Source: Candidatus Saccharimonadota bacterium
GTDB taxonomy: Bacteria; Patescibacteriota; Saccharimonadia; Saccharimonadales; Saccharimonadaceae
Assembly: GCA_905371715.1 (NCBI GenBank)
Contig: CAJPLV010000005.1
Span: forward strand, 1-53,732
Length of the DNA stretch: 53,732 nt
Direction of reading: 5' to 3'
Shown here piece by piece: positions 1-53,732 of the stretch. The position numbers and the translations under genes were made by a program. The stretch's first letter is position 1; each line of letters begins with the position of its first letter. The notes under the pieces were generated by a model. The model saw only the letters and a program-made list of their open reading frames with translations. It was not told where the DNA came from and made no database searches.

Positions 1-517
1 GAATAAAATGCCGGAATGAACCAATATGATCTAAGTGTCCGTGTGTAAAAATATGCGCGCGGATACGGTGTTTATTCTCCTCAAGCCAGGTGATGTCCGG
101 CGTAATGTAGTTAACGCCTGGGTAATCGCTGCCTGGAAACAAAAAACCCATGTCAATCACGATGATATCGTTATCGTATTCAATCGCGGTCATATTTTTA
201 CCGATACCCATCTCGCCAACGCCGCCGATCGGAATAATTTTAAGCGTTGGACGCGGTGCGCGCGGTTTTTTCGGCTGCATTGTCAAGCTAAATTGTTTGC
301 CGCCATAGCCGTTATACACAGATTTATTCACCGGTACGTTAATCACATGCTGCGACGCCTGCGCTTGCACGCCCTCGCTCGTACGGCGTTGTGCTCGAAA
401 AACTTCCCCTTTACGTGTCGTCGTAGCGTCAAGCACGGTGTTATTGGTTTTTTTACGTTGTTGCGGACGCTTAGATGCGTCATCCGCCTGTGGTTTTGCG
501 AGTCGTTGCTGACCCAT
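1..517 (-). CDS. rnj: Ribonuclease J, N-terminal part (cut by window edge)
   Basis: The first 172 codons of an RNase J; the rest lies beyond the left edge. A basic, Gln/Arg-rich, low-complexity extension of roughly 90 residues comes first. The metallo-beta-lactamase core then starts with IIPIGGVGEMGIGKNM, and the zinc motif HGHLDH appears just before the edge. RNase J family enzymes combine 5'-3' exonuclease and endonuclease activity in mRNA turnover and rRNA maturation. The start ATG at 515-517 is preceded by an AGGAGT ribosome-binding site at 525-530. With pnp 1.1 kb upstream on the same strand it forms an RNA-decay neighbourhood. The family call is secure; the role of the long extension is unknown. 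Confidence 0.93.
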   Translation of the reverse strand, partial: MGQQRLAKPQADDASKRPQQRKKTNNTVLDATTTRKGEVFRAQRRTSEGVQAQASQHVINVPVNKSVYNGYGGKQFSLTMQPKKPRAPRPTLKIIPIGGVGEMGIGKNMTAIEYDNDIIVIDMGFLFPGSDYPGVNYITPDITWLEENKHRIRAHIFTHGHLDHIGSFRHFI

Positions 518-671
518 AGATAGTACTCCTTTTGATTATCATAGTATAAAATTCAAAACTCAGAGTGCAGCGGCATTCATTATGCATAAAGAGAAACACC
601 TACCGCTTGCTAACTATTTTTAGTATAACAAATCAGCGCTATAGAGTCAATTGCGCTTAAACAGCCACGTA

Positions 672-707
672 AAATATCTCTGCAGATTGCCACCTGCAGA
701 GATATTT
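672..707 (-). terminator. Hairpin terminator after the 736-1620 gene
   Basis: A perfect 14-bp inverted repeat (672-685 with 694-707) with an 8-nt loop lies just downstream of the minus-strand gene ending at 736. The minus strand continues into a short T-rich run. It separates that gene from rnj. Confidence 0.75.
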
Positions 708-735
708 AGGCCGCGTAGCCGTATAAAAGTCTTTA

Positions 736-1620
736 CTAGCGCTGGAACTGTTTGCGATTCAAAATACTCACTACGCTATTAAGTTCAGTGCGGACTTCAC
801 CGCGCTCACCAAGCGCTTTCATGTTTGACGTCCACTCATTCGCGATGGTACTAATCTTGCGATATGCAGTACTATACTCGCTATACGCACTGCTATCATA
901 ATGTCCTGAGCTGCGCATCGCAACGTATTTTTCGATCGCGCTTTCGTATGATTTCAGTGCTGCAGTGATATCTATTACGAACTGCTTATTATACTGGTTC
1001 TTGATACCATTCTTAGCACTTTCAAGCTTTGTGCGCATCTCCCGAACGGGTGAAAGCGCGTCCTCTGACGACGACAAGCGGAGCAAGCTCGTGTCGAATG
1101 CTGGAGCAATCTTGCTATATGCCTCAGCCAGCCCATCAATTGCTTCATTAAACGCCGCCTGTTTGCTTTTTAGCTTTTCAAAACGTTCTTTTACGTCACT
1201 ATCGCCTGTGACTGCTTTCATTTTTGACAGCTTCTCAAGACCATCGTTAAACACTTTGCGAGTCTCATTAAGCGTCTCAGCCTTTACTCGCGACTGCGCA
1301 GCGCTTGTCGATGTTGAATAGTATGTAAATGCCGACGACGCCTTGTTATACGATTCCGTCACTTTATTTAGTTCTTGAGCTGCCGCCGCGTAATCTTTCG
1401 TGCTTGGCTTGCTTAAAACAACAAACGCCACGACAATCCCGACAATTAGCAGAATAAGTGCAATTACGCCGCTGATAATTCCGACGATCAAACCTGTCTT
1501 GTTGCCGCCGTTTGGACGAACCGGCGGCATGCCCATACCGGCAGGCGCCATCGCAGGCTGAAGCGGCACAGTAGGCGCCGTTGGCTTCGGAGGCGTTGGT
1601 GGTGTTGGTTGTTTATTCAT
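736..1620 (-). CDS. Hypothetical single-pass membrane protein with Pro-rich N-terminus
   Basis: 294 residues of unknown function. The first ~40 residues are Pro/Ala/Met-rich and look disordered. One strongly hydrophobic segment follows (about residues 43-70), then a ~220-residue mostly helical, Lys/Ser/Ala-rich domain that would lie outside the cell if the N-terminus is cytoplasmic. There are no cysteines or catalytic motifs that I recognise. It lies downstream of pnp on the same strand with a 43-bp gap, and a hairpin follows its stop. The layout (Pro-rich tail, one membrane helix, helical domain) recurs in this window at 31711-32694. Coding is well supported by amino-acid composition; function is not. 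Confidence 0.8.
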   Translation of the reverse strand: MNKQPTPPTPPKPTAPTVPLQPAMAPAGMGMPPVRPNGGNKTGLIVGIISGVIALILLIVGIVVAFVVLSKPSTKDYAAAAQELNKVTESYNKASSAFTYYSTSTSAAQSRVKAETLNETRKVFNDGLEKLSKMKAVTGDSDVKERFEKLKSKQAAFNEAIDGLAEAYSKIAPAFDTSLLRLSSSEDALSPVREMRTKLESAKNGIKNQYNKQFVIDITAALKSYESAIEKYVAMRSSGHYDSSAYSEYSTAYRKISTIANEWTSNMKALGERGEVRTELNSVVSILNRKQFQR

Positions 1621-1663
1621 ATCCCTATTTCCTCGCTTACATTGCTATAGAGTTTATTATACC

Positions 1664-3784
1664 CTACTGTTCGACATTTTTCATCGTTAAGCTTAAACGC
1701 CCGCGGTCATCGATATCTGTTAGCTTCACGCGCACGTGCTGCCCCTCTTTCAATATATCCGTCACTTTGCCGACGCGTTTATTTGATAGCTGTGAAATAT
1801 GGAGCATGCCATCGACACCCGGCAAGATGTTTACGAATGCGCCAAAATCTTTAATCGTAACAACCGTACCACTATACGTTTTACCAACCTCTGGCTCCTC
1901 AACCAAACGTTTAATCCACGCAACCGCTTTCGCAATTGACTCGCCATCCGGGCTTGCCACCGTAATTAAGCCGTCTTCTTTAATATCGACCTCAGCACCT
2001 GTCTCGGCAGTAATCTTGTTGATCACCTCGCCGCCCTTGCCGATAACCGCACCGATTTTTTCCGGATTGATCTTAAGCTTTTCAATGCGCGGCGCATACG
2101 GGCTGAGGGTTTCACGCGGCGCTGGCAAAATACTCAGCATATGCTCCAAGATAAAGGCGCGCCCCGACTTTGACTGCTCAAGTGCCTGGCGCAGCACGTC
2201 AACCGGCAAACCATGCACTTTCATATCCATCTGTAAGGCAGTGATACCCTTGCTTGTACCGGTCACTTTAAAGTCCATGTCACCTGCAAAGTCCTCAGCA
2301 TCAGCAATATCGCTTAGCACATACGGCGTCTCGCCATCCATCATCAAACCCATCGCGATACCGCTTACTGGTGCCGTCAGCGGCACGCCAGCATCCATCA
2401 ATGCGAGACAGCTTGAACACGTTGCCGCCATTGACGTTGAGCCGTTCTGCGACATAATTTCCGTTACGCTGCGAATCGCGTACGGAAAGTCCTCAACGCT
2501 CGGCAAAACCGCCGTAAGCGCACGTTCTGCCAGATAGCCATGTCCGATTTCGCGACGCCCCGGGCTGCCCATACGCTTGACTTCGCCAACGGTATAGCCC
2601 GGTGCATTATAGTGGTGCATGTAGCGCCGCTCGTCGTCAGTCCGCTCCATCGTATCAACCAGCTGCGCGTAACTGAGCGGTGCAAGCGTCACGATATTCA
2701 TGCCTTGCGTCACACCGCGCGTGAACAAGCTTGAGCCGTGGGCGCGCGGCAAAATTCCAACCTCGCTTGACAACGGGCGGATTTCCGTCAGCGCACGGCC
2801 ATCAGGACGCTTGCCGTCTTCAACAATACCGCGGCGCACATCTTTATGCAGCGCCATCGTGAAGGCCTCGTCGTATTCATCGCGAACCTCATCGTAATCA
2901 ACCTCATCGTCAAGGGCTTTTGCCATCTCCTCGTGGAACTGCCAACGAATTTCGTTGACGACTTCATTACGCTCTGGGTACGGACGGCGGATTTTCTCGC
3001 CCAGCTTGCCGTCAACCCACGCGTCAGCCGTTGCCTGAACGGTTTCATTAGGCAATACTAACTCATACTCCTGCCGAACAGGCGCAACTTTTTCTGCCAG
3101 CTCTTTCTGCAAGCGAATTGCCGGCTGCATCATCTGGTGCGCCCATGTCATCGCATCGACAATCACAGTTTCCGATACCTCTTTAGCACCTGCTTCCACC
3201 ATCGTGATGCCGTGCTCAATACCAGCGACTACCAGATCTAAGTCACTCGCTGCACGCTCTTCTGGTGTTAAGAACGCTTTAAACTCGCCGTTCACGCGCC
3301 CAACACGCAGACCCACCACTGGTCCGTCAAATGGCGTGCCGGTTAGCATAAGTGCGCTTGACGCCGCAATCATTGCGATTACATCAGGACGGAATGCCGG
3401 ATCCATGCTTAGCACCGTTGCTACCACCTGCACCTCCTGGCGATAGCCTTTCGGAAATAGCGGGCGAATCGGGCGATCAATCAACCGCCCGACCAGCACT
3501 GCATCGTCGCTCGGACGGCCTTCGCGCTTAATAAATCGGCTGCCTGATATCTTGCCGGCTGCATAAAATTTTTCTTCATAATCAATACTCAAAGGGAAAT
3601 AATCCAGCGTCACTGGGCGCGAACCAACTTGCGCGCTGCCCAGCACCACCGTATCGCCGTAGCGCACCAACACGCTGCCCGTCGTACGAAAACCGACGCG
3701 GTTAACTTCTAGCGTGAGCGGACGGCCGCAAAAATCAGTCGTGACAGAGAAAATTTCTTTGCCGCTCGGGTTAATAATACTCAT
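1664..3784 (-). CDS. pnp: Polynucleotide phosphorylase
   Basis: 706 residues, the usual PNPase length. Two RNase PH-like domains are followed by a KH domain (KIGAVIGKGGEVINKI, about residue 570) and a C-terminal S1 domain (SGTVVTIKDFGAFVNILPG). The phosphorolytic core is recognisable (KREGRPSDDAVLVGRLIDRP; MGLMMDGE). The enzyme degrades RNA 3'-5' using phosphate. The start at 3784 is chosen because MSIINPSGKEIF aligns with family N-termini and has an AAGGAGCT site 6 nt upstream; a start at 3826 would add 14 atypical residues. Its promoter and a leader hairpin lie upstream. With RNase J and the oligoribonuclease at 33915 it supplies RNA turnover. Confidence 0.97.
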   Translation of the reverse strand: MSIINPSGKEIFSVTTDFCGRPLTLEVNRVGFRTTGSVLVRYGDTVVLGSAQVGSRPVTLDYFPLSIDYEEKFYAAGKISGSRFIKREGRPSDDAVLVGRLIDRPIRPLFPKGYRQEVQVVATVLSMDPAFRPDVIAMIAASSALMLTGTPFDGPVVGLRVGRVNGEFKAFLTPEERAASDLDLVVAGIEHGITMVEAGAKEVSETVIVDAMTWAHQMMQPAIRLQKELAEKVAPVRQEYELVLPNETVQATADAWVDGKLGEKIRRPYPERNEVVNEIRWQFHEEMAKALDDEVDYDEVRDEYDEAFTMALHKDVRRGIVEDGKRPDGRALTEIRPLSSEVGILPRAHGSSLFTRGVTQGMNIVTLAPLSYAQLVDTMERTDDERRYMHHYNAPGYTVGEVKRMGSPGRREIGHGYLAERALTAVLPSVEDFPYAIRSVTEIMSQNGSTSMAATCSSCLALMDAGVPLTAPVSGIAMGLMMDGETPYVLSDIADAEDFAGDMDFKVTGTSKGITALQMDMKVHGLPVDVLRQALEQSKSGRAFILEHMLSILPAPRETLSPYAPRIEKLKINPEKIGAVIGKGGEVINKITAETGAEVDIKEDGLITVASPDGESIAKAVAWIKRLVEEPEVGKTYSGTVVTIKDFGAFVNILPGVDGMLHISQLSNKRVGKVTDILKEGQHVRVKLTDIDDRGRLSLTMKNVEQ

Positions 3785-3837
3785 ATTCAGAGCTCCTTTC
3801 TTGCAGCAGAAGAGTAACAGGTACAAACTTTACGCGA

Positions 3838-3905
3838 TTTGCCTATTAGGCAAAGAGTAAAATTTATATCCATCACTTTCTGCTAATTATTGTACTCCTA
3901 TTATA
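3838..3905 (-). promoter_or_regulatory. pnp promoter and leader hairpin
   Basis: On the minus strand a TATAAT -10 box lies at 3900-3905, giving a leader of about 110 nt before the pnp start. The leader contains a small hairpin at 3838-3854 (stem TTTGCC/GGCAAA, 5-nt loop). In other bacteria pnp leaders are targets for autoregulation; whether this hairpin does that is inference. Confidence 0.55.
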
Positions 3906-3995
3906 CCGCACCCGCCGCGTATCTGCTACAATGAGTCGTAACGAATGAACATCTGTTCCTCTGGTTATCATCACTAAAAAAACCAAGGAGAATCT

Positions 3996-4475
3996 ATGGA
4001 ATACTACACCGGACGGCGCGTTAATGTGCGCGCTATCATTTACAAAAATGGTAAACTACTTGCCGTTAAGCACAAGCACGGCGAGGATATATCGCACTAT
4101 TACGCTGTGCCCGGCGGCGGACTTGATCCGCACGAATCGCTAGTCGACGGATTAGCACGCGAGCTGCGCGAAGAAACAGGCATAAACGCCGTCATTGGCA
4201 ATCTATTATTTATTCAGCAATTCCCATCCGCGCGCGCCGGCTACGCCGAAGAGTTAGAATTTTTCTTTACCGTCAAAAACCCTGATGACTTCACTAATAT
4301 TGACCTCGAAACCACCAGCCACGGCGCTGAAGAACTCGCCGTGTGCGAATTCGTCGATCCTGCTAGTGTCACGCTCTATCCCGAGTTTTTGCAGTCAATT
4401 GATCTTGTGGATTATATCAATAACGACCGTCCAGCACTTGTTATTGATAATTTGCATGAAATACATAAAAACTAG
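3996..4475 (+). CDS. NUDIX hydrolase
   Basis: 159 residues with a complete Nudix box: G-x5-E-x7-R-E-L-R-E-E-T-G-I (residues about 41-63), the metal-binding motif of hydrolases that cleave nucleoside diphosphates linked to another group. The ATG at 3996 has a strong AAGGAG site 6 nt upstream. A TACAAT hexamer at 3927-3932 may be its -10 box, which would leave a leader of about 55 nt. Transcribed divergently from pnp. The substrate cannot be told from sequence. Confidence 0.92.
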   Translation: MEYYTGRRVNVRAIIYKNGKLLAVKHKHGEDISHYYAVPGGGLDPHESLVDGLARELREETGINAVIGNLLFIQQFPSARAGYAEELEFFFTVKNPDDFTNIDLETTSHGAEELAVCEFVDPASVTLYPEFLQSIDLVDYINNDRPALVIDNLHEIHKN

Positions 4476-4530
4476 CAAAGCCCTCTTTCCGCCGGCATTT
4501 TAAGGTACGCGCGCTAATACAGCCGCAAAC

Positions 4531-5199
4531 TTATACTAATTCAACATTCTCCCGCGCCCACTCTAACGCCGCCTCGGTTCTCTTGCGCGCCTCCAGGCTT
4601 TTCTGAGTTGGACGGTCACTGCCCCACCACTGCCGCCATGCCCAGTCTGCCGGATTAAGACATTCTAAACAATCCATATGGACGAGCGTGCCATTAACAA
4701 ACGTCTCATTGCGTTCAGTGTAAACAAGTGTATAGCCGCTGCGTTCCAGTGCTTTACGGCTACCGCCATTCGGCTGTAGCACTGCCGATTTTATACGATG
4801 CAGCCCCAATTGCTCAAATGCGAAATATGTCCGTGCTTTGTGGCACGCACTCGCGATTCCCCTGCCCCAGTAGCTTGCATCACAGATCACTGAACCACTA
4901 ACCGCCTGGCGAATATGTTTACGAAGCCCCATATCCGTCAATGCGCTATTGCCGATAAGCCGGCGCTCACCGCTTTCAACCACCCAAATCCCCCACACGC
5001 GCGAGGTCTTGTCCTTAATCATCTTGTCATACCACTCTTCCTCAGTTTCTTTCGTCTGCACGCGGTTCGTCACATATTGAATAACTGAGTGATGCGCAAA
5101 ACCATCCGCAAACGTCGTCGCTTCCTCGCGCGTAAACGGTGCAAGCTCCAGCTGTAGCCTAGATTCGGTTGTTAACTTCATGATTGGTCCAAATGCCAT
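4531..5199 (-). CDS. GNAT-family N-acetyltransferase (RimJ/RimL-like)
   Basis: 222 residues. The fold is recognisable from TREEATTFADGF, the core strand RRLIGNSALTDMG, the acetyl-CoA region CDASYWGRGIASACHKA (variant of the Q/R-x-x-G-x-G/A loop), and GLHRIKSAVLQPNGGSRKAL, typical of the RimJ/RimL group. The start at 5199 has an AAGGAGC site 7 nt upstream; the longer reading to 5256 would run through that site. The acceptor (protein, peptide or small molecule) is unknown. Convergent with the Nudix gene. Confidence 0.88.
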   Translation of the reverse strand: MAFGPIMKLTTESRLQLELAPFTREEATTFADGFAHHSVIQYVTNRVQTKETEEEWYDKMIKDKTSRVWGIWVVESGERRLIGNSALTDMGLRKHIRQAVSGSVICDASYWGRGIASACHKARTYFAFEQLGLHRIKSAVLQPNGGSRKALERSGYTLVYTERNETFVNGTLVHMDCLECLNPADWAWRQWWGSDRPTQKSLEARKRTEAALEWARENVELV

Positions 5200-5364
5200 A
5201 ACAGTCGCTCCTTTTTCACTCGCTTCTCTTTCAGAGTATACACGACTAATCAGCAACGGACTAGGCGCCTCAGCATAAGCAGTTATATAAATCGCCTTAA
5301 CGCATTCACTCTAGGCAACAGCCTAAGATTATGCTACACTAATAGAGTATTTTGTTTTCCAAAT

Positions 5365-5457
5365 GGAGGAGTACCCAAGTGGCTGAAGGGGACGGTTTGC
5401 TAAATCGTTAGTGTGGGGAGACCTGCAGCGGGAGTTCGAATCTCCCCTCCTCCGCCA
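5365..5457 (+). tRNA. tRNA-Ser (anticodon GCU)
   Basis: Complete class II tRNA with acceptor GGAGGAG/CTCCTCC, a long variable arm, anticodon GCT at 5399-5401, and an encoded CCA end at 5455-5457. It reads AGC/AGU. An extended -10 (TGC then TACACT, 5335-5340) lies upstream and a rho-independent terminator follows. Confidence 0.97.
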
Positions 5458-5467
5458 GGAGCAAGAG

Positions 5468-5492
5468 AATGACCTAAGTCAGGTCATTTTTT
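5468..5492 (+). terminator. Rho-independent terminator after tRNA-Ser(GCU)
   Basis: An 8-bp perfect stem (5468-5475 with 5481-5488), 5-nt loop, followed by a run of T to 5492. Confidence 0.88.
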
Positions 5493-5533
5493 GATGTGAT
5501 AGCCGTGGGTATACGAATCAAACCTGCTCATGG

Positions 5534-5539
5534 TACAAT
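5534..5539 (+). promoter_or_regulatory. Extended -10 promoter, leaderless start
   Basis: TACAAT preceded by TGG (extended -10). It ends 6 nt before the ATG at 5546, so transcription should begin at the start codon. There is no Shine-Dalgarno sequence in between. Confidence 0.65.
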
Positions 5540-5545
5540 GAAGAT

Positions 5546-6424
5546 ATGCAAGACCAAGAGCCGCAAACCCAAGATTGGCAGCAACCAGCGCAATCAACTG
5601 CGCACGGAGCGTACCAGCCAATTCAAGATACGACACAGGCAACAAATACGGTGCCATCGCCTCAAACCTTGTCGTCATTTGCTGGACCTGCGGCGGTGTC
5701 CGAGGTGTCTCCAGCGCCAATTCCATCCGCCGAGTCTCCTGCAGCGCCGGAGGCACTGGCGACAACGCCTGTATCTCTACCAGAAACGCAAACAGCTTCA
5801 CAGCCCACTACTCCCGAAGTATCCGCGGCTTCTCCGTCTTCTCCTGAATTTTCCGATCCTACCGCTACGGCAGTAGCGCAGCAAGCTACCGAATCACCCG
5901 CTCAAGAATCACCAGATCAGCCCGACACTACGGATGACATGACGGCTGACGGTCTTCCTGACGACGAGATTCTCATCCGTTGGCAGGCGCTTGAGTATAT
6001 GCAGCACCAGCACGAGCCGATTTGGTATATCGGATTTGGCGCTACCGTACTTATACTCATTGCGGTGGCGATTTTTGTGTTCAAATCGCCAACATTTGCA
6101 GTACTCGTGCCGGTAATGGCGGTCGCATTAGCGTTATACGTTCGCCGCCCGCCCGCGACGATTGACTACACGGTGAGCCGCAAAGGAATTCACGTCAACG
6201 ATCGATTATATACGTTTGATCAATTCAAGTCGTTCAGTGTTGTGAGGCAGGAAACGACGAATCATGTTGTCCTTATACCGCGTAAACGCTTTCAGCTAGG
6301 ACAAAATATCTATTTCCCAACTGAAATCGGTGAAAAACTTGTCGATATGTTGGCGGCACGTTTGCCAATGAAGGAGACAAGCCCGGACATTATTGATAAA
6401 CTACTCGCAAAACTCCGTTTGTAA
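5546..6424 (+). CDS. Hypothetical membrane protein with disordered N-terminus and PH-like C-terminal domain
   Basis: 292 residues. The first ~145 are Gln/Pro/Ala/Thr/Ser-rich and probably disordered. Two adjacent hydrophobic segments (about 165-185 and 190-207) form a hairpin in the membrane. The last ~80 residues (IDYTVSRKGIHVNDRLYTFD and following) resemble the small beta-rich, PH-like domain seen after membrane hairpins in many CPR hypotheticals; this last point is from pattern, not a search. The start at 5546 is set by the -10 box 6 nt upstream. It sits alone between two tRNA genes. Function unknown. Confidence 0.82.
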   Translation: MQDQEPQTQDWQQPAQSTAHGAYQPIQDTTQATNTVPSPQTLSSFAGPAAVSEVSPAPIPSAESPAAPEALATTPVSLPETQTASQPTTPEVSAASPSSPEFSDPTATAVAQQATESPAQESPDQPDTTDDMTADGLPDDEILIRWQALEYMQHQHEPIWYIGFGATVLILIAVAIFVFKSPTFAVLVPVMAVALALYVRRPPATIDYTVSRKGIHVNDRLYTFDQFKSFSVVRQETTNHVVLIPRKRFQLGQNIYFPTEIGEKLVDMLAARLPMKETSPDIIDKLLAKLRL

Positions 6425-6437
6425 TGCCGAGCTCCTC

Positions 6438-6466
6438 TTGCACACCTGCCAGTATCGTGCTATGAT
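6438..6466 (+). promoter_or_regulatory. Sigma-70 promoter of tRNA-Arg
   Basis: TTGCAC (6438-6443), 17-bp spacer, TATGAT (6461-6466). The tRNA begins 12 nt after the -10 box. Confidence 0.85.
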
Positions 6467-6478
6467 TTAAGATGGTAT

Positions 6479-6555
6479 GCACCCGTAGCTCAGCTGGATA
6501 GAGCGTTTGCTTGCGGAGCAAGAGGTCGTACGTTCGAATCGTATCGGGTGTACCA
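6479..6555 (+). tRNA. tRNA-Arg (anticodon GCG)
   Basis: 77-nt class I tRNA with acceptor GCACCCG/CGGGTGT, D-arm with GCTC/GAGC, anticodon stem TTTGC/GCAAG, a 7-nt loop TTGCGGA giving anticodon GCG, T-stem GTACG/CGTAT, discriminator A and encoded CCA. It would read CGC/CGU directly with G34. Most bacteria use an ACG anticodon edited to inosine for this box, so a G34 version is unusual. The arginine identity features C35 and A/G73 are present. Confidence 0.93.
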
Positions 6556-6622
6556 CGATTTCGTCATACAAACCCTGGACCTGAGAGTCTGTTTTCTGTG
6601 GTTTGCAGAGTAACATTAGATT

Positions 6623-6649
6623 CCCATCCGTCATGGATGGGAGTTTTTT
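6623..6649 (+). terminator. Rho-independent terminator
   Basis: Stem CCCATCC/GGATGGG (6623-6629 with 6635-6641), 5-nt loop, then AG and six T. It ends the tRNA-Arg transcript; nothing else is visible in 6556-6622. Confidence 0.85.
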
Positions 6650-6712
6650 GAGCACGCTACGTAAATTAACCTACTCCTTGCTCCGCCCTCCTACCTATGA
6701 TTAAATATAACC

Positions 6713-7198
6713 ATGACGAACGAAGAACTCGCTGCGCAAGTAAAAGATCTAACTGTTCAGGTTCAAGACCTCGCAAGTGCCGTTAAAACACTAGCTGAAA
6801 CAATGAATGCTAAGTTTGAACAGATCGACAAGAGGTTTGAACAAATTGATGAACGTTTTAATCAGATCGACCAACGCTTCGAATCAATTGACACCCAGCT
6901 CTCCGCCATCCGCAAAGACCACAAGAACCTCACGGATACTGTGAAGGACATGGAGTTGCGCATCGATGAACGCTTTGCAAAGGTTGATGAGCGATTCAGC
7001 GGATTGGAAGCAGGACAATCAGCCATCCGTGCAGACATCGCTGGTCTTCGTCATGATTTGTTCATTGAAGAAGGCTCGCGCGAGACGGCAGATGCAGCTC
7101 TTTTGGACGACCAAGATGAGAAGTACAAATCTCTCGATAAGCGCCTGCGCCTGGTTGAAGCAAAGTTTCCGGATCTAGCACAAGGATCAGCGGCATAA
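6713..7198 (+). CDS. Coiled-coil protein with heptad repeats
   Basis: 161 residues, acidic, no membrane segment. Residues ~35-105 consist of 7-residue repeats of the form F-E/D-x-I-D-x-R (FEQIDKRFEQIDERFNQID, FAKVDERFSGLEAG), a continuous coiled coil. The second half (LRHDLFIEEGSRETADAALL, KSLDKRLRLVEAKF) stays helical. Similar repeat proteins are common in bacteria and phages as oligomerising rods, but no specific function can be given. A TATGAT at 6696-6701 lies 11 nt before the ATG with no ribosome-binding site between, suggesting a very short leader. Confidence 0.82.
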   Translation: MTNEELAAQVKDLTVQVQDLASAVKTLAETMNAKFEQIDKRFEQIDERFNQIDQRFESIDTQLSAIRKDHKNLTDTVKDMELRIDERFAKVDERFSGLEAGQSAIRADIAGLRHDLFIEEGSRETADAALLDDQDEKYKSLDKRLRLVEAKFPDLAQGSAA

Positions 7199-7328
7199 GC
7201 CTGCCGTAGCCTTGCTCTACGCGAATAAATCTACAGTAACACCCCGCGCACCATCTCTGAATCTGAACACTACGAAGACTACCCAGCTGCTAGAGAGCGA
7301 TTGCGAAAGACGCGTCGCCGCCGAAAAC

Positions 7329-8738
7329 CTACGACTGCAAATACTCTCCAATCCGCTCTTTCGCCCGCTCTACCGACGCGCTGTCAGGAATCATCACGTA
7401 CAGCGGCATCGCACCCATGCTATACGTTTGGCGGGTTGCGCCTGCACCGTCGACGCTCATTGACTCGACTTTCCAGCCCTTAAAATCATTGAGCTGCATT
7501 TTTATCAACGATGCAATCGTCTCCTGACTCATGTTTGTTTGCAACGAACTTTGCAACGTCGACAAAATTGCGTTATACCGCGTCAGGTTGCGCGGCTCGC
7601 TCATCTTCGCGACGATCGCCTCAATCACCTTCTGCTGGTTGCGCCCCCGCTGCCGATCACCGTCGCCAAAGCTATAACGCTCGCGTGCAAACTCAAGCGT
7701 TCGCTTGCTATCAAGCGTATTCTTACCCACTTGGAATGAATGAAACGCATAATCAGAATCAACCGTAATGTCGCCCACCACATCAACCATCTTCACGAGC
7801 GACGTAAAGTTCAACCGCACATAGTACGGGATCTCAACACCATACAAATCACCAAGCGTTTGCCGCGACATGTCAATGCCGTAAATGCCCGCATGCGTCA
7901 ACTTATCCGGCATACTCGCCACACCGTGCAGCTGCACATAATAATCCCGCGGCGTGTTTACGAGCAGCATCGTCCGCTTCGCCGGATTCATTACCGCTAG
8001 CATATTCACATCGCTCCGCGACACCTCGCCCACATCACCATACGTATCGATGCCGCTGATGTACAGCACAAACGGCTTCGTTACGTCAGTTTTCGGCGCA
8101 GCTCGGCGCTCATCGTCCCGCACCTTGTAAGTCGCAAGCGTCGCCACGCTGTCATAAAATTCACGGTAATTTTCTTGCAATACGCCCATATTCGCCGTTC
8201 GGATTGATGCCAATTCAACCGCGCCAGTGTTAAGCTGCTCCGTCAGCGCCATCAAACTGTCGTAGCTGCTCTGCGCCGCCGGCGTTACGTCAGCAAGTGC
8301 TTTCGCCGCCTTATCATGCAGCGTATCCGCCTCAATCATACCGACCGACCGAGCAGAATCAAGCGCTATGCTGCGGTCTTTCTTCGCGATAACCGTGTAT
8401 TCTACATAATTAACCTGCGGCGGCTGCACTGCACTCAAAAACGAGTTCACCGAGTGCCCGCTTTTGTACACGGCAACATTAGCAGCGATCATCACCATGC
8501 CAATCGCCATGAATAGCACGCCGCGCCATACCGCTTTCGACCGGCGCATCAACTGCCACAGCACAACGCCCGCCACCGCTGCATACAACGGCGCAATAAT
8601 ATATAAATACTTGTCGGGGATCACGCCCATCGCAAATAGGTTAATTCCTGCAGGGATCGCCGTCACAATGATACCCGCGCCAACCAACCGCTGCAGCCAC
8701 GCAAACAGCGACGTTTTCTGTTCTTTACTCACTTTCAC
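7329..8738 (-). CDS. LytR-CpsA-Psr (LCP) family protein
   Basis: 469 residues with three N-terminal membrane helices (about 17-39, 44-64, 75-92), then an extracellular LCP domain with the family signatures MLLVNTPRDYYVQL, DKLTHAGIYG, VDVVGDITVD and the Arg-rich RERYSFGDGDRQRGRNQQKV. LCP proteins transfer undecaprenyl-linked polymers (teichoic acids, capsule, arabinogalactan) to peptidoglycan. The exopolysaccharide operon 1.3 kb away is a plausible source of substrate (inference). GTG start at 8736-8738, only 2 bp after the VanZ-like gene, so translation is probably coupled. Confidence 0.93.
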   Translation of the reverse strand: MKVSKEQKTSLFAWLQRLVGAGIIVTAIPAGINLFAMGVIPDKYLYIIAPLYAAVAGVVLWQLMRRSKAVWRGVLFMAIGMVMIAANVAVYKSGHSVNSFLSAVQPPQVNYVEYTVIAKKDRSIALDSARSVGMIEADTLHDKAAKALADVTPAAQSSYDSLMALTEQLNTGAVELASIRTANMGVLQENYREFYDSVATLATYKVRDDERRAAPKTDVTKPFVLYISGIDTYGDVGEVSRSDVNMLAVMNPAKRTMLLVNTPRDYYVQLHGVASMPDKLTHAGIYGIDMSRQTLGDLYGVEIPYYVRLNFTSLVKMVDVVGDITVDSDYAFHSFQVGKNTLDSKRTLEFARERYSFGDGDRQRGRNQQKVIEAIVAKMSEPRNLTRYNAILSTLQSSLQTNMSQETIASLIKMQLNDFKGWKVESMSVDGAGATRQTYSMGAMPLYVMIPDSASVERAKERIGEYLQS

Positions 8739-8740
8739 TG

Positions 8741-9205
8741 CTAAATTTTATCACATTTTTGATTATTATGCAACTTACAGATCAATTTATATCCGCCGGC
8801 GATAACCACTGCGCCAGCACAGGCCGCCGCCGTATCAAGCAGCACGTCGCTCACCTGCCCGCTTCGCCCGCCGACAAGCAGCTGATGGGTTTCATCTGTC
8901 GCTGCATACGCGCACGCAACGCCAACCGCCCATAATACAGCACTACGCCAGCGTACATCATACGTGCGCACCAGCAAAGTCAGCAATATTCCCAACACGA
9001 AATACAAAAACACATGCGCTGCCTTGCGCACTACCGTCTCGGAAAACGAGATATTCGTAATATATTGCACGCTTCGCACCACGCGCTCGCTCTGTCCGCT
9101 CGACACTTCATGCCCAGCACTCGAAAACCAAAAAATTAGCGCCATCCATAGAACGATAGCGATAAACAGAATCAATCTTAACCTCTTACGAAGAGTTAGC
9201 TTCAT
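8741..9205 (-). CDS. VanZ-like family membrane protein
   Basis: 154 residues with about four membrane segments and the VanZ-family pattern FWFSSAG early, the HVFLYFVLG helix, and the ATDETHQL motif followed by GRSGQVSDVLLDTAAACAG. VanZ relatives affect glycopeptide susceptibility, but the biochemical activity of the family is not firmly known. First gene of a two-gene operon with the LCP gene. A TATAAT at 9215-9220 ends 9 nt before the ATG, leaving a leader of only a few bases. Confidence 0.9.
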   Translation of the reverse strand: MKLTLRKRLRLILFIAIVLWMALIFWFSSAGHEVSSGQSERVVRSVQYITNISFSETVVRKAAHVFLYFVLGILLTLLVRTYDVRWRSAVLWAVGVACAYAATDETHQLLVGGRSGQVSDVLLDTAAACAGAVVIAGGYKLICKLHNNQKCDKI

Positions 9206-9280
9206 TGGTACTTTATTATAACATAAAATGAACCCCTGTTTCCAAGAGCTTACCTAGGGGATGTAGTCAACTACTTGCTA

Positions 9281-9310
9281 TTGACTGCACCCCTAACAAC
9301 GAGCTATAAT
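9281..9310 (+). promoter_or_regulatory. Strong sigma-70 promoter, leaderless
   Basis: TTGACT (9281-9286), 18-bp spacer, TATAAT (9305-9310); ATG follows 7 nt later. A near-palindrome GTAGTCAACTAC at 9264-9275 sits just upstream of the -35 and could be an operator (speculative). Confidence 0.8.
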
Positions 9311-9317
9311 ATAGCCG

Positions 9318-9563
9318 ATGGAAGAGCATTACTTAATGCAACAGAATAGTGTCTCTAAATCACTTGCTTACGTCAATAGTATTATTTTAGGTGAATCTTA
9401 CAATAGAGTAAGGTCAATTGACATACTAAACGTCAGCGACAGTAAAGCTATCTCAGGCGATTACGCTGCTGTCTATAAAAATTATTCAATATCCCTCGCT
9501 AAAATGGGCAAAAAAGAGAATGTCTCGAAGAAAAACAACAAGAGAAAAAACCAAACTGAATAA
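9318..9563 (+). CDS. Small hypothetical protein, overlaps next gene
   Basis: 81 residues with no recognised family. It has a short amphipathic N-terminal part (VSKSLAYVNSIILGESYNRV) and a very basic C-terminal tail (KKNNKRKNQTE). The first ATG (9318) lies 7 nt after a consensus -10 box, giving a leaderless message; a second in-frame ATG at 9336 is an alternative. Its last 44 nt overlap the next gene in another frame, so the two are surely co-transcribed. The region is more AT-rich than its neighbours. Confidence 0.6.
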   Translation: MEEHYLMQQNSVSKSLAYVNSIILGESYNRVRSIDILNVSDSKAISGDYAAVYKNYSISLAKMGKKENVSKKNNKRKNQTE

Positions 9564-9996
9564 TCGACCCGTAGAGGTTGATTCCGTAGAAGGTGAAGTG
9601 GTCGGTAATTTAGCCCAAAAAGACGACAGGAGAGTTGTTAAGGGCACTTTTTTCTCTGGTCCCCTGCCTCCCCCTGATGAGTTTAATAAGTATCCAGCAG
9701 AAGTTCAAAAAGCGATAGTGGAAGACGCCCGAACTCAGATGGAGCACCGCCATAATATTGAGAACAAGGTGGTTGACTCTGACTCTTTCGTTGTAAGAGT
9801 AGGATCCATTGGCACGTTGATTATGTATTTATTATGTATTGCTAGTGCAGTATACCTACTCTCGACAAACAAAACGCTTGAGGGTTTTGTCATAGGAGCT
9901 GCCGTTGGTCTAGCAAAGTCCCTAGTATTATTTAGAAGTATCAATAATAAGTCTAAAGAAACGCCTGCGAGTAGCAATAACAAAGGTGATAAATAA
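9520..9996 (+). CDS. DUF2335-like predicted membrane protein
   Basis: 158 residues. The segment FSGPLPPPDEFNKYPAEV followed by a His/Arg-containing helix (DARTQMEHRHNIEN) matches what I recall of the DUF2335 family: GPLPPP signature, then a helix, then two C-terminal membrane spans (here about 96-115 and 122-140). The N-terminus is basic. The family has no established function. It starts inside the preceding small gene with a weak AAGAG site. An N-terminal basic helix plus two membrane helices would suit a membrane-anchored effector, but this is speculation. Confidence 0.75.
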   Translation: MSRRKTTREKTKLNNRPVEVDSVEGEVVGNLAQKDDRRVVKGTFFSGPLPPPDEFNKYPAEVQKAIVEDARTQMEHRHNIENKVVDSDSFVVRVGSIGTLIMYLLCIASAVYLLSTNKTLEGFVIGAAVGLAKSLVLFRSINNKSKETPASSNNKGDK

Positions 9997-10059
9997 ATCA
10001 TCAACCGCGTCCAACCATAGTATAATCACGTTGATCACGGGCTAGAAATAAATTAACAG

Positions 10060-11487
10060 CTATCTTCGCCAAGTCCTCGCCAACACCCGCCCCTTGCTCA
10101 ACACACTCTTCCACAGCACTGCCACGACGGAGCGATTTAGCGCAAGCGCCGCTGCGCCAATGATAACAACATTTGCAATGTTGCCAGCCAGCGTATTCAT
10201 ATAATACAGCGTAATCGCCGCCGCATACAACAACATCAACACTACAAACGTCTTCGCTTCATACCGAATTGTGATATATTTTTTTATATTGTAATGGCGA
10301 TACGCTATTGTCACCAAAGATGCTGATATCATTGCTGCTGCGGGTGCAAATAGTCCGATGAGATGAACTCCTGCAAGTGACACTATTATACTCGCTACGG
10401 CTGCAATAACAGAGGTGATCATTATTTGTTTTGTCATCTTTTTTGCAATATATAACGCAACATAAAGACCGGCAATAGAATTAAAGGATGAACCGACGAT
10501 AAGCGCAGGAATATACATATACGCCTCACGAAACGACGCGCCGACAAATAAGTTAAATACGATCGGCAGTCCAGCAATCATCACCAAACCTAGCGACCCA
10601 AATAATTTCACACTCGCATTCATCGTTCTTGAGAAAAATGTATCGCGATCTGAACTATTGATATGTACTGATGCTGACTCAGTCCACGACATATCAAAAA
10701 ATGAAAATAGTCCAGTCAGAATCCATGGAAATCGATACGCAGCCGCATAGATACCATTAGCAGACACCCCTAAATTTATTGATATGATCGTACGATCAGC
10801 TACGTTAGTTATCCACCACGAAGCATTGTTCGGTATCAAGGGAATAGAGTAGCTAAGTAATTGTCTCATTAACTTTTTATCATGAATACGAAAATCTATA
10901 TATCGGTATAATTTCTGTGATATAAACAAATATGTCGCACAAGCAATATTCGACAAAATAGTAGCAATTAGCATGCCCTGCACTCCGGACTTTAATACAA
11001 CCACAAAATATATATTTGCTAAAATAGCAGTTACACCAGACGCCACACCGCCAACTGCGAACTTAAGATTATTGCCAAACCCACGAGTAATCTGTAAAAA
11101 TACGTTTGATATTATAACAGCGACGACTACACCCAGTATATACAGGCTATACGGTATGTCTAAAAATGATTGAATAAATAGATATACAAATACCGCGGCC
11201 TGTACTGTCAAAGATACAAATTGCAGTACAGACGATATGATCCTCTTTTGTTCTTTAGTGTCTCCACGAGCATCAATCAGAAAACGAAATACGCCCGCCT
11301 CCAGTGATATTGTAATTATTGGAGCAAGCAAAGAAACATACGTCATTATCAAATCGACAGTACCAAATTCAGCCGTCGCTAAATATGCTGTGTATAAAGG
11401 CAATAAAAGAAATGTTAAAAACTGCGTTGATATTCTACCAAACGCTATTATAAGTGTATTTTTTATGAGTATAGTTTGTTTTGACAT
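10060..11487 (-). CDS. Polysaccharide flippase (Wzx/MATE-type)
   Basis: 475 residues, almost entirely hydrophobic with about 12-14 membrane helices, and the typical Wzx opening (ILIKNTLIIAFGRISTQFL, LLPLYTAYLATAEFGTVDLI). Such proteins move undecaprenyl-linked repeat units across the membrane. Last gene of the six-gene exopolysaccharide operon, 3 bp after the GT2 gene. Gene order (Wzz, priming transferase, GTs, Wzy, Wzx) supports the role. No hairpin terminator is obvious in 9997-10059. Confidence 0.93.
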   Translation of the reverse strand: MSKQTILIKNTLIIAFGRISTQFLTFLLLPLYTAYLATAEFGTVDLIMTYVSLLAPIITISLEAGVFRFLIDARGDTKEQKRIISSVLQFVSLTVQAAVFVYLFIQSFLDIPYSLYILGVVVAVIISNVFLQITRGFGNNLKFAVGGVASGVTAILANIYFVVVLKSGVQGMLIATILSNIACATYLFISQKLYRYIDFRIHDKKLMRQLLSYSIPLIPNNASWWITNVADRTIISINLGVSANGIYAAAYRFPWILTGLFSFFDMSWTESASVHINSSDRDTFFSRTMNASVKLFGSLGLVMIAGLPIVFNLFVGASFREAYMYIPALIVGSSFNSIAGLYVALYIAKKMTKQIMITSVIAAVASIIVSLAGVHLIGLFAPAAAMISASLVTIAYRHYNIKKYITIRYEAKTFVVLMLLYAAAITLYYMNTLAGNIANVVIIGAAALALNRSVVAVLWKSVLSKGRVLARTWRR

Positions 11488-11490
11488 AAC

Positions 11491-12300
11491 TTATTTATTT
11501 CTTCTCACCACAATATTTTTTCTATATAACCGCACAAATTTAATAGGAAACAAACCAGAAAATATACTTTTGACGATAACAAAATAGCCGAGAAAAGGAG
11601 CTTTTAGTTTCGGGTAGTAATGTAATCTTGCCCTAACCTCTCCTATGCGATTTTTCAGTCTCCGTTTATTATAATCTTCTGGATTAACACGATACTTAAG
11701 TAAGATGTCGTTAATAACATATAAACGATACCCTTTTAACAGAAGCTCACACCACAAAGAAAAATCTTCAGCTCGTTTATAATAGTCCACGTACCCCCCC
11801 ACGTCTGCTACGGCTGATTTTCTCATTATAACACTCGAGTGAACGGGCGCATGTCCATATACTAGCTCTTTTGCAGTTTTTTCTCCGCATCTCCCCAACA
11901 CGCCAATCTCTACATTATCTGTAAACTCAACAGCCCTACTGCCAACCGCAGCGAATTCGGGATGTCGAGTGATATATGAGTACAACTTTTTTATTCTCGC
12001 AGGCTTCGCGATATCGTCGGTGTCCATTCTTACTAGAAAATCTGCTTTTGCACTTTTTATTGCCCTATTAAGAGAGTACTCTAGTCCCTTATTGCATACA
12101 TTTTTTATAATTTTTATACGCCTATCGTTAAATTTTTTATTTATGGCGTCAAGATCGTTTTTCCCGCAATCGTCAACGATAATAAACTCAAAATCTTGAA
12201 AAGATTGTTTTAATATACTTCTAATTGAATTTTCAAGATCGCACTGCCTAGTGTTATATTCAGTCATAATCACTGAAACCTTTGGCGTTCTCTTACTCAT
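11491..12300 (-). CDS. Glycosyltransferase family 2
   Basis: 269 residues, GT-A fold: VSVIMTEYNT at the N-terminus, FEFIIVDDCGKND, then the metal-binding DTDD in FLVRMDTDDIAKPARI and the acceptor region YKRAEDFSLWCELLLKGY. Adds a sugar to the lipid-linked repeat unit on the cytoplasmic side. The start at 12300 is chosen for the GGAGGT site 4 nt upstream; it overlaps the polymerase gene stop by 8 bp. The longer reading to 12351 adds residues not typical of GT2 starts. Donor and acceptor unknown. Confidence 0.92.
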   Translation of the reverse strand: MSKRTPKVSVIMTEYNTRQCDLENSIRSILKQSFQDFEFIIVDDCGKNDLDAINKKFNDRRIKIIKNVCNKGLEYSLNRAIKSAKADFLVRMDTDDIAKPARIKKLYSYITRHPEFAAVGSRAVEFTDNVEIGVLGRCGEKTAKELVYGHAPVHSSVIMRKSAVADVGGYVDYYKRAEDFSLWCELLLKGYRLYVINDILLKYRVNPEDYNKRRLKNRIGEVRARLHYYPKLKAPFLGYFVIVKSIFSGLFPIKFVRLYRKNIVVRRNK

Positions 12301-13555
12301 AACGCACCTCCATCTTTTTATGCCCGCCTCTACCCCTCGCACTATGAACAACTAGCCCCTCAATTGTCAAGTTGCCCTTGCTTGGCGCAGGAACAGCGAT
12401 CGCTCCCATTAACACGATAAACATCCAGAAGAGCGCTTGTCTTTGATTTAGCAGCGTAAAGCTTTCTACCAATAACGCTAGAAGTGCAATTTTAGCATAC
12501 ATAGGAGCACGCTTTGTACGTTGATACATCCATAAGAGGAGAATACAACAAGGTACGATTCCGTAAACAAAAAGGACTTCAGGAAGCGTAGCATGAATTT
12601 CTATATCTGTTGCAGCTTTACTAAATCTATAGTATTCACCTTGGCCAGCACCAAATATCGCATACTGTGGGTAAAAATATAGTTTATCATACCCTCGGTC
12701 TTCCCAGAAAGTAAGATCGTTTGTCGTGCCTCCACTAGATACCTTGTTAGACACGCGTTCAACAAGCACTTGGTTTGACATCATCTTTTCTACAGACTCA
12801 CCCCCTACGAGCAATCCTGCTGGTATAATTATAAGCATAAAAGTCACGACAAAGATTGCGAGAGCGTACATAGTTTTCTGGATAACAACATACCTAGTAT
12901 GTCCAATCTGCAGCAGTTTATAACATAGGATAGCTGCAACGAATACGCCAAGACCCAGTACCATTCCGGTTGAGCCGCTTAAAAACACGAGAAACACCGT
13001 TAAGGCGAGTGACAAACCTGTGCGCAATGAATTGATATTAAGTGAACGATGAATCACGTAAATATAAAGGAATGCTATAAATACGAAAAATCCAAACTGA
13101 TTCGGGTCATTCATTATCCCCATATATCGCACATCATCATACATTCTACCGACACCAAGGAAAAATATTACTGCCTGTAGCATGAGATGAATTTCTAGTA
13201 TTATTGATATCTTTGCTAAAAATTGCCTGCTCTTACCCAGATATGAAAACAGCATTACTGCAATAAGGTTGAATACTAGGTACAGCAGCGATAGTACAAA
13301 ACTTACTTTACCTAAAGTCGAGAAATAGTACAGGTTTACGAGCGTAGCTAAAGCTGTGAATAGTATAAATAGCTTATTTTCATAAAATATCTCTTTCATC
13401 AGACCGTTTTTATTACGATTGAGAAACAATAGCGGAAGTGCTATGAACGCTGATAGTATGAGAAAAATATCAGCAAATTGAATACCTCCCGAATCAAATA
13501 TATAAAAAGGCTTTAGTACTAAAAAAATCAGAAACAATATTTTTGCATATTTCAT
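12293..13555 (-). CDS. O-antigen polymerase/ligase-like membrane protein (Wzy type)
   Basis: 420 residues with about 10-12 membrane helices and one larger extracellular loop (about residues 255-320) containing TFWEDRGYDKLYFYP and IFGAGQGEYYRF, the usual shape of Wzy/O-antigen ligase-like proteins, which are poorly conserved in sequence. Likely polymerises repeat units outside the membrane. Its ATG overlaps the GT4 stop by 4 bp (ATGA) and its stop overlaps the GT2 start. Confidence 0.85.
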   Translation of the reverse strand: MKYAKILFLIFLVLKPFYIFDSGGIQFADIFLILSAFIALPLLFLNRNKNGLMKEIFYENKLFILFTALATLVNLYYFSTLGKVSFVLSLLYLVFNLIAVMLFSYLGKSRQFLAKISIILEIHLMLQAVIFFLGVGRMYDDVRYMGIMNDPNQFGFFVFIAFLYIYVIHRSLNINSLRTGLSLALTVFLVFLSGSTGMVLGLGVFVAAILCYKLLQIGHTRYVVIQKTMYALAIFVVTFMLIIIPAGLLVGGESVEKMMSNQVLVERVSNKVSSGGTTNDLTFWEDRGYDKLYFYPQYAIFGAGQGEYYRFSKAATDIEIHATLPEVLFVYGIVPCCILLLWMYQRTKRAPMYAKIALLALLVESFTLLNQRQALFWMFIVLMGAIAVPAPSKGNLTIEGLVVHSARGRGGHKKMEVRYE

Positions 13556-14658
13556 ACTTTATATATCTTCTGCATTTCAATTGCAATATTCTTTATATGG
13601 TATTTTCTGCTTTTTTTAGTACTATTTTTTGATAATTTCATTGCACTATTACTATTATTAGTAGCCGCAATGATTCTATTGGCCATCGCTTCTACATCAT
13701 CAAAATCCACCAAGTAGCCATTTTTGCCCTCTTCGACGAGTTCAGTAGCACCTCGGCACTTCGTCGAGATTATCGGCAAGCCTGCTGTCATCGCTTCCAT
13801 AATATGTACTGGCAAGCCCTCGCGATAACTCGCCGATACCGATAAGTCCGATGCCATCAGTAACTGCGGTATATCAGCTCTATAACCCAGCAAGTGAATA
13901 TTATCTTGCAAACCCTTTTCTTTAATGAGTTTTGAATGAAAACCATTCATGCTATCCTGACCAGGCAGGAGTAAATGAATATGTGGATTTGTAGCGGTAA
14001 GTTTTTCCATCGCCATTATGAGCATGGTTTGGTTTTTATTTTTATTAAGCTCCGCTGGATAAATCATCACGAAATCGTTCGGCTTAAGTCCGAGCGACCG
14101 GCGCAAGTCATTGCGTTGTTTTTTCGTGAGGCGCGGCTTGAATCGTTCTGGATCTACCCCTACTCCAGGCACGTAGCGGACATCTGTCTTAAACGTACGT
14201 TTCGCCCGTTTATAATCCTCGTCGTTAATCGTGATGAGCGTGTCGGTATGTCGTGCCATAAACCGTTCAACCGGATAATAAATTAGCCAATTCAGCAGCG
14301 GCGCACCTGTAAAAAAATGAAAGCCATGCGCTGTATAGATAACGCGCGTTCCTCGGCTACGGGCACGTCGTGCCGCCAAGCGGGTCACTACGCTCCCGAC
14401 AGGGGTGTGCGTATGAATAATGTCGTAGTTTTCGCGGTCAATAATTTGTTTTAGCTGCTTGTATGCGCGAATATTGCTGATGGTGAACGGATTGCGCGTA
14501 AACGAGACGGTGAACGATTTATCGGCATCTAAAATTTCTTCCTCTCCCATTGACGCGTAGTGTACTTCCCAATCATCTTTACGCAACATGCGCATGAATG
14601 GGCGGTTGAATTTCTGGAAGTTCGCTACATGCGAAGTAAACAATATCTTATTACGCAT
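13552..14658 (-). CDS. Glycosyltransferase family 4 (GT-B)
   Basis: 368 residues. N-terminal half carries the acceptor-side pattern DIIHTHTPVGSVVTRLAA and YTAHGFHFF; the C-terminal half has the nucleotide-sugar signature SASYREGLPVHIMEAMTAGL (EX7E). This N-terminal pattern is typical of GT4 enzymes such as EpsD/CapM that act early on lipid-linked sugars. Second sugar addition after the priming transferase is the likely step. ATGA overlap with the downstream polymerase gene. Confidence 0.93.
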   Translation of the reverse strand: MRNKILFTSHVANFQKFNRPFMRMLRKDDWEVHYASMGEEEILDADKSFTVSFTRNPFTISNIRAYKQLKQIIDRENYDIIHTHTPVGSVVTRLAARRARSRGTRVIYTAHGFHFFTGAPLLNWLIYYPVERFMARHTDTLITINDEDYKRAKRTFKTDVRYVPGVGVDPERFKPRLTKKQRNDLRRSLGLKPNDFVMIYPAELNKNKNQTMLIMAMEKLTATNPHIHLLLPGQDSMNGFHSKLIKEKGLQDNIHLLGYRADIPQLLMASDLSVSASYREGLPVHIMEAMTAGLPIISTKCRGATELVEEGKNGYLVDFDDVEAMANRIIAATNNSNSAMKLSKNSTKKSRKYHIKNIAIEMQKIYKV

Positions 14659-14669
14659 AAATCGTTCCC

Positions 14670-15284
14670 CTAGTTTAGGCTTTGCTTTTTTAGCATATCC
14701 AATTCCTCATGAATCCCCTCTTTGCCGAGTTCGCATGCCTCACGATTAAATAACATCTTGATAGTAACAAAAATGACTTTTATATCACTGCGAAAAGATA
14801 CATTACGAACATACTCAAGGTCGTAATTTATTTTCTCATAAATATTCAAGTTATTGCGGCCATACGCTTGAGCTAGGCCGGTAATTCCTGGTCGAACGTC
14901 GTTGCGGTGGCGCTGCTTATCATTCATATGCTGATAATATGCTGGAATCCATGGGCGCGGACCGATAAATGACATGTCGCCGCGGATAACATTGATAAAC
15001 TGCGGCAGCTCATCAAGCGAAGTTGCGCGGAGAATTTTACCGACTTTCGTTACTTTGTCGCCGCTTTTCATGTCGTTGACATCATTATCTTTTGCCATAC
15101 TGCGGAACTTGCACATTGTAAACGTTTTGCCGTGCAATCCTGTTCGCTCTTGCCTGAAAAATACTGGACCGCGGCTTGTCAGTTTGACGATAATCGCCAC
15201 AATGATAAATAGCGGACTTGAAAGAAGCAATAGAAAACTCGCCCCGATAAAATCTAAGGCTCTTTTTATAAAACGTGCGTACAT
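14670..15284 (-). CDS. Priming sugar transferase (polyprenyl phosphate glycosyl-1-phosphate transferase)
   Basis: 204 residues, the short monotopic PglC/EpsL type: one N-terminal hydrophobic re-entrant helix (FIGASFLLLLSSPLFIIVAI), then KFRSM, SLDELPQFINVIRGDMSFIGPRP and RPGITGLAQ. It transfers a sugar phosphate from a UDP-sugar to undecaprenyl phosphate, starting each repeat unit. Lies between the Wzz gene and the GT4 gene in the operon. The sugar is not predictable. Confidence 0.95.
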   Translation of the reverse strand: MYARFIKRALDFIGASFLLLLSSPLFIIVAIIVKLTSRGPVFFRQERTGLHGKTFTMCKFRSMAKDNDVNDMKSGDKVTKVGKILRATSLDELPQFINVIRGDMSFIGPRPWIPAYYQHMNDKQRHRNDVRPGITGLAQAYGRNNLNIYEKINYDLEYVRNVSFRSDIKVIFVTIKMLFNREACELGKEGIHEELDMLKKQSLN

Positions 15285-15307
15285 AATTGGATTATCCCTC
15301 TCCCGCT

Positions 15308-16045
15308 CTACTCTTTTTCGTACGCTCCACCGGTGTAAAAATGCGAAATCGTGGTGCAGCGAGTGTCTTCCTTTGCGGTATCGGTCTCCGGTTCGTCGTC
15401 TGTTTGATCTTTTGGCTGCGCTGGCTCATTACTGCGCAGCTCGTCTGCTTTCGCTGCCTTTGGCTGCGAGTGGCGGTAATCGTAGACGAAGAAAAGTCCG
15501 ATGATCGCGAGCATAAATCCAGCAGCGGTAGCAAGCCCGATTTGAATCGCCGGGCGTACGTTTGACGGCGACTTCGGCGTGCTGGCGGCATCGACCGTGT
15601 TGATTTTGATGCTGCTATTGCCGTACAGCTCTTTGGCTTCATTGCGGAATGATTCAATTGCGCTTTCAAGCAGCGCTTTGCTTTGCTTCGCGTCGGGCGT
15701 CTTGATCGATACATTTATAATATCCGTGCTTTTCGTGCCCCGCGCCGTTACGTTTGATACGAGCGTGTCGTAATCTTTATCGTACCCCTGGTCGGCAATG
15801 ACCGTATCAAGCACGCGCCGCGATTTAAATAGCTCCACGTAGTTGTTCAGCGCCACTGATTCCTGGTTGCCCGACGTATGATCCGTCCCTACCAATAGCA
15901 GCGTCGCTTTGCTTTCGTATTGCGGCGTTTGAATGTAGTACGTATACGCGATACCGACGATTCCGCCGATCATGACGAAAATCGCTATCGTTAGCCATTT
16001 TTTAATATAAAACCTCAATAGGTCGTACAGATTTATCTCTTCCAC
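15308..16045 (-). CDS. Wzz/YveK-type chain-length determinant protein
   Basis: About 245 residues: a membrane helix near the N-terminus (LTIAIFVMIGGIVGIAYTYY), an extracellular helical domain, a second helix (IGLATAAGFMLAIIGLFFVY), preceded by the Pro-containing TPKSPSNVRP typical of the family, and an acidic cytoplasmic tail. Sets polysaccharide chain length. The GTG at 16045 has an AAGGA site 7 nt upstream; the GTG at 16051 is too close to it. First gene of the operon. No BY-kinase or phosphatase partner, commonly found beside this family in Firmicutes, is present here. Confidence 0.9.
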   Translation of the reverse strand: MEEINLYDLLRFYIKKWLTIAIFVMIGGIVGIAYTYYIQTPQYESKATLLLVGTDHTSGNQESVALNNYVELFKSRRVLDTVIADQGYDKDYDTLVSNVTARGTKSTDIINVSIKTPDAKQSKALLESAIESFRNEAKELYGNSSIKINTVDAASTPKSPSNVRPAIQIGLATAAGFMLAIIGLFFVYDYRHSQPKAAKADELRSNEPAQPKDQTDDEPETDTAKEDTRCTTISHFYTGGAYEKE

Positions 16046-16074
16046 GGTCACTTCCTTTTGTATTACTCTTTTTC

Positions 16075-16080
16075 ATTATA
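16075..16080 (-). promoter_or_regulatory. Extended -10 promoter of the exopolysaccharide operon
   Basis: TATAAT preceded by TGA on the minus strand, about 30 nt before the Wzz start, leaving room for a leader with a Shine-Dalgarno sequence. Confidence 0.7.
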
Positions 16081-16141
16081 TCACAATACATATGTTTTGT
16101 AAATATCCAGGTTCATTATTCTGCCAAATCGTCAAAGCTTA

Positions 16142-16171
16142 TTGAAAATGCCCTGCCGTTAGTGCTACTAT
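16142..16171 (+). promoter_or_regulatory. Sigma-70-like promoter for the 16219 gene
   Basis: TTGAAA (16142-16147), 18-bp spacer, TACTAT (16166-16171); about 40 nt of leader with AAGGA before the ATG. Confidence 0.6.
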
Positions 16172-16218
16172 GAAACTACTTACTTTTATAAAAAGTTAGT
16201 GGGGTATAAGGAAAAACG

Positions 16219-17214
16219 ATGCGGAAGTTTCGATTGAATCAGCGTCGGGTGGCTATAATATGCGCTGTCATATTGGTGGGATTATCAACGGTAACGGTGT
16301 TGCGCCAGAAAGGCGTGTTGTTTAGTACCGGGCAAAACAGTAGCGCCAACGCGCATGCCGAGCCGGCAAAGAAGCGCGCTACTGAGCCGCAGCCAAAGAA
16401 AAAGGTAGAGCCAGCTACCGGCAAGACGCAAAATTCGCCTGTATTGCAAGCGAAGCCAGAAGCGTCTGTTGCGCCGGCAAGCGAGAAGAAAGCAAGCGAA
16501 CCGCAACCGGAGCAGCCTAAGCAAGCAGCAGAAACAAAGCAGTCAACCGCAAATACAACCGCGCCAGCAGCCAAACAAACGCAAACAGCGCAAGCGGATA
16601 ATAAAAAACTGGCAGAAAAGACGACCGATACTAACGCAGCCAAAAAAACAGGCGATACGTTCGCATATACAGCGAGCGCAGGCAGCTCGTACACGCTCTT
16701 TGCGCGTGAAGCGGTCTCGTCTGTCGTTGCCAACCAGCAACTTCAGGCTAGCACCACACAAACACTGCAGGCTGAGGTAGAGCTGACCAATAATGCTGGC
16801 TCGCCTCTATTAGACATTGGACAGGCTGTCACAATTTCTCGCACAGATGTTATCGCAGCACTGCAGCATGCCGGCGTGAAAATAGACGCGCAAAAAACGC
16901 AGGATTCTCACGGCTCAAACCCGCAAGCTGCCACGGCGAGCGCCGATTATAGCGCGGCCGCAAACCCTGGCGACTCGTACACGCTTCACGCCCGCGCTGC
17001 TATCGCAAAATACCTACAGGCAAACAAGCAGGCGTTATCGCCCGAGCAACGCGCCGCTGCTGAATCGTATATAGTTAGCGCGGCCGGCGCACCGTCGCTT
17101 GAGGTCGGACAAACCGTTGTAATTAACGCAAAGACTATTGCGGACGCTGTTGCCCGGGCGAGCTCGCTCTCTACAAGCGAGCAGGCGGCATGGAGCCAGT
17201 GGGCGGCGCTGTAA
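16219..17214 (+). CDS. Membrane-anchored protein with two LysM-like repeats
   Basis: 331 residues. A basic start and one hydrophobic helix (about 12-28) act as signal/anchor. A ~115-residue Lys/Pro/Ala/Glu/Gln-rich spacer follows, then two copies of a ~75-residue module (about 150-225 and 233-310). Both copies contain a G-S/D-SYTL-x-AR start, a central helix, and an S/L-x-x-GQ-V-I end, reminiscent of LysM modules that bind peptidoglycan, though divergent. A role at the cell wall is inferred from architecture. Divergent from the exopolysaccharide operon. Confidence 0.78.
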   Translation: MRKFRLNQRRVAIICAVILVGLSTVTVLRQKGVLFSTGQNSSANAHAEPAKKRATEPQPKKKVEPATGKTQNSPVLQAKPEASVAPASEKKASEPQPEQPKQAAETKQSTANTTAPAAKQTQTAQADNKKLAEKTTDTNAAKKTGDTFAYTASAGSSYTLFAREAVSSVVANQQLQASTTQTLQAEVELTNNAGSPLLDIGQAVTISRTDVIAALQHAGVKIDAQKTQDSHGSNPQAATASADYSAAANPGDSYTLHARAAIAKYLQANKQALSPEQRAAAESYIVSAAGAPSLEVGQTVVINAKTIADAVARASSLSTSEQAAWSQWAAL

Positions 17215-17291
17215 GCACGCCATCATTTGTCTACTCGAAAGACGTATTACGCTAATCTGCTCCGCCTGATAATAAGGGTATCCACGCCTTT

Positions 17292-18044
17292 TCAATCTGT
17301 AATGCCAAAGTCGCGCAATTGCTGCGCCGCTGCGACGTCGTAATTAGCGATTCGCGTCCGCCGCAGCTGCCGGCAATATGCGCCCGTCCCGAGTGCCGCG
17401 CCAATGTCGACCGCTAGACTGCGAATATACGTGCCGCTCGACACATGCGCGCGAATTACAAGCTCCGGATAATTGTACGACAGTAGCTCAAGCGCGTAAA
17501 TCTGCACGGTTCGTTCAGGGATTTCAACTTCCTTGCCATCGCGGGCGAGTTTATAAGCCCGCTGACCATTAATTTTGATTGCGCTAAAGATCGGCGGACG
17601 TTGCTTGATTTCGCCGGTAAATTGTGCGAGTACCGTTTGAACCTGCATGAGAGACGGCGTGGCGGTTTTTTTGACGGAATAATCTGAGGCTTGGGAAAAC
17701 TCGTCCGTCTGGCGTGTAGTTGGTTTAGAGGAAGCCTCGCCTGCATCGTCTATAGCGCCATCATACGCCGAAATTTCTCCTTCTGGATCGCCTGTCGTGC
17801 TCGTTTGTCCAAGCCTTATTGTTGCTTTGTACACTTTATCAAGTTTTGTATAGCGCATAGCATCTTTGCACGCCTTACCTGTCACGATGATCATTAAACC
17901 TGTCGCAAACGGGTCGAGCGTGCCTGTATGCCCGACTTTTACTTTTTTACCCGCCCGCTCTGACAACACCCGCCGCAAGCGCGCTACCACGCCGAAGCTT
18001 GTCATGCCAGCCGGTTTGTCAATCAAGATAATACCATCATGCAT
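17292..18044 (-). CDS. truB: tRNA pseudouridine-55 synthase
   Basis: 250 residues with GIILIDKPAGMTSF at the start and the catalytic motif HTGTLDPFATGLM (catalytic Asp about residue 43), plus SGTYIRSLAVDIG. Isomerises U55 in the T-loop of tRNAs. Shorter than E. coli TruB (314) because the C-terminal PUA domain is missing; a low-complexity insert of about 35 residues sits near residue 90-125. The ATG at 18044 lies 6 nt after a TATACT box (18051-18056), consistent with a leaderless mRNA. Confidence 0.95.
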   Translation of the reverse strand: MHDGIILIDKPAGMTSFGVVARLRRVLSERAGKKVKVGHTGTLDPFATGLMIIVTGKACKDAMRYTKLDKVYKATIRLGQTSTTGDPEGEISAYDGAIDDAGEASSKPTTRQTDEFSQASDYSVKKTATPSLMQVQTVLAQFTGEIKQRPPIFSAIKINGQRAYKLARDGKEVEIPERTVQIYALELLSYNYPELVIRAHVSSGTYIRSLAVDIGAALGTGAYCRQLRRTRIANYDVAAAQQLRDFGITD

Positions 18045-18050
18045 GCTACC

Positions 18051-18056
18051 AGTATA
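18051..18056 (-). promoter_or_regulatory. -10 box of truB, leaderless
   Basis: TATACT on the minus strand, 6 nt before the truB ATG; no ribosome-binding site between. Confidence 0.6.
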
Positions 18057-18131
18057 CTATAGTTGCTATATTGTAAAATATGATATTATAAGCTTGCTCC
18101 TTAACAACGCCTATCCGGAGGGAAAGGTATC

Positions 18132-18761
18132 ATGACTCCCATGGTCATTGCTATCGCTATCACCGTCATCACCGCCGCAATCATCGTTGCCTTTTGGGTA
18201 ACGATGTTCCGTACTTTTCGGCGAAGTTCGCACACCATGCTTTCTATTTGGTGTGTAGTTCTGAGCGCAGTCCTGTACGGTTGTGCCAACCTTGTTTCTT
18301 TGCGTTTGACCGCGCCCACTGTGGCGCAGTCGCTGGCGGTATCAGGCGTCGAACCCAGACAGAGCTATCCTCTGTTCGTCGGGGCTAATCACGGCGGCGA
18401 CCAGCCCGTCTGGGCTGTCATTGACCCGTCGACGTATGATGGGCACGCTGTGAAGATGGGCCTTCACGTACGCCCGCCGCAGGGCGGTAGTGCTCTCACC
18501 TGCACAATTCCAGTGCAGAGCAGGGAGATTGACCGCGACCGCGATATGACACCTTATGCTTCATCGGTTACGTTCTTAATCTATAAGAACGCCCCGAGCG
18601 GGGTAAAAGCGCGTCACTTTGCTGGCGTACTCTATGACGAAGCGGAGAGTTATGGCGGGTGCGTAGGGCTTACGCTCGCCATCACTGGACCGGACGTTAC
18701 TCCGGTTATTACGCTGAGCGAACAAGATCGCGCTCAGCTTGAGAGCGGACGTTCATCTTAG
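18132..18761 (+). CDS. Hypothetical membrane protein, isolated single-gene unit
   Basis: 209 residues, no family recognised. Two N-terminal hydrophobic segments (about 4-26 and 37-58), then an exported-looking ~150-residue domain with two cysteines that could pair (SALTCTIPV, YGGCVGLTLAIT). GGAGG site 10 nt before the ATG and an extended -10 (TGA then TATTAT, 18084-18089). It is bounded by its own promoter and a perfect hairpin terminator. Codon choice (frequent GTC, CGT, GGT, ACG) differs somewhat from neighbours, resembling the units at 35168 and 51717. Acquisition by transfer is possible. Confidence 0.72.
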   Translation: MTPMVIAIAITVITAAIIVAFWVTMFRTFRRSSHTMLSIWCVVLSAVLYGCANLVSLRLTAPTVAQSLAVSGVEPRQSYPLFVGANHGGDQPVWAVIDPSTYDGHAVKMGLHVRPPQGGSALTCTIPVQSREIDRDRDMTPYASSVTFLIYKNAPSGVKARHFAGVLYDEAESYGGCVGLTLAITGPDVTPVITLSEQDRAQLESGRSS

Positions 18762-18784
18762 TTCCTCCCTCTCTTGTTAAGGAA

Positions 18785-18812
18785 CCCCGCCACAACCAGT
18801 GGCGGGGATTTT
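18785..18812. terminator. Hairpin terminator between convergent genes
   Basis: 9-bp perfect GC-rich stem (18785-18793 with 18799-18807), 5-nt loop, followed by ATTTTCC. Serves the 18132 gene and may also stop readthrough from the 20644 gene. Confidence 0.85.
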
Positions 18813-18832
18813 CCTTTGAACATATTTGCCCT

Positions 18833-20644
18833 TTATTGCCCGGGAATCCGGAACTGCGCTGGATCGGCGGGCGCCGATGGCGCTGCCGCCTGTACTGCTT
18901 GCTGCGGAAGCGGCGGCAACGCGGTCTCAAGCGTGTCCGGCACAGCGGCGCCAGACGTGCTATCGTTCGTTGACGGCATCGGTGGCAATGTCGAGAAGTC
19001 CGGCATTGGCGGCAATGGCGGCGGTGGCGGTAACGCCCCGTCTGTTGCTGACACTCCGCTTGGCGCGCCCGCGAGCGCTGCGTTTACAGCGGCGCGCGCA
19101 TCATCTTGCGTGGGCTGCGGCGCGACCGCACTTGGCGCGACCGGCGCAGGCGGCTGTACTGCCGCCGCGTGATCGGTCGGCGCAGTCACGGCGCCCTGCG
19201 CAAGCACATCAGGCACCGATGGTTCGGCGTCAGCGTGCGCTATCACAGCATTAAGCGGCGCTTGTGTACTCGGCGCGTCGGATGCATATTTGCTTTTGCC
19301 GTCATGGCTCAAGATTACTTTGTTGCGGTCGTCTTCGGCTGCGCGGCGCGCATCTTCGGCGGCTTGTTCGGTCGTTGCATTAAGCGTACCGCCGAGCGCC
19401 GGTTCAACGACATCCGGCAATTGCGTTTTCGGCGTCTCAATTCTCTCTTGGATAACCGGCTGCGCTGCCGCTTCGTCAAGCGTTTCGTTTGCGCGCGCAA
19501 TATCACGTTGAATATCTTCAACCGATGGCGCAGCAGATTTACTGACAGGCACAGCTGCCGGCGTCGCAGTCGCTAATTGCTCAGCAAGTTTTTCTTCCGC
19601 CGCTATGGCGTCTTTTTTATTTAATTCAGCGACTTGCTGCGCGTGCTTAGCCAGCACTGCTTCGGCGGCGCTCAGAGCCGCTTGGCTATTCTTCTCGTCG
19701 ATCGCCCGCTTCACTTCATCGACATCGCCCTCCGGCTCGTGCGAAATCGCAAGCGTCCCGACACCGGATTCTTGCGCAGCTTCTTGCGGCGCTTTTGTTT
19801 TGCTGCCATTCGTCATCTCTGAGACGCGCACCGATTCGCCTTCTTGCGCATCTTTGCTGCGCGGAGCAGTCTCATCAGCCTGAGCTTTTTTCTCGCCCTC
19901 TTCTAGTTTAGTCGCGATCAGCTGCTGGTTTGCGCCCGCCCCCATCAGCGACGCGGCGATCCGCATTACCGCCGAACTGGTCTTGCTATTGCTAAACCGT
20001 TCCGTTGCCGCCACAATGCCTGTCAGAAATGCCGTCGCAATCTGCTCGTCAATCATTTTCTTGTTCTCGCCGACCAGCACATCGGCAAGCGCATACAACA
20101 GTTCGCTATAACCGCTCGCGCGCGGATTATTCCACTCAATCCCGCCCAGGTGCGACGGCTCGTCCAGCGAAATCGACGTCACGGCAGCGTCGTGCAAAAT
20201 CCGCCCATGGCTCTCAAGCGCGTGATCTAAATCTGCCGTACTACGCACGCCAATCGCCAGCACTGCCTCAACGTTATAATCGCCTTGGCTAAAATCCAAA
20301 TCCTTTTCGTTAATCGTCGTGCGGTACGGCGTAATAAAAATCTTAACCATATCATCGACGACTTTATAGCGCAAGTGGTCGGCCTTCTCTTTATCCAGTG
20401 CAATGATGAAATCCCGCAGGCTGTCAACGGTGCCTTCAAATGTTTTTTCGGGCTGCAAAAACTCTAACGCCGGCGGCACATGACCGCTAAACACTGCTGT
20501 CGCGTGTTTATCAAGTTTATTCAGCAGCAGCGTGATACCGAGCGCCGCGCTAAGCTCGTCGACCGTCGGATTTGTGTTGACCGTCACGAGAATATTGCTG
20601 TTTTCTTCCAGCTTTTCGACGATCTGTGTGAGCGCATCTGCCAT
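18833..20644 (-). CDS. DHH-family phosphoesterase-like protein with degenerate motif and long disordered tail
   Basis: 603 residues. The N-terminal ~260 residues follow the DHH (NrnA/RecJ-like) fold: ILVTVNTNPTVDELSAALG aligns with the metal-binding H-x-x-P-D-x-D strand, but the His and first Asp are replaced (N and T), and no DHH triplet follows where expected. Catalysis therefore looks lost. The rest (about 260-603) is low-complexity, rich in Ala, Pro, Glu and Gln, ending in a Pro-rich run. Similar long proteins are familiar from CPR genomes, but their role is unknown. AGGAAA site before the ATG. Confidence 0.75.
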   Translation of the reverse strand: MADALTQIVEKLEENSNILVTVNTNPTVDELSAALGITLLLNKLDKHATAVFSGHVPPALEFLQPEKTFEGTVDSLRDFIIALDKEKADHLRYKVVDDMVKIFITPYRTTINEKDLDFSQGDYNVEAVLAIGVRSTADLDHALESHGRILHDAAVTSISLDEPSHLGGIEWNNPRASGYSELLYALADVLVGENKKMIDEQIATAFLTGIVAATERFSNSKTSSAVMRIAASLMGAGANQQLIATKLEEGEKKAQADETAPRSKDAQEGESVRVSEMTNGSKTKAPQEAAQESGVGTLAISHEPEGDVDEVKRAIDEKNSQAALSAAEAVLAKHAQQVAELNKKDAIAAEEKLAEQLATATPAAVPVSKSAAPSVEDIQRDIARANETLDEAAAQPVIQERIETPKTQLPDVVEPALGGTLNATTEQAAEDARRAAEDDRNKVILSHDGKSKYASDAPSTQAPLNAVIAHADAEPSVPDVLAQGAVTAPTDHAAAVQPPAPVAPSAVAPQPTQDDARAAVNAALAGAPSGVSATDGALPPPPPLPPMPDFSTLPPMPSTNDSTSGAAVPDTLETALPPLPQQAVQAAAPSAPADPAQFRIPGQ

Positions 20645-20731
20645 TAGTGTTTCCTATTTTTATGTTTTATACGGTTACTCATTTGCCACTATACCATAAG
20701 TGGTTTGCAATAGTCAAGTGGTTGCTGCCAC

Positions 20732-20760
20732 TTTACAAACAGAGGTACTTGCGATATAAT
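20732..20760 (+). promoter_or_regulatory. rpsT promoter
   Basis: TTTACA (20732-20737), 17-bp spacer, TATAAT (20755-20760), about 45 nt before the rpsT ATG. Confidence 0.8.
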
Positions 20761-20808
20761 CTAACATTGATCGTAAATAGCAAGCAACAACAGAGGTAAA
20801 GGAGTCCT

Positions 20809-21192
20809 ATGCCACTCATCAAATCAGCCATTAAACGCATGAAACAGACTGCCAAGCGCCGCGAGCGTAATCTCGCTATCAAGCGCGACGTTAAGTTGGC
20901 AACCAAAGCGTTTCTCGCTAACCCGAGCGCCGAGAGCCTGAGTAAAGCACAGAGCGAACTTGATACCGCTGTCAAAAAGGGCCTGCTGAAGAAAGGTACC
21001 GCAAGCCGGCGTAAAGCTGCGCTCGCTAAGGCTGCAAAAGCTGCCGGCGTAAAGCTAACGGCGAAAAAGACAGCGAAAGCAGCGCCCGCTACTAAACCCG
21101 CCGCAAAGAAACCAGCGGCAAAAGCAAAGACAACAACCGCTAAACCAGCTGCAAAGAAGACGGCAGCTAAAAAAACCGCTACGAAGAAATAG
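20809..21192 (+). CDS. rpsT: 30S ribosomal protein S20 with extended Ala/Lys tail
   Basis: 127 residues. The first ~88 match S20 (MPLIKSAIKRMKQTAKRRER, the helical KRDVKLATKAFL, KKGTASRRKAALAK), a three-helix protein that binds 16S rRNA. A tail of ~40 residues made of Lys/Ala/Pro/Thr repeats (PAAKKPAAKAK type), like histone H1 tails, makes it longer than the usual ~85-90 residues. AAAGGAG site 6 nt before the ATG. Convergent with holA, a pairing common in bacteria. Confidence 0.95.
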   Translation: MPLIKSAIKRMKQTAKRRERNLAIKRDVKLATKAFLANPSAESLSKAQSELDTAVKKGLLKKGTASRRKAALAKAAKAAGVKLTAKKTAKAAPATKPAAKKPAAKAKTTTAKPAAKKTAAKKTATKK

Positions 21193-21237
21193 TATACGTT
21201 TTATTGGCGCAACGCATGAGTCGCAGCGCCAGTCAAC

Positions 21238-21276
21238 AACTCGCCCGAGGAACTATTCGCTTTCCTGGGGCGAGTT
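21238..21276. terminator. Hairpin between rpsT and holA
   Basis: 9-bp inverted repeat (21238-21246 with 21268-21276) with a 21-nt loop that includes the holA stop codon. Possibly a shared terminator for the convergent pair; no long T run, so support is moderate. Confidence 0.4.
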
Positions 21277-22215
21277 TCGCGTGGAAACGGTAAGCACGAA
21301 TCGATCAATAATATCCCACGGCGCTGCCGCTAATGTTTTTGATTGGTAATCTAATTCTGCCGCCAACTGCGTCAACTCGCGTACGCTTGCCGCGCTAAAG
21401 TACGGCGCAAGCGCCTGAAGTTTCTTGGCGACAAACGGGTGGATCGCCAGATCGTGAGCGATCTGCGCGGACGAAGCGCCCTCTGCCATCATCACTGCCG
21501 CAAGCTGCGCCCACTGTACCCATAATAACGCCATCACTTTGTACGGATCGTCAGTTGCGCGCAATTCGCTAAGTGCTTTTTGCACCGCCCGCACATCGCG
21601 CCGCGCGGCTAATTCCAATATGTCAAACACCGAGAATTCCCGCGCCGGCGGCAGTACTGCCGCAATAGCTTCATCTGTCACCGTATCAACGTTTACAAGC
21701 GCTTTCACGGCGTGCGCCAGCTGTAATTGGTCGACTTCTGCTACCCGCGATGCTTCATTCGATATGAGCGCCCGTGAGACCATATTAGCCGCTTGCGCCC
21801 GCGATATCCCCACGCCCTGCGCACGCGCTAAATCCCGCAACCACGTCTCCGCTGCTGAGCGCGTACGCTCCGTCAACGGCTCGGCGGCGATGACTTCACC
21901 TGCGCGCACAAGTGTTTTGTATGCCTTTGTGCGTTTATCAGGCTTTGCTTCAACCAGCACAAGCGTCGTATCGGCGCTAACGTCGCGCGCCCACTCGCCA
22001 AGCTTCGCCCACAACTCCTTATGCTCCGATAGCTGTCTTAGCACAACGAGCCGCGTCTCCCGGAATAAACTCACTCCGCGCACAATATCCGCCAAACTAT
22101 TCATGTCAAGCCGATCCGCGTCAATCGTCTCTGCTCGCACGCCAAGCCGTTTCGTAAGCGCCGCGATCTCTTGCCGCACGCGGTATTCATTTGTACCTAG
22201 TATCAGATAAATCAC
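21253..22215 (-). CDS. holA: DNA polymerase III delta subunit
   Basis: 320 residues with HolA features: MIYLILGTNEYRVRQEI start, FRETRLVVLR strand, EAKPDKRTKAYK, FSVFDILELAARRDVRAVQKAL and the C-terminal clamp-loader collar helices (PYKVMALLWVQWAQL, ELDYQSKT). Opens the sliding clamp as part of the clamp loader. GTG start. It lies 108 bp after mutM on the same strand; 22216-22323 holds nothing I recognise. Confidence 0.9.
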   Translation of the reverse strand: MIYLILGTNEYRVRQEIAALTKRLGVRAETIDADRLDMNSLADIVRGVSLFRETRLVVLRQLSEHKELWAKLGEWARDVSADTTLVLVEAKPDKRTKAYKTLVRAGEVIAAEPLTERTRSAAETWLRDLARAQGVGISRAQAANMVSRALISNEASRVAEVDQLQLAHAVKALVNVDTVTDEAIAAVLPPAREFSVFDILELAARRDVRAVQKALSELRATDDPYKVMALLWVQWAQLAAVMMAEGASSAQIAHDLAIHPFVAKKLQALAPYFSAASVRELTQLAAELDYQSKTLAAAPWDIIDRFVLTVSTRNSPQESE

Positions 22216-22323
22216 TATTTTAGTATACCGCTGCGGCGCCCCGTTCGTATAGACCGCCGGCTAGCGCTTGCCGTTAAGAGCACCTCGCTGCATGCATAAA
22301 CGAGATAGCTTTTCGTCATCTGC

Positions 22324-23205
22324 TTACTCCGGCGACAACACTTGGCACGCTGGACATACATGCGTACCGCGCCCGGCGACGCGAATCTTTTGAATAGTAC
22401 TGTCGGGATGGCGCTGACAGGGCTGACCTTCGCGGCGGAAAACATGCGCAAACTGCAAATAGTTGCCCCTATTCCCTTCGGCATCAACATAATTTTTATC
22501 GGTACTGCCGCCCATTTCAATACCAAGCGCTAAAACTTTTTTGATGCTCGTGAGTAATACAGCAAGCTGCTCGCCGCTCAGCGCATGTACGCGCATCGCC
22601 GGATGAATACGCGCTTGCCATAGCGATTCATCGGCGTAAATATTACCAACGCCGGCAATAACCGACTGGTCGAGAATTGCGGCTTTAACGGTCGTATTAT
22701 TGCGGCGGCGAATGCGCGAAATAAACGCCGCCGAGTCGCAAGAATCACCGAGCGGCTCCGGACCAACGCGGCGCATAAATGGCATATTCGGCACTTCTGC
22801 CGTCGGATACAATTTCATCCAGCCAAACTTGCGCAGATCGTTAAAAAAGAGCCGCGCGCCGTCAGTAAAATCAATAATAACGCGCGTATGGCGATCGGGC
22901 AGCTCGTGAACCAAACTATCCGTTGGATGCCCGCCGCCCCAACGCTCCGCACCAACAAACACCAATTGCCCTGTCATTTTCAGATGGACGACAAGCGTAT
23001 AGCACGTATTTAGCTCAATGAGCAAAACTTTTGCGCGCCGCCGTACCGCTGTGACGCGAGCGTTATGCAAAAAGTGCGCGACCGCTGTCGGATCGTTCGG
23101 GAAACTCTTCGGTGAATCGCAGTGGCGCGCCCGCGCGATCGTCTTGCCAACAATGAGCCGGTCAAGCCCGCGGCGAATTGTTTCAACTTCGGGCAGTTCA
23201 GGCAT
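22324..23205 (-). CDS. mutM: Formamidopyrimidine-DNA glycosylase
   Basis: 293 residues. MPELPEVETIRRGL gives the catalytic Pro2 and Glu3; further motifs are RRAKVLLIEL (Lys57 region), MTGQL, NDLRKFGWM and SVIAGVGNIYADESL. Removes oxidised purines such as 8-oxoG. The C-terminal zinc finger reads PCQRH...VCPAC, so the second Cys of the normal CCCC set is a His. The start at 23205 is required by the N-terminal Pro chemistry; it overlaps the HAD gene stop by 8 bp. Confidence 0.95.
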   Translation of the reverse strand: MPELPEVETIRRGLDRLIVGKTIARARHCDSPKSFPNDPTAVAHFLHNARVTAVRRRAKVLLIELNTCYTLVVHLKMTGQLVFVGAERWGGGHPTDSLVHELPDRHTRVIIDFTDGARLFFNDLRKFGWMKLYPTAEVPNMPFMRRVGPEPLGDSCDSAAFISRIRRRNNTTVKAAILDQSVIAGVGNIYADESLWQARIHPAMRVHALSGEQLAVLLTSIKKVLALGIEMGGSTDKNYVDAEGNRGNYLQFAHVFRREGQPCQRHPDSTIQKIRVAGRGTHVCPACQVLSPE

Positions 23206-23773
23206 GCGCCGCCTCAAGCCATACGCGAACCGCCGCCATCGTCTGGACGTTTGATGTATGCAAGATTGATGCAAGCCCCGCTACCTCGGCGCTATCGCAG
23301 TTCTCTGGCTTATCATCAACCATGACGCAATCGCCCGCCGGCATACCGAGCCGCTCCACCGCAAGCGTAAATACCGCTGGATTCGGCTTCGCTAAGCCCT
23401 CGGCAAACGATAGGATTTTTACATCAAACATATCATCAAGCTCGCCTGGTGCAAATAGTCCATCTAGCGTGCCGCTGCTCACGTTGCTTAAAAGTGCGAG
23501 CGGTATGCCATCGGCATGCAATTGCTTTACATACGTAATAAGCGGTTCGTTGCGTACGCGCGCTTGCTTAAGCGTTGCTCTCACCTCGTCAATCGTCCAG
23601 CCAAGCACTGCTGCTACACCCCGTACATACTCCGCACTCGAAATATATCCGTAGTCTGCCTGCGTGTTCAGATCGCGCAACTCCTTCACGCGCTCCGGCT
23701 GGCATTTCGCCGCCAATACCTCAAAACTACTGCCGCACAATACTCCAAAACAATCGAAAATAACGCCGCGCAT
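23198..23773 (-). CDS. HAD-superfamily hydrolase-like protein
   Basis: 191 residues, HAD subfamily I: motif I FDCFGVL (nucleophile Asp7), motif II LLSNVSSG, motif III Lys in AEGLAKPNP, motif IV MVDDKPENCDSA. The second Asp of motif I (D-x-D) is Phe9, the residue that normally acts as acid/base in phosphatases, so activity may differ or be lost; some HAD members such as dehalogenases also lack it. Co-transcribed with mutM through an 8-bp overlap. Confidence 0.88.
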   Translation of the reverse strand: MRGVIFDCFGVLCGSSFEVLAAKCQPERVKELRDLNTQADYGYISSAEYVRGVAAVLGWTIDEVRATLKQARVRNEPLITYVKQLHADGIPLALLSNVSSGTLDGLFAPGELDDMFDVKILSFAEGLAKPNPAVFTLAVERLGMPAGDCVMVDDKPENCDSAEVAGLASILHTSNVQTMAAVRVWLEAAHA

Positions 23774-23786
23774 GCCCGCCTTTCTT

Positions 23787-24401
23787 TTAATAAATGTTGT
23801 TAAAGCTCGACTTGAATTCAGGAATTTGGTTCACAAAAAGCGCATGGATTTTCAAGGGATCGGCGCCAAGCGTACCCGGCGAATCCTTGCAGGTTGAGCC
23901 CCACACCGTGTGGTCGGCAGTCGCGCCGTTGACCGTTTCAAATTTATACACGATACCGTTCGTAGCACACACGCCGCGGATATCTGAATCGTCTTCTTTG
24001 CCGCGCACTACGCCAATGTTTGCTTTATCAAGCGCATACGTAAATTGTTCATACGCCGTCGCATTGTTGTCGTAGGTTTTTTGGCTCTCAACCTTGTCGA
24101 GATAGCCGTTATAAACCGTGTAGGTTCGGGCAGTTGGCGTAATAGCAATTTGATAGCTTTTGAACTTCTCATCGGCGACAATCGGCCCGCGTACCGTCCA
24201 GCGCACACTGCGTGTTGCATCTTGGCTAACCGCCGCCATTTGCAGTGTTTGCTTTTGCGCCTGATCAGACTGCTGGTTATCATTTGGCGTGCCGCCCTGC
24301 AGCATGGAGCGCACAAGCGTCACAGCGACAGCAATCACAATCACAACCACAACGATCGTGATAAACACAGGTAAAATTCTCGGCCGCGATCCTCGATACA
24401 T
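23787..24401 (-). CDS. Hypothetical membrane-anchored protein
   Basis: 204 residues. Basic N-terminus, one strong hydrophobic helix (about 10-33), a short Gln/Asp-rich linker and an extracellular domain (VRWTVRGPIVADEKF, YTVYNGYLDKV) with two cysteines (GVCATNG, GSTCKDS) that may form a disulfide. No family recognised. It lies 13 bp upstream of the HAD gene on the same strand and so may be the first gene of that operon. Confidence 0.75.
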   Translation of the reverse strand: MYRGSRPRILPVFITIVVVVIVIAVAVTLVRSMLQGGTPNDNQQSDQAQKQTLQMAAVSQDATRSVRWTVRGPIVADEKFKSYQIAITPTARTYTVYNGYLDKVESQKTYDNNATAYEQFTYALDKANIGVVRGKEDDSDIRGVCATNGIVYKFETVNGATADHTVWGSTCKDSPGTLGADPLKIHALFVNQIPEFKSSFNNIY

Positions 24402-24436
24402 ATCAATATATTTACATTCTTATGGTAAAAAGTCAA

Positions 24437-25102
24437 TCAGATTGTATGCCGCCAGCCTATCGGCGCGTACCGGCTCACTTCCGGTTTAGTACAAACAGCA
24501 CTCAGTGCCGCGTCAATATTCTTATAATCATCAATACGCGACATGACGGTATCAAGCGGCAGATATAAGCTGCCGCTTGAATCGGTAACGACAAACCCGC
24601 GCTCATCTTTTAGCGATATAATTTCATATGTCGTACCGCCTTCACAGTTTAGCGTCTCGATTGACGCGACATCATTCGGCCCCAATGGCGGTGGCAAAAG
24701 GGTATTTGTCTGCTTGCTTACGACAGTATCTACCCCGATACGAACCGATCCGTCATCACCTTCCCGAGTGCGGGTAATACACCAACCAGAGCCGTCCGGC
24801 TCATCTTTCCTGCTTCCATCGTTTCGCACTTCAACAATGCTGCCATCTTTTGCTACGAACTGTCCAAATGAGAAGCCAAGCGATTCGCCCGTTGTTTCGC
24901 GCTCGGCGATATACACAGCAAAAGCTTCAATATGATGATCAAGTGTGCCATTTTGCCGCAATACATCCGCATAGTCAAGTGTTAAGCTATTCTGCCGTTC
25001 GCGCGACAATAGCTCTGTCGACGCTATTGCTTCGGCGTATGCATCATCACCCTCCCCTAGCGTGTTACCGTTGCTGAATGGGTTTTCTGGTGAGCTATAC
25101 AT
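24437..25102 (-). CDS. Hypothetical soluble protein
   Basis: 221 residues, acidic, no signal or membrane helix. N-terminal part is Ser/Glu-rich and helical (YADVLRQNGTLDHHIEAFAV); the middle and C-terminal parts look beta-rich (SGWCITRTREGDDGSVRIGV, YEIISLKDERGFVVTDSSG). No family recognised. An AGAGG site lies 8 nt before the ATG. Confidence 0.72.
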   Translation of the reverse strand: MYSSPENPFSNGNTLGEGDDAYAEAIASTELLSRERQNSLTLDYADVLRQNGTLDHHIEAFAVYIAERETTGESLGFSFGQFVAKDGSIVEVRNDGSRKDEPDGSGWCITRTREGDDGSVRIGVDTVVSKQTNTLLPPPLGPNDVASIETLNCEGGTTYEIISLKDERGFVVTDSSGSLYLPLDTVMSRIDDYKNIDAALSAVCTKPEVSRYAPIGWRHTI

Positions 25103-25207
25103 ACCAATGCCTCTTTTGTCTTATGTTAAAATGACACCTACATCATACGCCTTTCCTGGCAAAAAGTCCATAGTTTTATAGTTTTTGCGGGTATTATCGT
25201 GCAAATG

Positions 25208-27742
25208 TCACACATCGCCCCAATGCTCGCCGATTTTCACATCAACCCGCAAGCGAACGCCAAGTTTGGGATAGACTTGCTCCATCGCGTCGACCAGAAG
25301 CGCCGCAATTGCCTTCGCCTCAGCGCGCGGGCACTCAACCAAGATACTATCGTGAATTTGCAGGATTTGCCGCGCCTCGGGGTAATCGCGGTCAAGCAAC
25401 TGTTGTACTTTTATCATCGCAAGTTTCATAAGATCAGCTTCCGTGCCCTGAATCGGCATATTTGCGGCAGCACGCTCTGCCGCATTGCGCACAGCAAAAT
25501 TACTCGACTTCACGTCGGGCGTCCAGCGGCGGCGCCCAAACAGCGTCTCAACAAAACCGTCGTCGTGCGCCTTTCGAATCGTATTCGCCATATACGCTTT
25601 CAGGCTTGGATGCATACGGTAATATTCATCAATAAAATGCTGCGCTTCAGCGTAATTCATATGCGCCGCAGCCGCTAGCCCATGCTGGCTCATGCCGTAC
25701 AACACGCCAAAATTCACTACTTTGGCACGCCGGCGCTGCGCGGGCGTCACGTCGTCAAGCGGCACGCCGTACACTTCAGCGGCTGTTTTAGCGTGAATAT
25801 CGGTATCGCTATTGAAATCGTCAATCATGCCCTGCTCACCCGCCATCACCGCCGCAAGACGCAGCTCAAACTGCGAATAATCGGCGTTTACGAACATATT
25901 TCCATCTGCCGGCACAAATGCATCGCGAATATGCCGCCCAAGCGCCGTACGGATTGGAATATTCTGCAGGTTCGGATCGGTGCTGCTCAGCCGCCCCGTC
26001 GCCACAACATCTTGATTAAATGTCGTATGCACGTAGCCGCGCTCGTCGGCTTGCTGCGGCAACGTCGCGACATACGTATTTTGTAATTTCGTTAGCTCGC
26101 GGTAGCGCTCAACCAGCTCAATAATTGGATGCTGCCCGCGCAATTTATCCAATTCTTTTTGTCCGGTGCTATATCCCGTGCGTCCTTTTTTGATTCCAGC
26201 GGTCGGCAATTGGAGCTTAGTAAATAACGCTTCAGACAGCTGCATCGGGCTGGAAACGTTGAATTCGTAGCCGACCATATCGTACACCTGCGCCTGCACG
26301 TCCGCAATTTCGCGAGTTAATTTTGTGTTCATCGCATCAAGCACGCCCGCGTCCAAGCGAATCCCCTGATGCTCCATGCGCGCCAAGATTGCAATCAGTG
26401 GAAAATCCATATCGTGTGCCACGCGCGACAAGTCGGGCAGCGCTTCAAATGCTTGCCGCTGTTCATCATACAACGCCCAAATTGCGCGAACGGCATTTTT
26501 GGGACTATCAATTGACTCCAGCCCAACTAAATCCTCCAACCGACGTGATTTTCGCAACGGATTAAGGAGAAACGAGCCCTGCGCCGTATCATGTTGTACT
26601 TCTGGCAACGTTGTGATTCCGTCGGCAAGCAACTGCTTCAAAAACTTTTTTACATCATGTCCGACTATTGGTACGCGAGTAAGGATTTTTGCCGCATCGG
26701 CGCGAGGGAGACGCGCAGCTTTAGCACGCTCGTGGCTAAGCCACACGTCGTCGCCGTCAGCCCAAACTACTAATTCCGGCGCCATCATCAAAACCGCCTG
26801 CGCTGTGCCTGGTTCGATTTCTTCAACATCATTCGTGTCGAGTGCTGCTACTGCCGGTGCGTCGTCTTTCATTGCGTCCGGCAATTTGCGCAGCAGGCTG
26901 CGAAACTCCAACTTCACCAGCATTGCCTTCAGTTTCGCCGTGTCGAGCCGCGCGATATCCATCGCCGGCAGATCCAGCGCCACCGGCGCGTCAAACATCA
27001 GCGCCGCAAGCCGTTTACTCATATATGCCGAGTCTTTGCCTGCAATTAATTTTTTGCGCACACTTTCCTTCACGTCATCAAGATGCTCGTAAATGCCGTC
27101 AAGCGTATCAAATTGCTGCAGCAGCTGCGTTGCCGTTTTTTCACCAATGCCCGCGACACCGGGAATATTGTCGCTTGAGTCGCCTTTCAAACTCTTCAAA
27201 TCAAGGAATTGATCGATTCGAATCTTGTAGCGCGCTTCAAATTCCGCCACATCAAATTTATCAATATTTGACACGCCTTTTTTTAGCGCGTACAAAAACG
27301 TATTACTGTCCAAAATTTGCAGTGCATCTAAATCGCTCGTGATCAAATAGGTCTCAATGTTGCCGCGCGCCTCTGCCTGGCGGTCAAGCGTCGCCATGAT
27401 ATCGTCCGCCTCGTAATCGTCAAACTCGTAGAGCGGCCAGCCAAACGCGTCAAGCAGCTCGTGCAAAATCGGAATTTGCGCGTAAAAATCCGGCGGCGCT
27501 GGTTTGCGTCCAGCTTTATACTCGGGGTAGATTGCGAGGCGCTTACGAATATTTGTTTTCGGCTTATCCCATGCCACGCATACGTAATCGGGCTGGATTT
27601 GCCGGATAAGCTCAAGGCTCAGCGCCGCAAATCCGTACACGCCGCCTGTCGGCGTACCGTCTGCTGTTGATAAATTCGGCATCGCATAGTAGCCGCGATA
27701 AAACACGCTTTTGCCGTCAATGATTACGAAGCGTTTCGCCAT
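25208..27742 (-). CDS. polA: DNA polymerase I
   Basis: 844 residues. N-terminal 5'-3' exonuclease/FEN domain (IIDGKSVFYRGYYAM, DDYEADDIMATL, KGDSSDNIPGVAGIGEKTA). The middle domain keeps the 3'-5' exonuclease position, but I cannot find its D-x-E or other acidic motifs, so proofreading is probably absent. The polymerase domain has motif A (DYSQFELRLAAVM), motif B (RRRAKVVNFGVLYG) and motif C QIHDSILVE, where the usual HDE is HDS (Asp798, Ser799). Fills gaps and removes RNA primers. A TATAAT box lies 7 nt before the ATG (leaderless). Confidence 0.96.
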   Translation of the reverse strand: MAKRFVIIDGKSVFYRGYYAMPNLSTADGTPTGGVYGFAALSLELIRQIQPDYVCVAWDKPKTNIRKRLAIYPEYKAGRKPAPPDFYAQIPILHELLDAFGWPLYEFDDYEADDIMATLDRQAEARGNIETYLITSDLDALQILDSNTFLYALKKGVSNIDKFDVAEFEARYKIRIDQFLDLKSLKGDSSDNIPGVAGIGEKTATQLLQQFDTLDGIYEHLDDVKESVRKKLIAGKDSAYMSKRLAALMFDAPVALDLPAMDIARLDTAKLKAMLVKLEFRSLLRKLPDAMKDDAPAVAALDTNDVEEIEPGTAQAVLMMAPELVVWADGDDVWLSHERAKAARLPRADAAKILTRVPIVGHDVKKFLKQLLADGITTLPEVQHDTAQGSFLLNPLRKSRRLEDLVGLESIDSPKNAVRAIWALYDEQRQAFEALPDLSRVAHDMDFPLIAILARMEHQGIRLDAGVLDAMNTKLTREIADVQAQVYDMVGYEFNVSSPMQLSEALFTKLQLPTAGIKKGRTGYSTGQKELDKLRGQHPIIELVERYRELTKLQNTYVATLPQQADERGYVHTTFNQDVVATGRLSSTDPNLQNIPIRTALGRHIRDAFVPADGNMFVNADYSQFELRLAAVMAGEQGMIDDFNSDTDIHAKTAAEVYGVPLDDVTPAQRRRAKVVNFGVLYGMSQHGLAAAAHMNYAEAQHFIDEYYRMHPSLKAYMANTIRKAHDDGFVETLFGRRRWTPDVKSSNFAVRNAAERAAANMPIQGTEADLMKLAMIKVQQLLDRDYPEARQILQIHDSILVECPRAEAKAIAALLVDAMEQVYPKLGVRLRVDVKIGEHWGDV

Positions 27743-27749
27743 AACTCTT

Positions 27750-27766
27750 ATTATATCTGATATGAT
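27750..27766. promoter_or_regulatory. Divergent leaderless promoters of polA and the kinase-like gene
   Basis: Minus-strand TATAAT at 27750-27755 ends 7 nt before the polA ATG. Plus-strand TATGAT at 27761-27766, preceded by TGA (extended -10), ends 6 nt before the ATG at 27773. Only 30 bp separate the two start codons, so the promoters must be used in competition or alternation. Confidence 0.7.
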
Positions 27767-27772
27767 AAAGTT

Positions 27773-28345
27773 ATGAGTGAAATTCCCGCAAACATCAAAA
27801 TTATCGCGTTCGTTGGGCTAACGGGCAGCGGCAAGTCCGAAGCCGCAAGCTACGTTATCAACAAAGGTTACCCGCGCGTGTACTTCGGCGGCGTTATCTT
27901 AAGCGCTATGAAAGAAGCCGGTATCGACTGGAGCGAAGCTAACGAGCGCGCTTTTCGCGAGGACATTCGCGCGCGCGAAGGTAAAGACTTCGTCGTGAAG
28001 CGCATTATTCGCGAAATTCACAATCTCATTAACGCTGGACAGCGGCACATCGTCGCTGATGGATTATATACGTGGACGGAGTATAAAGCCTTAAAACGCG
28101 AATTTTCCAGCGCCCTCACCGTTGTGGCGATCGTTGCTCCCAAACGCTTGCGCCACCACCGCCTAACAGCGCGCCCCGTTCGCCCGCTTACTGCTGAAGA
28201 AGCAAGCTCACGCGACTGGGCGGAGATTGAGAATCTCGAAAAGGGCGGCCCGATTGCTATCGCCGATTACTATGTCCATAATGACGGCACGATTGATAAT
28301 TTGCACCAACAGCTTGACCAGATTTGCACCATTATCCATTTTTAG
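27773..28345 (+). CDS. P-loop kinase-like protein (dephospho-CoA kinase / UPF0200-like)
   Basis: 190 residues. Walker A GLTGSGKS near the N-terminus and an overall layout like dephospho-CoA kinase relatives (FGGVILSAMKEAGIDW, RHIVADGLYTWTEYKAL, VVAIVAPKRLRHHRL, ADYYVHNDGTIDNLHQQ). The ending YYVHNDG-x-IDNL is the common pattern of dephospho-CoA kinases and UPF0200 proteins. True CoaE would phosphorylate dephospho-CoA in the last step of CoA synthesis; the divergence leaves the substrate open. Divergent from polA, leaderless start. Confidence 0.82.
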   Translation: MSEIPANIKIIAFVGLTGSGKSEAASYVINKGYPRVYFGGVILSAMKEAGIDWSEANERAFREDIRAREGKDFVVKRIIREIHNLINAGQRHIVADGLYTWTEYKALKREFSSALTVVAIVAPKRLRHHRLTARPVRPLTAEEASSRDWAEIENLEKGGPIAIADYYVHNDGTIDNLHQQLDQICTIIHF

Positions 28346-28357
28346 CCGCCGGTACGC

Positions 28358-28373
28358 TATAATTGAATATAAT
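28358..28373 (+). promoter_or_regulatory. Tandem -10 boxes for the DUF4190-like gene
   Basis: Two TATAAT hexamers, 28358-28363 and 28368-28373, precede a leader that carries AAAGGAG before the ATG at 28395. No good -35 box is seen. Confidence 0.5.
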
Positions 28374-28394
28374 ACGACGTAAAGGAGAATTAGT

Positions 28395-28832
28395 ATGAGT
28401 AATGAAACACAACAAAATGCGCAGCAAACCCCGCCGCAGCCAGCTCCGCCTGTGCCGCCGCAGCCAGCTTATGCTCCGCCGGCAGGACAGCCCTACCAGC
28501 AGTATCAAATGCCTAGCGCCGGCCAGCCGTATCAACAACCCTATGCACAGCCAGGATACGCATACGAAAATCCAGGGCAGAACCTCGGTATTATCGGTAT
28601 CGTTCTTAACGTGCTTGGCATCGGGATCGGCGGGCTCATTCTCGGCATTTTATCGCGCAATAAATCACGCGAAGCCGGTATGCCTACCACGATTGGCACG
28701 GTGAGTTTGGTTTGGGGAATTATTGAGGTCGTGATTGGTTTTATTGCAGGGATTATCTTTATTATTGCTTTTATTATCGCGCTTAGCGATCCGTCGATTG
28801 CGCCTGCTAATACGTCGTCTACGTTGTACTAG
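28395..28832 (+). CDS. DUF4190-like small membrane protein
   Basis: 145 residues: a Pro/Gln/Tyr-rich N-terminus of ~60 residues (YQQ, GQPYQQ repeats), then two membrane helices (LGIIGIVLNVLGIGIGGLIL and WGIIEVVIGFIAGIIFIIAF) separated by a short basic loop (RNKSREAG). That layout matches DUF4190-type proteins, which have no assigned function. Good ribosome-binding site (AAAGGAG). Convergent with rpoD, separated by a hairpin. Confidence 0.85.
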   Translation: MSNETQQNAQQTPPQPAPPVPPQPAYAPPAGQPYQQYQMPSAGQPYQQPYAQPGYAYENPGQNLGIIGIVLNVLGIGIGGLILGILSRNKSREAGMPTTIGTVSLVWGIIEVVIGFIAGIIFIIAFIIALSDPSIAPANTSSTLY

Positions 28833-28864
28833 TAGATTGCTTAGATTAGACACCAGACGAATTA

Positions 28865-28899
28865 CAAAAAACGGAGCGCTCTCACTAAAGGGCGCTCCG
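28865..28899 (-). terminator. Terminator of the dnaG-rpoD operon
   Basis: 8-bp stem (28872-28879 with 28892-28899), 12-nt loop. On the minus strand it is followed by six T, so it is oriented for rpoD; it may also stop the convergent 28395 gene. Confidence 0.85.
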
Positions 28900-28926
28900 G
28901 ATTGTTAAGCGGCGGGCGCAGTGCTC

Positions 28927-29925
28927 TTAGCGCAAATACTCAAATAATTTTTTCGCATCTTTGTGCTTGCGTAGTTTAGCGAGAGCTTTCGCTTCAATTT
29001 GGCGAATGCGCTCGCGCGTCACCGCAAACTCTTGCCCGACTTCCTCTAGCGTGTGGCTTTTGCCATTATCTAGCCCAAAACGCATACGGATGATTTTTTG
29101 TTCGCGGTCGCTCAGCGTGCCGAGCAAGTCTTGCACTTGCTCTTTTAATAGCTCGTTTGATGCTGCTTCTTCCGGACTAATCGTGTCTTCGTCTTCAATG
29201 AAATCGCCCAACACCGACTCGCCGTCTTCTTCGCCGTCGCGCCCAACGCCCGCATCAAGACTGGAAATATCCTGCTTAATCTTCATGACATATTCAACCT
29301 TATCCGGCTCCATGTCAAGCTCTTTGGCGAGCTCCTCAATCGTTGGCTCGCGGTTCAGATCTTGCGTCATACGACGCTGCGTGCGCAACAGCTTATTTAT
29401 CGTTTCAACCATGTGGACGGGGATACGAATTGTACGCGCCTGATCGGCAATGGCACGTGTAATCGCTTGGCGGATCCACCAGGTAGCGTAGGTGCTAAAT
29501 TTGAATCCTTTATCCGGATCAAATTTCTCGACAGCGCGCAATAATCCCGTGTGTCCTTCCTGAATCAAATCAAGAAAATCAAGTCCGCGGCCGCTATAGC
29601 GCTTCGCAATCGACACGACGAGGCGCATGTTTGCTTCCGCCATTTTATCCTTCGCTTTTTTGTCGCCATCTTTCACGCGCTGAGCAAGCGCCAGTTCTTC
29701 CTCGGCGCTAAGCAATGGAATTTTACCAATTTCCCGCAGGTGCAGGCGCACCGAATCATCTGAGATGTCATCAAAATACTGGTGCGCATTCAAAACATCT
29801 TCCGGCGTATCTTCGTCCATTAATTCATCAGCAGCCGGCCCGTCAAAATCCTGGTTTGAAAAATCATCCGCCGGTGCTGCGGGAATTGTTTTTTTTACTT
29901 GCGCTTGATTGTCATCGTTTGCCAC
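28927..29925 (-). CDS. rpoD: Primary sigma factor (sigma-70)
   Basis: 332 residues. Region 1.2 ([20 protein letters not shown]), region 2 ([55 protein letters not shown]), region 3 and region 4.2 ([20 protein letters not shown]) are all present. Region 1.1 is replaced by a short acidic stretch. Recognises the TTGACA/TATAAT boxes seen through this window. GTG start with an AAGGAG site; it overlaps the dnaG stop by 14 bp, so the two are co-expressed as in many bacteria. Confidence 0.97.
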
Positions 29926-31654
29926 GTGCTCTCTCCTTGATTATATTGTTGAGCGCAGTTCGCAAACGCTCCGCCGCCGGTTCATCGCCGGCTGCTTCGG
30001 CATCTCGCAACTGCGCGAGTAAGCTGTCCTGTGTTTGTTTCGCGTGTTCATATTCTATCTGCTGCAGCAATTGCCTCATCGCAAGCCGGCGATCCTCACC
30101 GCTCCAGGCTGCATACCGCTCTTCGGCGCGTAATAGTACTATTTTTACATAGATGTCATATTCTTGCAACTCCTTCGGCACTGCCTGAATAATCTCGTCA
30201 TGCGACTGCAAGTATAGAGCAAGCACACGCCGAGACGCCTCATGCCAATGTTCGGCATTAATGCGGCACAGCATGTCGCGGCAACGTAGATCGCAGCACG
30301 CCAATGCAAGCGCATTATCCTCTTTAATATATGCGTCATCGCCCACCGCTTGCGTCGACTGCGCAACTGGCTTAAGTGGCTTCTCGCGCGTCTTGCTGCC
30401 TGCGAATTTTGCGCGCACCGTCTCAACGCTCGTTTGCGCCAGTTCTGCCGTCCGGGTTAGATAGTATTCTTGCTCCACCGGGTCGTTCAAGAGGCGAATC
30501 ACGCCAAGTGCTGCCGTGGTAAAATTACGTTTGCCCGCCGCCGTGTCCAAATCCAACCGCGCTGCATACTGTCGCAGTATCCAGTCGACCGCTGGTTCTG
30601 CTGTGTCGATCGCCCGCTGCCACAAGCTTACGCCTGTCTGAATTAGCTCGTCAGGGTCTTTATACTGCTCCGGCAAACTAATAATCGTCAGCTCGACGCC
30701 CGCCTGCGACGCCAGCGTAATCGCACGCTCCGTCGCTGCTACACCCGCTTTGTCGCCATCGTACGCCAACCGCACGTCGCCCGTTAGCCGCTTCACGGCG
30801 CGAATGTGCTGCTCGGTCATTGCTGTACCAGCGGTTGCGACGACATTTTTAACACCTACTTGATGGCTACTCACGACATCAAGATTCCCCTCAACCATCA
30901 CGATGAATCCCGCTTGGCGAATCGCCTGTTTTGCCTGGCTGAGCGCAAAAATATGCCGTCCCTTATCATAAAGCAACGTCTGCGGCGTGTTCAAATATTT
31001 TGGCGCGTTCGGTACATCACCGATAATTCGCCCGGTAAAGCCAATCACCTGACCGCTTGAGTCCATTAGCGGTACCATCATACGTCCGCGGAACATATCG
31101 CCGCCGAAGCGATTGAGCAGACCGGCATCATTAAGCTCGCGCCGCGAAAACCCTTTTTTATCCAGAGCACGTACGAGCGCTTCGCCGCTATCGGGCGCAT
31201 AACCAATTTGGAAATCTGCCACAACCTGTTTAGATAGGCTGCGCACGCGAAATACATATTCAATCGCGTGTTGATTATGTAGCAAGCACTGCTGATAAAA
31301 TCGTGCCGCTAATTGATTTGCTATAAGCAAGCGTTTCTTACGCGCTGCGCGTTCTTTAGCGTGCGCTGGTTCGTAGTCGCTCAGCTCAACGCCCGCTTTT
31401 TTCGCTAAAAACTCCAGAGCTTGACGAAAGTCCATACCCTCAGCTTCCATCACAAACGCAAACACATCGCCGCCCTTGTTGCTGCTAAAATCATGCCAAA
31501 TATTTTTGTCGGGACTAACGAAAAAACTTGGCGTCTTTTCGCTTGTAAATGGACTTAGTCCCTTGAAGCTGCGCCCCGCCCGCTTTAGCTGTACATACTC
31601 GCCGATTACATCTTCAATATTCAGCCGCGCGCGCACCTCCTCTTTGGCATCCAT
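29912..31654 (-). CDS. dnaG: DNA primase lacking the zinc-binding residues
   Basis: 580 residues. The N-terminal domain keeps the CHC2-type sequence around [20 protein letters not shown] and [17 protein letters not shown], but the four zinc ligands are replaced by Ser34, Thr37, Asp55 and Ser58. The TOPRIM core is intact ([42 protein letters not shown]). The C-terminal helicase-binding region is short. Makes RNA primers for replication. Start at 31654 sits 7 nt after an extended -10 box (leaderless). First gene of the dnaG-rpoD operon. Confidence 0.96.
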
Positions 31655-31661
31655 AGAATTT

Positions 31662-31667
31662 ATTATA
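31662..31667 (-). promoter_or_regulatory. Extended -10 promoter of dnaG-rpoD, leaderless
   Basis: TATAAT preceded by TGA, 7 nt before the dnaG ATG on the minus strand. Confidence 0.7.
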
Positions 31668-31710
31668 TCACCCTTTACCTCTGTTATCGATTATGGTTAA
31701 ATGGAGTCAT

Positions 31711-32694
31711 ATGAATCCGCAAGATCCCTATCGTTCACTACAAAACCCTCAACAGCCGCAGGGATCTTCATCGCTGCCGCCACTCAATCCAGTGCCGAGC
31801 CAAAACTCAAATCAGAACCTATACGCTGCACCGAGCAGCTCAGCGCCGCAGCCAATACCAGAATTGACGCCCCGGTCTCGGGCAGGCTATCCACAGTTGC
31901 AATCACTTCAGCCGCGGCCGCAGCCAGCACAGCAAATACCGCAGCCAGCACAAACTTCATACCGTCCGCAGCCATTGCAAACACCGCATCAATCGCAGCC
32001 GGCGCAAAGCCTAAACCCAAATCCGAATCCAAGCGTAAGCTCAAACTCAGCGCCATTTTCCAATCCAGCGCCAAATAATTTCAACTCTCCAGCAGCGACG
32101 CCCGACGATTACACGACTGTCGACTATCTCAACCGGATTGCCCCGCTTGAGGAGCGTACTGTCAACCGGTTTGCTGTTTTCGGGTTGATTGGCGCCGCGA
32201 TCGTATCCGCGATCGTGCTGCTTGTCGTGATGGTAAGCAGCCAAGGACCGGATGCCAACGGGCAAATCCCAACTATCTCCGATCGTATCAACACTCTGTC
32301 TAGCATCTCGAAAAACGAAACTACCAAGCTCACCCAGCTTGAAATCTCTGAAGCCAACGCATCATTATCCTCCACGCTCACTTCTATGAAATCGCAGCTT
32401 GACGCTATCATAAAAGAGCGCAAACTCAAATCTTCAGGCTCTGTTAAAAAGGAAGAAAAAGCGTATCTCGAAAAGTTGCAGAAAAAGCTCGACGACGCCC
32501 ACCAAAAAGGCACGCTTGACCGCACCTATACTACCGCAATGACCTACGAACTATCAATCCTCAAAAGCCAAGTCAACAAACTCAAACGCAGTAGCGGCAA
32601 CAATAAATCAATCGCTGCGTTTTGCAACTCGTCGATCACGAGCATTGACACGATTCTCGCGTCTTACAGCAAATTCAGCGCATCCAAACAATAG
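31711..32694 (+). CDS. Hypothetical single-pass membrane protein with Pro/Gln-rich N-terminus
   Basis: 327 residues. The first ~145 are Pro/Gln/Ser/Asn-rich and disordered, one membrane helix follows (FAVFGLIGAAIVSAIVLLVV), then a helical Lys/Ser-rich domain (about 175-327). No known family. The layout equals that of the 736-1620 protein. The ATG at 31711 has a weak TGGAG site; an in-frame ATG at 31693 overlaps a possible -10 box (TATGGT, 31692-31697) and is less likely. Divergent from dnaG. Confidence 0.8.
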   Translation: MNPQDPYRSLQNPQQPQGSSSLPPLNPVPSQNSNQNLYAAPSSSAPQPIPELTPRSRAGYPQLQSLQPRPQPAQQIPQPAQTSYRPQPLQTPHQSQPAQSLNPNPNPSVSSNSAPFSNPAPNNFNSPAATPDDYTTVDYLNRIAPLEERTVNRFAVFGLIGAAIVSAIVLLVVMVSSQGPDANGQIPTISDRINTLSSISKNETTKLTQLEISEANASLSSTLTSMKSQLDAIIKERKLKSSGSVKKEEKAYLEKLQKKLDDAHQKGTLDRTYTTAMTYELSILKSQVNKLKRSSGNNKSIAAFCNSSITSIDTILASYSKFSASKQ

Positions 32695-33036
32695 CTACTC
32701 AGTCACCAACCGATAGCTCAACCGCACTAAATCTTTGATTTCATCATTGCTTAATTGCCCGCTGCAGATTATCGTGATCCAGTGTTTTTTGTTCAGGTGG
32801 TATCCTGGCTGCACCGTTTCGTATTTCTGTTGTAAATGCAACGACAACTGCGGATCGCATTTCAGACTCACGCGCAGCGGCTGAGAGCCCTCGGCAATGA
32901 GCGCAAACATCTTTTCACGCTGCCCTGGTGCATCATTATGCCCAACCTTATACACCGCCGGTGATTCACCAAACGGATAATCAAGCCATGCGCCTGGCAG
33001 GCTTAACAAAAACGTCTCTAAGTCTTTATGTGTCAT
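32695..33036 (-). CDS. MmcQ/YjbR family DNA-binding-like protein
   Basis: 113 residues: HKDLETFLLSLPGAWLDYPF, VYKVG, KMFALIA, VSLKCDPQLSLHLQQKYE and the YHLNKKHWITI ending match the MmcQ/YjbR (CyaY-like fold) family. Molecular function is not established. Start chosen at 33036 because ATGA overlaps the corA stop by 4 bp, as in other operons here; an ATG at 33042 is possible. Confidence 0.88.
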   Translation of the reverse strand: MTHKDLETFLLSLPGAWLDYPFGESPAVYKVGHNDAPGQREKMFALIAEGSQPLRVSLKCDPQLSLHLQQKYETVQPGYHLNKKHWITIICSGQLSNDEIKDLVRLSYRLVTE

Positions 33037-33911
33037 AGCCATTTTTTCCATACGAAATACCACACCATCAAGAGCGGCATGACAACAATCAGTACCATGA
33101 TAATTACAAACGCTGTATCATCATGAAACGGCAGCTGCGAAAAATTCATGCCGCCAAGCCCAGTCAAGAACGAGATCGGCATAAAAATCGTTGTCACCAG
33201 CGTTAAGCGTTTCATAACGTCGTTCATACGGTTTGATACCACCGACAAATACATATCAAGCGCACTCGTTAGCAAATCGCGCATCGTATCAATCAGCTCG
33301 TGCGTACGCCAGGCATAGTCGTAGCTATCACGCGCGTACAATTCATAGCGCTCCTCAAACAGCTCATAACGCCCACTGCTCAAACCGTTGAGCGTATTCA
33401 TCAGCGACAATACTACTTTACGCAAATCCGCCAGCTGCCGCTTGTACATAAATAGCTGCTGCACCTGCTTGCGCTGCGGCGTGCGAATCATTGTATCTTC
33501 CAGCTGGTCGGTCACATCATCAATTTTGTTTAGAATCGGCGTGAATTGCTCCACGGTGTACTGCAAGATGATTGATGTAATCAGCGACGGCGTCAACGAC
33601 TCGCGGTGGCGCGTCTGCACCCGCTCAGTGATCTCCGCATCAAGCGCACCGGCGTGAATTGTCACAATTTGCGACTTGCCAAGCAATAGCGTCAAATTGC
33701 GCAGCGCCACATCGCGCCGCTTTACCTCCGGCAACTCCAATTGAATCAACAGCCAATCGTCGCCCTCAATCGCCTGAGATAACTGCCGATCCTGCACTAG
33801 CACGCGCGCTTGCAAGTCTGGCAGCTCCAGCTCTTTGGCTAGCTTGCGTCGATCGCTCGGCTCAGTCGTTTCTATATCGCGCCATATATCGCTAAGTGCC
33901 GTTGTCTCCAT
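33033..33911 (-). CDS. corA: CorA-family Mg2+/metal transporter
   Basis: 292 residues. Long cytoplasmic N-terminal domain, stalk helices, then two C-terminal membrane helices with the GMN signature in TGLGGMNFSQLP and a basic end (WKKWL). CorA forms a pentamer for Mg2+ or Co2+ uptake. The N-terminal SDRRKLAKELELPDL and NLTLLLGKSQIVTIH also fit. In an operon between orn (3 bp gap) and the MmcQ gene. Confidence 0.93.
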   Translation of the reverse strand: METTALSDIWRDIETTEPSDRRKLAKELELPDLQARVLVQDRQLSQAIEGDDWLLIQLELPEVKRRDVALRNLTLLLGKSQIVTIHAGALDAEITERVQTRHRESLTPSLITSIILQYTVEQFTPILNKIDDVTDQLEDTMIRTPQRKQVQQLFMYKRQLADLRKVVLSLMNTLNGLSSGRYELFEERYELYARDSYDYAWRTHELIDTMRDLLTSALDMYLSVVSNRMNDVMKRLTLVTTIFMPISFLTGLGGMNFSQLPFHDDTAFVIIMVLIVVMPLLMVWYFVWKKWL

Positions 33912-33914
33912 CGC

Positions 33915-34466
33915 CTACATTTTCACTTTCTTTAAGTAATATTGTAATTCCTGAATACTACCGCGAATATCGTCAAGCGCTCGATGCTCTTCTGGCTTCG
34001 CAAACTTCTTCCCAAATTTTCCTTCAAACACCACTTTCCATGCGCTTACATCAAGCATCCGGTAGTGCAATCGCCTTGACACTGCCGGCCACCATTGGTC
34101 AATAAATCGCCGATCCTGGTGGATTGAATTACCGCCAAGCAAAATTTTCGGTTCATTTGCAAAATGTTCATCACAGAATGCTAGCAAATCCTGCTCAACC
34201 GCCGCGAGCGCTTTGCCGCTATCATTTTGCGCCTCAAGCCCGCGCCGCGCCTTAGGGTTCGCATCCCAGAACGCCGCATTGCGGTCAAGCAATCGCTTTA
34301 ATTTTGTCGGTTCATGCCACACAACGCCCTCAAACGTTGCAATCTCACGAAAATCCCAATCAGTTGCAATCGCCGCCACCTCTAAAATCTCATCGTGTAC
34401 CGGATCAAGTCCCGTCATTTCCAAATCAACCCACAAAATCCGTTGCGGCTTAAACGCATGTTTCAT
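33915..34466 (-). CDS. orn: Oligoribonuclease
   Basis: 183 residues of the DEDDh exonuclease family: ILWVDLEMTGLDP (Asp, Glu), LLGGNSIHQDRRFI, and HRALDDIRGSI at the C-terminus. Degrades 2-5-nt RNA fragments to mononucleotides, finishing the work of PNPase and RNase J encoded at the left of the window. Extended -10 TATAAT 6 nt before the ATG (leaderless). Confidence 0.95.
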   Translation of the reverse strand: MKHAFKPQRILWVDLEMTGLDPVHDEILEVAAIATDWDFREIATFEGVVWHEPTKLKRLLDRNAAFWDANPKARRGLEAQNDSGKALAAVEQDLLAFCDEHFANEPKILLGGNSIHQDRRFIDQWWPAVSRRLHYRMLDVSAWKVVFEGKFGKKFAKPEEHRALDDIRGSIQELQYYLKKVKM

Positions 34467-34472
34467 GATCGT

Positions 34473-34478
34473 ATTATA
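34473..34478 (-). promoter_or_regulatory. Extended -10 promoter of orn-corA operon, leaderless
   Basis: TATAAT preceded by TGA on the minus strand, ending 6 nt before the orn ATG. Confidence 0.7.
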
Positions 34479-34487
34479 TCATTTTAT

Positions 34488-34887
34488 CTACGCATGCCGG
34501 GATGCATAATCGCCAATTCTGTGAGTTAATCGCGCCGTCCGACGGCCTCTATCAAGCGAGTAGCGTGCACCGTCCGACATATCGAAATCATAAACCGTCC
34601 GTAACAGCCCTTCGTATAGTTCTTCAACGGTAACATCCTCTGAGCTGCTGTCGTATGGATGCAGGTCAAATGTACGTAGGTTTTGCAAGTATCGCTCCGC
34701 TACGTCATACCCATTTTCGAGCGCCTTGTTCTTTATACAACAAGTTAAGACGGACCATCTCTTCTCGAATTAGCTGTTGTACGTATGCGCCTTTATTGGG
34801 TACTCCGTTTGGCCTAACGCACCTTAAAAAAGAGGGGCTAGCAAGATCAGTATAAGTTTTGAGATTAAATTCATAAAAGTATCTTAC
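34488..34887 (-). pseudogene. Frameshifted hypothetical gene
   Basis: Two minus-strand reading frames look like one protein broken by a single-base shift. The upstream frame (34887 down to 34705) reads as ordinary protein, including LRCVRPNGVPNKGAYVQQLI. The downstream frame continues with LENGYDVAERYLQNLRTF and LYEGLLRTVYDF to the stop at 34488. The switch, probably near an AAAA run around 34714-34720, is a +1 shift. The upstream frame also has no good start codon; the only nearby ATG (34874) is in a third frame and soon stops. Most likely a decayed gene; a sequencing error or programmed shift cannot be excluded. Family unknown. Confidence 0.45.
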
Positions 34888-35167
34888 TTAAACGCCTAGC
34901 TGCTCTTTTTTATCTCTAATATCTTAACTGCTTGTGTCTGTCAACAATACCTTGTCGGCAAACACAAATATTCAAGGAATATTCCCCGCTTTGAGAGACC
35001 AGCGCGGGGAAACTGGGTGAATCATGCCAGTGGCGCAATGCTTATAAGTAGCGAGCTACTTCGCATGCGTTCAACGACTTTAGCCTAGATACAGGCGGAT
35101 AGGCTTTGGCAAATACCAAAGTCTATCATGTCCGGGTTTACTGCCCGTTCAGTTGGCGCCGAGGGCA
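34888..35167. other. Non-coding stretch with small hairpins
   Basis: No convincing gene. Contains a CCCCGC/GCGGGG hairpin (34984-34989 with 35004-35009), an AGCCTA/TAGGCT hairpin (35082-35087 with 35100-35105) and an adjacent CTTTGG/CCAAAG hairpin (35104-35109 with 35116-35121). The last two may mark the 3' end of the 35168 transcript, though no T tract is present. Confidence 0.4.
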
Positions 35168-35500
35168 TCAGAGCCGCGCGAACGCGCGGCAGCCGACGAT
35201 CCGACCCTGGTCGTCGCGGACAGCCCCGCTCGTAGTGAGCAGGTCATCCGTCGTACGACCTTGGGCGCGCGCTGCCTCCACCGTGATACGACTCACGATG
35301 AAAACGGCGTCCTCGGTAGGCTCGGGCAGACCTGAGACCTCGCCGAACTCAGTCTTAACGACCGGGATCGACTCGATCTCGCCCGCCGGCACGTCGTGCT
35401 GGCGAGCCCGAGCCACTCCGACACTCGGGAAAGTCGCGATGACGTTATCGTCGTCATCGAGGACCTTCACCTCGTGCGGGGTGAGATTTACGATCTCCAT
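35168..35500 (-). CDS. Small GC-rich conserved hypothetical (phage/actinobacterial style)
   Basis: 110 residues, acidic. The opening EIVNLTPHEVKVLDDDDNVI and later FGEVSGLPEP and VSRITVEAARAQGR resemble a small family that I associate with actinobacterial and phage genomes; function unknown. The gene is markedly richer in GC and GTC/CGC/GAC codons than its AT-rich flanks, which suggests transfer. Strong GGGAGGG site before the ATG. A perfect GCCGCGC/GCGCGGC hairpin (35173-35190) overlaps its last codons. It is driven by a consensus promoter through a 260-nt structured leader. Confidence 0.75.
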   Translation of the reverse strand: MEIVNLTPHEVKVLDDDDNVIATFPSVGVARARQHDVPAGEIESIPVVKTEFGEVSGLPEPTEDAVFIVSRITVEAARAQGRTTDDLLTTSGAVRDDQGRIVGCRAFARL

Positions 35501-35760
35501 TTCCCTCCCTTCAAGGGTGAGCGCGCATAACTCCGCAAAGTACTTTCAGAAGCCCCGAAAGCTACTCTTTGCGGTGCGCGAGATCGCTTTTCCTGATAAG
35601 ACTAGTCTTGATCAGGTTGCCGGCCTCTAGAATCGCCAGCAATCCAACCAAACGCTATATTTATTAATAATTGCTGCCCCAGCGTATGTTCACCATCCCG
35701 CAATAGTAACAATTACATGCAACCTACGTTTTGCCTATTACGCTCACCTCGCACATAGCC
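35501..35760 (-). promoter_or_regulatory. Long structured 5' leader (possible regulatory RNA)
   Basis: About 260 nt between a consensus promoter and the 35500 start. Two strong hairpins are visible: one at 35592-35616 (CCTGAT and AAGACT arms, one bulge) and a compound one at about 35522-35580 whose outer CGCGCA/TGCGCG arms enclose CCGCAAAG/CTTTGCGG arms and an inner CTTTC/GAAAG pair. The compound hairpin ends just before the ribosome-binding site. I do not recognise a known riboswitch, 6S, SRP, RNase P or tmRNA signature. The first ~130 nt contain no ORF of note. Confidence 0.5.
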
Positions 35761-35767
35761 GTCGCGT

Positions 35768-35796
35768 ATTATACTGCGAAACACATCGTTTGTCAA
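35768..35796 (-). promoter_or_regulatory. Perfect consensus sigma-70 promoter
   Basis: On the minus strand TTGACA (35791-35796), exactly 17 bp, TATAAT (35768-35773). This is the best match to consensus in the window. Confidence 0.9.
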
Positions 35797-35906
35797 TAGT
35801 ATCATATTTTTTCGCGTTCATAGTAAAACCAATAATTGCTAAGAAATTAAGAAATAATGATAACTAGCTAATTTAAGCTATGAATTGAGCGCGCAAATAA
35901 AGACCC

Positions 35907-35996
35907 TGGCGGAGAGACAGGGATTCGAACCCTGGGTACGATTGCTCGCACACACGCGTTCCAGGCGTGCACCTTCAACCGCTCGGTCACCTCTCC
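35907..35996 (-). tRNA. tRNA-Ser (anticodon GGA)
   Basis: Class II tRNA, acceptor GGAGAGG/TCTCTCC with encoded CCA at the 3' end (35907-35909), long variable arm, anticodon loop CTGGAAC giving GGA (reads UCC/UCU). A TATACT -10 box lies upstream at 36007-36012 on the minus strand. Confidence 0.96.
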
Positions 35997-36075
35997 GCGT
36001 ATTTTTAGTATAACGCATTACGCTATGGATCGCCCGTTCTCCGCGTAAAGTTGTATTTTATACATTATTTAACGG

Positions 36076-36105
36076 TTGCCTTATCTTGCATGACGCTTTT
36101 ATAAT
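36076..36105 (+). promoter_or_regulatory. Promoter of the MacB-like operon
   Basis: TTGCCT (36076-36081), 18-bp spacer, TATAAT (36100-36105). The 7 nt between the -10 box and the ATG at 36113 read AAAGGAG, so a Shine-Dalgarno-like sequence lies upstream of the expected transcription start. Confidence 0.8.
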
Positions 36106-36112
36106 AAAGGAG

Positions 36113-37048
36113 ATGATTGCGAAAACTGGCACAGCGCCCGTCATTCAGTTGAAAGGGCTCACTAAGCGTTACGGTATCGGCGACACGGCGCGCGATGTTC
36201 TCGACTCGGTGAACCTGAAAATTGAGCAGGGCGAATTTATCGCCGTTATGGGTCCATCTGGGTGCGGCAAGACGACATTACTTAATGTTATCGGCTTACT
36301 TGACAGGCCTGATAGCGGCGAATATTCTTTGAACGGCACATCGGCGGCGCGGTTGTCGGGTGCACAGCGTGCGCGGGCGCGAGCGACGCAAATCGGCATC
36401 GTCTTTCAAAGTTTTAATTTAATAAACCGCCTGACGGTACTCGAAAACGTTGCGCTTCCCCTCACCTATCAAGGCGTTTCCCGCGTAAAACGATTGGAGC
36501 GCGCAAGTGAAATTTTGAAGACGTTTCATCTGCAAGAACGCGAGTACTACATGCCGTGGCAATTGTCTGGCGGACAAATGCAGCGCGTTGCGATCGCGCG
36601 GGCACTCGTCAGCAAACCGAGCATTATCCTCGCAGACGAACCGACAGGCAACCTAGACAGCCGTTCCAGCCACGTCATCATGGAAGAATTGGCGCAGCTT
36701 CACAAGCAAGGCAACACCATTATCATGGTGACGCACAATCCGAATCTCACGAGTTACGCTAGCCGCGTTATCAATATGCTTGATGGTAAAATCGCGAGCG
36801 ACACCAAAATACGTATCGCGAGCGGCAATGAAAGCGAGAAACCGGTAAAAGTCTCGCTCAACGCGCGCCGCGCCGCCAAAGAAGAAAAGAGCGAAACGCG
36901 CTCCGCAAAAAAGAAGCCGGCGAAAGAGGCAAAAAACGACGATCAGCCTGCTGCAAACGACCCTGAGCCATCTGAGCCAGACAGCGCCGAAGCATCATCT
37001 TCCGGTCAACCGTCAGACCAAACCGAACGAAAGAAGGCAGAATCATGA
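36113..37048 (+). CDS. ABC transporter ATP-binding protein (MacB/LolD type)
   Basis: 311 residues: Walker [11 protein letters not shown]-loop VFQSFNLI, signature [15 protein letters not shown], Walker [13 protein letters not shown]-loop VTHN. After the ATPase (about residue 225) comes an ~85-residue Lys/Glu/Ala/Ser-rich tail, longer than usual. Pairs with the permease that follows (ATGA overlap). MacB/LolD-type systems use ATP in the cytoplasm to drive conformational work outside the membrane, exporting peptides, lipoproteins or antibiotics. Start at 36113 set by the promoter; the reading from 36086 would begin upstream of the -10 box. Confidence 0.93.
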
Positions 37049-38271
37049 GTTTACTTTCCGAACATATCAGTGGCGCGTACCGCACTTTACGCCGAACGCG
37101 GGCGCGCACCGTTTTAACGACGCTTGGTATCGCGATCGGCGTCGCAAGCGTGACGTGTATTTTGGCGATCAGCGACGGCGTCACGCGCATGTTTGATAAG
37201 CAAATATCGCATTACAACGGCCGCCTCGTCGTGGTGCGCCCGGGTATGCAATCGCGCGATCCGAATATGCTTTTGAGCGCTATGTCCCAGCAGATGTTTG
37301 GTGCAAGCACTCTAACCGACGCCGACGTTGACGCAGTGGCAAAAACGCAGCACGTGCAGTCCGTTGCACCGCTAATGACGCTGAACGCAACAATTACAGC
37401 GAAAGGACAAACGGCAAAAAATAACGTTGTGCTTGCAACAACGCCTGGATTTGCAAAAATAGCTGATGCCGATATTACCGCTGGACAGTTTTTAGGCGAA
37501 GAGACGAAAGATACAACAGCGGTAATAGGCGACCAGCTGTCGATTAAACTATTCAATACCGACAGCTCTGTCGGGCAGGTCTTTACTATGCATGGGCAGC
37601 GTTTTACGGTGATTGGCGTGATGAAGCAAAAAACAAGCGCGGTCAATTACAACAACATTGACTATGGTAATGCAGTGATTGTTTCATACGATCAGGGCAA
37701 ACAGCTGCTAAAAGGCAGCACGCAAATCCAGCAAATTGACGTATTAGTCGACGATGCGAAGTCGAGCAATAATGTTGTAACAGAGCTAAAAGATAAGTTA
37801 AGCAAATTGCATCTAGGCGAAGAAGACTTTTCGGTACTCACCGGACCGGAAATTGGCCGCCCGACGAATCAGCTCTTTACGGCACTCATCGCAACGATGG
37901 CGGCGATTGCTGCAATCTCGCTTGTCGTTGGCGGCATCGGTATTATGAATATTATGCTTGTCGGCGTGGCTGAGCGTACGCGCGAAATCGGTATCCGCAA
38001 AGCAGTCGGTGCGAGCCATCGCAATATCATCGGGCAATTCATGGTGGAATCGCTGATGATTAGCATTCTTGGCGGTGCTATTGGCTATGTTGGCGGCTAT
38101 ATTATCGCGTTTATCACTAGTACATTCCTATATTTCTCGCCGGCATTCACATTGCAGACAGCGCTAATGGCAGTGCTGATGACAATCGGCGTCGGTGTCG
38201 TGTTTGGCACATATCCAGCAGTTAAGGCGGCGCGCAAGGATACAATTGAGTCGCTGCGGCAATATCATTAG
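37045..38271 (+). CDS. MacB-like ABC transporter permease (FtsX domain)
   Basis: 408 residues with the MacB layout: one N-terminal helix (RTVLTTLGIAIGVASVTCIL), a ~225-residue extracellular domain, then three C-terminal helices with MNIMLVGVAERTREIGIRKA, the coupling-helix motif of FtsX-domain permeases. There is no outer-membrane partner, as expected for a cell without an outer membrane. Substrate unknown. Ends 30 bp before a terminator. Confidence 0.94.
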   Translation: MSLLSEHISGAYRTLRRTRARTVLTTLGIAIGVASVTCILAISDGVTRMFDKQISHYNGRLVVVRPGMQSRDPNMLLSAMSQQMFGASTLTDADVDAVAKTQHVQSVAPLMTLNATITAKGQTAKNNVVLATTPGFAKIADADITAGQFLGEETKDTTAVIGDQLSIKLFNTDSSVGQVFTMHGQRFTVIGVMKQKTSAVNYNNIDYGNAVIVSYDQGKQLLKGSTQIQQIDVLVDDAKSSNNVVTELKDKLSKLHLGEEDFSVLTGPEIGRPTNQLFTALIATMAAIAAISLVVGGIGIMNIMLVGVAERTREIGIRKAVGASHRNIIGQFMVESLMISILGGAIGYVGGYIIAFITSTFLYFSPAFTLQTALMAVLMTIGVGVVFGTYPAVKAARKDTIESLRQYH

Positions 38272-38302
38272 GAGCGGTTTATTTTATTATATTTCAAGTA
38301 GC

Positions 38303-38338
38303 AGGAGCGGTCGTAATTACCGTTCTTGTTTTGTTGTT
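38303..38338 (+). terminator. Rho-independent terminator after the MacB-like operon
   Basis: 9-bp stem with two G-U pairs (38303-38311 with 38319-38327), 7-nt loop, followed by GTTTTGTTGTTT. Confidence 0.7.
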
Positions 38339-38394
38339 TAATAGTCGTTCTTATACATTTACGCGCAACTTTCGCGGCAAATTTTCAGTTATTT

Positions 38395-39438
38395 CTACTC
38401 TGCTAGTGCTTTTTTGAATTTCTCAATCAAATCAACGCGCGTCGGATCGACGTTATTCAAAATTCCAACGTAAATACTAACGAAATCGGCAAGGACGCTC
38501 CCCCATAGCATCTGCTCAAGAATAGTCTCGCCTTGCAGCGGCACGACAGTAGACTTGGGGCGTTTACCTGATAGCATTTTATCGCTTAGCGCAAACCGCT
38601 TGAGAATCCGCGGATTTTCCAGATTGCTAATCAAGTCAAATACCGCAAACGGCTTCTCAACCGGGTGGCTTGTCCAGCCGATGAATTCATTGTGGCTAAA
38701 CTCCGGAAAATAATTCCAAAATGCCACGTTTTTTGCATTTTCGTTCCAGCTAATTTTCCACTTATAGGCAACTGGCGCCATCAAGCTGCCCGCATAGAAT
38801 ACTGGCGTTTTACCGACGGCGATAAGAGCTAGCTGCTTGGCGTAATTGCGTTTGGTCGGAATGTCTTTGCACCAGAGAGCACTTTCGCGCGCGATCCACG
38901 GCTCGGCATCGTCAAGTTGCTTGAGCCACGAGCTTGATAATAGATTAAAATTGTGCAGTAACGTGAATAATCCGCGTAAATTATACAACATACCCATACG
39001 CGGCTGCGTATCGTTCGGAATGTGCGCAAACGCGATCTGGTGTTGCTCGGCGATGCGCACGACTTCCCCGCCCGTCGCGATAACGGCGATTTGGCAGCCG
39101 CGCTTGATTGCCTGGCGCAGGCACGACACGGTTTCTTCAGTATTACCAGAGTGGCTGCTCGCAATTACTAATGTATGCTCAGCAGCGTAGGCGGGCAACG
39201 TATAGTCTTTCACGACTTCAAGCGGAATTGGCAGCGTATCGCGCAGCAGTACTTTTGCGGCGTCGGCAGCAAGCGCCGAGCCGCCCATGCCAGCAACAAT
39301 TACGTGGCGCAATTCCCGCCCGTCGTGATCTTCATTTACTATTGGAATCTCGCGAGAAATTTGCGCATGCAGCTCTGCCGCAACATCAAGCGCCCCTAAA
39401 CGGTCACGCTGTTTCAAAATCTGTGCGTCATCAAGCAT
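38395..39438 (-). CDS. Bifunctional phosphoglucose/phosphomannose isomerase
   Basis: 347 residues, two SIS domains: VIVAGMGGSALAADAAKVLL, IASSHSGNTEETVSCLRQA and WNENAKNVAFWNYFPEFSHN near the catalytic Glu/His region. Interconverts glucose-6-P or mannose-6-P with fructose-6-P, linking glycolysis to nucleotide-sugar supply for the exopolysaccharide. Start at 39438 has an AAGGTGG site 8 nt upstream. Divergent from the 39492 gene. Confidence 0.92.
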   Translation of the reverse strand: MLDDAQILKQRDRLGALDVAAELHAQISREIPIVNEDHDGRELRHVIVAGMGGSALAADAAKVLLRDTLPIPLEVVKDYTLPAYAAEHTLVIASSHSGNTEETVSCLRQAIKRGCQIAVIATGGEVVRIAEQHQIAFAHIPNDTQPRMGMLYNLRGLFTLLHNFNLLSSSWLKQLDDAEPWIARESALWCKDIPTKRNYAKQLALIAVGKTPVFYAGSLMAPVAYKWKISWNENAKNVAFWNYFPEFSHNEFIGWTSHPVEKPFAVFDLISNLENPRILKRFALSDKMLSGKRPKSTVVPLQGETILEQMLWGSVLADFVSIYVGILNNVDPTRVDLIEKFKKALAE

Positions 39439-39478
39439 TATTAAAACCACCTTTTCCACTTGCGATACATTCTTTATC

Positions 39479-39484
39479 TATGAT
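39479..39484 (+). promoter_or_regulatory. -10 box, leaderless start at 39492
   Basis: TATGAT ending 7 nt before ATG 39492. Confidence 0.5.
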
Positions 39485-39491
39485 ACAGTAT

Positions 39492-40001
39492 ATGAGAAAG
39501 CATAACAAGAATGATAGTAATGAGGTGGGAATGAATATAAAACCGCAAACGACACAACCAATCAGTGACGACCAAGAGCTCGCAAAGGTATTGGCCGGCG
39601 TAAACGATGATGCCGCTGCCGCGCAGCCGCAAGCCGCCCTACCTCCAACGCCGCCGCCGATGCCGCCAGCGCCGGCAGATGATACTGCGCCAGCAAGTGT
39701 TCCTGCTAAGACCGCGGCTTCAGCAAAAGCCCCGGCAGCACCTGCTTCATCAGGCGACGCCTCGCTTGACGCTGTCAAGAAAGACGCCATCACTGAGCTG
39801 CGCCCGCTTGTTGATAAGCTCAATATCGCTCCCGACGAAAAATTCGATACGTATCTCCTGCTAATTCGTTCTACTGATGACCGTTCGCTCATCGCACCCG
39901 CACACGAAGCCGCCAAAGCGATCCCCGACGAAGGACGGCGCGCCCAAGCATTACTCGACATTATTAAAGAAATTGACTATCTTTCAAACCCGCAAAGTTA
40001 G
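39492..40001 (+). CDS. Hypothetical Pro/Ala-rich protein
   Basis: 169 residues. A ~90-residue Ala/Pro-rich, probably disordered first half (PPTPPPMPPAPADD) is followed by a helical acidic domain of ~75 residues (ITELRPLVDKLNIAPDEKFD, AHEAAKAIPDEGRRAQALLD). No signal peptide or membrane helix. Two possible starts: 39492, placed for a leaderless message, or ATG 39531 with a GAGGTG site. Family unknown. Confidence 0.72.
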   Translation: MRKHNKNDSNEVGMNIKPQTTQPISDDQELAKVLAGVNDDAAAAQPQAALPPTPPPMPPAPADDTAPASVPAKTAASAKAPAAPASSGDASLDAVKKDAITELRPLVDKLNIAPDEKFDTYLLLIRSTDDRSLIAPAHEAAKAIPDEGRRAQALLDIIKEIDYLSNPQS

Positions 40002-40102
40002 GCTATAAACGTACAGCATTCCAAGTATACGTTGATAATGTGTATTTGGTTACTGAGTTAAACTATTTCTTTGAGAGCAGCGACGATTTCGAACAGGTTT
40101 GC

Positions 40103-40108
40103 TATAAT
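40103..40108 (+). promoter_or_regulatory. Extended -10 promoter of the first FemX-like gene, leaderless
   Basis: TATAAT preceded by TGC, ending 6 nt before ATG 40115. Confidence 0.68.
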
Positions 40109-40114
40109 TTACCT

Positions 40115-41152
40115 ATGATACATTTCGCGGCGCCCGCTGAAATTAGCCAGTGGGACGAATTAGTGAGCAAGAATCCAAACGGCGGTGATTTTTTTCAGTT
40201 GGCAGCCTTTGCGCACATCAAACAGCAGCGCGGGTGGACACCGCGGTATATCGTGACAGATCGCGCAGCACTGTTAGCACTCGAAAAGCGTGTGGCCGGT
40301 TTCGGTAAGTTGTGGTATTGTCCGCAAGGCGTGGGTGCTGCGAACGCTGAGGATACGGCAATGATTTTGCATGATTTACAAGCGTTTGCGCGCGCACAAG
40401 GCGTGTTTGCGGTGAAATGTGAGCCGCAGCTCATCGACACGCCGGAAACACGCCAGGCGCTGCTACAAGCGGGCTTGCAGCGTTCCGCTGATGTGCAGCC
40501 GACAATGTCGACGATTTGGCTTGATATCCGCCCGGAATTAGCGGTTATTGAAGCACGTTTCAACAGTAAGGTTCGCTATAATATTCGCCAAGCGCGCAAG
40601 GGCGAGGTGTGCTGCCGCGTTATGCCGGCAGAGGAATCGACGTACCGAGCGTTCTATGAATTATTTACCGAAACAGCAAACGGGCGTTTCGTGATTCGTC
40701 CGTACGAATACTACCGGAAGTTTTGGAGCGAATACTGCGAGAGCGGGCATGGATTTATCATATTCGCCTACGATGGCGGACAACTCGCATCGGCAGATTT
40801 CGTTATGACGCTCGGACGCAAAGCTAGCCGCAAAGACGCTGGCAGCACGCGCCGTAAAACTACACGCGGCATTCCCGCCCTTTTGATTCTCGAAACGATT
40901 CGCGAACTGAAAAAGCGCGGCATCACCGACTACGACCTCTGCGGCGCGCCGCATTCAGCGCACATCAAAGATAAAAGCCACCCGCTATACGGCATCGGAC
41001 AATTCAAAGTGGGATTCAACGACCATGTCACCAATTATGCTGGTACGTACTTGTTGCCGGTGCGTCCATGGCGGGCGAAGTTATGGCAGCGTTTCGTTGA
41101 AAAAATCGTGCGCGCTATATATTATCGCCTGAAGCGCCAGGCATGGTATTAG
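40115..41152 (+). CDS. FemX/FemAB-family aminoacyltransferase
   Basis: 345 residues, double-GNAT Fem fold: FFQLAAFAHIKQQRGWTPRY, PTMSTIWLDIRPELA, FNSKVRYNIRQARKGEV, FYELFTETANGRF and DYDLCGAPHSAHIKDKSH. The family uses aminoacyl-tRNA to add amino acids to the peptidoglycan stem peptide (interpeptide bridge). A second Fem-like gene lies 3 kb away. The start at 40115 is set by the -10 box; the reading from 40040 would start upstream of the promoter. The stop overlaps the convergent MurE-like gene by 4 bp. Confidence 0.9.
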   Translation: MIHFAAPAEISQWDELVSKNPNGGDFFQLAAFAHIKQQRGWTPRYIVTDRAALLALEKRVAGFGKLWYCPQGVGAANAEDTAMILHDLQAFARAQGVFAVKCEPQLIDTPETRQALLQAGLQRSADVQPTMSTIWLDIRPELAVIEARFNSKVRYNIRQARKGEVCCRVMPAEESTYRAFYELFTETANGRFVIRPYEYYRKFWSEYCESGHGFIIFAYDGGQLASADFVMTLGRKASRKDAGSTRRKTTRGIPALLILETIRELKKRGITDYDLCGAPHSAHIKDKSHPLYGIGQFKVGFNDHVTNYAGTYLLPVRPWRAKLWQRFVEKIVRAIYYRLKRQAWY

Positions 41153-42441
41153 GTTTTCTTGAGTAATTCTTTCACGACCTCGGCATCATTCCACGGGACG
41201 CGCTCGCCGTTGATAATGCGGTAGACTTCGTGCCCCATGCCGGTGATAAGTACTGTATCGCCTTTCGCGGCAAGACGAAGCGCTTTTGCGATTGCATCGC
41301 GCCGGTCGGGGATTTCAGTTGTTTTTACTGCGCCGCTTCTTACGCGTTCTATACCGTCGTAAACCATTTTACGAATTGCTGCCGGATCTTCATTATAGCT
41401 TTCTTCGTCGGTCAAAAAGATACGATTAGCAAGGCGCGCAGCGATTTCGCCCATAATCGGGCGCTTTTCTTTATCGCGGTCGCCCGTCGCGCCGAAAACG
41501 AGCAGCACACGGTTTTTTGTGATTGCTTTGACAGCAGTGAGGATTTTCTCAAGCCCGTCTGGCGTATGCGCATAATCAACGATCACATCATACGGCGTGT
41601 TAGTGTTGACGCGCTCAAATCGCCCCGGCACGCTTTCAAGATTCGCGGCGCCCTCAACAATGTCCTTCAGCGATACGCCAAGCAGATACGCGGCACACAC
41701 CGCAGCAGTCATGTTGTATACATTAAATTTGCCCGGCAAATTTGTGGCCAGATCCAGCTTAGTTTGATGGTCAATCGTGATGGACGCCTCTGTTCCCTTG
41801 CGGTACAATTTTACGCGGTCAATATGCGCTTCGGCGTCGGCATGTTCGCCGTAAGTAATTTTCTGAGCTTGCGCGGGAAATTTGTTAAAATACTCAAACC
41901 ATTCATCGTCGCGGTTCAGGACGATATATTTTGGATTTTGCGCAAACAGGCGGCTTTTTACCTCGGCGTATGCCTCCATCGTTTTATGGTAATCTAAATG
42001 ATCTTGCGTCAGATTGGTCATAATTGCCATCTCGACCGGCACGCCTTCAAGTTTATGCTGGTGAATCGCATGGCTCGGAAATTCCATCACTACAAAATCA
42101 ACATGCGCTTTCTTGGCACGGCGGAAGAATCGCTGCATTATTGCTGTGCTCGCGACAGTGGCATTTAAGTCGTTGCGTCTTGTTTGCCCGGCAATCTCAA
42201 TCGTTGCGGTACTAAACATCGCTGTTGTGTAGCCAGCCTCTTTGAGAATTTCGTTCAGGTAATTAACTGTCGTTGTTTTGCCGTTCGTGCCGGTTACAGC
42301 GATGACGCGAAGATGCTTCGCTGGATTACCATACCGCATACGCACCAGCCGAACGCGCATTTTGCGGTACCGCTCCTCTAGCTGATGCACTAAACGAACA
42401 GGCAGTATTGCTCGCACGCCTCTCACTAACAGCTGCTTCAT
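41149..42441 (-). CDS. MurE-like Mur ligase (short form, altered substrate motif)
   Basis: 430 residues. ATP-binding VTGTNGKTTTVNYLNEIL, MTNLTQDHLDYHKTMEAYAEVK with the carbamylated Lys region, and VIVDYAHTPDGLEKIL identify a MurE-type ligase, which adds the third amino acid to UDP-MurNAc-dipeptide. The N-terminal UDP-binding domain of standard MurE (about 490 residues) is largely missing. The DNPR motif that selects diaminopimelate is EESY here (LTDEESYNEDP), so the added residue, or even the substrate, may differ. A TACGAT box preceded by TGG (42449-42454) ends 7 nt before the ATG. Confidence 0.9.
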   Translation of the reverse strand: MKQLLVRGVRAILPVRLVHQLEERYRKMRVRLVRMRYGNPAKHLRVIAVTGTNGKTTTVNYLNEILKEAGYTTAMFSTATIEIAGQTRRNDLNATVASTAIMQRFFRRAKKAHVDFVVMEFPSHAIHQHKLEGVPVEMAIMTNLTQDHLDYHKTMEAYAEVKSRLFAQNPKYIVLNRDDEWFEYFNKFPAQAQKITYGEHADAEAHIDRVKLYRKGTEASITIDHQTKLDLATNLPGKFNVYNMTAAVCAAYLLGVSLKDIVEGAANLESVPGRFERVNTNTPYDVIVDYAHTPDGLEKILTAVKAITKNRVLLVFGATGDRDKEKRPIMGEIAARLANRIFLTDEESYNEDPAAIRKMVYDGIERVRSGAVKTTEIPDRRDAIAKALRLAAKGDTVLITGMGHEVYRIINGERVPWNDAEVVKELLKKT

Positions 42442-42448
42442 ATATTCT

Positions 42449-42454
42449 ATCGTA
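42449..42454 (-). promoter_or_regulatory. -10 box of the MurE-like gene, leaderless
   Basis: TACGAT preceded by TGG on the minus strand, 7 nt before the ATG. Confidence 0.5.
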
Positions 42455-42503
42455 CCACTTTTTGCGGCAAACCGGCTAGTATCTAGGCGTGCTCCCTGGG
42501 TGG

Positions 42504-42509
42504 TATAAT
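42504..42509 (+). promoter_or_regulatory. Extended -10 promoter of tsaD-tsaC, leaderless
   Basis: TATAAT preceded by TGG, ending 7 nt before ATG 42517. Confidence 0.7.
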
Positions 42510-42516
42510 AAAGTTG

Positions 42517-43608
42517 ATGAAAATTTTGGGAATTGAGTCGAGTTGCGATGAGACAGCGGCGGCGGTCGTTGAGGATGGCTTCCGCGTATTGTCAAGCGTG
42601 GTAAATTCGCAAATTGATATTCACGCGCAATACGGCGGTGTTGTGCCAGAAATAGCCGCGCGCAGCCATATTGAGGTGATAAATCCGGTTATCCGCGAGG
42701 CGCTAACGCGGGCACAGTGTAGTTGGGATGATATTGATGCGATTGCCGCCACCTACGCGCCCGGTTTGGTTGGTTCGTTGCTGGTCGGTACGCTTGCCGC
42801 GCGGACGCTCGCAATTTTACGCAATAAGCCGCTCTACGCGATTCACCATGTCGAGGCGCATGTGTATGCGAATTTTATTACCGAAAGCAATAGCTCGGCA
42901 CTACAACTGCCGTCAAAGCAACCAGAATTCCCCCTGCTTGCGCTTATTGTATCGGGCGGACATACGCAGCTGGTGCTGTTCCACGGTCACGGCGATTATG
43001 AATTGCTCGGGCAAACGCAAGACGACGCCGTTGGCGAAGCTTTTGATAAGGTCGCGAAAATCCTCGGACTCCCCTACCCTGGCGGTCCGTCAATCGCCGC
43101 AGCTGCTAAGCATGGCGACCCCGAAAAATATCATTTGCCAAAGGCTAAGCTTGATAATCCGTATAATTTTTCATTCTCTGGGCTTAAAACAGCCGTTCTG
43201 CGGGCGGTGCAGTATGCAGTAGGTAAAGACTTCACATTTCCATCGCACGAGCTGTCAAAGCTCATAAATGATGTTCAGCGGGCAGATTTCGCGGCGAGCT
43301 TTCAGCGCGTGGCGGTCGAGACATTAGTAGAGCGCACATTACGTGCATATAGCGACTTTGCACCGCGGTCAGTCGTGATTGCTGGCGGCGTGGCGGCGAA
43401 TCAAGAATTGCGGCGCCAGCTATCGGTTCGTCTGCCGATTGCGATTGAATATGCGCCGATGCAGTTTTGCACGGATAATGCAGCGATGATTGCTACGCTC
43501 GGGTTTTTTCATGCTCAATGCGGCACACCTGCTGATCCGTATACCCTTGATGTCATTCCGAGCTTATCCATGGTAAATACAGCCTGGAATGTTGCAAAGG
43601 TGTTGTAA
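42517..43608 (+). CDS. tsaD: tRNA N6-adenosine threonylcarbamoyltransferase
   Basis: 363 residues: ILGIESSCDETAAAVVEDG at the start, HYAIHHVEAH-type metal motif (AIHHVEAHVYAN), LIVSGGHTQLVLF, GEAFDKVAKILGLPYPGG and VIAGGVAANQELR. Transfers threonylcarbamoyl to A37 of ANN-reading tRNAs (t6A). The ATG at 42517 is chosen over the TTG at 42514 because of the promoter position. tsaC starts at the very next base after the stop, so TsaC and TsaD are made together. Confidence 0.96.
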   Translation: MKILGIESSCDETAAAVVEDGFRVLSSVVNSQIDIHAQYGGVVPEIAARSHIEVINPVIREALTRAQCSWDDIDAIAATYAPGLVGSLLVGTLAARTLAILRNKPLYAIHHVEAHVYANFITESNSSALQLPSKQPEFPLLALIVSGGHTQLVLFHGHGDYELLGQTQDDAVGEAFDKVAKILGLPYPGGPSIAAAAKHGDPEKYHLPKAKLDNPYNFSFSGLKTAVLRAVQYAVGKDFTFPSHELSKLINDVQRADFAASFQRVAVETLVERTLRAYSDFAPRSVVIAGGVAANQELRRQLSVRLPIAIEYAPMQFCTDNAAMIATLGFFHAQCGTPADPYTLDVIPSLSMVNTAWNVAKVL

Positions 43609-44199
43609 ATGGCACAACTATTTACCTCTGTTGCTGACAAGAAATTAGCTGCATTGCTGCACGGTGGCGCAATTGGCATATTGCCAACCGATACGGTGTA
43701 TGGCTTGGTGTCGGTTATTGCCCCCGAGCCGGTTAAGCGCCTCTATGCGGCGAAGCCGCGCCAGTCGCATGCCGGTACGGTTATCGCATCGTCGGTTGAT
43801 GATTTGATCGCACTTGGGCTTGATGAGGCAGCTTTGCGGTATGTCTCACATTTGTGGCCGGCACCTCTGAGCATGGTGATTGCGGCGCAGCATGTTCCTA
43901 AGTTTTTGCGCGAGGAACGTGATAGTCTCGCGGTCAGGATACCAGAGGACAAGACGCTACGGTCGCTGCTACAAAAGACTGGTCCGCTCATGACGACAAG
44001 CGCGAATAAACACGGTGAAAAGACAGCGGCAACAATCTCGGCGGCGCAGCATATTTTTGGCGATTCCGTTGATTTTTACGTTGACGGCGGCGATTTGAGT
44101 AACCGCCCGCCTTCAACGATTATCACGGTGGATGCTCATGGAGTTATAACAGTACTGCGTGAAGGTGCTGTGCCAGTGCAGTCGCTTGCTGGTGCTTAG
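43609..44199 (+). CDS. tsaC: L-threonylcarbamoyladenylate synthase
   Basis: 196 residues of the Sua5/YciO/YrdC family: GAIGILPTDTVYGLV, KRLYAAKPRQ (K-R-x-x-x-K-R-like), LWPAPLSMVI, LAVRIPEDKTL and GPLMTTSANKHGE. Makes threonylcarbamoyl-AMP from threonine, bicarbonate and ATP, the substrate for TsaD. An AAAGGTG site lies inside the end of tsaD. The short form lacks the Sua5 C-terminal domain. TsaB and TsaE are not in the window. Confidence 0.94.
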   Translation: MAQLFTSVADKKLAALLHGGAIGILPTDTVYGLVSVIAPEPVKRLYAAKPRQSHAGTVIASSVDDLIALGLDEAALRYVSHLWPAPLSMVIAAQHVPKFLREERDSLAVRIPEDKTLRSLLQKTGPLMTTSANKHGEKTAATISAAQHIFGDSVDFYVDGGDLSNRPPSTIITVDAHGVITVLREGAVPVQSLAGA

Positions 44200-45173
44200 T
44201 GTTTGATATATCGGATTATTTTTTTAGCGGCTGGCAGCAATCTTGTCCAGACGCCATAAAGCGGACTGAGCGGATAGTCGTACGTACCAGCGAGCATATC
44301 CTCATGATTAGCAAAACCGCGTTTGAAATTACTAATACCGTCATTAAGCAGCCCGTTCATGTCGTAACGACTAATCCCCCACTCTTTGCACTTGCGGATA
44401 GCAAACCACTTCAGCGCGTAGTTTGCTCGTAGCGCCTGCCCGCGCTCGTTCATGCCGCCATATAACTCAAAAGAAGTTTCCTGACTGGCGGCGAGCCAGA
44501 CGAATGCGATCGGCTCGCTGCCTTCATAGGCGGCAAAAATAAGCGACGAGTCGCCCAGGTTGATGTGGACGTCACGGTAATATTGATCGTCGTGAAGAGC
44601 AAAACCAGCACGTTCTGCTGTCTGATGATAAATTTCGAGTAATTTTTCGATGTTGTCCATTGCTTTGACACGGCGCAACGTGATACCTGCCCGTTCTGAT
44701 TTACGGATATACTGGCGTGTTTTTTTCGCCATTGCGGCAAGCAGCCCCTCTTCGCTGTGGTGTAAATCTAAAATTAACGTTTTTGGTATGAGAATCGTAT
44801 TTGGCGATCGCCGCCACCCCGCTGCCGTTGGAGCTAACTCTGTATCGGGTTCGACAGTTAGCAGCGTACCGGGTAAATGCTGCGACACGTACGCTGCGAG
44901 CGCCTCGTATACCGCTGCGGCGTCCCCCTCCCTACAGACTGGACCACGCGGCACATAACAGAGGCGGCGAAAAGGTTTTGGTAGTGTCCGTTCTAAAATC
45001 TGTGCGGCACCGGCAACTCCGCCCTGCTGATCGGTAAACAATACGCGGTGCGCGTGCCAGTTGTGCGCCGATTTTACCTCTCCCCACCCCCACAGCTGAA
45101 GCGGGTGTCCGCCTAAATCGTATATCACTTCGTTCCACACCGTTGATTCGGTGCATTCATTCCCTTGTAACAT
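44196..45173 (-). CDS. Second FemX/FemAB-family aminoacyltransferase
   Basis: 325 residues: HPLQLWGWGEVKSAHNWHA, RRLCYVPRGPVC, LILDLHHSEEGLLAAMAKKT, RQYIRKSERAGITLRRV, FAAYEGSEPIAFVWLAAS and YDMNGLLNDGISNFKRGF all fit Fem proteins. Only distantly similar to the 40115 copy, so the two probably act at different steps of bridge synthesis. The start at 45173 lies 6 nt after a TATACT box. The longer reading to 45311 would include the valS promoter region. Overlaps the tsaC stop by 4 bp. Confidence 0.9.
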   Translation of the reverse strand: MLQGNECTESTVWNEVIYDLGGHPLQLWGWGEVKSAHNWHAHRVLFTDQQGGVAGAAQILERTLPKPFRRLCYVPRGPVCREGDAAAVYEALAAYVSQHLPGTLLTVEPDTELAPTAAGWRRSPNTILIPKTLILDLHHSEEGLLAAMAKKTRQYIRKSERAGITLRRVKAMDNIEKLLEIYHQTAERAGFALHDDQYYRDVHINLGDSSLIFAAYEGSEPIAFVWLAASQETSFELYGGMNERGQALRANYALKWFAIRKCKEWGISRYDMNGLLNDGISNFKRGFANHEDMLAGTYDYPLSPLYGVWTRLLPAAKKIIRYIKH

Positions 45174-45179
45174 ACACTC

Positions 45180-45185
45180 AGTATA
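45180..45185 (-). promoter_or_regulatory. -10 box of the second FemX-like gene, leaderless
   Basis: TATACT on the minus strand, 6 nt before the ATG at 45173. Confidence 0.6.
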
Positions 45186-45198
45186 CACGGAGTTATGG

Positions 45199-45342
45199 TA
45201 TAATGAAAAGGAATACAAACACGTGAGAAAATAAAAGGTGCAAGGATAACAGAGGTGAGGGCGCTTATGCTGAGCGATTCCTGGGTTATCTTTTTGATTT
45301 TTAGTTTTCACGTGAATAACCTAATGAATAAGAAGAGCCGAT
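45199..45342 (+). promoter_or_regulatory. valS promoter and structured leader, possible attenuator
   Basis: Extended -10 TGGTATAAT (box 45199-45204), then ~130 nt of leader. A GATAAC/GTTATC stem (45245-45250 with 45285-45290) enclosing a smaller CGCT/AGCG stem is followed directly by TTTTTG, a terminator-like arrangement. An outer pairing of CACGTGA (45220-45226) with TCACGTG (45308-45314) would enclose it. A short ORF with a GAGG site (GTG 45255 or ATG 45267), rich in hydrophobic codons, reads through the hairpin and into valS in another frame. No T-box sequence was found. Confidence 0.5.
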
Positions 45343-47898
45343 ATGAATTTAGCAAAAGCTTATACACCGAATGACTACGAACCAACAATCTATGCGATGT
45401 GGGAGAAATCGGGTGTTTTTGCGCCCAAAGGCGAGGGCGAGCCGTATGCGATCGTCATGCCGCCACCAAATGCGAATGGCAATTTGCACGTTGGGCACGC
45501 GCTCGGGTCGGCGATCCAGGATATTTTAGTACGTTATCACCGAATGCGCGGCTATGATGCTGTGTATATTCCTGGGGCAGACCACGCAGGCTTTGAAACG
45601 TGGGTTGTGTATGAGCGCGAGCTCGAAAAGCAAGGAAAAACGCGGTTTAATTTTGACCGCGAAGATTTGTACGCTCAAGTATGGGATTTTGTGGCGGCGC
45701 GGCGCGGCGACATGGAGTTGCAGCTGCGCGCAATTGGCGTGAGCGCCGACTGGGACCATCTCGTGTTTACGCTGGACGAAAAGGTGATTGATACGGTATA
45801 TGACACGTTTGAAGCGATGTGGCGCGATGGGCTTATCTATCGCGGCGAGCGCATTGTGAATTACTGCACCAAACACCAGACGAGTTTTTCAGATTATGAA
45901 GTTGTCCATAAAAACGAAAAGAGCAAGCTTTGGAAAATTGCTTATCCACTCATTGACAGGGTAGGGGAGATTATCATCGCGACAACACGCCCCGAAACAT
46001 TATTAGGCGATGTGGCAGTGGCGGTTCATCCGGATGATGAGCGCTATAAAGATCTAATTGGCAGCAAAGTACAGTTGCCAATCGTACATCGCGAAATTCC
46101 GATCATCGCCGACGAATACGTCGACCGTACTTACGGGACGGGCGCGGTGAAGATTACGCCGGCGCATGACCCGAACGACTTTGAGATTGGGCAGCGCCAT
46201 AATCTCAAGACAGTGCAAGTAATTAATTTTGACGGCACCATGGTAAACGTACCGGCGCAGTTTAAAGGACTAACCGTTGAAGAGGCGCGTAAACGCGTAC
46301 TAACAGCGCTTGATATTGACGAGCTGCGGCGCGGCGAAGAAAATATTGAGCACCAAGTCGGGCACTGTTATAAGTGCGGCACAGTGATTGAGCCGCTCGT
46401 CAAAGAGCAGTGGTTCGTGAAAATGCGCGGGTTGGCCGATCGGGCAATCGCGGCAATCCAAAACGGCGATGTTACTTTTACGCCAGAAAATAAAGGCGCA
46501 GTCGTCATTAATTATCTGAAAGACATTAAGGACTGGAATATTAGCCGCCAAATCCCGTGGGGAATTCCAATTCCGATGTTTCAATCGCAGGATAATCTAG
46601 ATGATTGGCGCTTTGATCGCCGCGTTGATCAAAAACATATTGTTGTAGATAGTACAACATATCGTCGCGAAGAAGACACGCTTGACACGTGGTTTAGCAG
46701 CAACCAATGGCCGTATATCACCACCGACTACCTAGCAAATGGCGACTTAAGCCGTTTTTACCCGACGGCAGTCATGGAGACGGCGGGTGATATTTTGTTC
46801 GTCTGGGTGGCGCGCATGATTATGATGGGTCTGTATCGCACCGATAAGGTACCGTTCCGCCACGTGTACTTGCACGGGCTTGTGCTTGACGAAAAGGGCG
46901 TGAAGATGAGCAAAAGCAAGGGTAATGTTATCAACCCGATGGAATACGTATCAGAGTATGGCTCTGACGCGCTGCGTATGGGTGTGATTTCGAGTCGCTC
47001 TGCTGCGCAGCCGCAAGCCTTTAACACTGGTAAAGTTATCGCGGCGCGTAATTTCTGCAATAAGCTATGGAACATTGCACGCTACATTGAAGCATCTGTT
47101 GCGGACGAAACGCCCGCGGCTGAGCCGATTCCGCAGTCGCTGGCAGATCATTGGATTTTAAGCCAACTTAATGAGGCGCAGCAGCAGGTTGAAAAACAAC
47201 TCGAAAGCTATCATTTTGCTGAAGCCGCTGAAACGATTTACCATGTTGTATGGGATGATGTCGCCGATTGGTTCGTCGAAGTGAGCAAAGTTGAGCAGAA
47301 TATCAGCATGAACGCGTATGTTCTTGACACTATTCTGCGTTTATCGCACCCATTTGCGCCGTTCGTAACTGAGACAATTTGGCAAGCACTGCCGTGGCAT
47401 GACACGATCCTGGCGGGCGAAGCGTGGATAAAACCCGCCGAATACGATGATATCGCTGCTGGGCAATTCGGCCGGCTGAAAGATTTGGTAAGCGAAGCAC
47501 GCTATGTGATGAGCGAGCTGCCGGGCAATAAGCGGTACGGCATGCTGTATATGGACGATTCGCTCGTAGCGGATAATGCTGAGTTGATTCAAAAGCTTGC
47601 GCGCGTGAAGTCAGTTAAGCATGTTGACCAAGCAAGGGGATTGCGCTTAGCAGCAAGCGGACGCGACGCCTGGCTTGACCTAGACGACAACACGCTGTAC
47701 GAGCATCAAACAAATCTCGAAAAGCGTTTAGCGAACGTGCGCCAACAGGTGAAAACGCTTGAAACGCGTTTGGCAAATGAAAACTACATAGCGAAAGCGC
47801 CGGCTCATCTAGTGGAAGAATCACGCCGCCAATTGGCGGAAGAGCGGGCGCTTGTGAAACGCTTGCAAACTGAGTTGCAAGTTATTGCGCGCAGTTAG
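45343..47898 (+). CDS. valS: Valyl-tRNA synthetase
   Basis: 851 residues. HIGH motif in PPPNANGNLHVGHALGSA, editing domain (TTRPETLLGDVAVAVHP, GTGAVKITPAHDPNDFEIG), second signature KMSKSKGN, DALRMGV, anticodon-binding domain, and a C-terminal coiled-coil arm (NLEKRLANVRQQVKTLETRL). The PPPN-x-x-G-x-LH-x-GHA form, the editing motifs and the arm point to ValRS rather than IleRS. Charges tRNA-Val and hydrolyses mischarged Thr. Preceded by a structured leader; start at 45343 has only a weak AAGAG site. Confidence 0.97.
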   Translation: MNLAKAYTPNDYEPTIYAMWEKSGVFAPKGEGEPYAIVMPPPNANGNLHVGHALGSAIQDILVRYHRMRGYDAVYIPGADHAGFETWVVYERELEKQGKTRFNFDREDLYAQVWDFVAARRGDMELQLRAIGVSADWDHLVFTLDEKVIDTVYDTFEAMWRDGLIYRGERIVNYCTKHQTSFSDYEVVHKNEKSKLWKIAYPLIDRVGEIIIATTRPETLLGDVAVAVHPDDERYKDLIGSKVQLPIVHREIPIIADEYVDRTYGTGAVKITPAHDPNDFEIGQRHNLKTVQVINFDGTMVNVPAQFKGLTVEEARKRVLTALDIDELRRGEENIEHQVGHCYKCGTVIEPLVKEQWFVKMRGLADRAIAAIQNGDVTFTPENKGAVVINYLKDIKDWNISRQIPWGIPIPMFQSQDNLDDWRFDRRVDQKHIVVDSTTYRREEDTLDTWFSSNQWPYITTDYLANGDLSRFYPTAVMETAGDILFVWVARMIMMGLYRTDKVPFRHVYLHGLVLDEKGVKMSKSKGNVINPMEYVSEYGSDALRMGVISSRSAAQPQAFNTGKVIAARNFCNKLWNIARYIEASVADETPAAEPIPQSLADHWILSQLNEAQQQVEKQLESYHFAEAAETIYHVVWDDVADWFVEVSKVEQNISMNAYVLDTILRLSHPFAPFVTETIWQALPWHDTILAGEAWIKPAEYDDIAAGQFGRLKDLVSEARYVMSELPGNKRYGMLYMDDSLVADNAELIQKLARVKSVKHVDQARGLRLAASGRDAWLDLDDNTLYEHQTNLEKRLANVRQQVKTLETRLANENYIAKAPAHLVEESRRQLAEERALVKRLQTELQVIARS

Positions 47899-48242
47899 TC
47901 AAGGATTGGTAAATTAGCGTTATCAAACGCGTGGCGTCCACCTTCTTCAAGAACGGCAAGAATACGCTTGTGGTGGTGGCGGCGATCCGGCGCCATGCTC
48001 GGCGACTGGTACGTGAAGCTATGCGACAACATTGAATTGCTCGCATCGTGGTCGGAATGCGTATGCGGCGTGCGCGCCTCGCTAATCGCTTTCACATCCA
48101 GCGAAGTCAGCTTGCTTATCTTTGCCTGCTTCGCCGTTTCAATCACGTGCTCAACATGGCTATCGTGCACTGCAACGCCGCTAGTGATACACAGGCTCAG
48201 TGTGGCGATGAATATTCGGGCTAGGTAGTCAAAATATGTCAT
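47895..48242 (-). CDS. Small hypothetical His-rich exported protein
   Basis: 115 residues. N-terminal hydrophobic stretch (YLARIFIATLSLCITSGVAV) looks like a signal or anchor, followed by a His-rich region (HDSHVEH, HTHSDHD, RRHHHKR) that could bind metal. No family recognised. Overlaps the valS stop by 4 bp in convergent orientation. A TTGACT on the minus strand near 48302-48307 may be part of its promoter. Coding is likely but not certain. Confidence 0.5.
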   Translation of the reverse strand: MTYFDYLARIFIATLSLCITSGVAVHDSHVEHVIETAKQAKISKLTSLDVKAISEARTPHTHSDHDASNSMLSHSFTYQSPSMAPDRRHHHKRILAVLEEGGRHAFDNANLPILD

Positions 48243-48364
48243 TGTCTATTGTTTGTGTTTAGTAGTATCGTGCTACTTAATTTAGCATAAACTTTATTAA
48301 AAGTCAATAATATAGCCCATATAAGTTTTATTACTAGAAGCAGCGTTGGTTTGCTTGACCTAAA

Positions 48365-48388
48365 TTTACCAGGTAAAATAGCGCTATT
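48365..48388. promoter_or_regulatory. Two adjacent palindromes, operator-like
   Basis: TTTACCAGGTAAA (48365-48377) directly abuts AATAGCGCTATT (48377-48388). A further TTTTACC half-site lies at 48440-48446, next to the -10 box of the ABC operon. This suggests binding sites for a dimeric regulator of that operon; no regulator gene is in the window. Confidence 0.4.
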
Positions 48389-48434
48389 AAATAACACAAA
48401 ATAGTAAAGAAAAGTGCGCTTTAGTTGAACATGA

Positions 48435-48440
48435 TATAAT
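48435..48440 (+). promoter_or_regulatory. Extended -10 promoter of the second ABC operon
   Basis: TATAAT preceded by TGA; 14 nt to the ATG at 48455, so the leader would be only about 7 nt with no ribosome-binding site. Confidence 0.65.
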
Positions 48441-48454
48441 TTTACCTAAGTATT

Positions 48455-49165
48455 ATGCAGTCAAATAAAACAGACACTACTTCGTGTTGCGTTATCAAAG
48501 TTCGTGGACTTCATAAAAACTTTGGCCCTAGAGAGGTTCTTCGGGGAATCAATCTTGATGTGCGCGCAGGGGATATTCTATCTGTAATGGGGCCAAGTGG
48601 CTCGGGAAAATCAACATTGCTGTATTGTATGGCGGGAATCCTTGCAGCTGACAAAGGCGAAGTATTTTTCAACGGCAAGAATCTTGCGCATTATAGCGCA
48701 AACAGTCTTATTGCATTACGCAAGACAAGTTTTGGTTTTATTTTTCAATTCGGCGAACTAATTTCCGAACTTCCGGTCCGCGACAATATCGCCCTACCGC
48801 TGTTGCTACGAGGCGTAAGAAAAAAGCAAGCGTATAAGACCGCGGACGAATGGGCTTCTCTCGTCGGTGTTCAGAACGTCATTTCTGCTTTGCCGCACAC
48901 GCTCTCTGGCGGAGAGATGCAGCGAACGGCAATTGCGCGAGCTATGGCGATAAATCCTGAAGTAATTTTCGCAGACGAACCAACAGGATCTTTGGATTCA
49001 GTAAATGCGAAAAAGGTTATGGAGTTATTCGTCTGGTTAGCAAGCAAATATCGTAAGACTGTTATTATTGTCACGCACTCAGAAGAAGTAGCAGTCTATG
49101 CAGATAGGCACGTACTATTAAAAGACGGCTTGATAGAATCGGGTGTAACACGTATTTCACCATGA
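48455..49165 (+). CDS. ABC transporter ATP-binding protein (MacB/LolD type)
   Basis: 236 residues: Walker A GPSGSGKST, Q-loop IFQFGELI, signature LSGGEMQRTAIARAM, Walker B VIFADEPTGSLD, H-loop VTHSEE. Of the LolD/MacB class. Compared with the 36113 ATPase it has no C-terminal tail. ATGA overlap with the permease gene. The operon is more AT-rich and uses more ATA/AGA-type codons than most neighbours, suggesting a separate history. Substrate unknown. Confidence 0.93.
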   Translation: MQSNKTDTTSCCVIKVRGLHKNFGPREVLRGINLDVRAGDILSVMGPSGSGKSTLLYCMAGILAADKGEVFFNGKNLAHYSANSLIALRKTSFGFIFQFGELISELPVRDNIALPLLLRGVRKKQAYKTADEWASLVGVQNVISALPHTLSGGEMQRTAIARAMAINPEVIFADEPTGSLDSVNAKKVMELFVWLASKYRKTVIIVTHSEEVAVYADRHVLLKDGLIESGVTRISP

Positions 49166-51465
49166 ACAATTTTTTAGTTTTATTAAGGCTATCAAATAGA
49201 CAATCAAAATTTCGTGTTATCACCACGATACTATCAGTTATTCTAGCAACTCTCATTCTTACGACTGTAGTCTCCCTAGGGCAAGGATGGCTATTGCGCC
49301 AGGAAAAGGACGATTTTCTCTCGGCGCTGTTATCCACCGAATCGAAACCAACAACAGAACAAGCAAAATCACATGACTTGACATACATCTCTTCATATGA
49401 CACACGGTTTCGTACACTTTCAATCAAAGAAATTGGCGCACGAACAGCTCACCAGACCAATAAATTACCAGTAGGATTTAACGAAATGCCTGCGGATAAC
49501 GAGATATGGGTGACTCCAGCGCTTAAGAGGCTCATTGATGAACATCAGCTCCTAAAAGAGCGATATCAGGAACTCACTATTAAAAGTAAATTTCCAGAGT
49601 CGCTTGCGCCATCGCCAGATTCTCTTATGCTACTATTTCGCATCTCTGATGCTGCGCTGAAAAATCCGCAAGCACGATTAGGTGCTATTAGCGCAAGCGA
49701 CATTGAAAAAATTCGAGCCAACCAAAAAATGAAAAACAATTCACAAAACCAGCTATTCTATACGATTATCATAGCAATCGGAGTAATACTCATTACACCT
49801 GTTCTCGTCCTCGTTACCGAAGTAGCTCGCATCAATATAACCCAGCGCGAAAGGAGATATGCAACACTCAGCCTCGTGGGTGCAACGACGCATCAAATAG
49901 GATTAATAATCACTTTAGAAGCTTTGCCGCTGGGTCTAGTCGGTACTGCGCTAGGACTGCTGTTGTTTACGCAATTTGGGATACCTATATTATCTCAGAT
50001 ATCTTTGAATGGAAACGCGTTCTGGATGAGCGATCTGAATCTCCCCCAGCCTATCTACAGCATTATCGGAGTTTTGATAGTAGCATGCATTCTCTTATCA
50101 AATCTCCAAGTTGTGCGGCGAATAAAATTGTCGCCGCTCATAGTGTCGCGAAGTAATGGCGTGAAAAAACATCCTTCAATGCTCTCAGCGATTCCGCTCA
50201 TAGCAGGAATTGGTGGCCTCTACCTTCTGTCTGGATACGGCAAATCCTGGTATGCAGACAATACAGCAACTGGGAGTATCGTTATCGCTTCGCTTTTACT
50301 GCTAATTATCATAGGCATAGTAATGTGCGGTCCTTATCTAACCTACTTATTATCTTTTGCTATGGAAAAAATTTCACAGCGAGCAAGCGGCATACTGACC
50401 ACATATAGGCTACGACTGACATCAAGAAATACATTTCGTAGCATCAGCGGAATTGTTATTGCTCTTTTCGTCGGATCATTGCTTGTGACATTTCTCGCAA
50501 TAGTGCAACATTCAAGCGAGAAACGAAGTGAAACAGTACCTATTGTCAGCTTGTTGCCTATTGATAAATTACAACGTCCCTTGCAGATAAAAATTACCGA
50601 GTCTTCAAAAGAGATTGACGAAGCACTTATAAGCAAATTAGAAAATAATACCGCACTCGCAGATTTAGCGACTCAAACGTATATTCAAAAGTATTTTCAA
50701 GCAAAAGGAGATGAAGAGAACACTCTGCGGGGAAACTACTACGATTCGTGCCAGCAATTACAGCGACGCACTCAGATGCTGTGTCCCGATAGCTTTTCCG
50801 GAAAACCGATCATTACCGTACAACAAATCACTGTAGATAGTTCAGGTGCGATGCGCGCGCAAACGCGAATCGTTGATGCTAACACCGTTAACGGAGAAAT
50901 TTCCACGAGTAGCTATGTGATAGTTGCAAAGAATCAAGCCGTATATGCCCAGATGATTGAGTTAGTCGAGAATATAGCAAGCTCTTATCGACGCAAAACT
51001 GGGGCTGTCGTTACTGTTGGGTATAGTAGTCTCGACACAATGAATTCAGCTGCACAAATCAAGAACCTAAGTAAACTGATTGTAACCATACTCGCCGTTG
51101 TCATCGCCACTGGCGGACTAAGTATATTTGTCAGCATCGTAGGCAACATTTATGAACGCAAAAGAACCTTTATTCAGCTTCGTATCCTCGGCGCAAACTT
51201 ATCAAATTTAATCTGTTCGTTAGCGGCAGAAATCGCCATGCCGCTCATAATGTTATCGGTTGTAGCGGTTTCACTTGGTATTTTCTCATGTTATTTCCTG
51301 TTATCGACGATAGACGCATTCCACAACAACCAGCTCACTTTTACATTTCCCGGCACCCACTTCTGGGTTGCGTTATTTGCCGCCAATCTCTTGTGTGTCA
51401 GTTTATCACTTATCACGATACCTATTTTAGCTCGGATAACGAAAGAAGGCGTGCGCGTTGAGTAG
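49162..51465 (+). CDS. Large FtsX-type ABC permease
   Basis: 767 residues with two FtsX-like modules: one N-terminal helix (VITTILSVILATLILTTVVS), an extracellular domain, three helices around NITQRERRYATLSLVGATTH, two linking helices (~335-400), another module beginning SRNTFRSISGIVIALFVGSL, a second extracellular domain with two cysteines, and a last three-helix set (IYERKRTFIQLRILGANLSN). This 10-helix layout is found in actinobacterial and Firmicute peptide-resistance and bacteriocin-related exporters (BceB-like architecture). With the adjacent secreted protein gene a role in peptide export or self-protection is possible, but unproven. Confidence 0.88.
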   Translation: MNNFLVLLRLSNRQSKFRVITTILSVILATLILTTVVSLGQGWLLRQEKDDFLSALLSTESKPTTEQAKSHDLTYISSYDTRFRTLSIKEIGARTAHQTNKLPVGFNEMPADNEIWVTPALKRLIDEHQLLKERYQELTIKSKFPESLAPSPDSLMLLFRISDAALKNPQARLGAISASDIEKIRANQKMKNNSQNQLFYTIIIAIGVILITPVLVLVTEVARINITQRERRYATLSLVGATTHQIGLIITLEALPLGLVGTALGLLLFTQFGIPILSQISLNGNAFWMSDLNLPQPIYSIIGVLIVACILLSNLQVVRRIKLSPLIVSRSNGVKKHPSMLSAIPLIAGIGGLYLLSGYGKSWYADNTATGSIVIASLLLLIIIGIVMCGPYLTYLLSFAMEKISQRASGILTTYRLRLTSRNTFRSISGIVIALFVGSLLVTFLAIVQHSSEKRSETVPIVSLLPIDKLQRPLQIKITESSKEIDEALISKLENNTALADLATQTYIQKYFQAKGDEENTLRGNYYDSCQQLQRRTQMLCPDSFSGKPIITVQQITVDSSGAMRAQTRIVDANTVNGEISTSSYVIVAKNQAVYAQMIELVENIASSYRRKTGAVVTVGYSSLDTMNSAAQIKNLSKLIVTILAVVIATGGLSIFVSIVGNIYERKRTFIQLRILGANLSNLICSLAAEIAMPLIMLSVVAVSLGIFSCYFLLSTIDAFHNNQLTFTFPGTHFWVALFAANLLCVSLSLITIPILARITKEGVRVE

Positions 51466-51716
51466 CTAGCAGCTTCCACAATACCCTATGCAATCAAGGA
51501 GAAGCTTAAATTAGCATTTTATGCCCGCATACTTTAGTAGATAATTTTAGTCAATTCTAGGATCTATAACATATGAAAAGCTTGAAAATATTCTTTAAGC
51601 TTCGTATCTAAAGATGTTGCGTTGAGCAAAACGTAACACCTGAGACTTACATCTCAGACGTGTTATTGCTCCGCAAAGAGCTTTGACACGGCATATTCTA
51701 CACAGAAAGGTCAATT
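51466..51716 (+). promoter_or_regulatory. Intergenic region with a long hairpin leader before the secreted protein gene
   Basis: No gene in 51466-51716. A nested hairpin spans 51624-51671: GAGCAA/TTGCTC outside, GTAACAC/GTGTTAT in the middle and CTGAGA/TCTCAG inside. It is followed by CAAAG/CTTTG around 51675-51685. A small AAGCTT-based repeat lies at 51577-51602. A clear promoter was not found; TATAAC at 51567-51572 and TATCTA near 51604 are weak candidates. The sequence CCGCAAAGAG occurs here and also in the 35501-35760 leader. Confidence 0.5.
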
Positions 51717-52061
51717 GTGCCTACGAAGAAGATCAAGCGTCTTATCACTCTGGTCCTGACTATTGGGGTCAGCTCTATCGGCATGATCCCAATCATGTCC
51801 GGGGTTGCTCATGCAGCTCCGTCCCACTGCATGTCGGGCTGGGCGAGCGATGGTGTCGCTCGTACAGAATGCAGCTACGGGACTGGTCAATTCCGTGCTG
51901 GAATCCCTTGCAAATCGATCCTTACTCTTGGCTACGGTTTCACACAGTACAGTCCGTGGGTTAACCAAGGTCAGGTCGCTGTGGTTCGTTGCCCTGCCGG
52001 AGCGTGGCTCTGGCACGACATTCCCGGCGGTCCTCAGATCATCGTGGAGACACGCAACTAG
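51717..52061 (+). CDS. Small secreted four-cysteine protein
   Basis: 114 residues. Classical Sec signal peptide: basic PTKKIKR, hydrophobic LITLVLTIGVSSIGMIPIM, cleavage after AHA (about residue 33). The mature ~80 residues contain four cysteines (SHCMSG, TECSYG, IPCKS, VRCPA), likely two disulfides, and many Trp/Tyr/Gly residues. The style and codon use (GTC, ATC, CGT, GGT; GC-richer than flanks) resemble small secreted proteins of actinobacteria, the usual hosts of Saccharibacteria. No family recognised. GTG start with an AAAGG site. Bounded by a leader hairpin and a 14-bp terminator hairpin. Confidence 0.78.
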   Translation: MPTKKIKRLITLVLTIGVSSIGMIPIMSGVAHAAPSHCMSGWASDGVARTECSYGTGQFRAGIPCKSILTLGYGFTQYSPWVNQGQVAVVRCPAGAWLWHDIPGGPQIIVETRN

Positions 52062-52112
52062 TCTACAGGACTTATTGGCTTCTTTGTTGACTTGTCGCAG
52101 AGTGTCCGCGTC

Positions 52113-52147
52113 AAAGTGCCCCATCAGTTTTTTTGATGGGGCACTTT
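52113..52147 (+). terminator. 14-bp hairpin after the secreted protein gene
   Basis: Perfect inverted repeat 52113-52126 with 52134-52147 around a T-rich 7-nt loop. The 3' T run is only three nt, so it may be a terminator or an RNA-stabilising 3' end. Confidence 0.75.
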
Positions 52148-52424
52148 AAATTAGCAATAAACTCTTGTTAAATACAATATACAGTGGTACGAGCGACTTA
52201 AGTATCCCTTTGTATATTAACAACTACTCGGCAAAAGCCCACAGATATAGTCGCACGCGCTGGTGGTCTGCTATACACCTGGTCATGCGTTAAAACTGAC
52301 TACTTTTCTTATAATATATGCGGAAACTTTTAGCGGTTGCTTATGAGATCATGACGGAGATACTGAGCGAGCTGGAAATCTCTGCTAATTTAGCGAATGA
52401 GAGTAATTATAAAAATCTAGAGAA
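52148..52424. other. Intergenic stretch, no confident gene
   Basis: AT-rich. An interrupted inverted repeat is present (TTGTTA...ATATACA near 52167-52185 and TGTATATTAACAA near 52211-52223). A TATAAT lies at 52310-52315. A 39-codon ORF (52318-52437) starts just after it and overlaps the end of rlmH on the other strand; the 2-nt spacing to its ATG makes it doubtful, although an internal ATG exists. Confidence 0.35.
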
Positions 52425-52880
52425 CTACTCGTGGTGATATTTTCCGCCTCGGGCGATTTCTTGTGCGCGATATAATTGCTCAATAAGGATAAGCCGCACC
52501 AACTGGTGAGGAAATACGAGCGGACTGAGCGACCATACTAGATTAGCACGAGCACGCAATGCATCGGTAACGCCATATGCGCCGCCGATAACAAAGGTGG
52601 GTGTGCGGTTGCTTGTGAATGCCCGGTCAAGAGATCGCGACAGGACGGGGGAGTTAAGCAGTTTCCCGCGTTCATCAAGGACGATAACGAAATCATCTGA
52701 TCGGCAACGAGACAATATGCGTTCAGATTCATCGCGGCGAGCCTTATTGTCATCAAGCGGACTGTGCGACAATAATTCCCACGTGATATTCCACGGACGT
52801 TGCAAGCGTTTTTGATAACGCTCTATGCCAGCAGCAACCCAGGGCTCGTGTTTTTTACCGATAGCAATGATTTTAAGCAT
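52425..52880 (-). CDS. rlmH: 23S rRNA (pseudouridine1915-N3)-methyltransferase
   Basis: 151 residues, SPOUT/trefoil-knot methyltransferase: MLKIIAIGKKHEPWVAAGI start, FVIVLDERGKLLNSPVLSRS, FVIGGAYGV (SAM site), WSLSPLVFPHQLVRLILIEQ and the C-terminal GKYHHE. Methylates pseudouridine 1915 in helix 69 of 23S rRNA. Start at 52880 overlaps the HIT gene stop by 8 bp; the longer reading to 52925 adds residues absent from the family. Confidence 0.95.
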   Translation of the reverse strand: MLKIIAIGKKHEPWVAAGIERYQKRLQRPWNITWELLSHSPLDDNKARRDESERILSRCRSDDFVIVLDERGKLLNSPVLSRSLDRAFTSNRTPTFVIGGAYGVTDALRARANLVWSLSPLVFPHQLVRLILIEQLYRAQEIARGGKYHHE

Positions 52881-53271
52881 TAGTTCGCAGTTTTTCTGCC
52901 ATAGCAGCAAGCGCGTCATGGTCAACTGGCGATTCTGTATCCTGTGGCTGCTTTAATTCCGCTTCGCTGCCGATCGGAATCAGATGGATATGCGCATGCG
53001 GCACACCATATCCCATCACGACCGAGGCAACGCGCGGGCGAATCTTGAGGCGCTCAATGTGTTTCGCAAGACGCTTTGCAACGTTCCAGAGGTGAGCGTA
53101 CGTGTCGTCGTCTAAGTCCCACAAGCTATCAACTTGTTTTTTTGGAATAACGAGCGTATGTCCCTCAACTTGCGGATGAATGTCAAGAAATGCAATCGTT
53201 TTGTCATCTTCGTAGATCTTGTGGCAAGGCAGTTCGCCTTTAATAATTTTAGTAAAAATTGAATCTTCCAT
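52873..53271 (-). CDS. HIT family protein
   Basis: 132 residues: DSIFTKIIKGELPCHKIYED, FLDIHPQVEGHTLVIPKK and the histidine triad GVPHAHIHLIP. Hint-like nucleotide hydrolase or transferase acting on AMP-linked substrates. The region between (MGYGVPHAH) follows the Hint pattern. In an operon with rlmH (8-bp overlap). The ATG lies 6 nt after a TATAAT box; the reading to 53370 would run into the tRNA gene region. Confidence 0.94.
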   Translation of the reverse strand: MEDSIFTKIIKGELPCHKIYEDDKTIAFLDIHPQVEGHTLVIPKKQVDSLWDLDDDTYAHLWNVAKRLAKHIERLKIRPRVASVVMGYGVPHAHIHLIPIGSEAELKQPQDTESPVDHDALAAMAEKLRTNA

Positions 53272-53277
53272 ACCTAT

Positions 53278-53283
53278 ATTATA
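53278..53283 (-). promoter_or_regulatory. -10 box of HIT-rlmH operon, leaderless
   Basis: TATAAT on the minus strand ending 6 nt before the HIT ATG. It is 14 bp from the tRNA-Ser(CGA) -10 box on the other strand. Confidence 0.68.
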
Positions 53284-53297
53284 CACCGTGCATCTGG

Positions 53298-53303
53298 TAT
53301 AAT
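53298..53303 (+). promoter_or_regulatory. Extended -10 promoter of tRNA-Ser(CGA)
   Basis: TATAAT preceded by TGG, 13 nt before the mature tRNA 5' end. Confidence 0.75.
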
Positions 53304-53316
53304 ACGTAGGCAACAT

Positions 53317-53404
53317 GGAGAGGTGCAGGAGTGGTTGAACTGGCCGCTCTCGAAAAGCGGTATGGGGCAACTCATCGAGGGTTCGAATCCCTCCCTCTCC
53401 GCCA
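53317..53404 (+). tRNA. tRNA-Ser (anticodon CGA)
   Basis: Class II tRNA: acceptor GGAGAGG/CCTCTCC, anticodon loop CTCGAAA giving CGA (reads UCG), long variable arm, encoded CCA at 53402-53404. Third serine tRNA in the window, after GCU and GGA. Confidence 0.96.
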
Positions 53405-53406
53405 TG

Positions 53407-53440
53407 AATAATACGCGAGGCTTGCTCGCGTATTATTTTT
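53407..53440. terminator. Strong bidirectional rho-independent terminator
   Basis: 13-bp perfect stem (53407-53419 with 53425-53437), 5-nt loop, five T on the plus strand ending the tRNA; AT-rich stem base gives A/T runs on both sides, so it can also serve the convergent permease gene. Confidence 0.9.
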
Positions 53441-53459
53441 GTAGCATGACTAAACCTGC

Positions 53460-53732
53460 TTACCGCCGCGCGAACATTTCTTTAAGCGACACCTTACGGC
53501 TGTACTCAAGTGCACCGAAGCGGAATACGCGTACGGCGAGTATTAGTACAAATATTGATGAGGCAAGTAAAATGAGTGCGCCTGCAGCAATTTCCCATGG
53601 CTGTAGGTTGCCGGCGGCGTTACGCATGAGCAGGGGGATCGGCGAGGTTAGCGGAAAGAGGCTCAAAAACCGTACGATCGGTGCATCTGGCATTGAGATA
53701 AACAGCGACACAGCATAGAGTGGTCCATATAG
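53460..53732 (-). CDS. ABC-2 type transporter permease, C-terminal end (cut by window edge)
   Basis: Last 90 residues of a membrane protein whose start lies beyond the right edge; the frame stays open to the last base. The pattern LFPLTSPIPLLMRNAAG, PWEIAAGALILLASSIFVLI, then VRVFRFGALEYSRKVSLKEM is typical of the C-terminus of ABC-2/NatB-type permeases (Na+ or drug efflux). Basic cytoplasmic end. Its ATPase partner is not visible. Confidence 0.82.
   Translation of the reverse strand, partial: LYGPLYAVSLFISMPDAPIVRFLSLFPLTSPIPLLMRNAAGNLQPWEIAAGALILLASSIFVLILAVRVFRFGALEYSRKVSLKEMFARR

Follow-up and report, generated by a model that had tools for sequence, protein, structure and literature searches.

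Many Saccharibacteria genes carry a TATAAT-like box 6–8 nt ahead of their ATG, and these boxes are very probably -10 elements of the housekeeping sigma factor, from which transcription would start on or near the A of the AUG, so that the mRNAs would be leaderless or nearly so (0–5 nt) and would be read without a Shine–Dalgarno (SD) sequence. In the mechanism that we propose, the position of the box would set RNA polymerase to begin at the A of this codon or a few nucleotides upstream, and with a leader of 0–5 nt the ribosome would recognise the AUG at the 5′ end with no SD pairing; SD initiation would persist, on an anti-SD that is intact, inside operons and in most genes for the ribosome, RNA polymerase and elongation factors. 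What we computed directly is where the boxes lie, their promoter anatomy, their restriction to the heads of transcription units, the near exclusion of SD sequences, the coding signal from the ATG onwards and the conservation throughout the class.

Boxes and leaders in the window

The window is the whole 53,732-nt stretch of DNA analysed, and 46 genes were called in it with a home-made gene caller that allows about four candidate starts per gene. All 14 starts listed in the earlier note have the -10-like hexamer claimed for them, at a gap of 6 or 7 nt between box and start codon:

5534–5539, + strand: -10 box TACAAT, gap 6, ATG 5546 (292 aa, no Pfam match; identical in G001, the relative described below)
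9305–9310, + strand: -10 box TATAAT, gap 7, ATG 9318 (81-aa ORF without a G001 homologue)
18051–18056, - strand: -10 box TATACT, gap 6, truB ATG 18044 (TruB_N)
27750–27755, - strand: -10 box TATAAT, gap 7, polA ATG 27742 (layout conserved across most of the class)
27761–27766, + strand: -10 box TATGAT, gap 6, ATG 27773 (AAA_18), divergent from polA
31662–31667, - strand: -10 box TATAAT with TGn, gap 7, dnaG ATG 31654
34473–34478, - strand: -10 box TATAAT with TGn, gap 6, ATG 34466 (RNase_T, orn-like)
36100–36105, + strand: -10 box TATAAT, gap 7, ATG 36113 (ABC ATPase)
39479–39484, + strand: -10 box TATGAT, gap 7, ATG 39492 (matrix score weak, 4.1)
40103–40108, + strand: -10 box TATAAT with TGn, gap 6, ATG 40115 (FemAB-like)
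42449–42454, - strand: -10 box TACGAT with TGn, gap 7, ATG 42441 (Mur ligase; MurE-like)
42504–42509, + strand: -10 box TATAAT with TGn, gap 7, tsaD ATG 42517
45180–45185, - strand: -10 box TATACT, gap 6, ATG 45173 (FemAB-like)
53278–53283, - strand: -10 box TATAAT, gap 6, HIT ATG 53271

Thirteen of these boxes differ from TATAAT by at most one mismatch, that of the MurE-like gene having two, and the extended TGn, said earlier to be carried by many, was counted by eye in 7 of the 14. Box and spacing are kept in the G001 homologue for 13 of the 14 ORFs; the exception, the 81-aa ORF at 9318, has no homologue there and may not be a real gene. Given that spacing decoys in G001 pass our matrix threshold in a mean of 27.2 of 719 genes (3.8%), fewer than two boxes would be expected by chance among the 46 genes of the window. 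The polA ATG and the divergent AAA_18 ATG lie 30 bp apart. At ATG 36113, an AAGGAG directly adjoins the start codon, but at a spacing of 0. As contrast, the AGGAG leaders reported for pnp, Nudix and the gene at 28395 are indeed found, and they appear here with a fourth:

3793–3797, - strand: SD AGGAG, 8 nt before pnp ATG 3784
3986–3990, + strand: SD AGGAG, 5 nt before Nudix ATG 3996
28383–28387, + strand: SD AGGAG, 7 nt before ATG 28395
29933–29937, - strand: SD AGGAG, 7 nt before GTG 29925, the gene downstream of dnaG

Spacing of the box and the first transcribed base

The source organism is a tiny, host-dependent bacterium. Genome-wide counts were taken from G001, the closest relative examined, in place of the window's own genome, with the first 800 kb providing the 719-gene counts and all 864 kb the -1 base and SD-ratio counts. 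The sharp genome-wide peak that the earlier note had named as the supporting outcome, at 6–7 nt, is present there at gaps 6–8: exact TATAAT precedes a candidate ATG in 25, 28 and 19 of the 719 genes at gaps 6, 7 and 8, in 5, 8 and 6 genes at gaps 9–11, and in about 2 genes per gap at gaps 12–60. A gene-free count of TATAAT gave 35, 41 and 30 at gaps 6, 7 and 8 against about 10, and no box peak or excess precedes GTG or TTG starts in this genome. With a matrix, 192 of the 719 genes pass, an excess of about 23% over the decoys, from which we estimate that this mode would serve 23% of G001 genes; the matrix was trained on the gap 6–8 set and thus favours real over decoy spacings, a bias of which the exact-hexamer counts are free. 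The E. coli control gave 0 of 196 genes with a box at gaps 6–8, and a Deinococcus plasmid used as positive control has, with 24 genes, too few to inform.

The same spacing is found through the Saccharibacteria. Among 1224 genes in 80 loci, polA left out, the seven common hexamers are absent at gap 5 and number 141, 69, 54 and 40 at gaps 6–9, over a background of about 9 per gap at gaps 15–60. In polA, the starts fall at 14 different offsets, and 68 of 79 loci have their best box 6–8 nt ahead of an in-frame start, about 4 being expected from other gaps (the box–start correlation of 0.999 was left unused, as it follows from keeping only gap 6–8 hits). The box test is passed by tsaD and dnaG in 22 of 30 loci each; among the failing loci (11 of 79 for polA, 8 of 30 each for tsaD and dnaG), several have boxes at gaps 9–11. 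With exact TATAAT at p < 0.001, only 10 of the 15 genomes of the class pass in the phylum scan. The genomes G049 and G057 show no peak and prove little as non-leaderless controls because their gene calls are sparse (71 genes in 139 kb and 109 in 150 kb), and the stretches of G065 and G108 are too short, at 31 and 19 genes.

The actual 5′ ends of these mRNAs and their mode of ribosome binding are inferred from such features. In G001 the base at -1 is a pyrimidine in 143 of 166 cases at gaps 6–8 vs. 190 of 331 at gaps 15–60 (p = 3e-11). The promoter could be real with most mRNAs starting 1–5 nt before the AUG rather than exactly on its A, a reading that we consider less likely than not, given that across the 80 loci gaps 7 and 8 show no constraint on the -1 base (pyrimidine in 40 of 69 and 28 of 54; background 56%), that tsaD has a purine there in 11 of 22 loci, and that 40 genes have their box at gap 9. 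Against it, gap 6 is the largest class, with a pyrimidine in 130 of its 141 cases, and there is a hard wall at gap 5, all of which fits a start on the A; moreover, a leader of 1–5 nt leaves no room for an SD, which would leave initiation working in much the same way. The earlier proposal that the mRNAs begin at the AUG is favoured by the promoter-like boxes and the gap 6–8 peak, with one refinement: at gaps 7–11 the -1 base is not always a pyrimidine, so that some mRNAs probably have a leader of 1–5 nt.

Promoter anatomy, SD exclusion and choice of start codon

Of the 192 box genes in G001, 87 carry the extended TGn, 28 have a TTG at a 17-bp spacer and 10 have one at 18 bp, against about 3 for other spacers. 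Divergent genes have a box in 86 of 196 cases vs. 9.2 decoys and co-directional genes spaced by at least 40 nt in 81 of 272 vs. 11.8, whereas overlapping genes or those spaced by less than 10 nt have one in 4 of 165 vs. 3.4; in the 80 loci, 183 of 771 unit heads have a box vs. 14 of 224 operon-internal genes. After subtraction of decoys, we estimate that in G001 about 31% of the genes heading a transcription unit and 39% of the divergent ones would be leaderless. With the TTG at spacer 17, the TGn and the -1 pyrimidine all present, the box looks like a real promoter. It is very improbable that it is instead an AU-rich translation enhancer, a binding site for S1 within an ordinary leader and with no promoter: G001 does encode an S1-like protein and IF3, besides YchF, and an AT-rich upstream bias in some phyla is so interpreted in the part of PMC5397173 consulted, but TGn and the spaced TTG are polymerase features, the -1 pyrimidine speaks against an enhancer, and the operon-internal genes of G001, which would equally need a translation element, almost lack the box.

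Counting one start per gene in G001, an SD of at least 4 nt is found at the same start in 2 of the 192 box genes vs. 199 of the 527 others, and at any candidate start in 18 of 192 vs. 292 of 527; a purine-rich SD at spacing 3–11 precedes only 2 of the 192 box-linked starts, and the anti-SD is intact. Box and SD are therefore nearly exclusive, which bears out the earlier suggestion of two initiation modes.

Start prediction is error-prone and our caller offers several candidates per gene, so that the true starts might lie downstream, behind an SD leader. We regard this as more improbable still, for box-linked ATGs show a rise in coding score, as SD starts do, and an in-frame downstream start with an SD of at least 5 nt within 39 codons is found in 1 of the 192 box genes only; the looser SD of 4 nt gives 10 of 192 vs. 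68 of the 527 others, and a narrower test gave 0 of 192 box genes and 0 of 162 SD genes, the latter partly by construction. In polA, too, 68 of 79 loci keep the box 6–8 nt ahead of an in-frame start despite the 14 offsets.

What did not hold is the view of essential information genes as mostly leaderless. In G001, only 1 of 35 ribosomal and RNA polymerase genes and 6 of the 65 homologues of E. coli housekeeping genes that were recognised would be so, and among unit heads the comparison of 6 of 32 housekeeping genes vs. 161 of 436 others (Fisher p = 0.054) runs in the opposite direction. A codon-usage proxy for expression shows no clear difference between leaderless genes (0.663) and SD unit heads (0.672, p = 0.063), with other unit heads at 0.636 (p = 0.005) and ribosomal reference genes at 0.731. 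Loss of bS21 as the cause is unsupported; among 10 genomes tested, 8 have a bS21 match, 5 of them above the cut-off, and G001 and G049 have none.

The wider phylum and known leaderless systems

Across the phylum, where only exact TATAAT and AGGAG were counted, with low power for many genomes, a leaderless excess is found in 64 of 192 genomes and the reverse in 0 of 192. Chance or AT-rich composition upstream of genes, which the spacing controls refute for G001, can be dismissed as next to impossible, since the 36 of 192 genomes without gap-6 enrichment stand against a gap-specific peak with its wall at gap 5, its absence before GTG and TTG, the low decoy and E. coli counts, and this one-sided excess. 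Leaderless and SD strength are uncorrelated over the 192 genomes (Spearman 0.11, p = 0.14). A leaderless excess without significant SD excess occurs in 41 of the 192, from 26 families, and the SD ratio is at most 1.15 in 19 of the leaderless-positive genomes. Two Microgenomates-like genomes, G166 and G155, selected for their high leaderless ratio, appear to combine leaderless excess and little SD signal with an intact anti-SD; their head/internal SD ratios are 1.35/1.24 and 0.81/2.42, from partial genomes (420 and 301 kb, G155 with only 45 internal genes) and home-made gene calls, compared with 2.99/6.30 in G001 and 4.86/6.23 in E. coli. Tentatively, and with the balance somewhat against it, leaderless initiation may be a main, possibly ancestral mode of CPR bacteria, with SD almost abandoned and the anti-SD retained in several lineages (relatives of Roizmanbacteria and Beckwithbacteria among them), where unit heads would be leaderless and internal genes would depend on translational coupling. 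The question of how general such mRNAs are in CPR bacteria, raised in the earlier note, has a computational answer for the Saccharibacteria and a partial one for the phylum's other members.

Much of bacterial diversity belongs to the CPR, whose ribosomes are reduced, and to our knowledge translation initiation in them has been little studied. Leaderless initiation itself is already known. In the portion of Zheng et al. (2011, PMC3160421) consulted, TA-led genes make up 19.2% in Actinobacteria and 39.4% in Deinococcus-Thermus, with a TAtaaT-like signal whose first T lies about 12 bp upstream of the start (gap 6), as in G001; TA-led and SD-led genes coexist in those groups as in G001, in proportions comparable to its ~23%. 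In contrast, the G001 signal is the full TGnTATAAT and that of their high-GC groups is TAnnnT, and GTG starts have no peak in G001, unlike those TA-led genes. The terms "TM7" and "candidate division" are absent from the text of that paper. GeneMarkS-2 (Lomsadze et al. 2018) has a class of bacterial genomes with leaderless transcription, whose description, in the part of PMC9581028 consulted, holds no statement on CPR. The mycobacterial mRNAs of PMC4633059, as far as its consulted part goes, are likewise common leaderless transcripts in a bacterium, supported by RNA-seq and ribosome profiling, whereas the Saccharibacteria case is computational only. Among the matches listed in an open-access library, we saw no report of leaderless initiation for CPR, and no paper there joined it to Parcubacteria or Microgenomates; in the parts consulted of papers naming CPR, PMC12641178 touches briefly on YchF and leaderless mRNA, PMC6851277, PMC7441243 and PMC10434106 have "leaderless" within the reference list, and PMC13361665 deals with leaderless peptides.

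The rule linking -10 box and AUG would fix start codon and transcription start together, and SD-centred gene callers may misplace starts in such genomes. Lineages that combine a leaderless signal with an intact anti-SD and little SD would be informative on why the anti-SD has been conserved. Since Saccharibacteria have cultivated members, the probable use of leaderless or near-leaderless mRNAs for about a quarter of genes is testable in co-culture, and the related genomes suggest that such starts are widespread in a large branch of bacteria that has received little study.

Start-codon boxes in the window and in its nearest relative

The best matches of the window's PolA among those listed are 97–98% identical, the organism-named ones among the 120 listed being Candidatus Saccharimonas sp. 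and TM7 phylum sp. oral taxon 349 (94–95% identity), and the window is a stretch of a Saccharibacteria (TM7) genome. The nearest Saccharibacteria genome compared, G001, is one contig of 864,133 bases with a GC content of 0.49, and its proteins are 89–100% identical to those of 18 of the 19 window genes compared. All 14 of the TATAAT-like hexamers from which the earlier note had proposed leaderless mRNAs were located where it had placed them, with a gap (the nucleotides between the box end and the start codon) of 6 or 7 nt, and box and spacing are preserved in G001 for 13 of these 14 starts. Among the box-led genes, Pfam recognises truB, dnaG, TsaD, HIT, a Mur ligase, and an RNase T-type exonuclease (orn-like); at orn, the region 5' of the promoter has diverged between the window and G001, and the stretch from promoter to ATG is almost unchanged. 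Four places in the window deserve separate mention:

9318–9563: an 81-aa ORF with a good box in front
22215, minus strand: TATACT exactly 6 nt before the GTG start of a called gene
27743–27772: the 30 bp separating the ATGs of the divergent polA and AAA-domain gene (ATG at 27773)
36100–36115: TATAATAAAGGAGATG, in which one ATG is preceded by both a -10 box and an SD-like AAGGAG, the latter at a spacing of 0 (SD, Shine-Dalgarno)

The 81-aa ORF has no homologue in G001 and is possibly either not a gene or lineage-specific. The 30 bp between polA and its neighbour differ in G001 by a single base, and since they contain both -10 boxes, there is room for a -35 element of either promoter only at or within the start of the opposite gene.

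The sharp genome-wide peak expected from the earlier note is present in G001 at gaps 6–8. Without any gene calls, TATAAT followed by ATG occurs in 800 kb in 35, 41, and 30 cases at gaps 6, 7, and 8, against about 10 at other gaps, while before the candidate ATG starts of the 719 called genes it occurs in 25, 28, and 19 genes at the same gaps, in 5, 8, and 6 genes at gaps 9–11, and in about two per gap from 12 to 60. When one mismatch is permitted, the counts rise to 85, 70, and 41 against about 14. No spacing peak is seen for GTG or TTG starts among these 719 genes, and because leaderless GTG starts are without genome-wide excess, the box at 22215 may be due to chance or be a rare case. A matrix of nine positions (TGn plus hexamer) applied at gaps 6–8 selects 192 of the 719 genes, whereas 14 decoy spacings yield 27.2 on average and at most 38; because this spacing was also used to train the matrix, the exact-hexamer counts are the fairer test, and the two agree. 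In a 211 kb stretch of E. coli K-12, none of the 196 genes has any of seven hexamers at gaps 6–8, and the SD peak is clear; a 50 kb Deinococcus plasmid stretch, intended as the positive control, was too small to serve as one.

Promoter character and the sites of initiation

Judged from its sequence surroundings, the -10-like box is a promoter element. Aligned G001 starts display TGnTATAAT together with a TTG that moves along with the box at maintained spacing: among the 192 box-led genes, the spacer between TTG and box measures 17 bp in 28 and 18 bp in 10, with about three at other spacers, and the TG of the extended -10 is present in 87. The box is found at the heads of transcription units, at 86 of 196 divergent genes, at 81 of 272 co-directional genes with at least 40 nt upstream, and at 21 of 84 with 10–39 nt, and inside operons at just 4 of 165 genes, the decoy level there being 3.4; after decoy correction, the share is 39% for divergent genes and 31% for both unit-head classes combined. 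In the 80 Saccharibacteria polA regions, gathered by a genome scan with PolA and mostly titled Saccharibacteria, TM7, or Saccharimonadia (others just bacterium or Patescibacteria), the seven hexamers lie at gaps 6–8 in 183 of 771 unit heads versus 14 of 224 internal genes. Box and SD are nearly mutually exclusive in G001, an SD of at least 4 nt being present at 2 of 192 box-linked starts compared with 199 of 527 other genes at their best-scoring start, and, when any candidate start is accepted, in 18 of 192 compared with 292 of 527.

Regarding where transcription begins, a pyrimidine before the start site is the usual preference of bacteria, and G001 has one at position -1 in 143 of 166 cases with gaps of 6–8 versus 190 of 331 with gaps of 15–60 (p = 3e-11). 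Among 1224 genes of the 80 loci, polA excluded, none of the seven hexamers is seen at gap 5, compared with 141 occurrences at gap 6, a wall to be expected if any shorter gap would remove the AUG from the mRNA. In these loci, the -1 pyrimidine is found in 130 of 141 cases at gap 6, and in 40 of 69 at gap 7 and 28 of 54 at gap 8, both near the 56% background. From this pattern, therefore, the gap-6 genes would fit a transcription start on the A of the AUG, while some genes with gaps of 7–11 probably have leaders of 1–5 nt; neither arrangement leaves space for an SD. At tsaD, a -1 purine is present in 11 of 22 loci, compared with 11 of 68 for polA and 2 of 22 for dnaG, hinting at a 1-nt leader.

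As for translation, the coding score in G001 climbs at the box-linked ATG in the same way as at SD starts, and an SD of at least 5 nt before an in-frame start up to 39 codons downstream is found in 1 of 192 box-led and 22 of 527 other genes (10 and 68, respectively, for an SD of 4 nt). For polA, the best-scoring box was picked blind to start codons in the 79 testable loci of the 80, and an in-frame ATG or GTG follows it at gap 6–8 in 68, the 28 other gaps totalling 35, or about four per three gaps. Given that polA starts at 14 different offsets relative to the protein-match start, the box is tied to the start codon and not to a fixed position in the gene. When 61 genomes were searched for tsaD and dnaG, 22 of the best 30 loci passed the same gap 6–8 test for each gene (from 57 and 59 matching genomes, respectively), several of the failing loci having boxes at gaps 9–11.

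Genes served and initiation machinery

The two systematic modes of initiation proposed in the earlier note hold, but its suggestion that essential information genes are mostly leaderless does not. With 74 E. coli housekeeping proteins as queries, a G001 gene was found for 65, and only rpsO, truB, proS, rnhB, obgE, and murB (6 of 65) are leaderless; counting only unit heads, the share is 6 of 32 versus 161 of 436 others (p = 0.054, in the direction opposite to that suggestion). Just 1 of 35 ribosomal and RNA polymerase genes is leaderless, and 31 of 35 have an SD of at least 4 nt at some candidate start, as do EF-Tu, EF-G, EF-Ts, IF2, pnp, and the three ATP synthase genes found. Therefore, leaderless starts serve scattered unit heads and not the core expression machinery. 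The anti-SD of the G001 16S rRNA is intact, IF3, an S1-like protein, and YchF are all encoded, and bS21 has a match in 8 of 10 genomes tested, G001 being without one; no special initiation factor stands out in this survey.

The phylum at large

TATAAT at gaps 6–8 was compared with gaps 18–20 in 192 genomes of 97 families (the grouping used in the scan), and an excess at p < 0.001 was found in 64 genomes, 10 of the 15 in the class of G001 among them, with the reverse excess in none; 45 families contain at least one significant genome by the gap 6–8 or the gap 6 test, and gap-6 enrichment is missing in 36 genomes with enough sites. With the SD measured as AGGAG at 5–8 versus 18–21, 23 genomes have both signals, 41 the leaderless one without significant SD excess, 35 the SD signal alone, and 93 no signal of either kind, a missing signal being weak evidence of absence because exact motifs have little power. 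In a further genome, G049 (L186–L195; GC 0.32), very few genes are called under the standard code (71 in 139 kb), and the organism may use an alternative genetic code.

Boxes of this type before leaderless genes are well documented in Actinobacteria and Deinococcus-Thermus (PMC3160421), and GeneMarkS-2 predicts leaderless genes in 21.6% of bacterial species (according to PMC9581028). The kind is, thus, already known, and since no report of leaderless genes in the candidate phyla radiation (CPR) was found in the parts of the literature searched, the addition here would be their presence in CPR, namely Saccharibacteria.

From the genomes with a high leaderless ratio, two were picked for a detailed look: G166, several of whose organism-named FtsH matches are Candidatus Beckwithbacteria (best 76%), and G155, whose PNPase is identical to a Candidatus Roizmanbacteria record. 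Both have the spacing peak, the counts at gaps 6, 7, and 8 being 39, 25, and 18 against 1.8 in G166, and 32, 13, and 19 against 2.8 in G155. The SD ratio at unit heads is 1.35 and 0.81, respectively, versus 2.99 in G001 and 4.86 in E. coli, and inside operons 1.24 and 2.42 (the latter from just 45 genes) versus 6.30 and 6.23. Little SD signal is thus seen in these Microgenomates-like genomes (G166: L137, L146–L165; G155: L135–L136, L166–L185), operon interiors included. The exact start is less clear in these lineages, because the -1 pyrimidine is not enriched (57 of 82 versus 54 of 84 in G166; 48 of 64 versus 85 of 131 in G155). Both retain CCTCC at the 16S 3' end, with the anti-SD intact, and other CPR lineages may combine a leaderless signal and a conserved anti-SD with little use of the SD.
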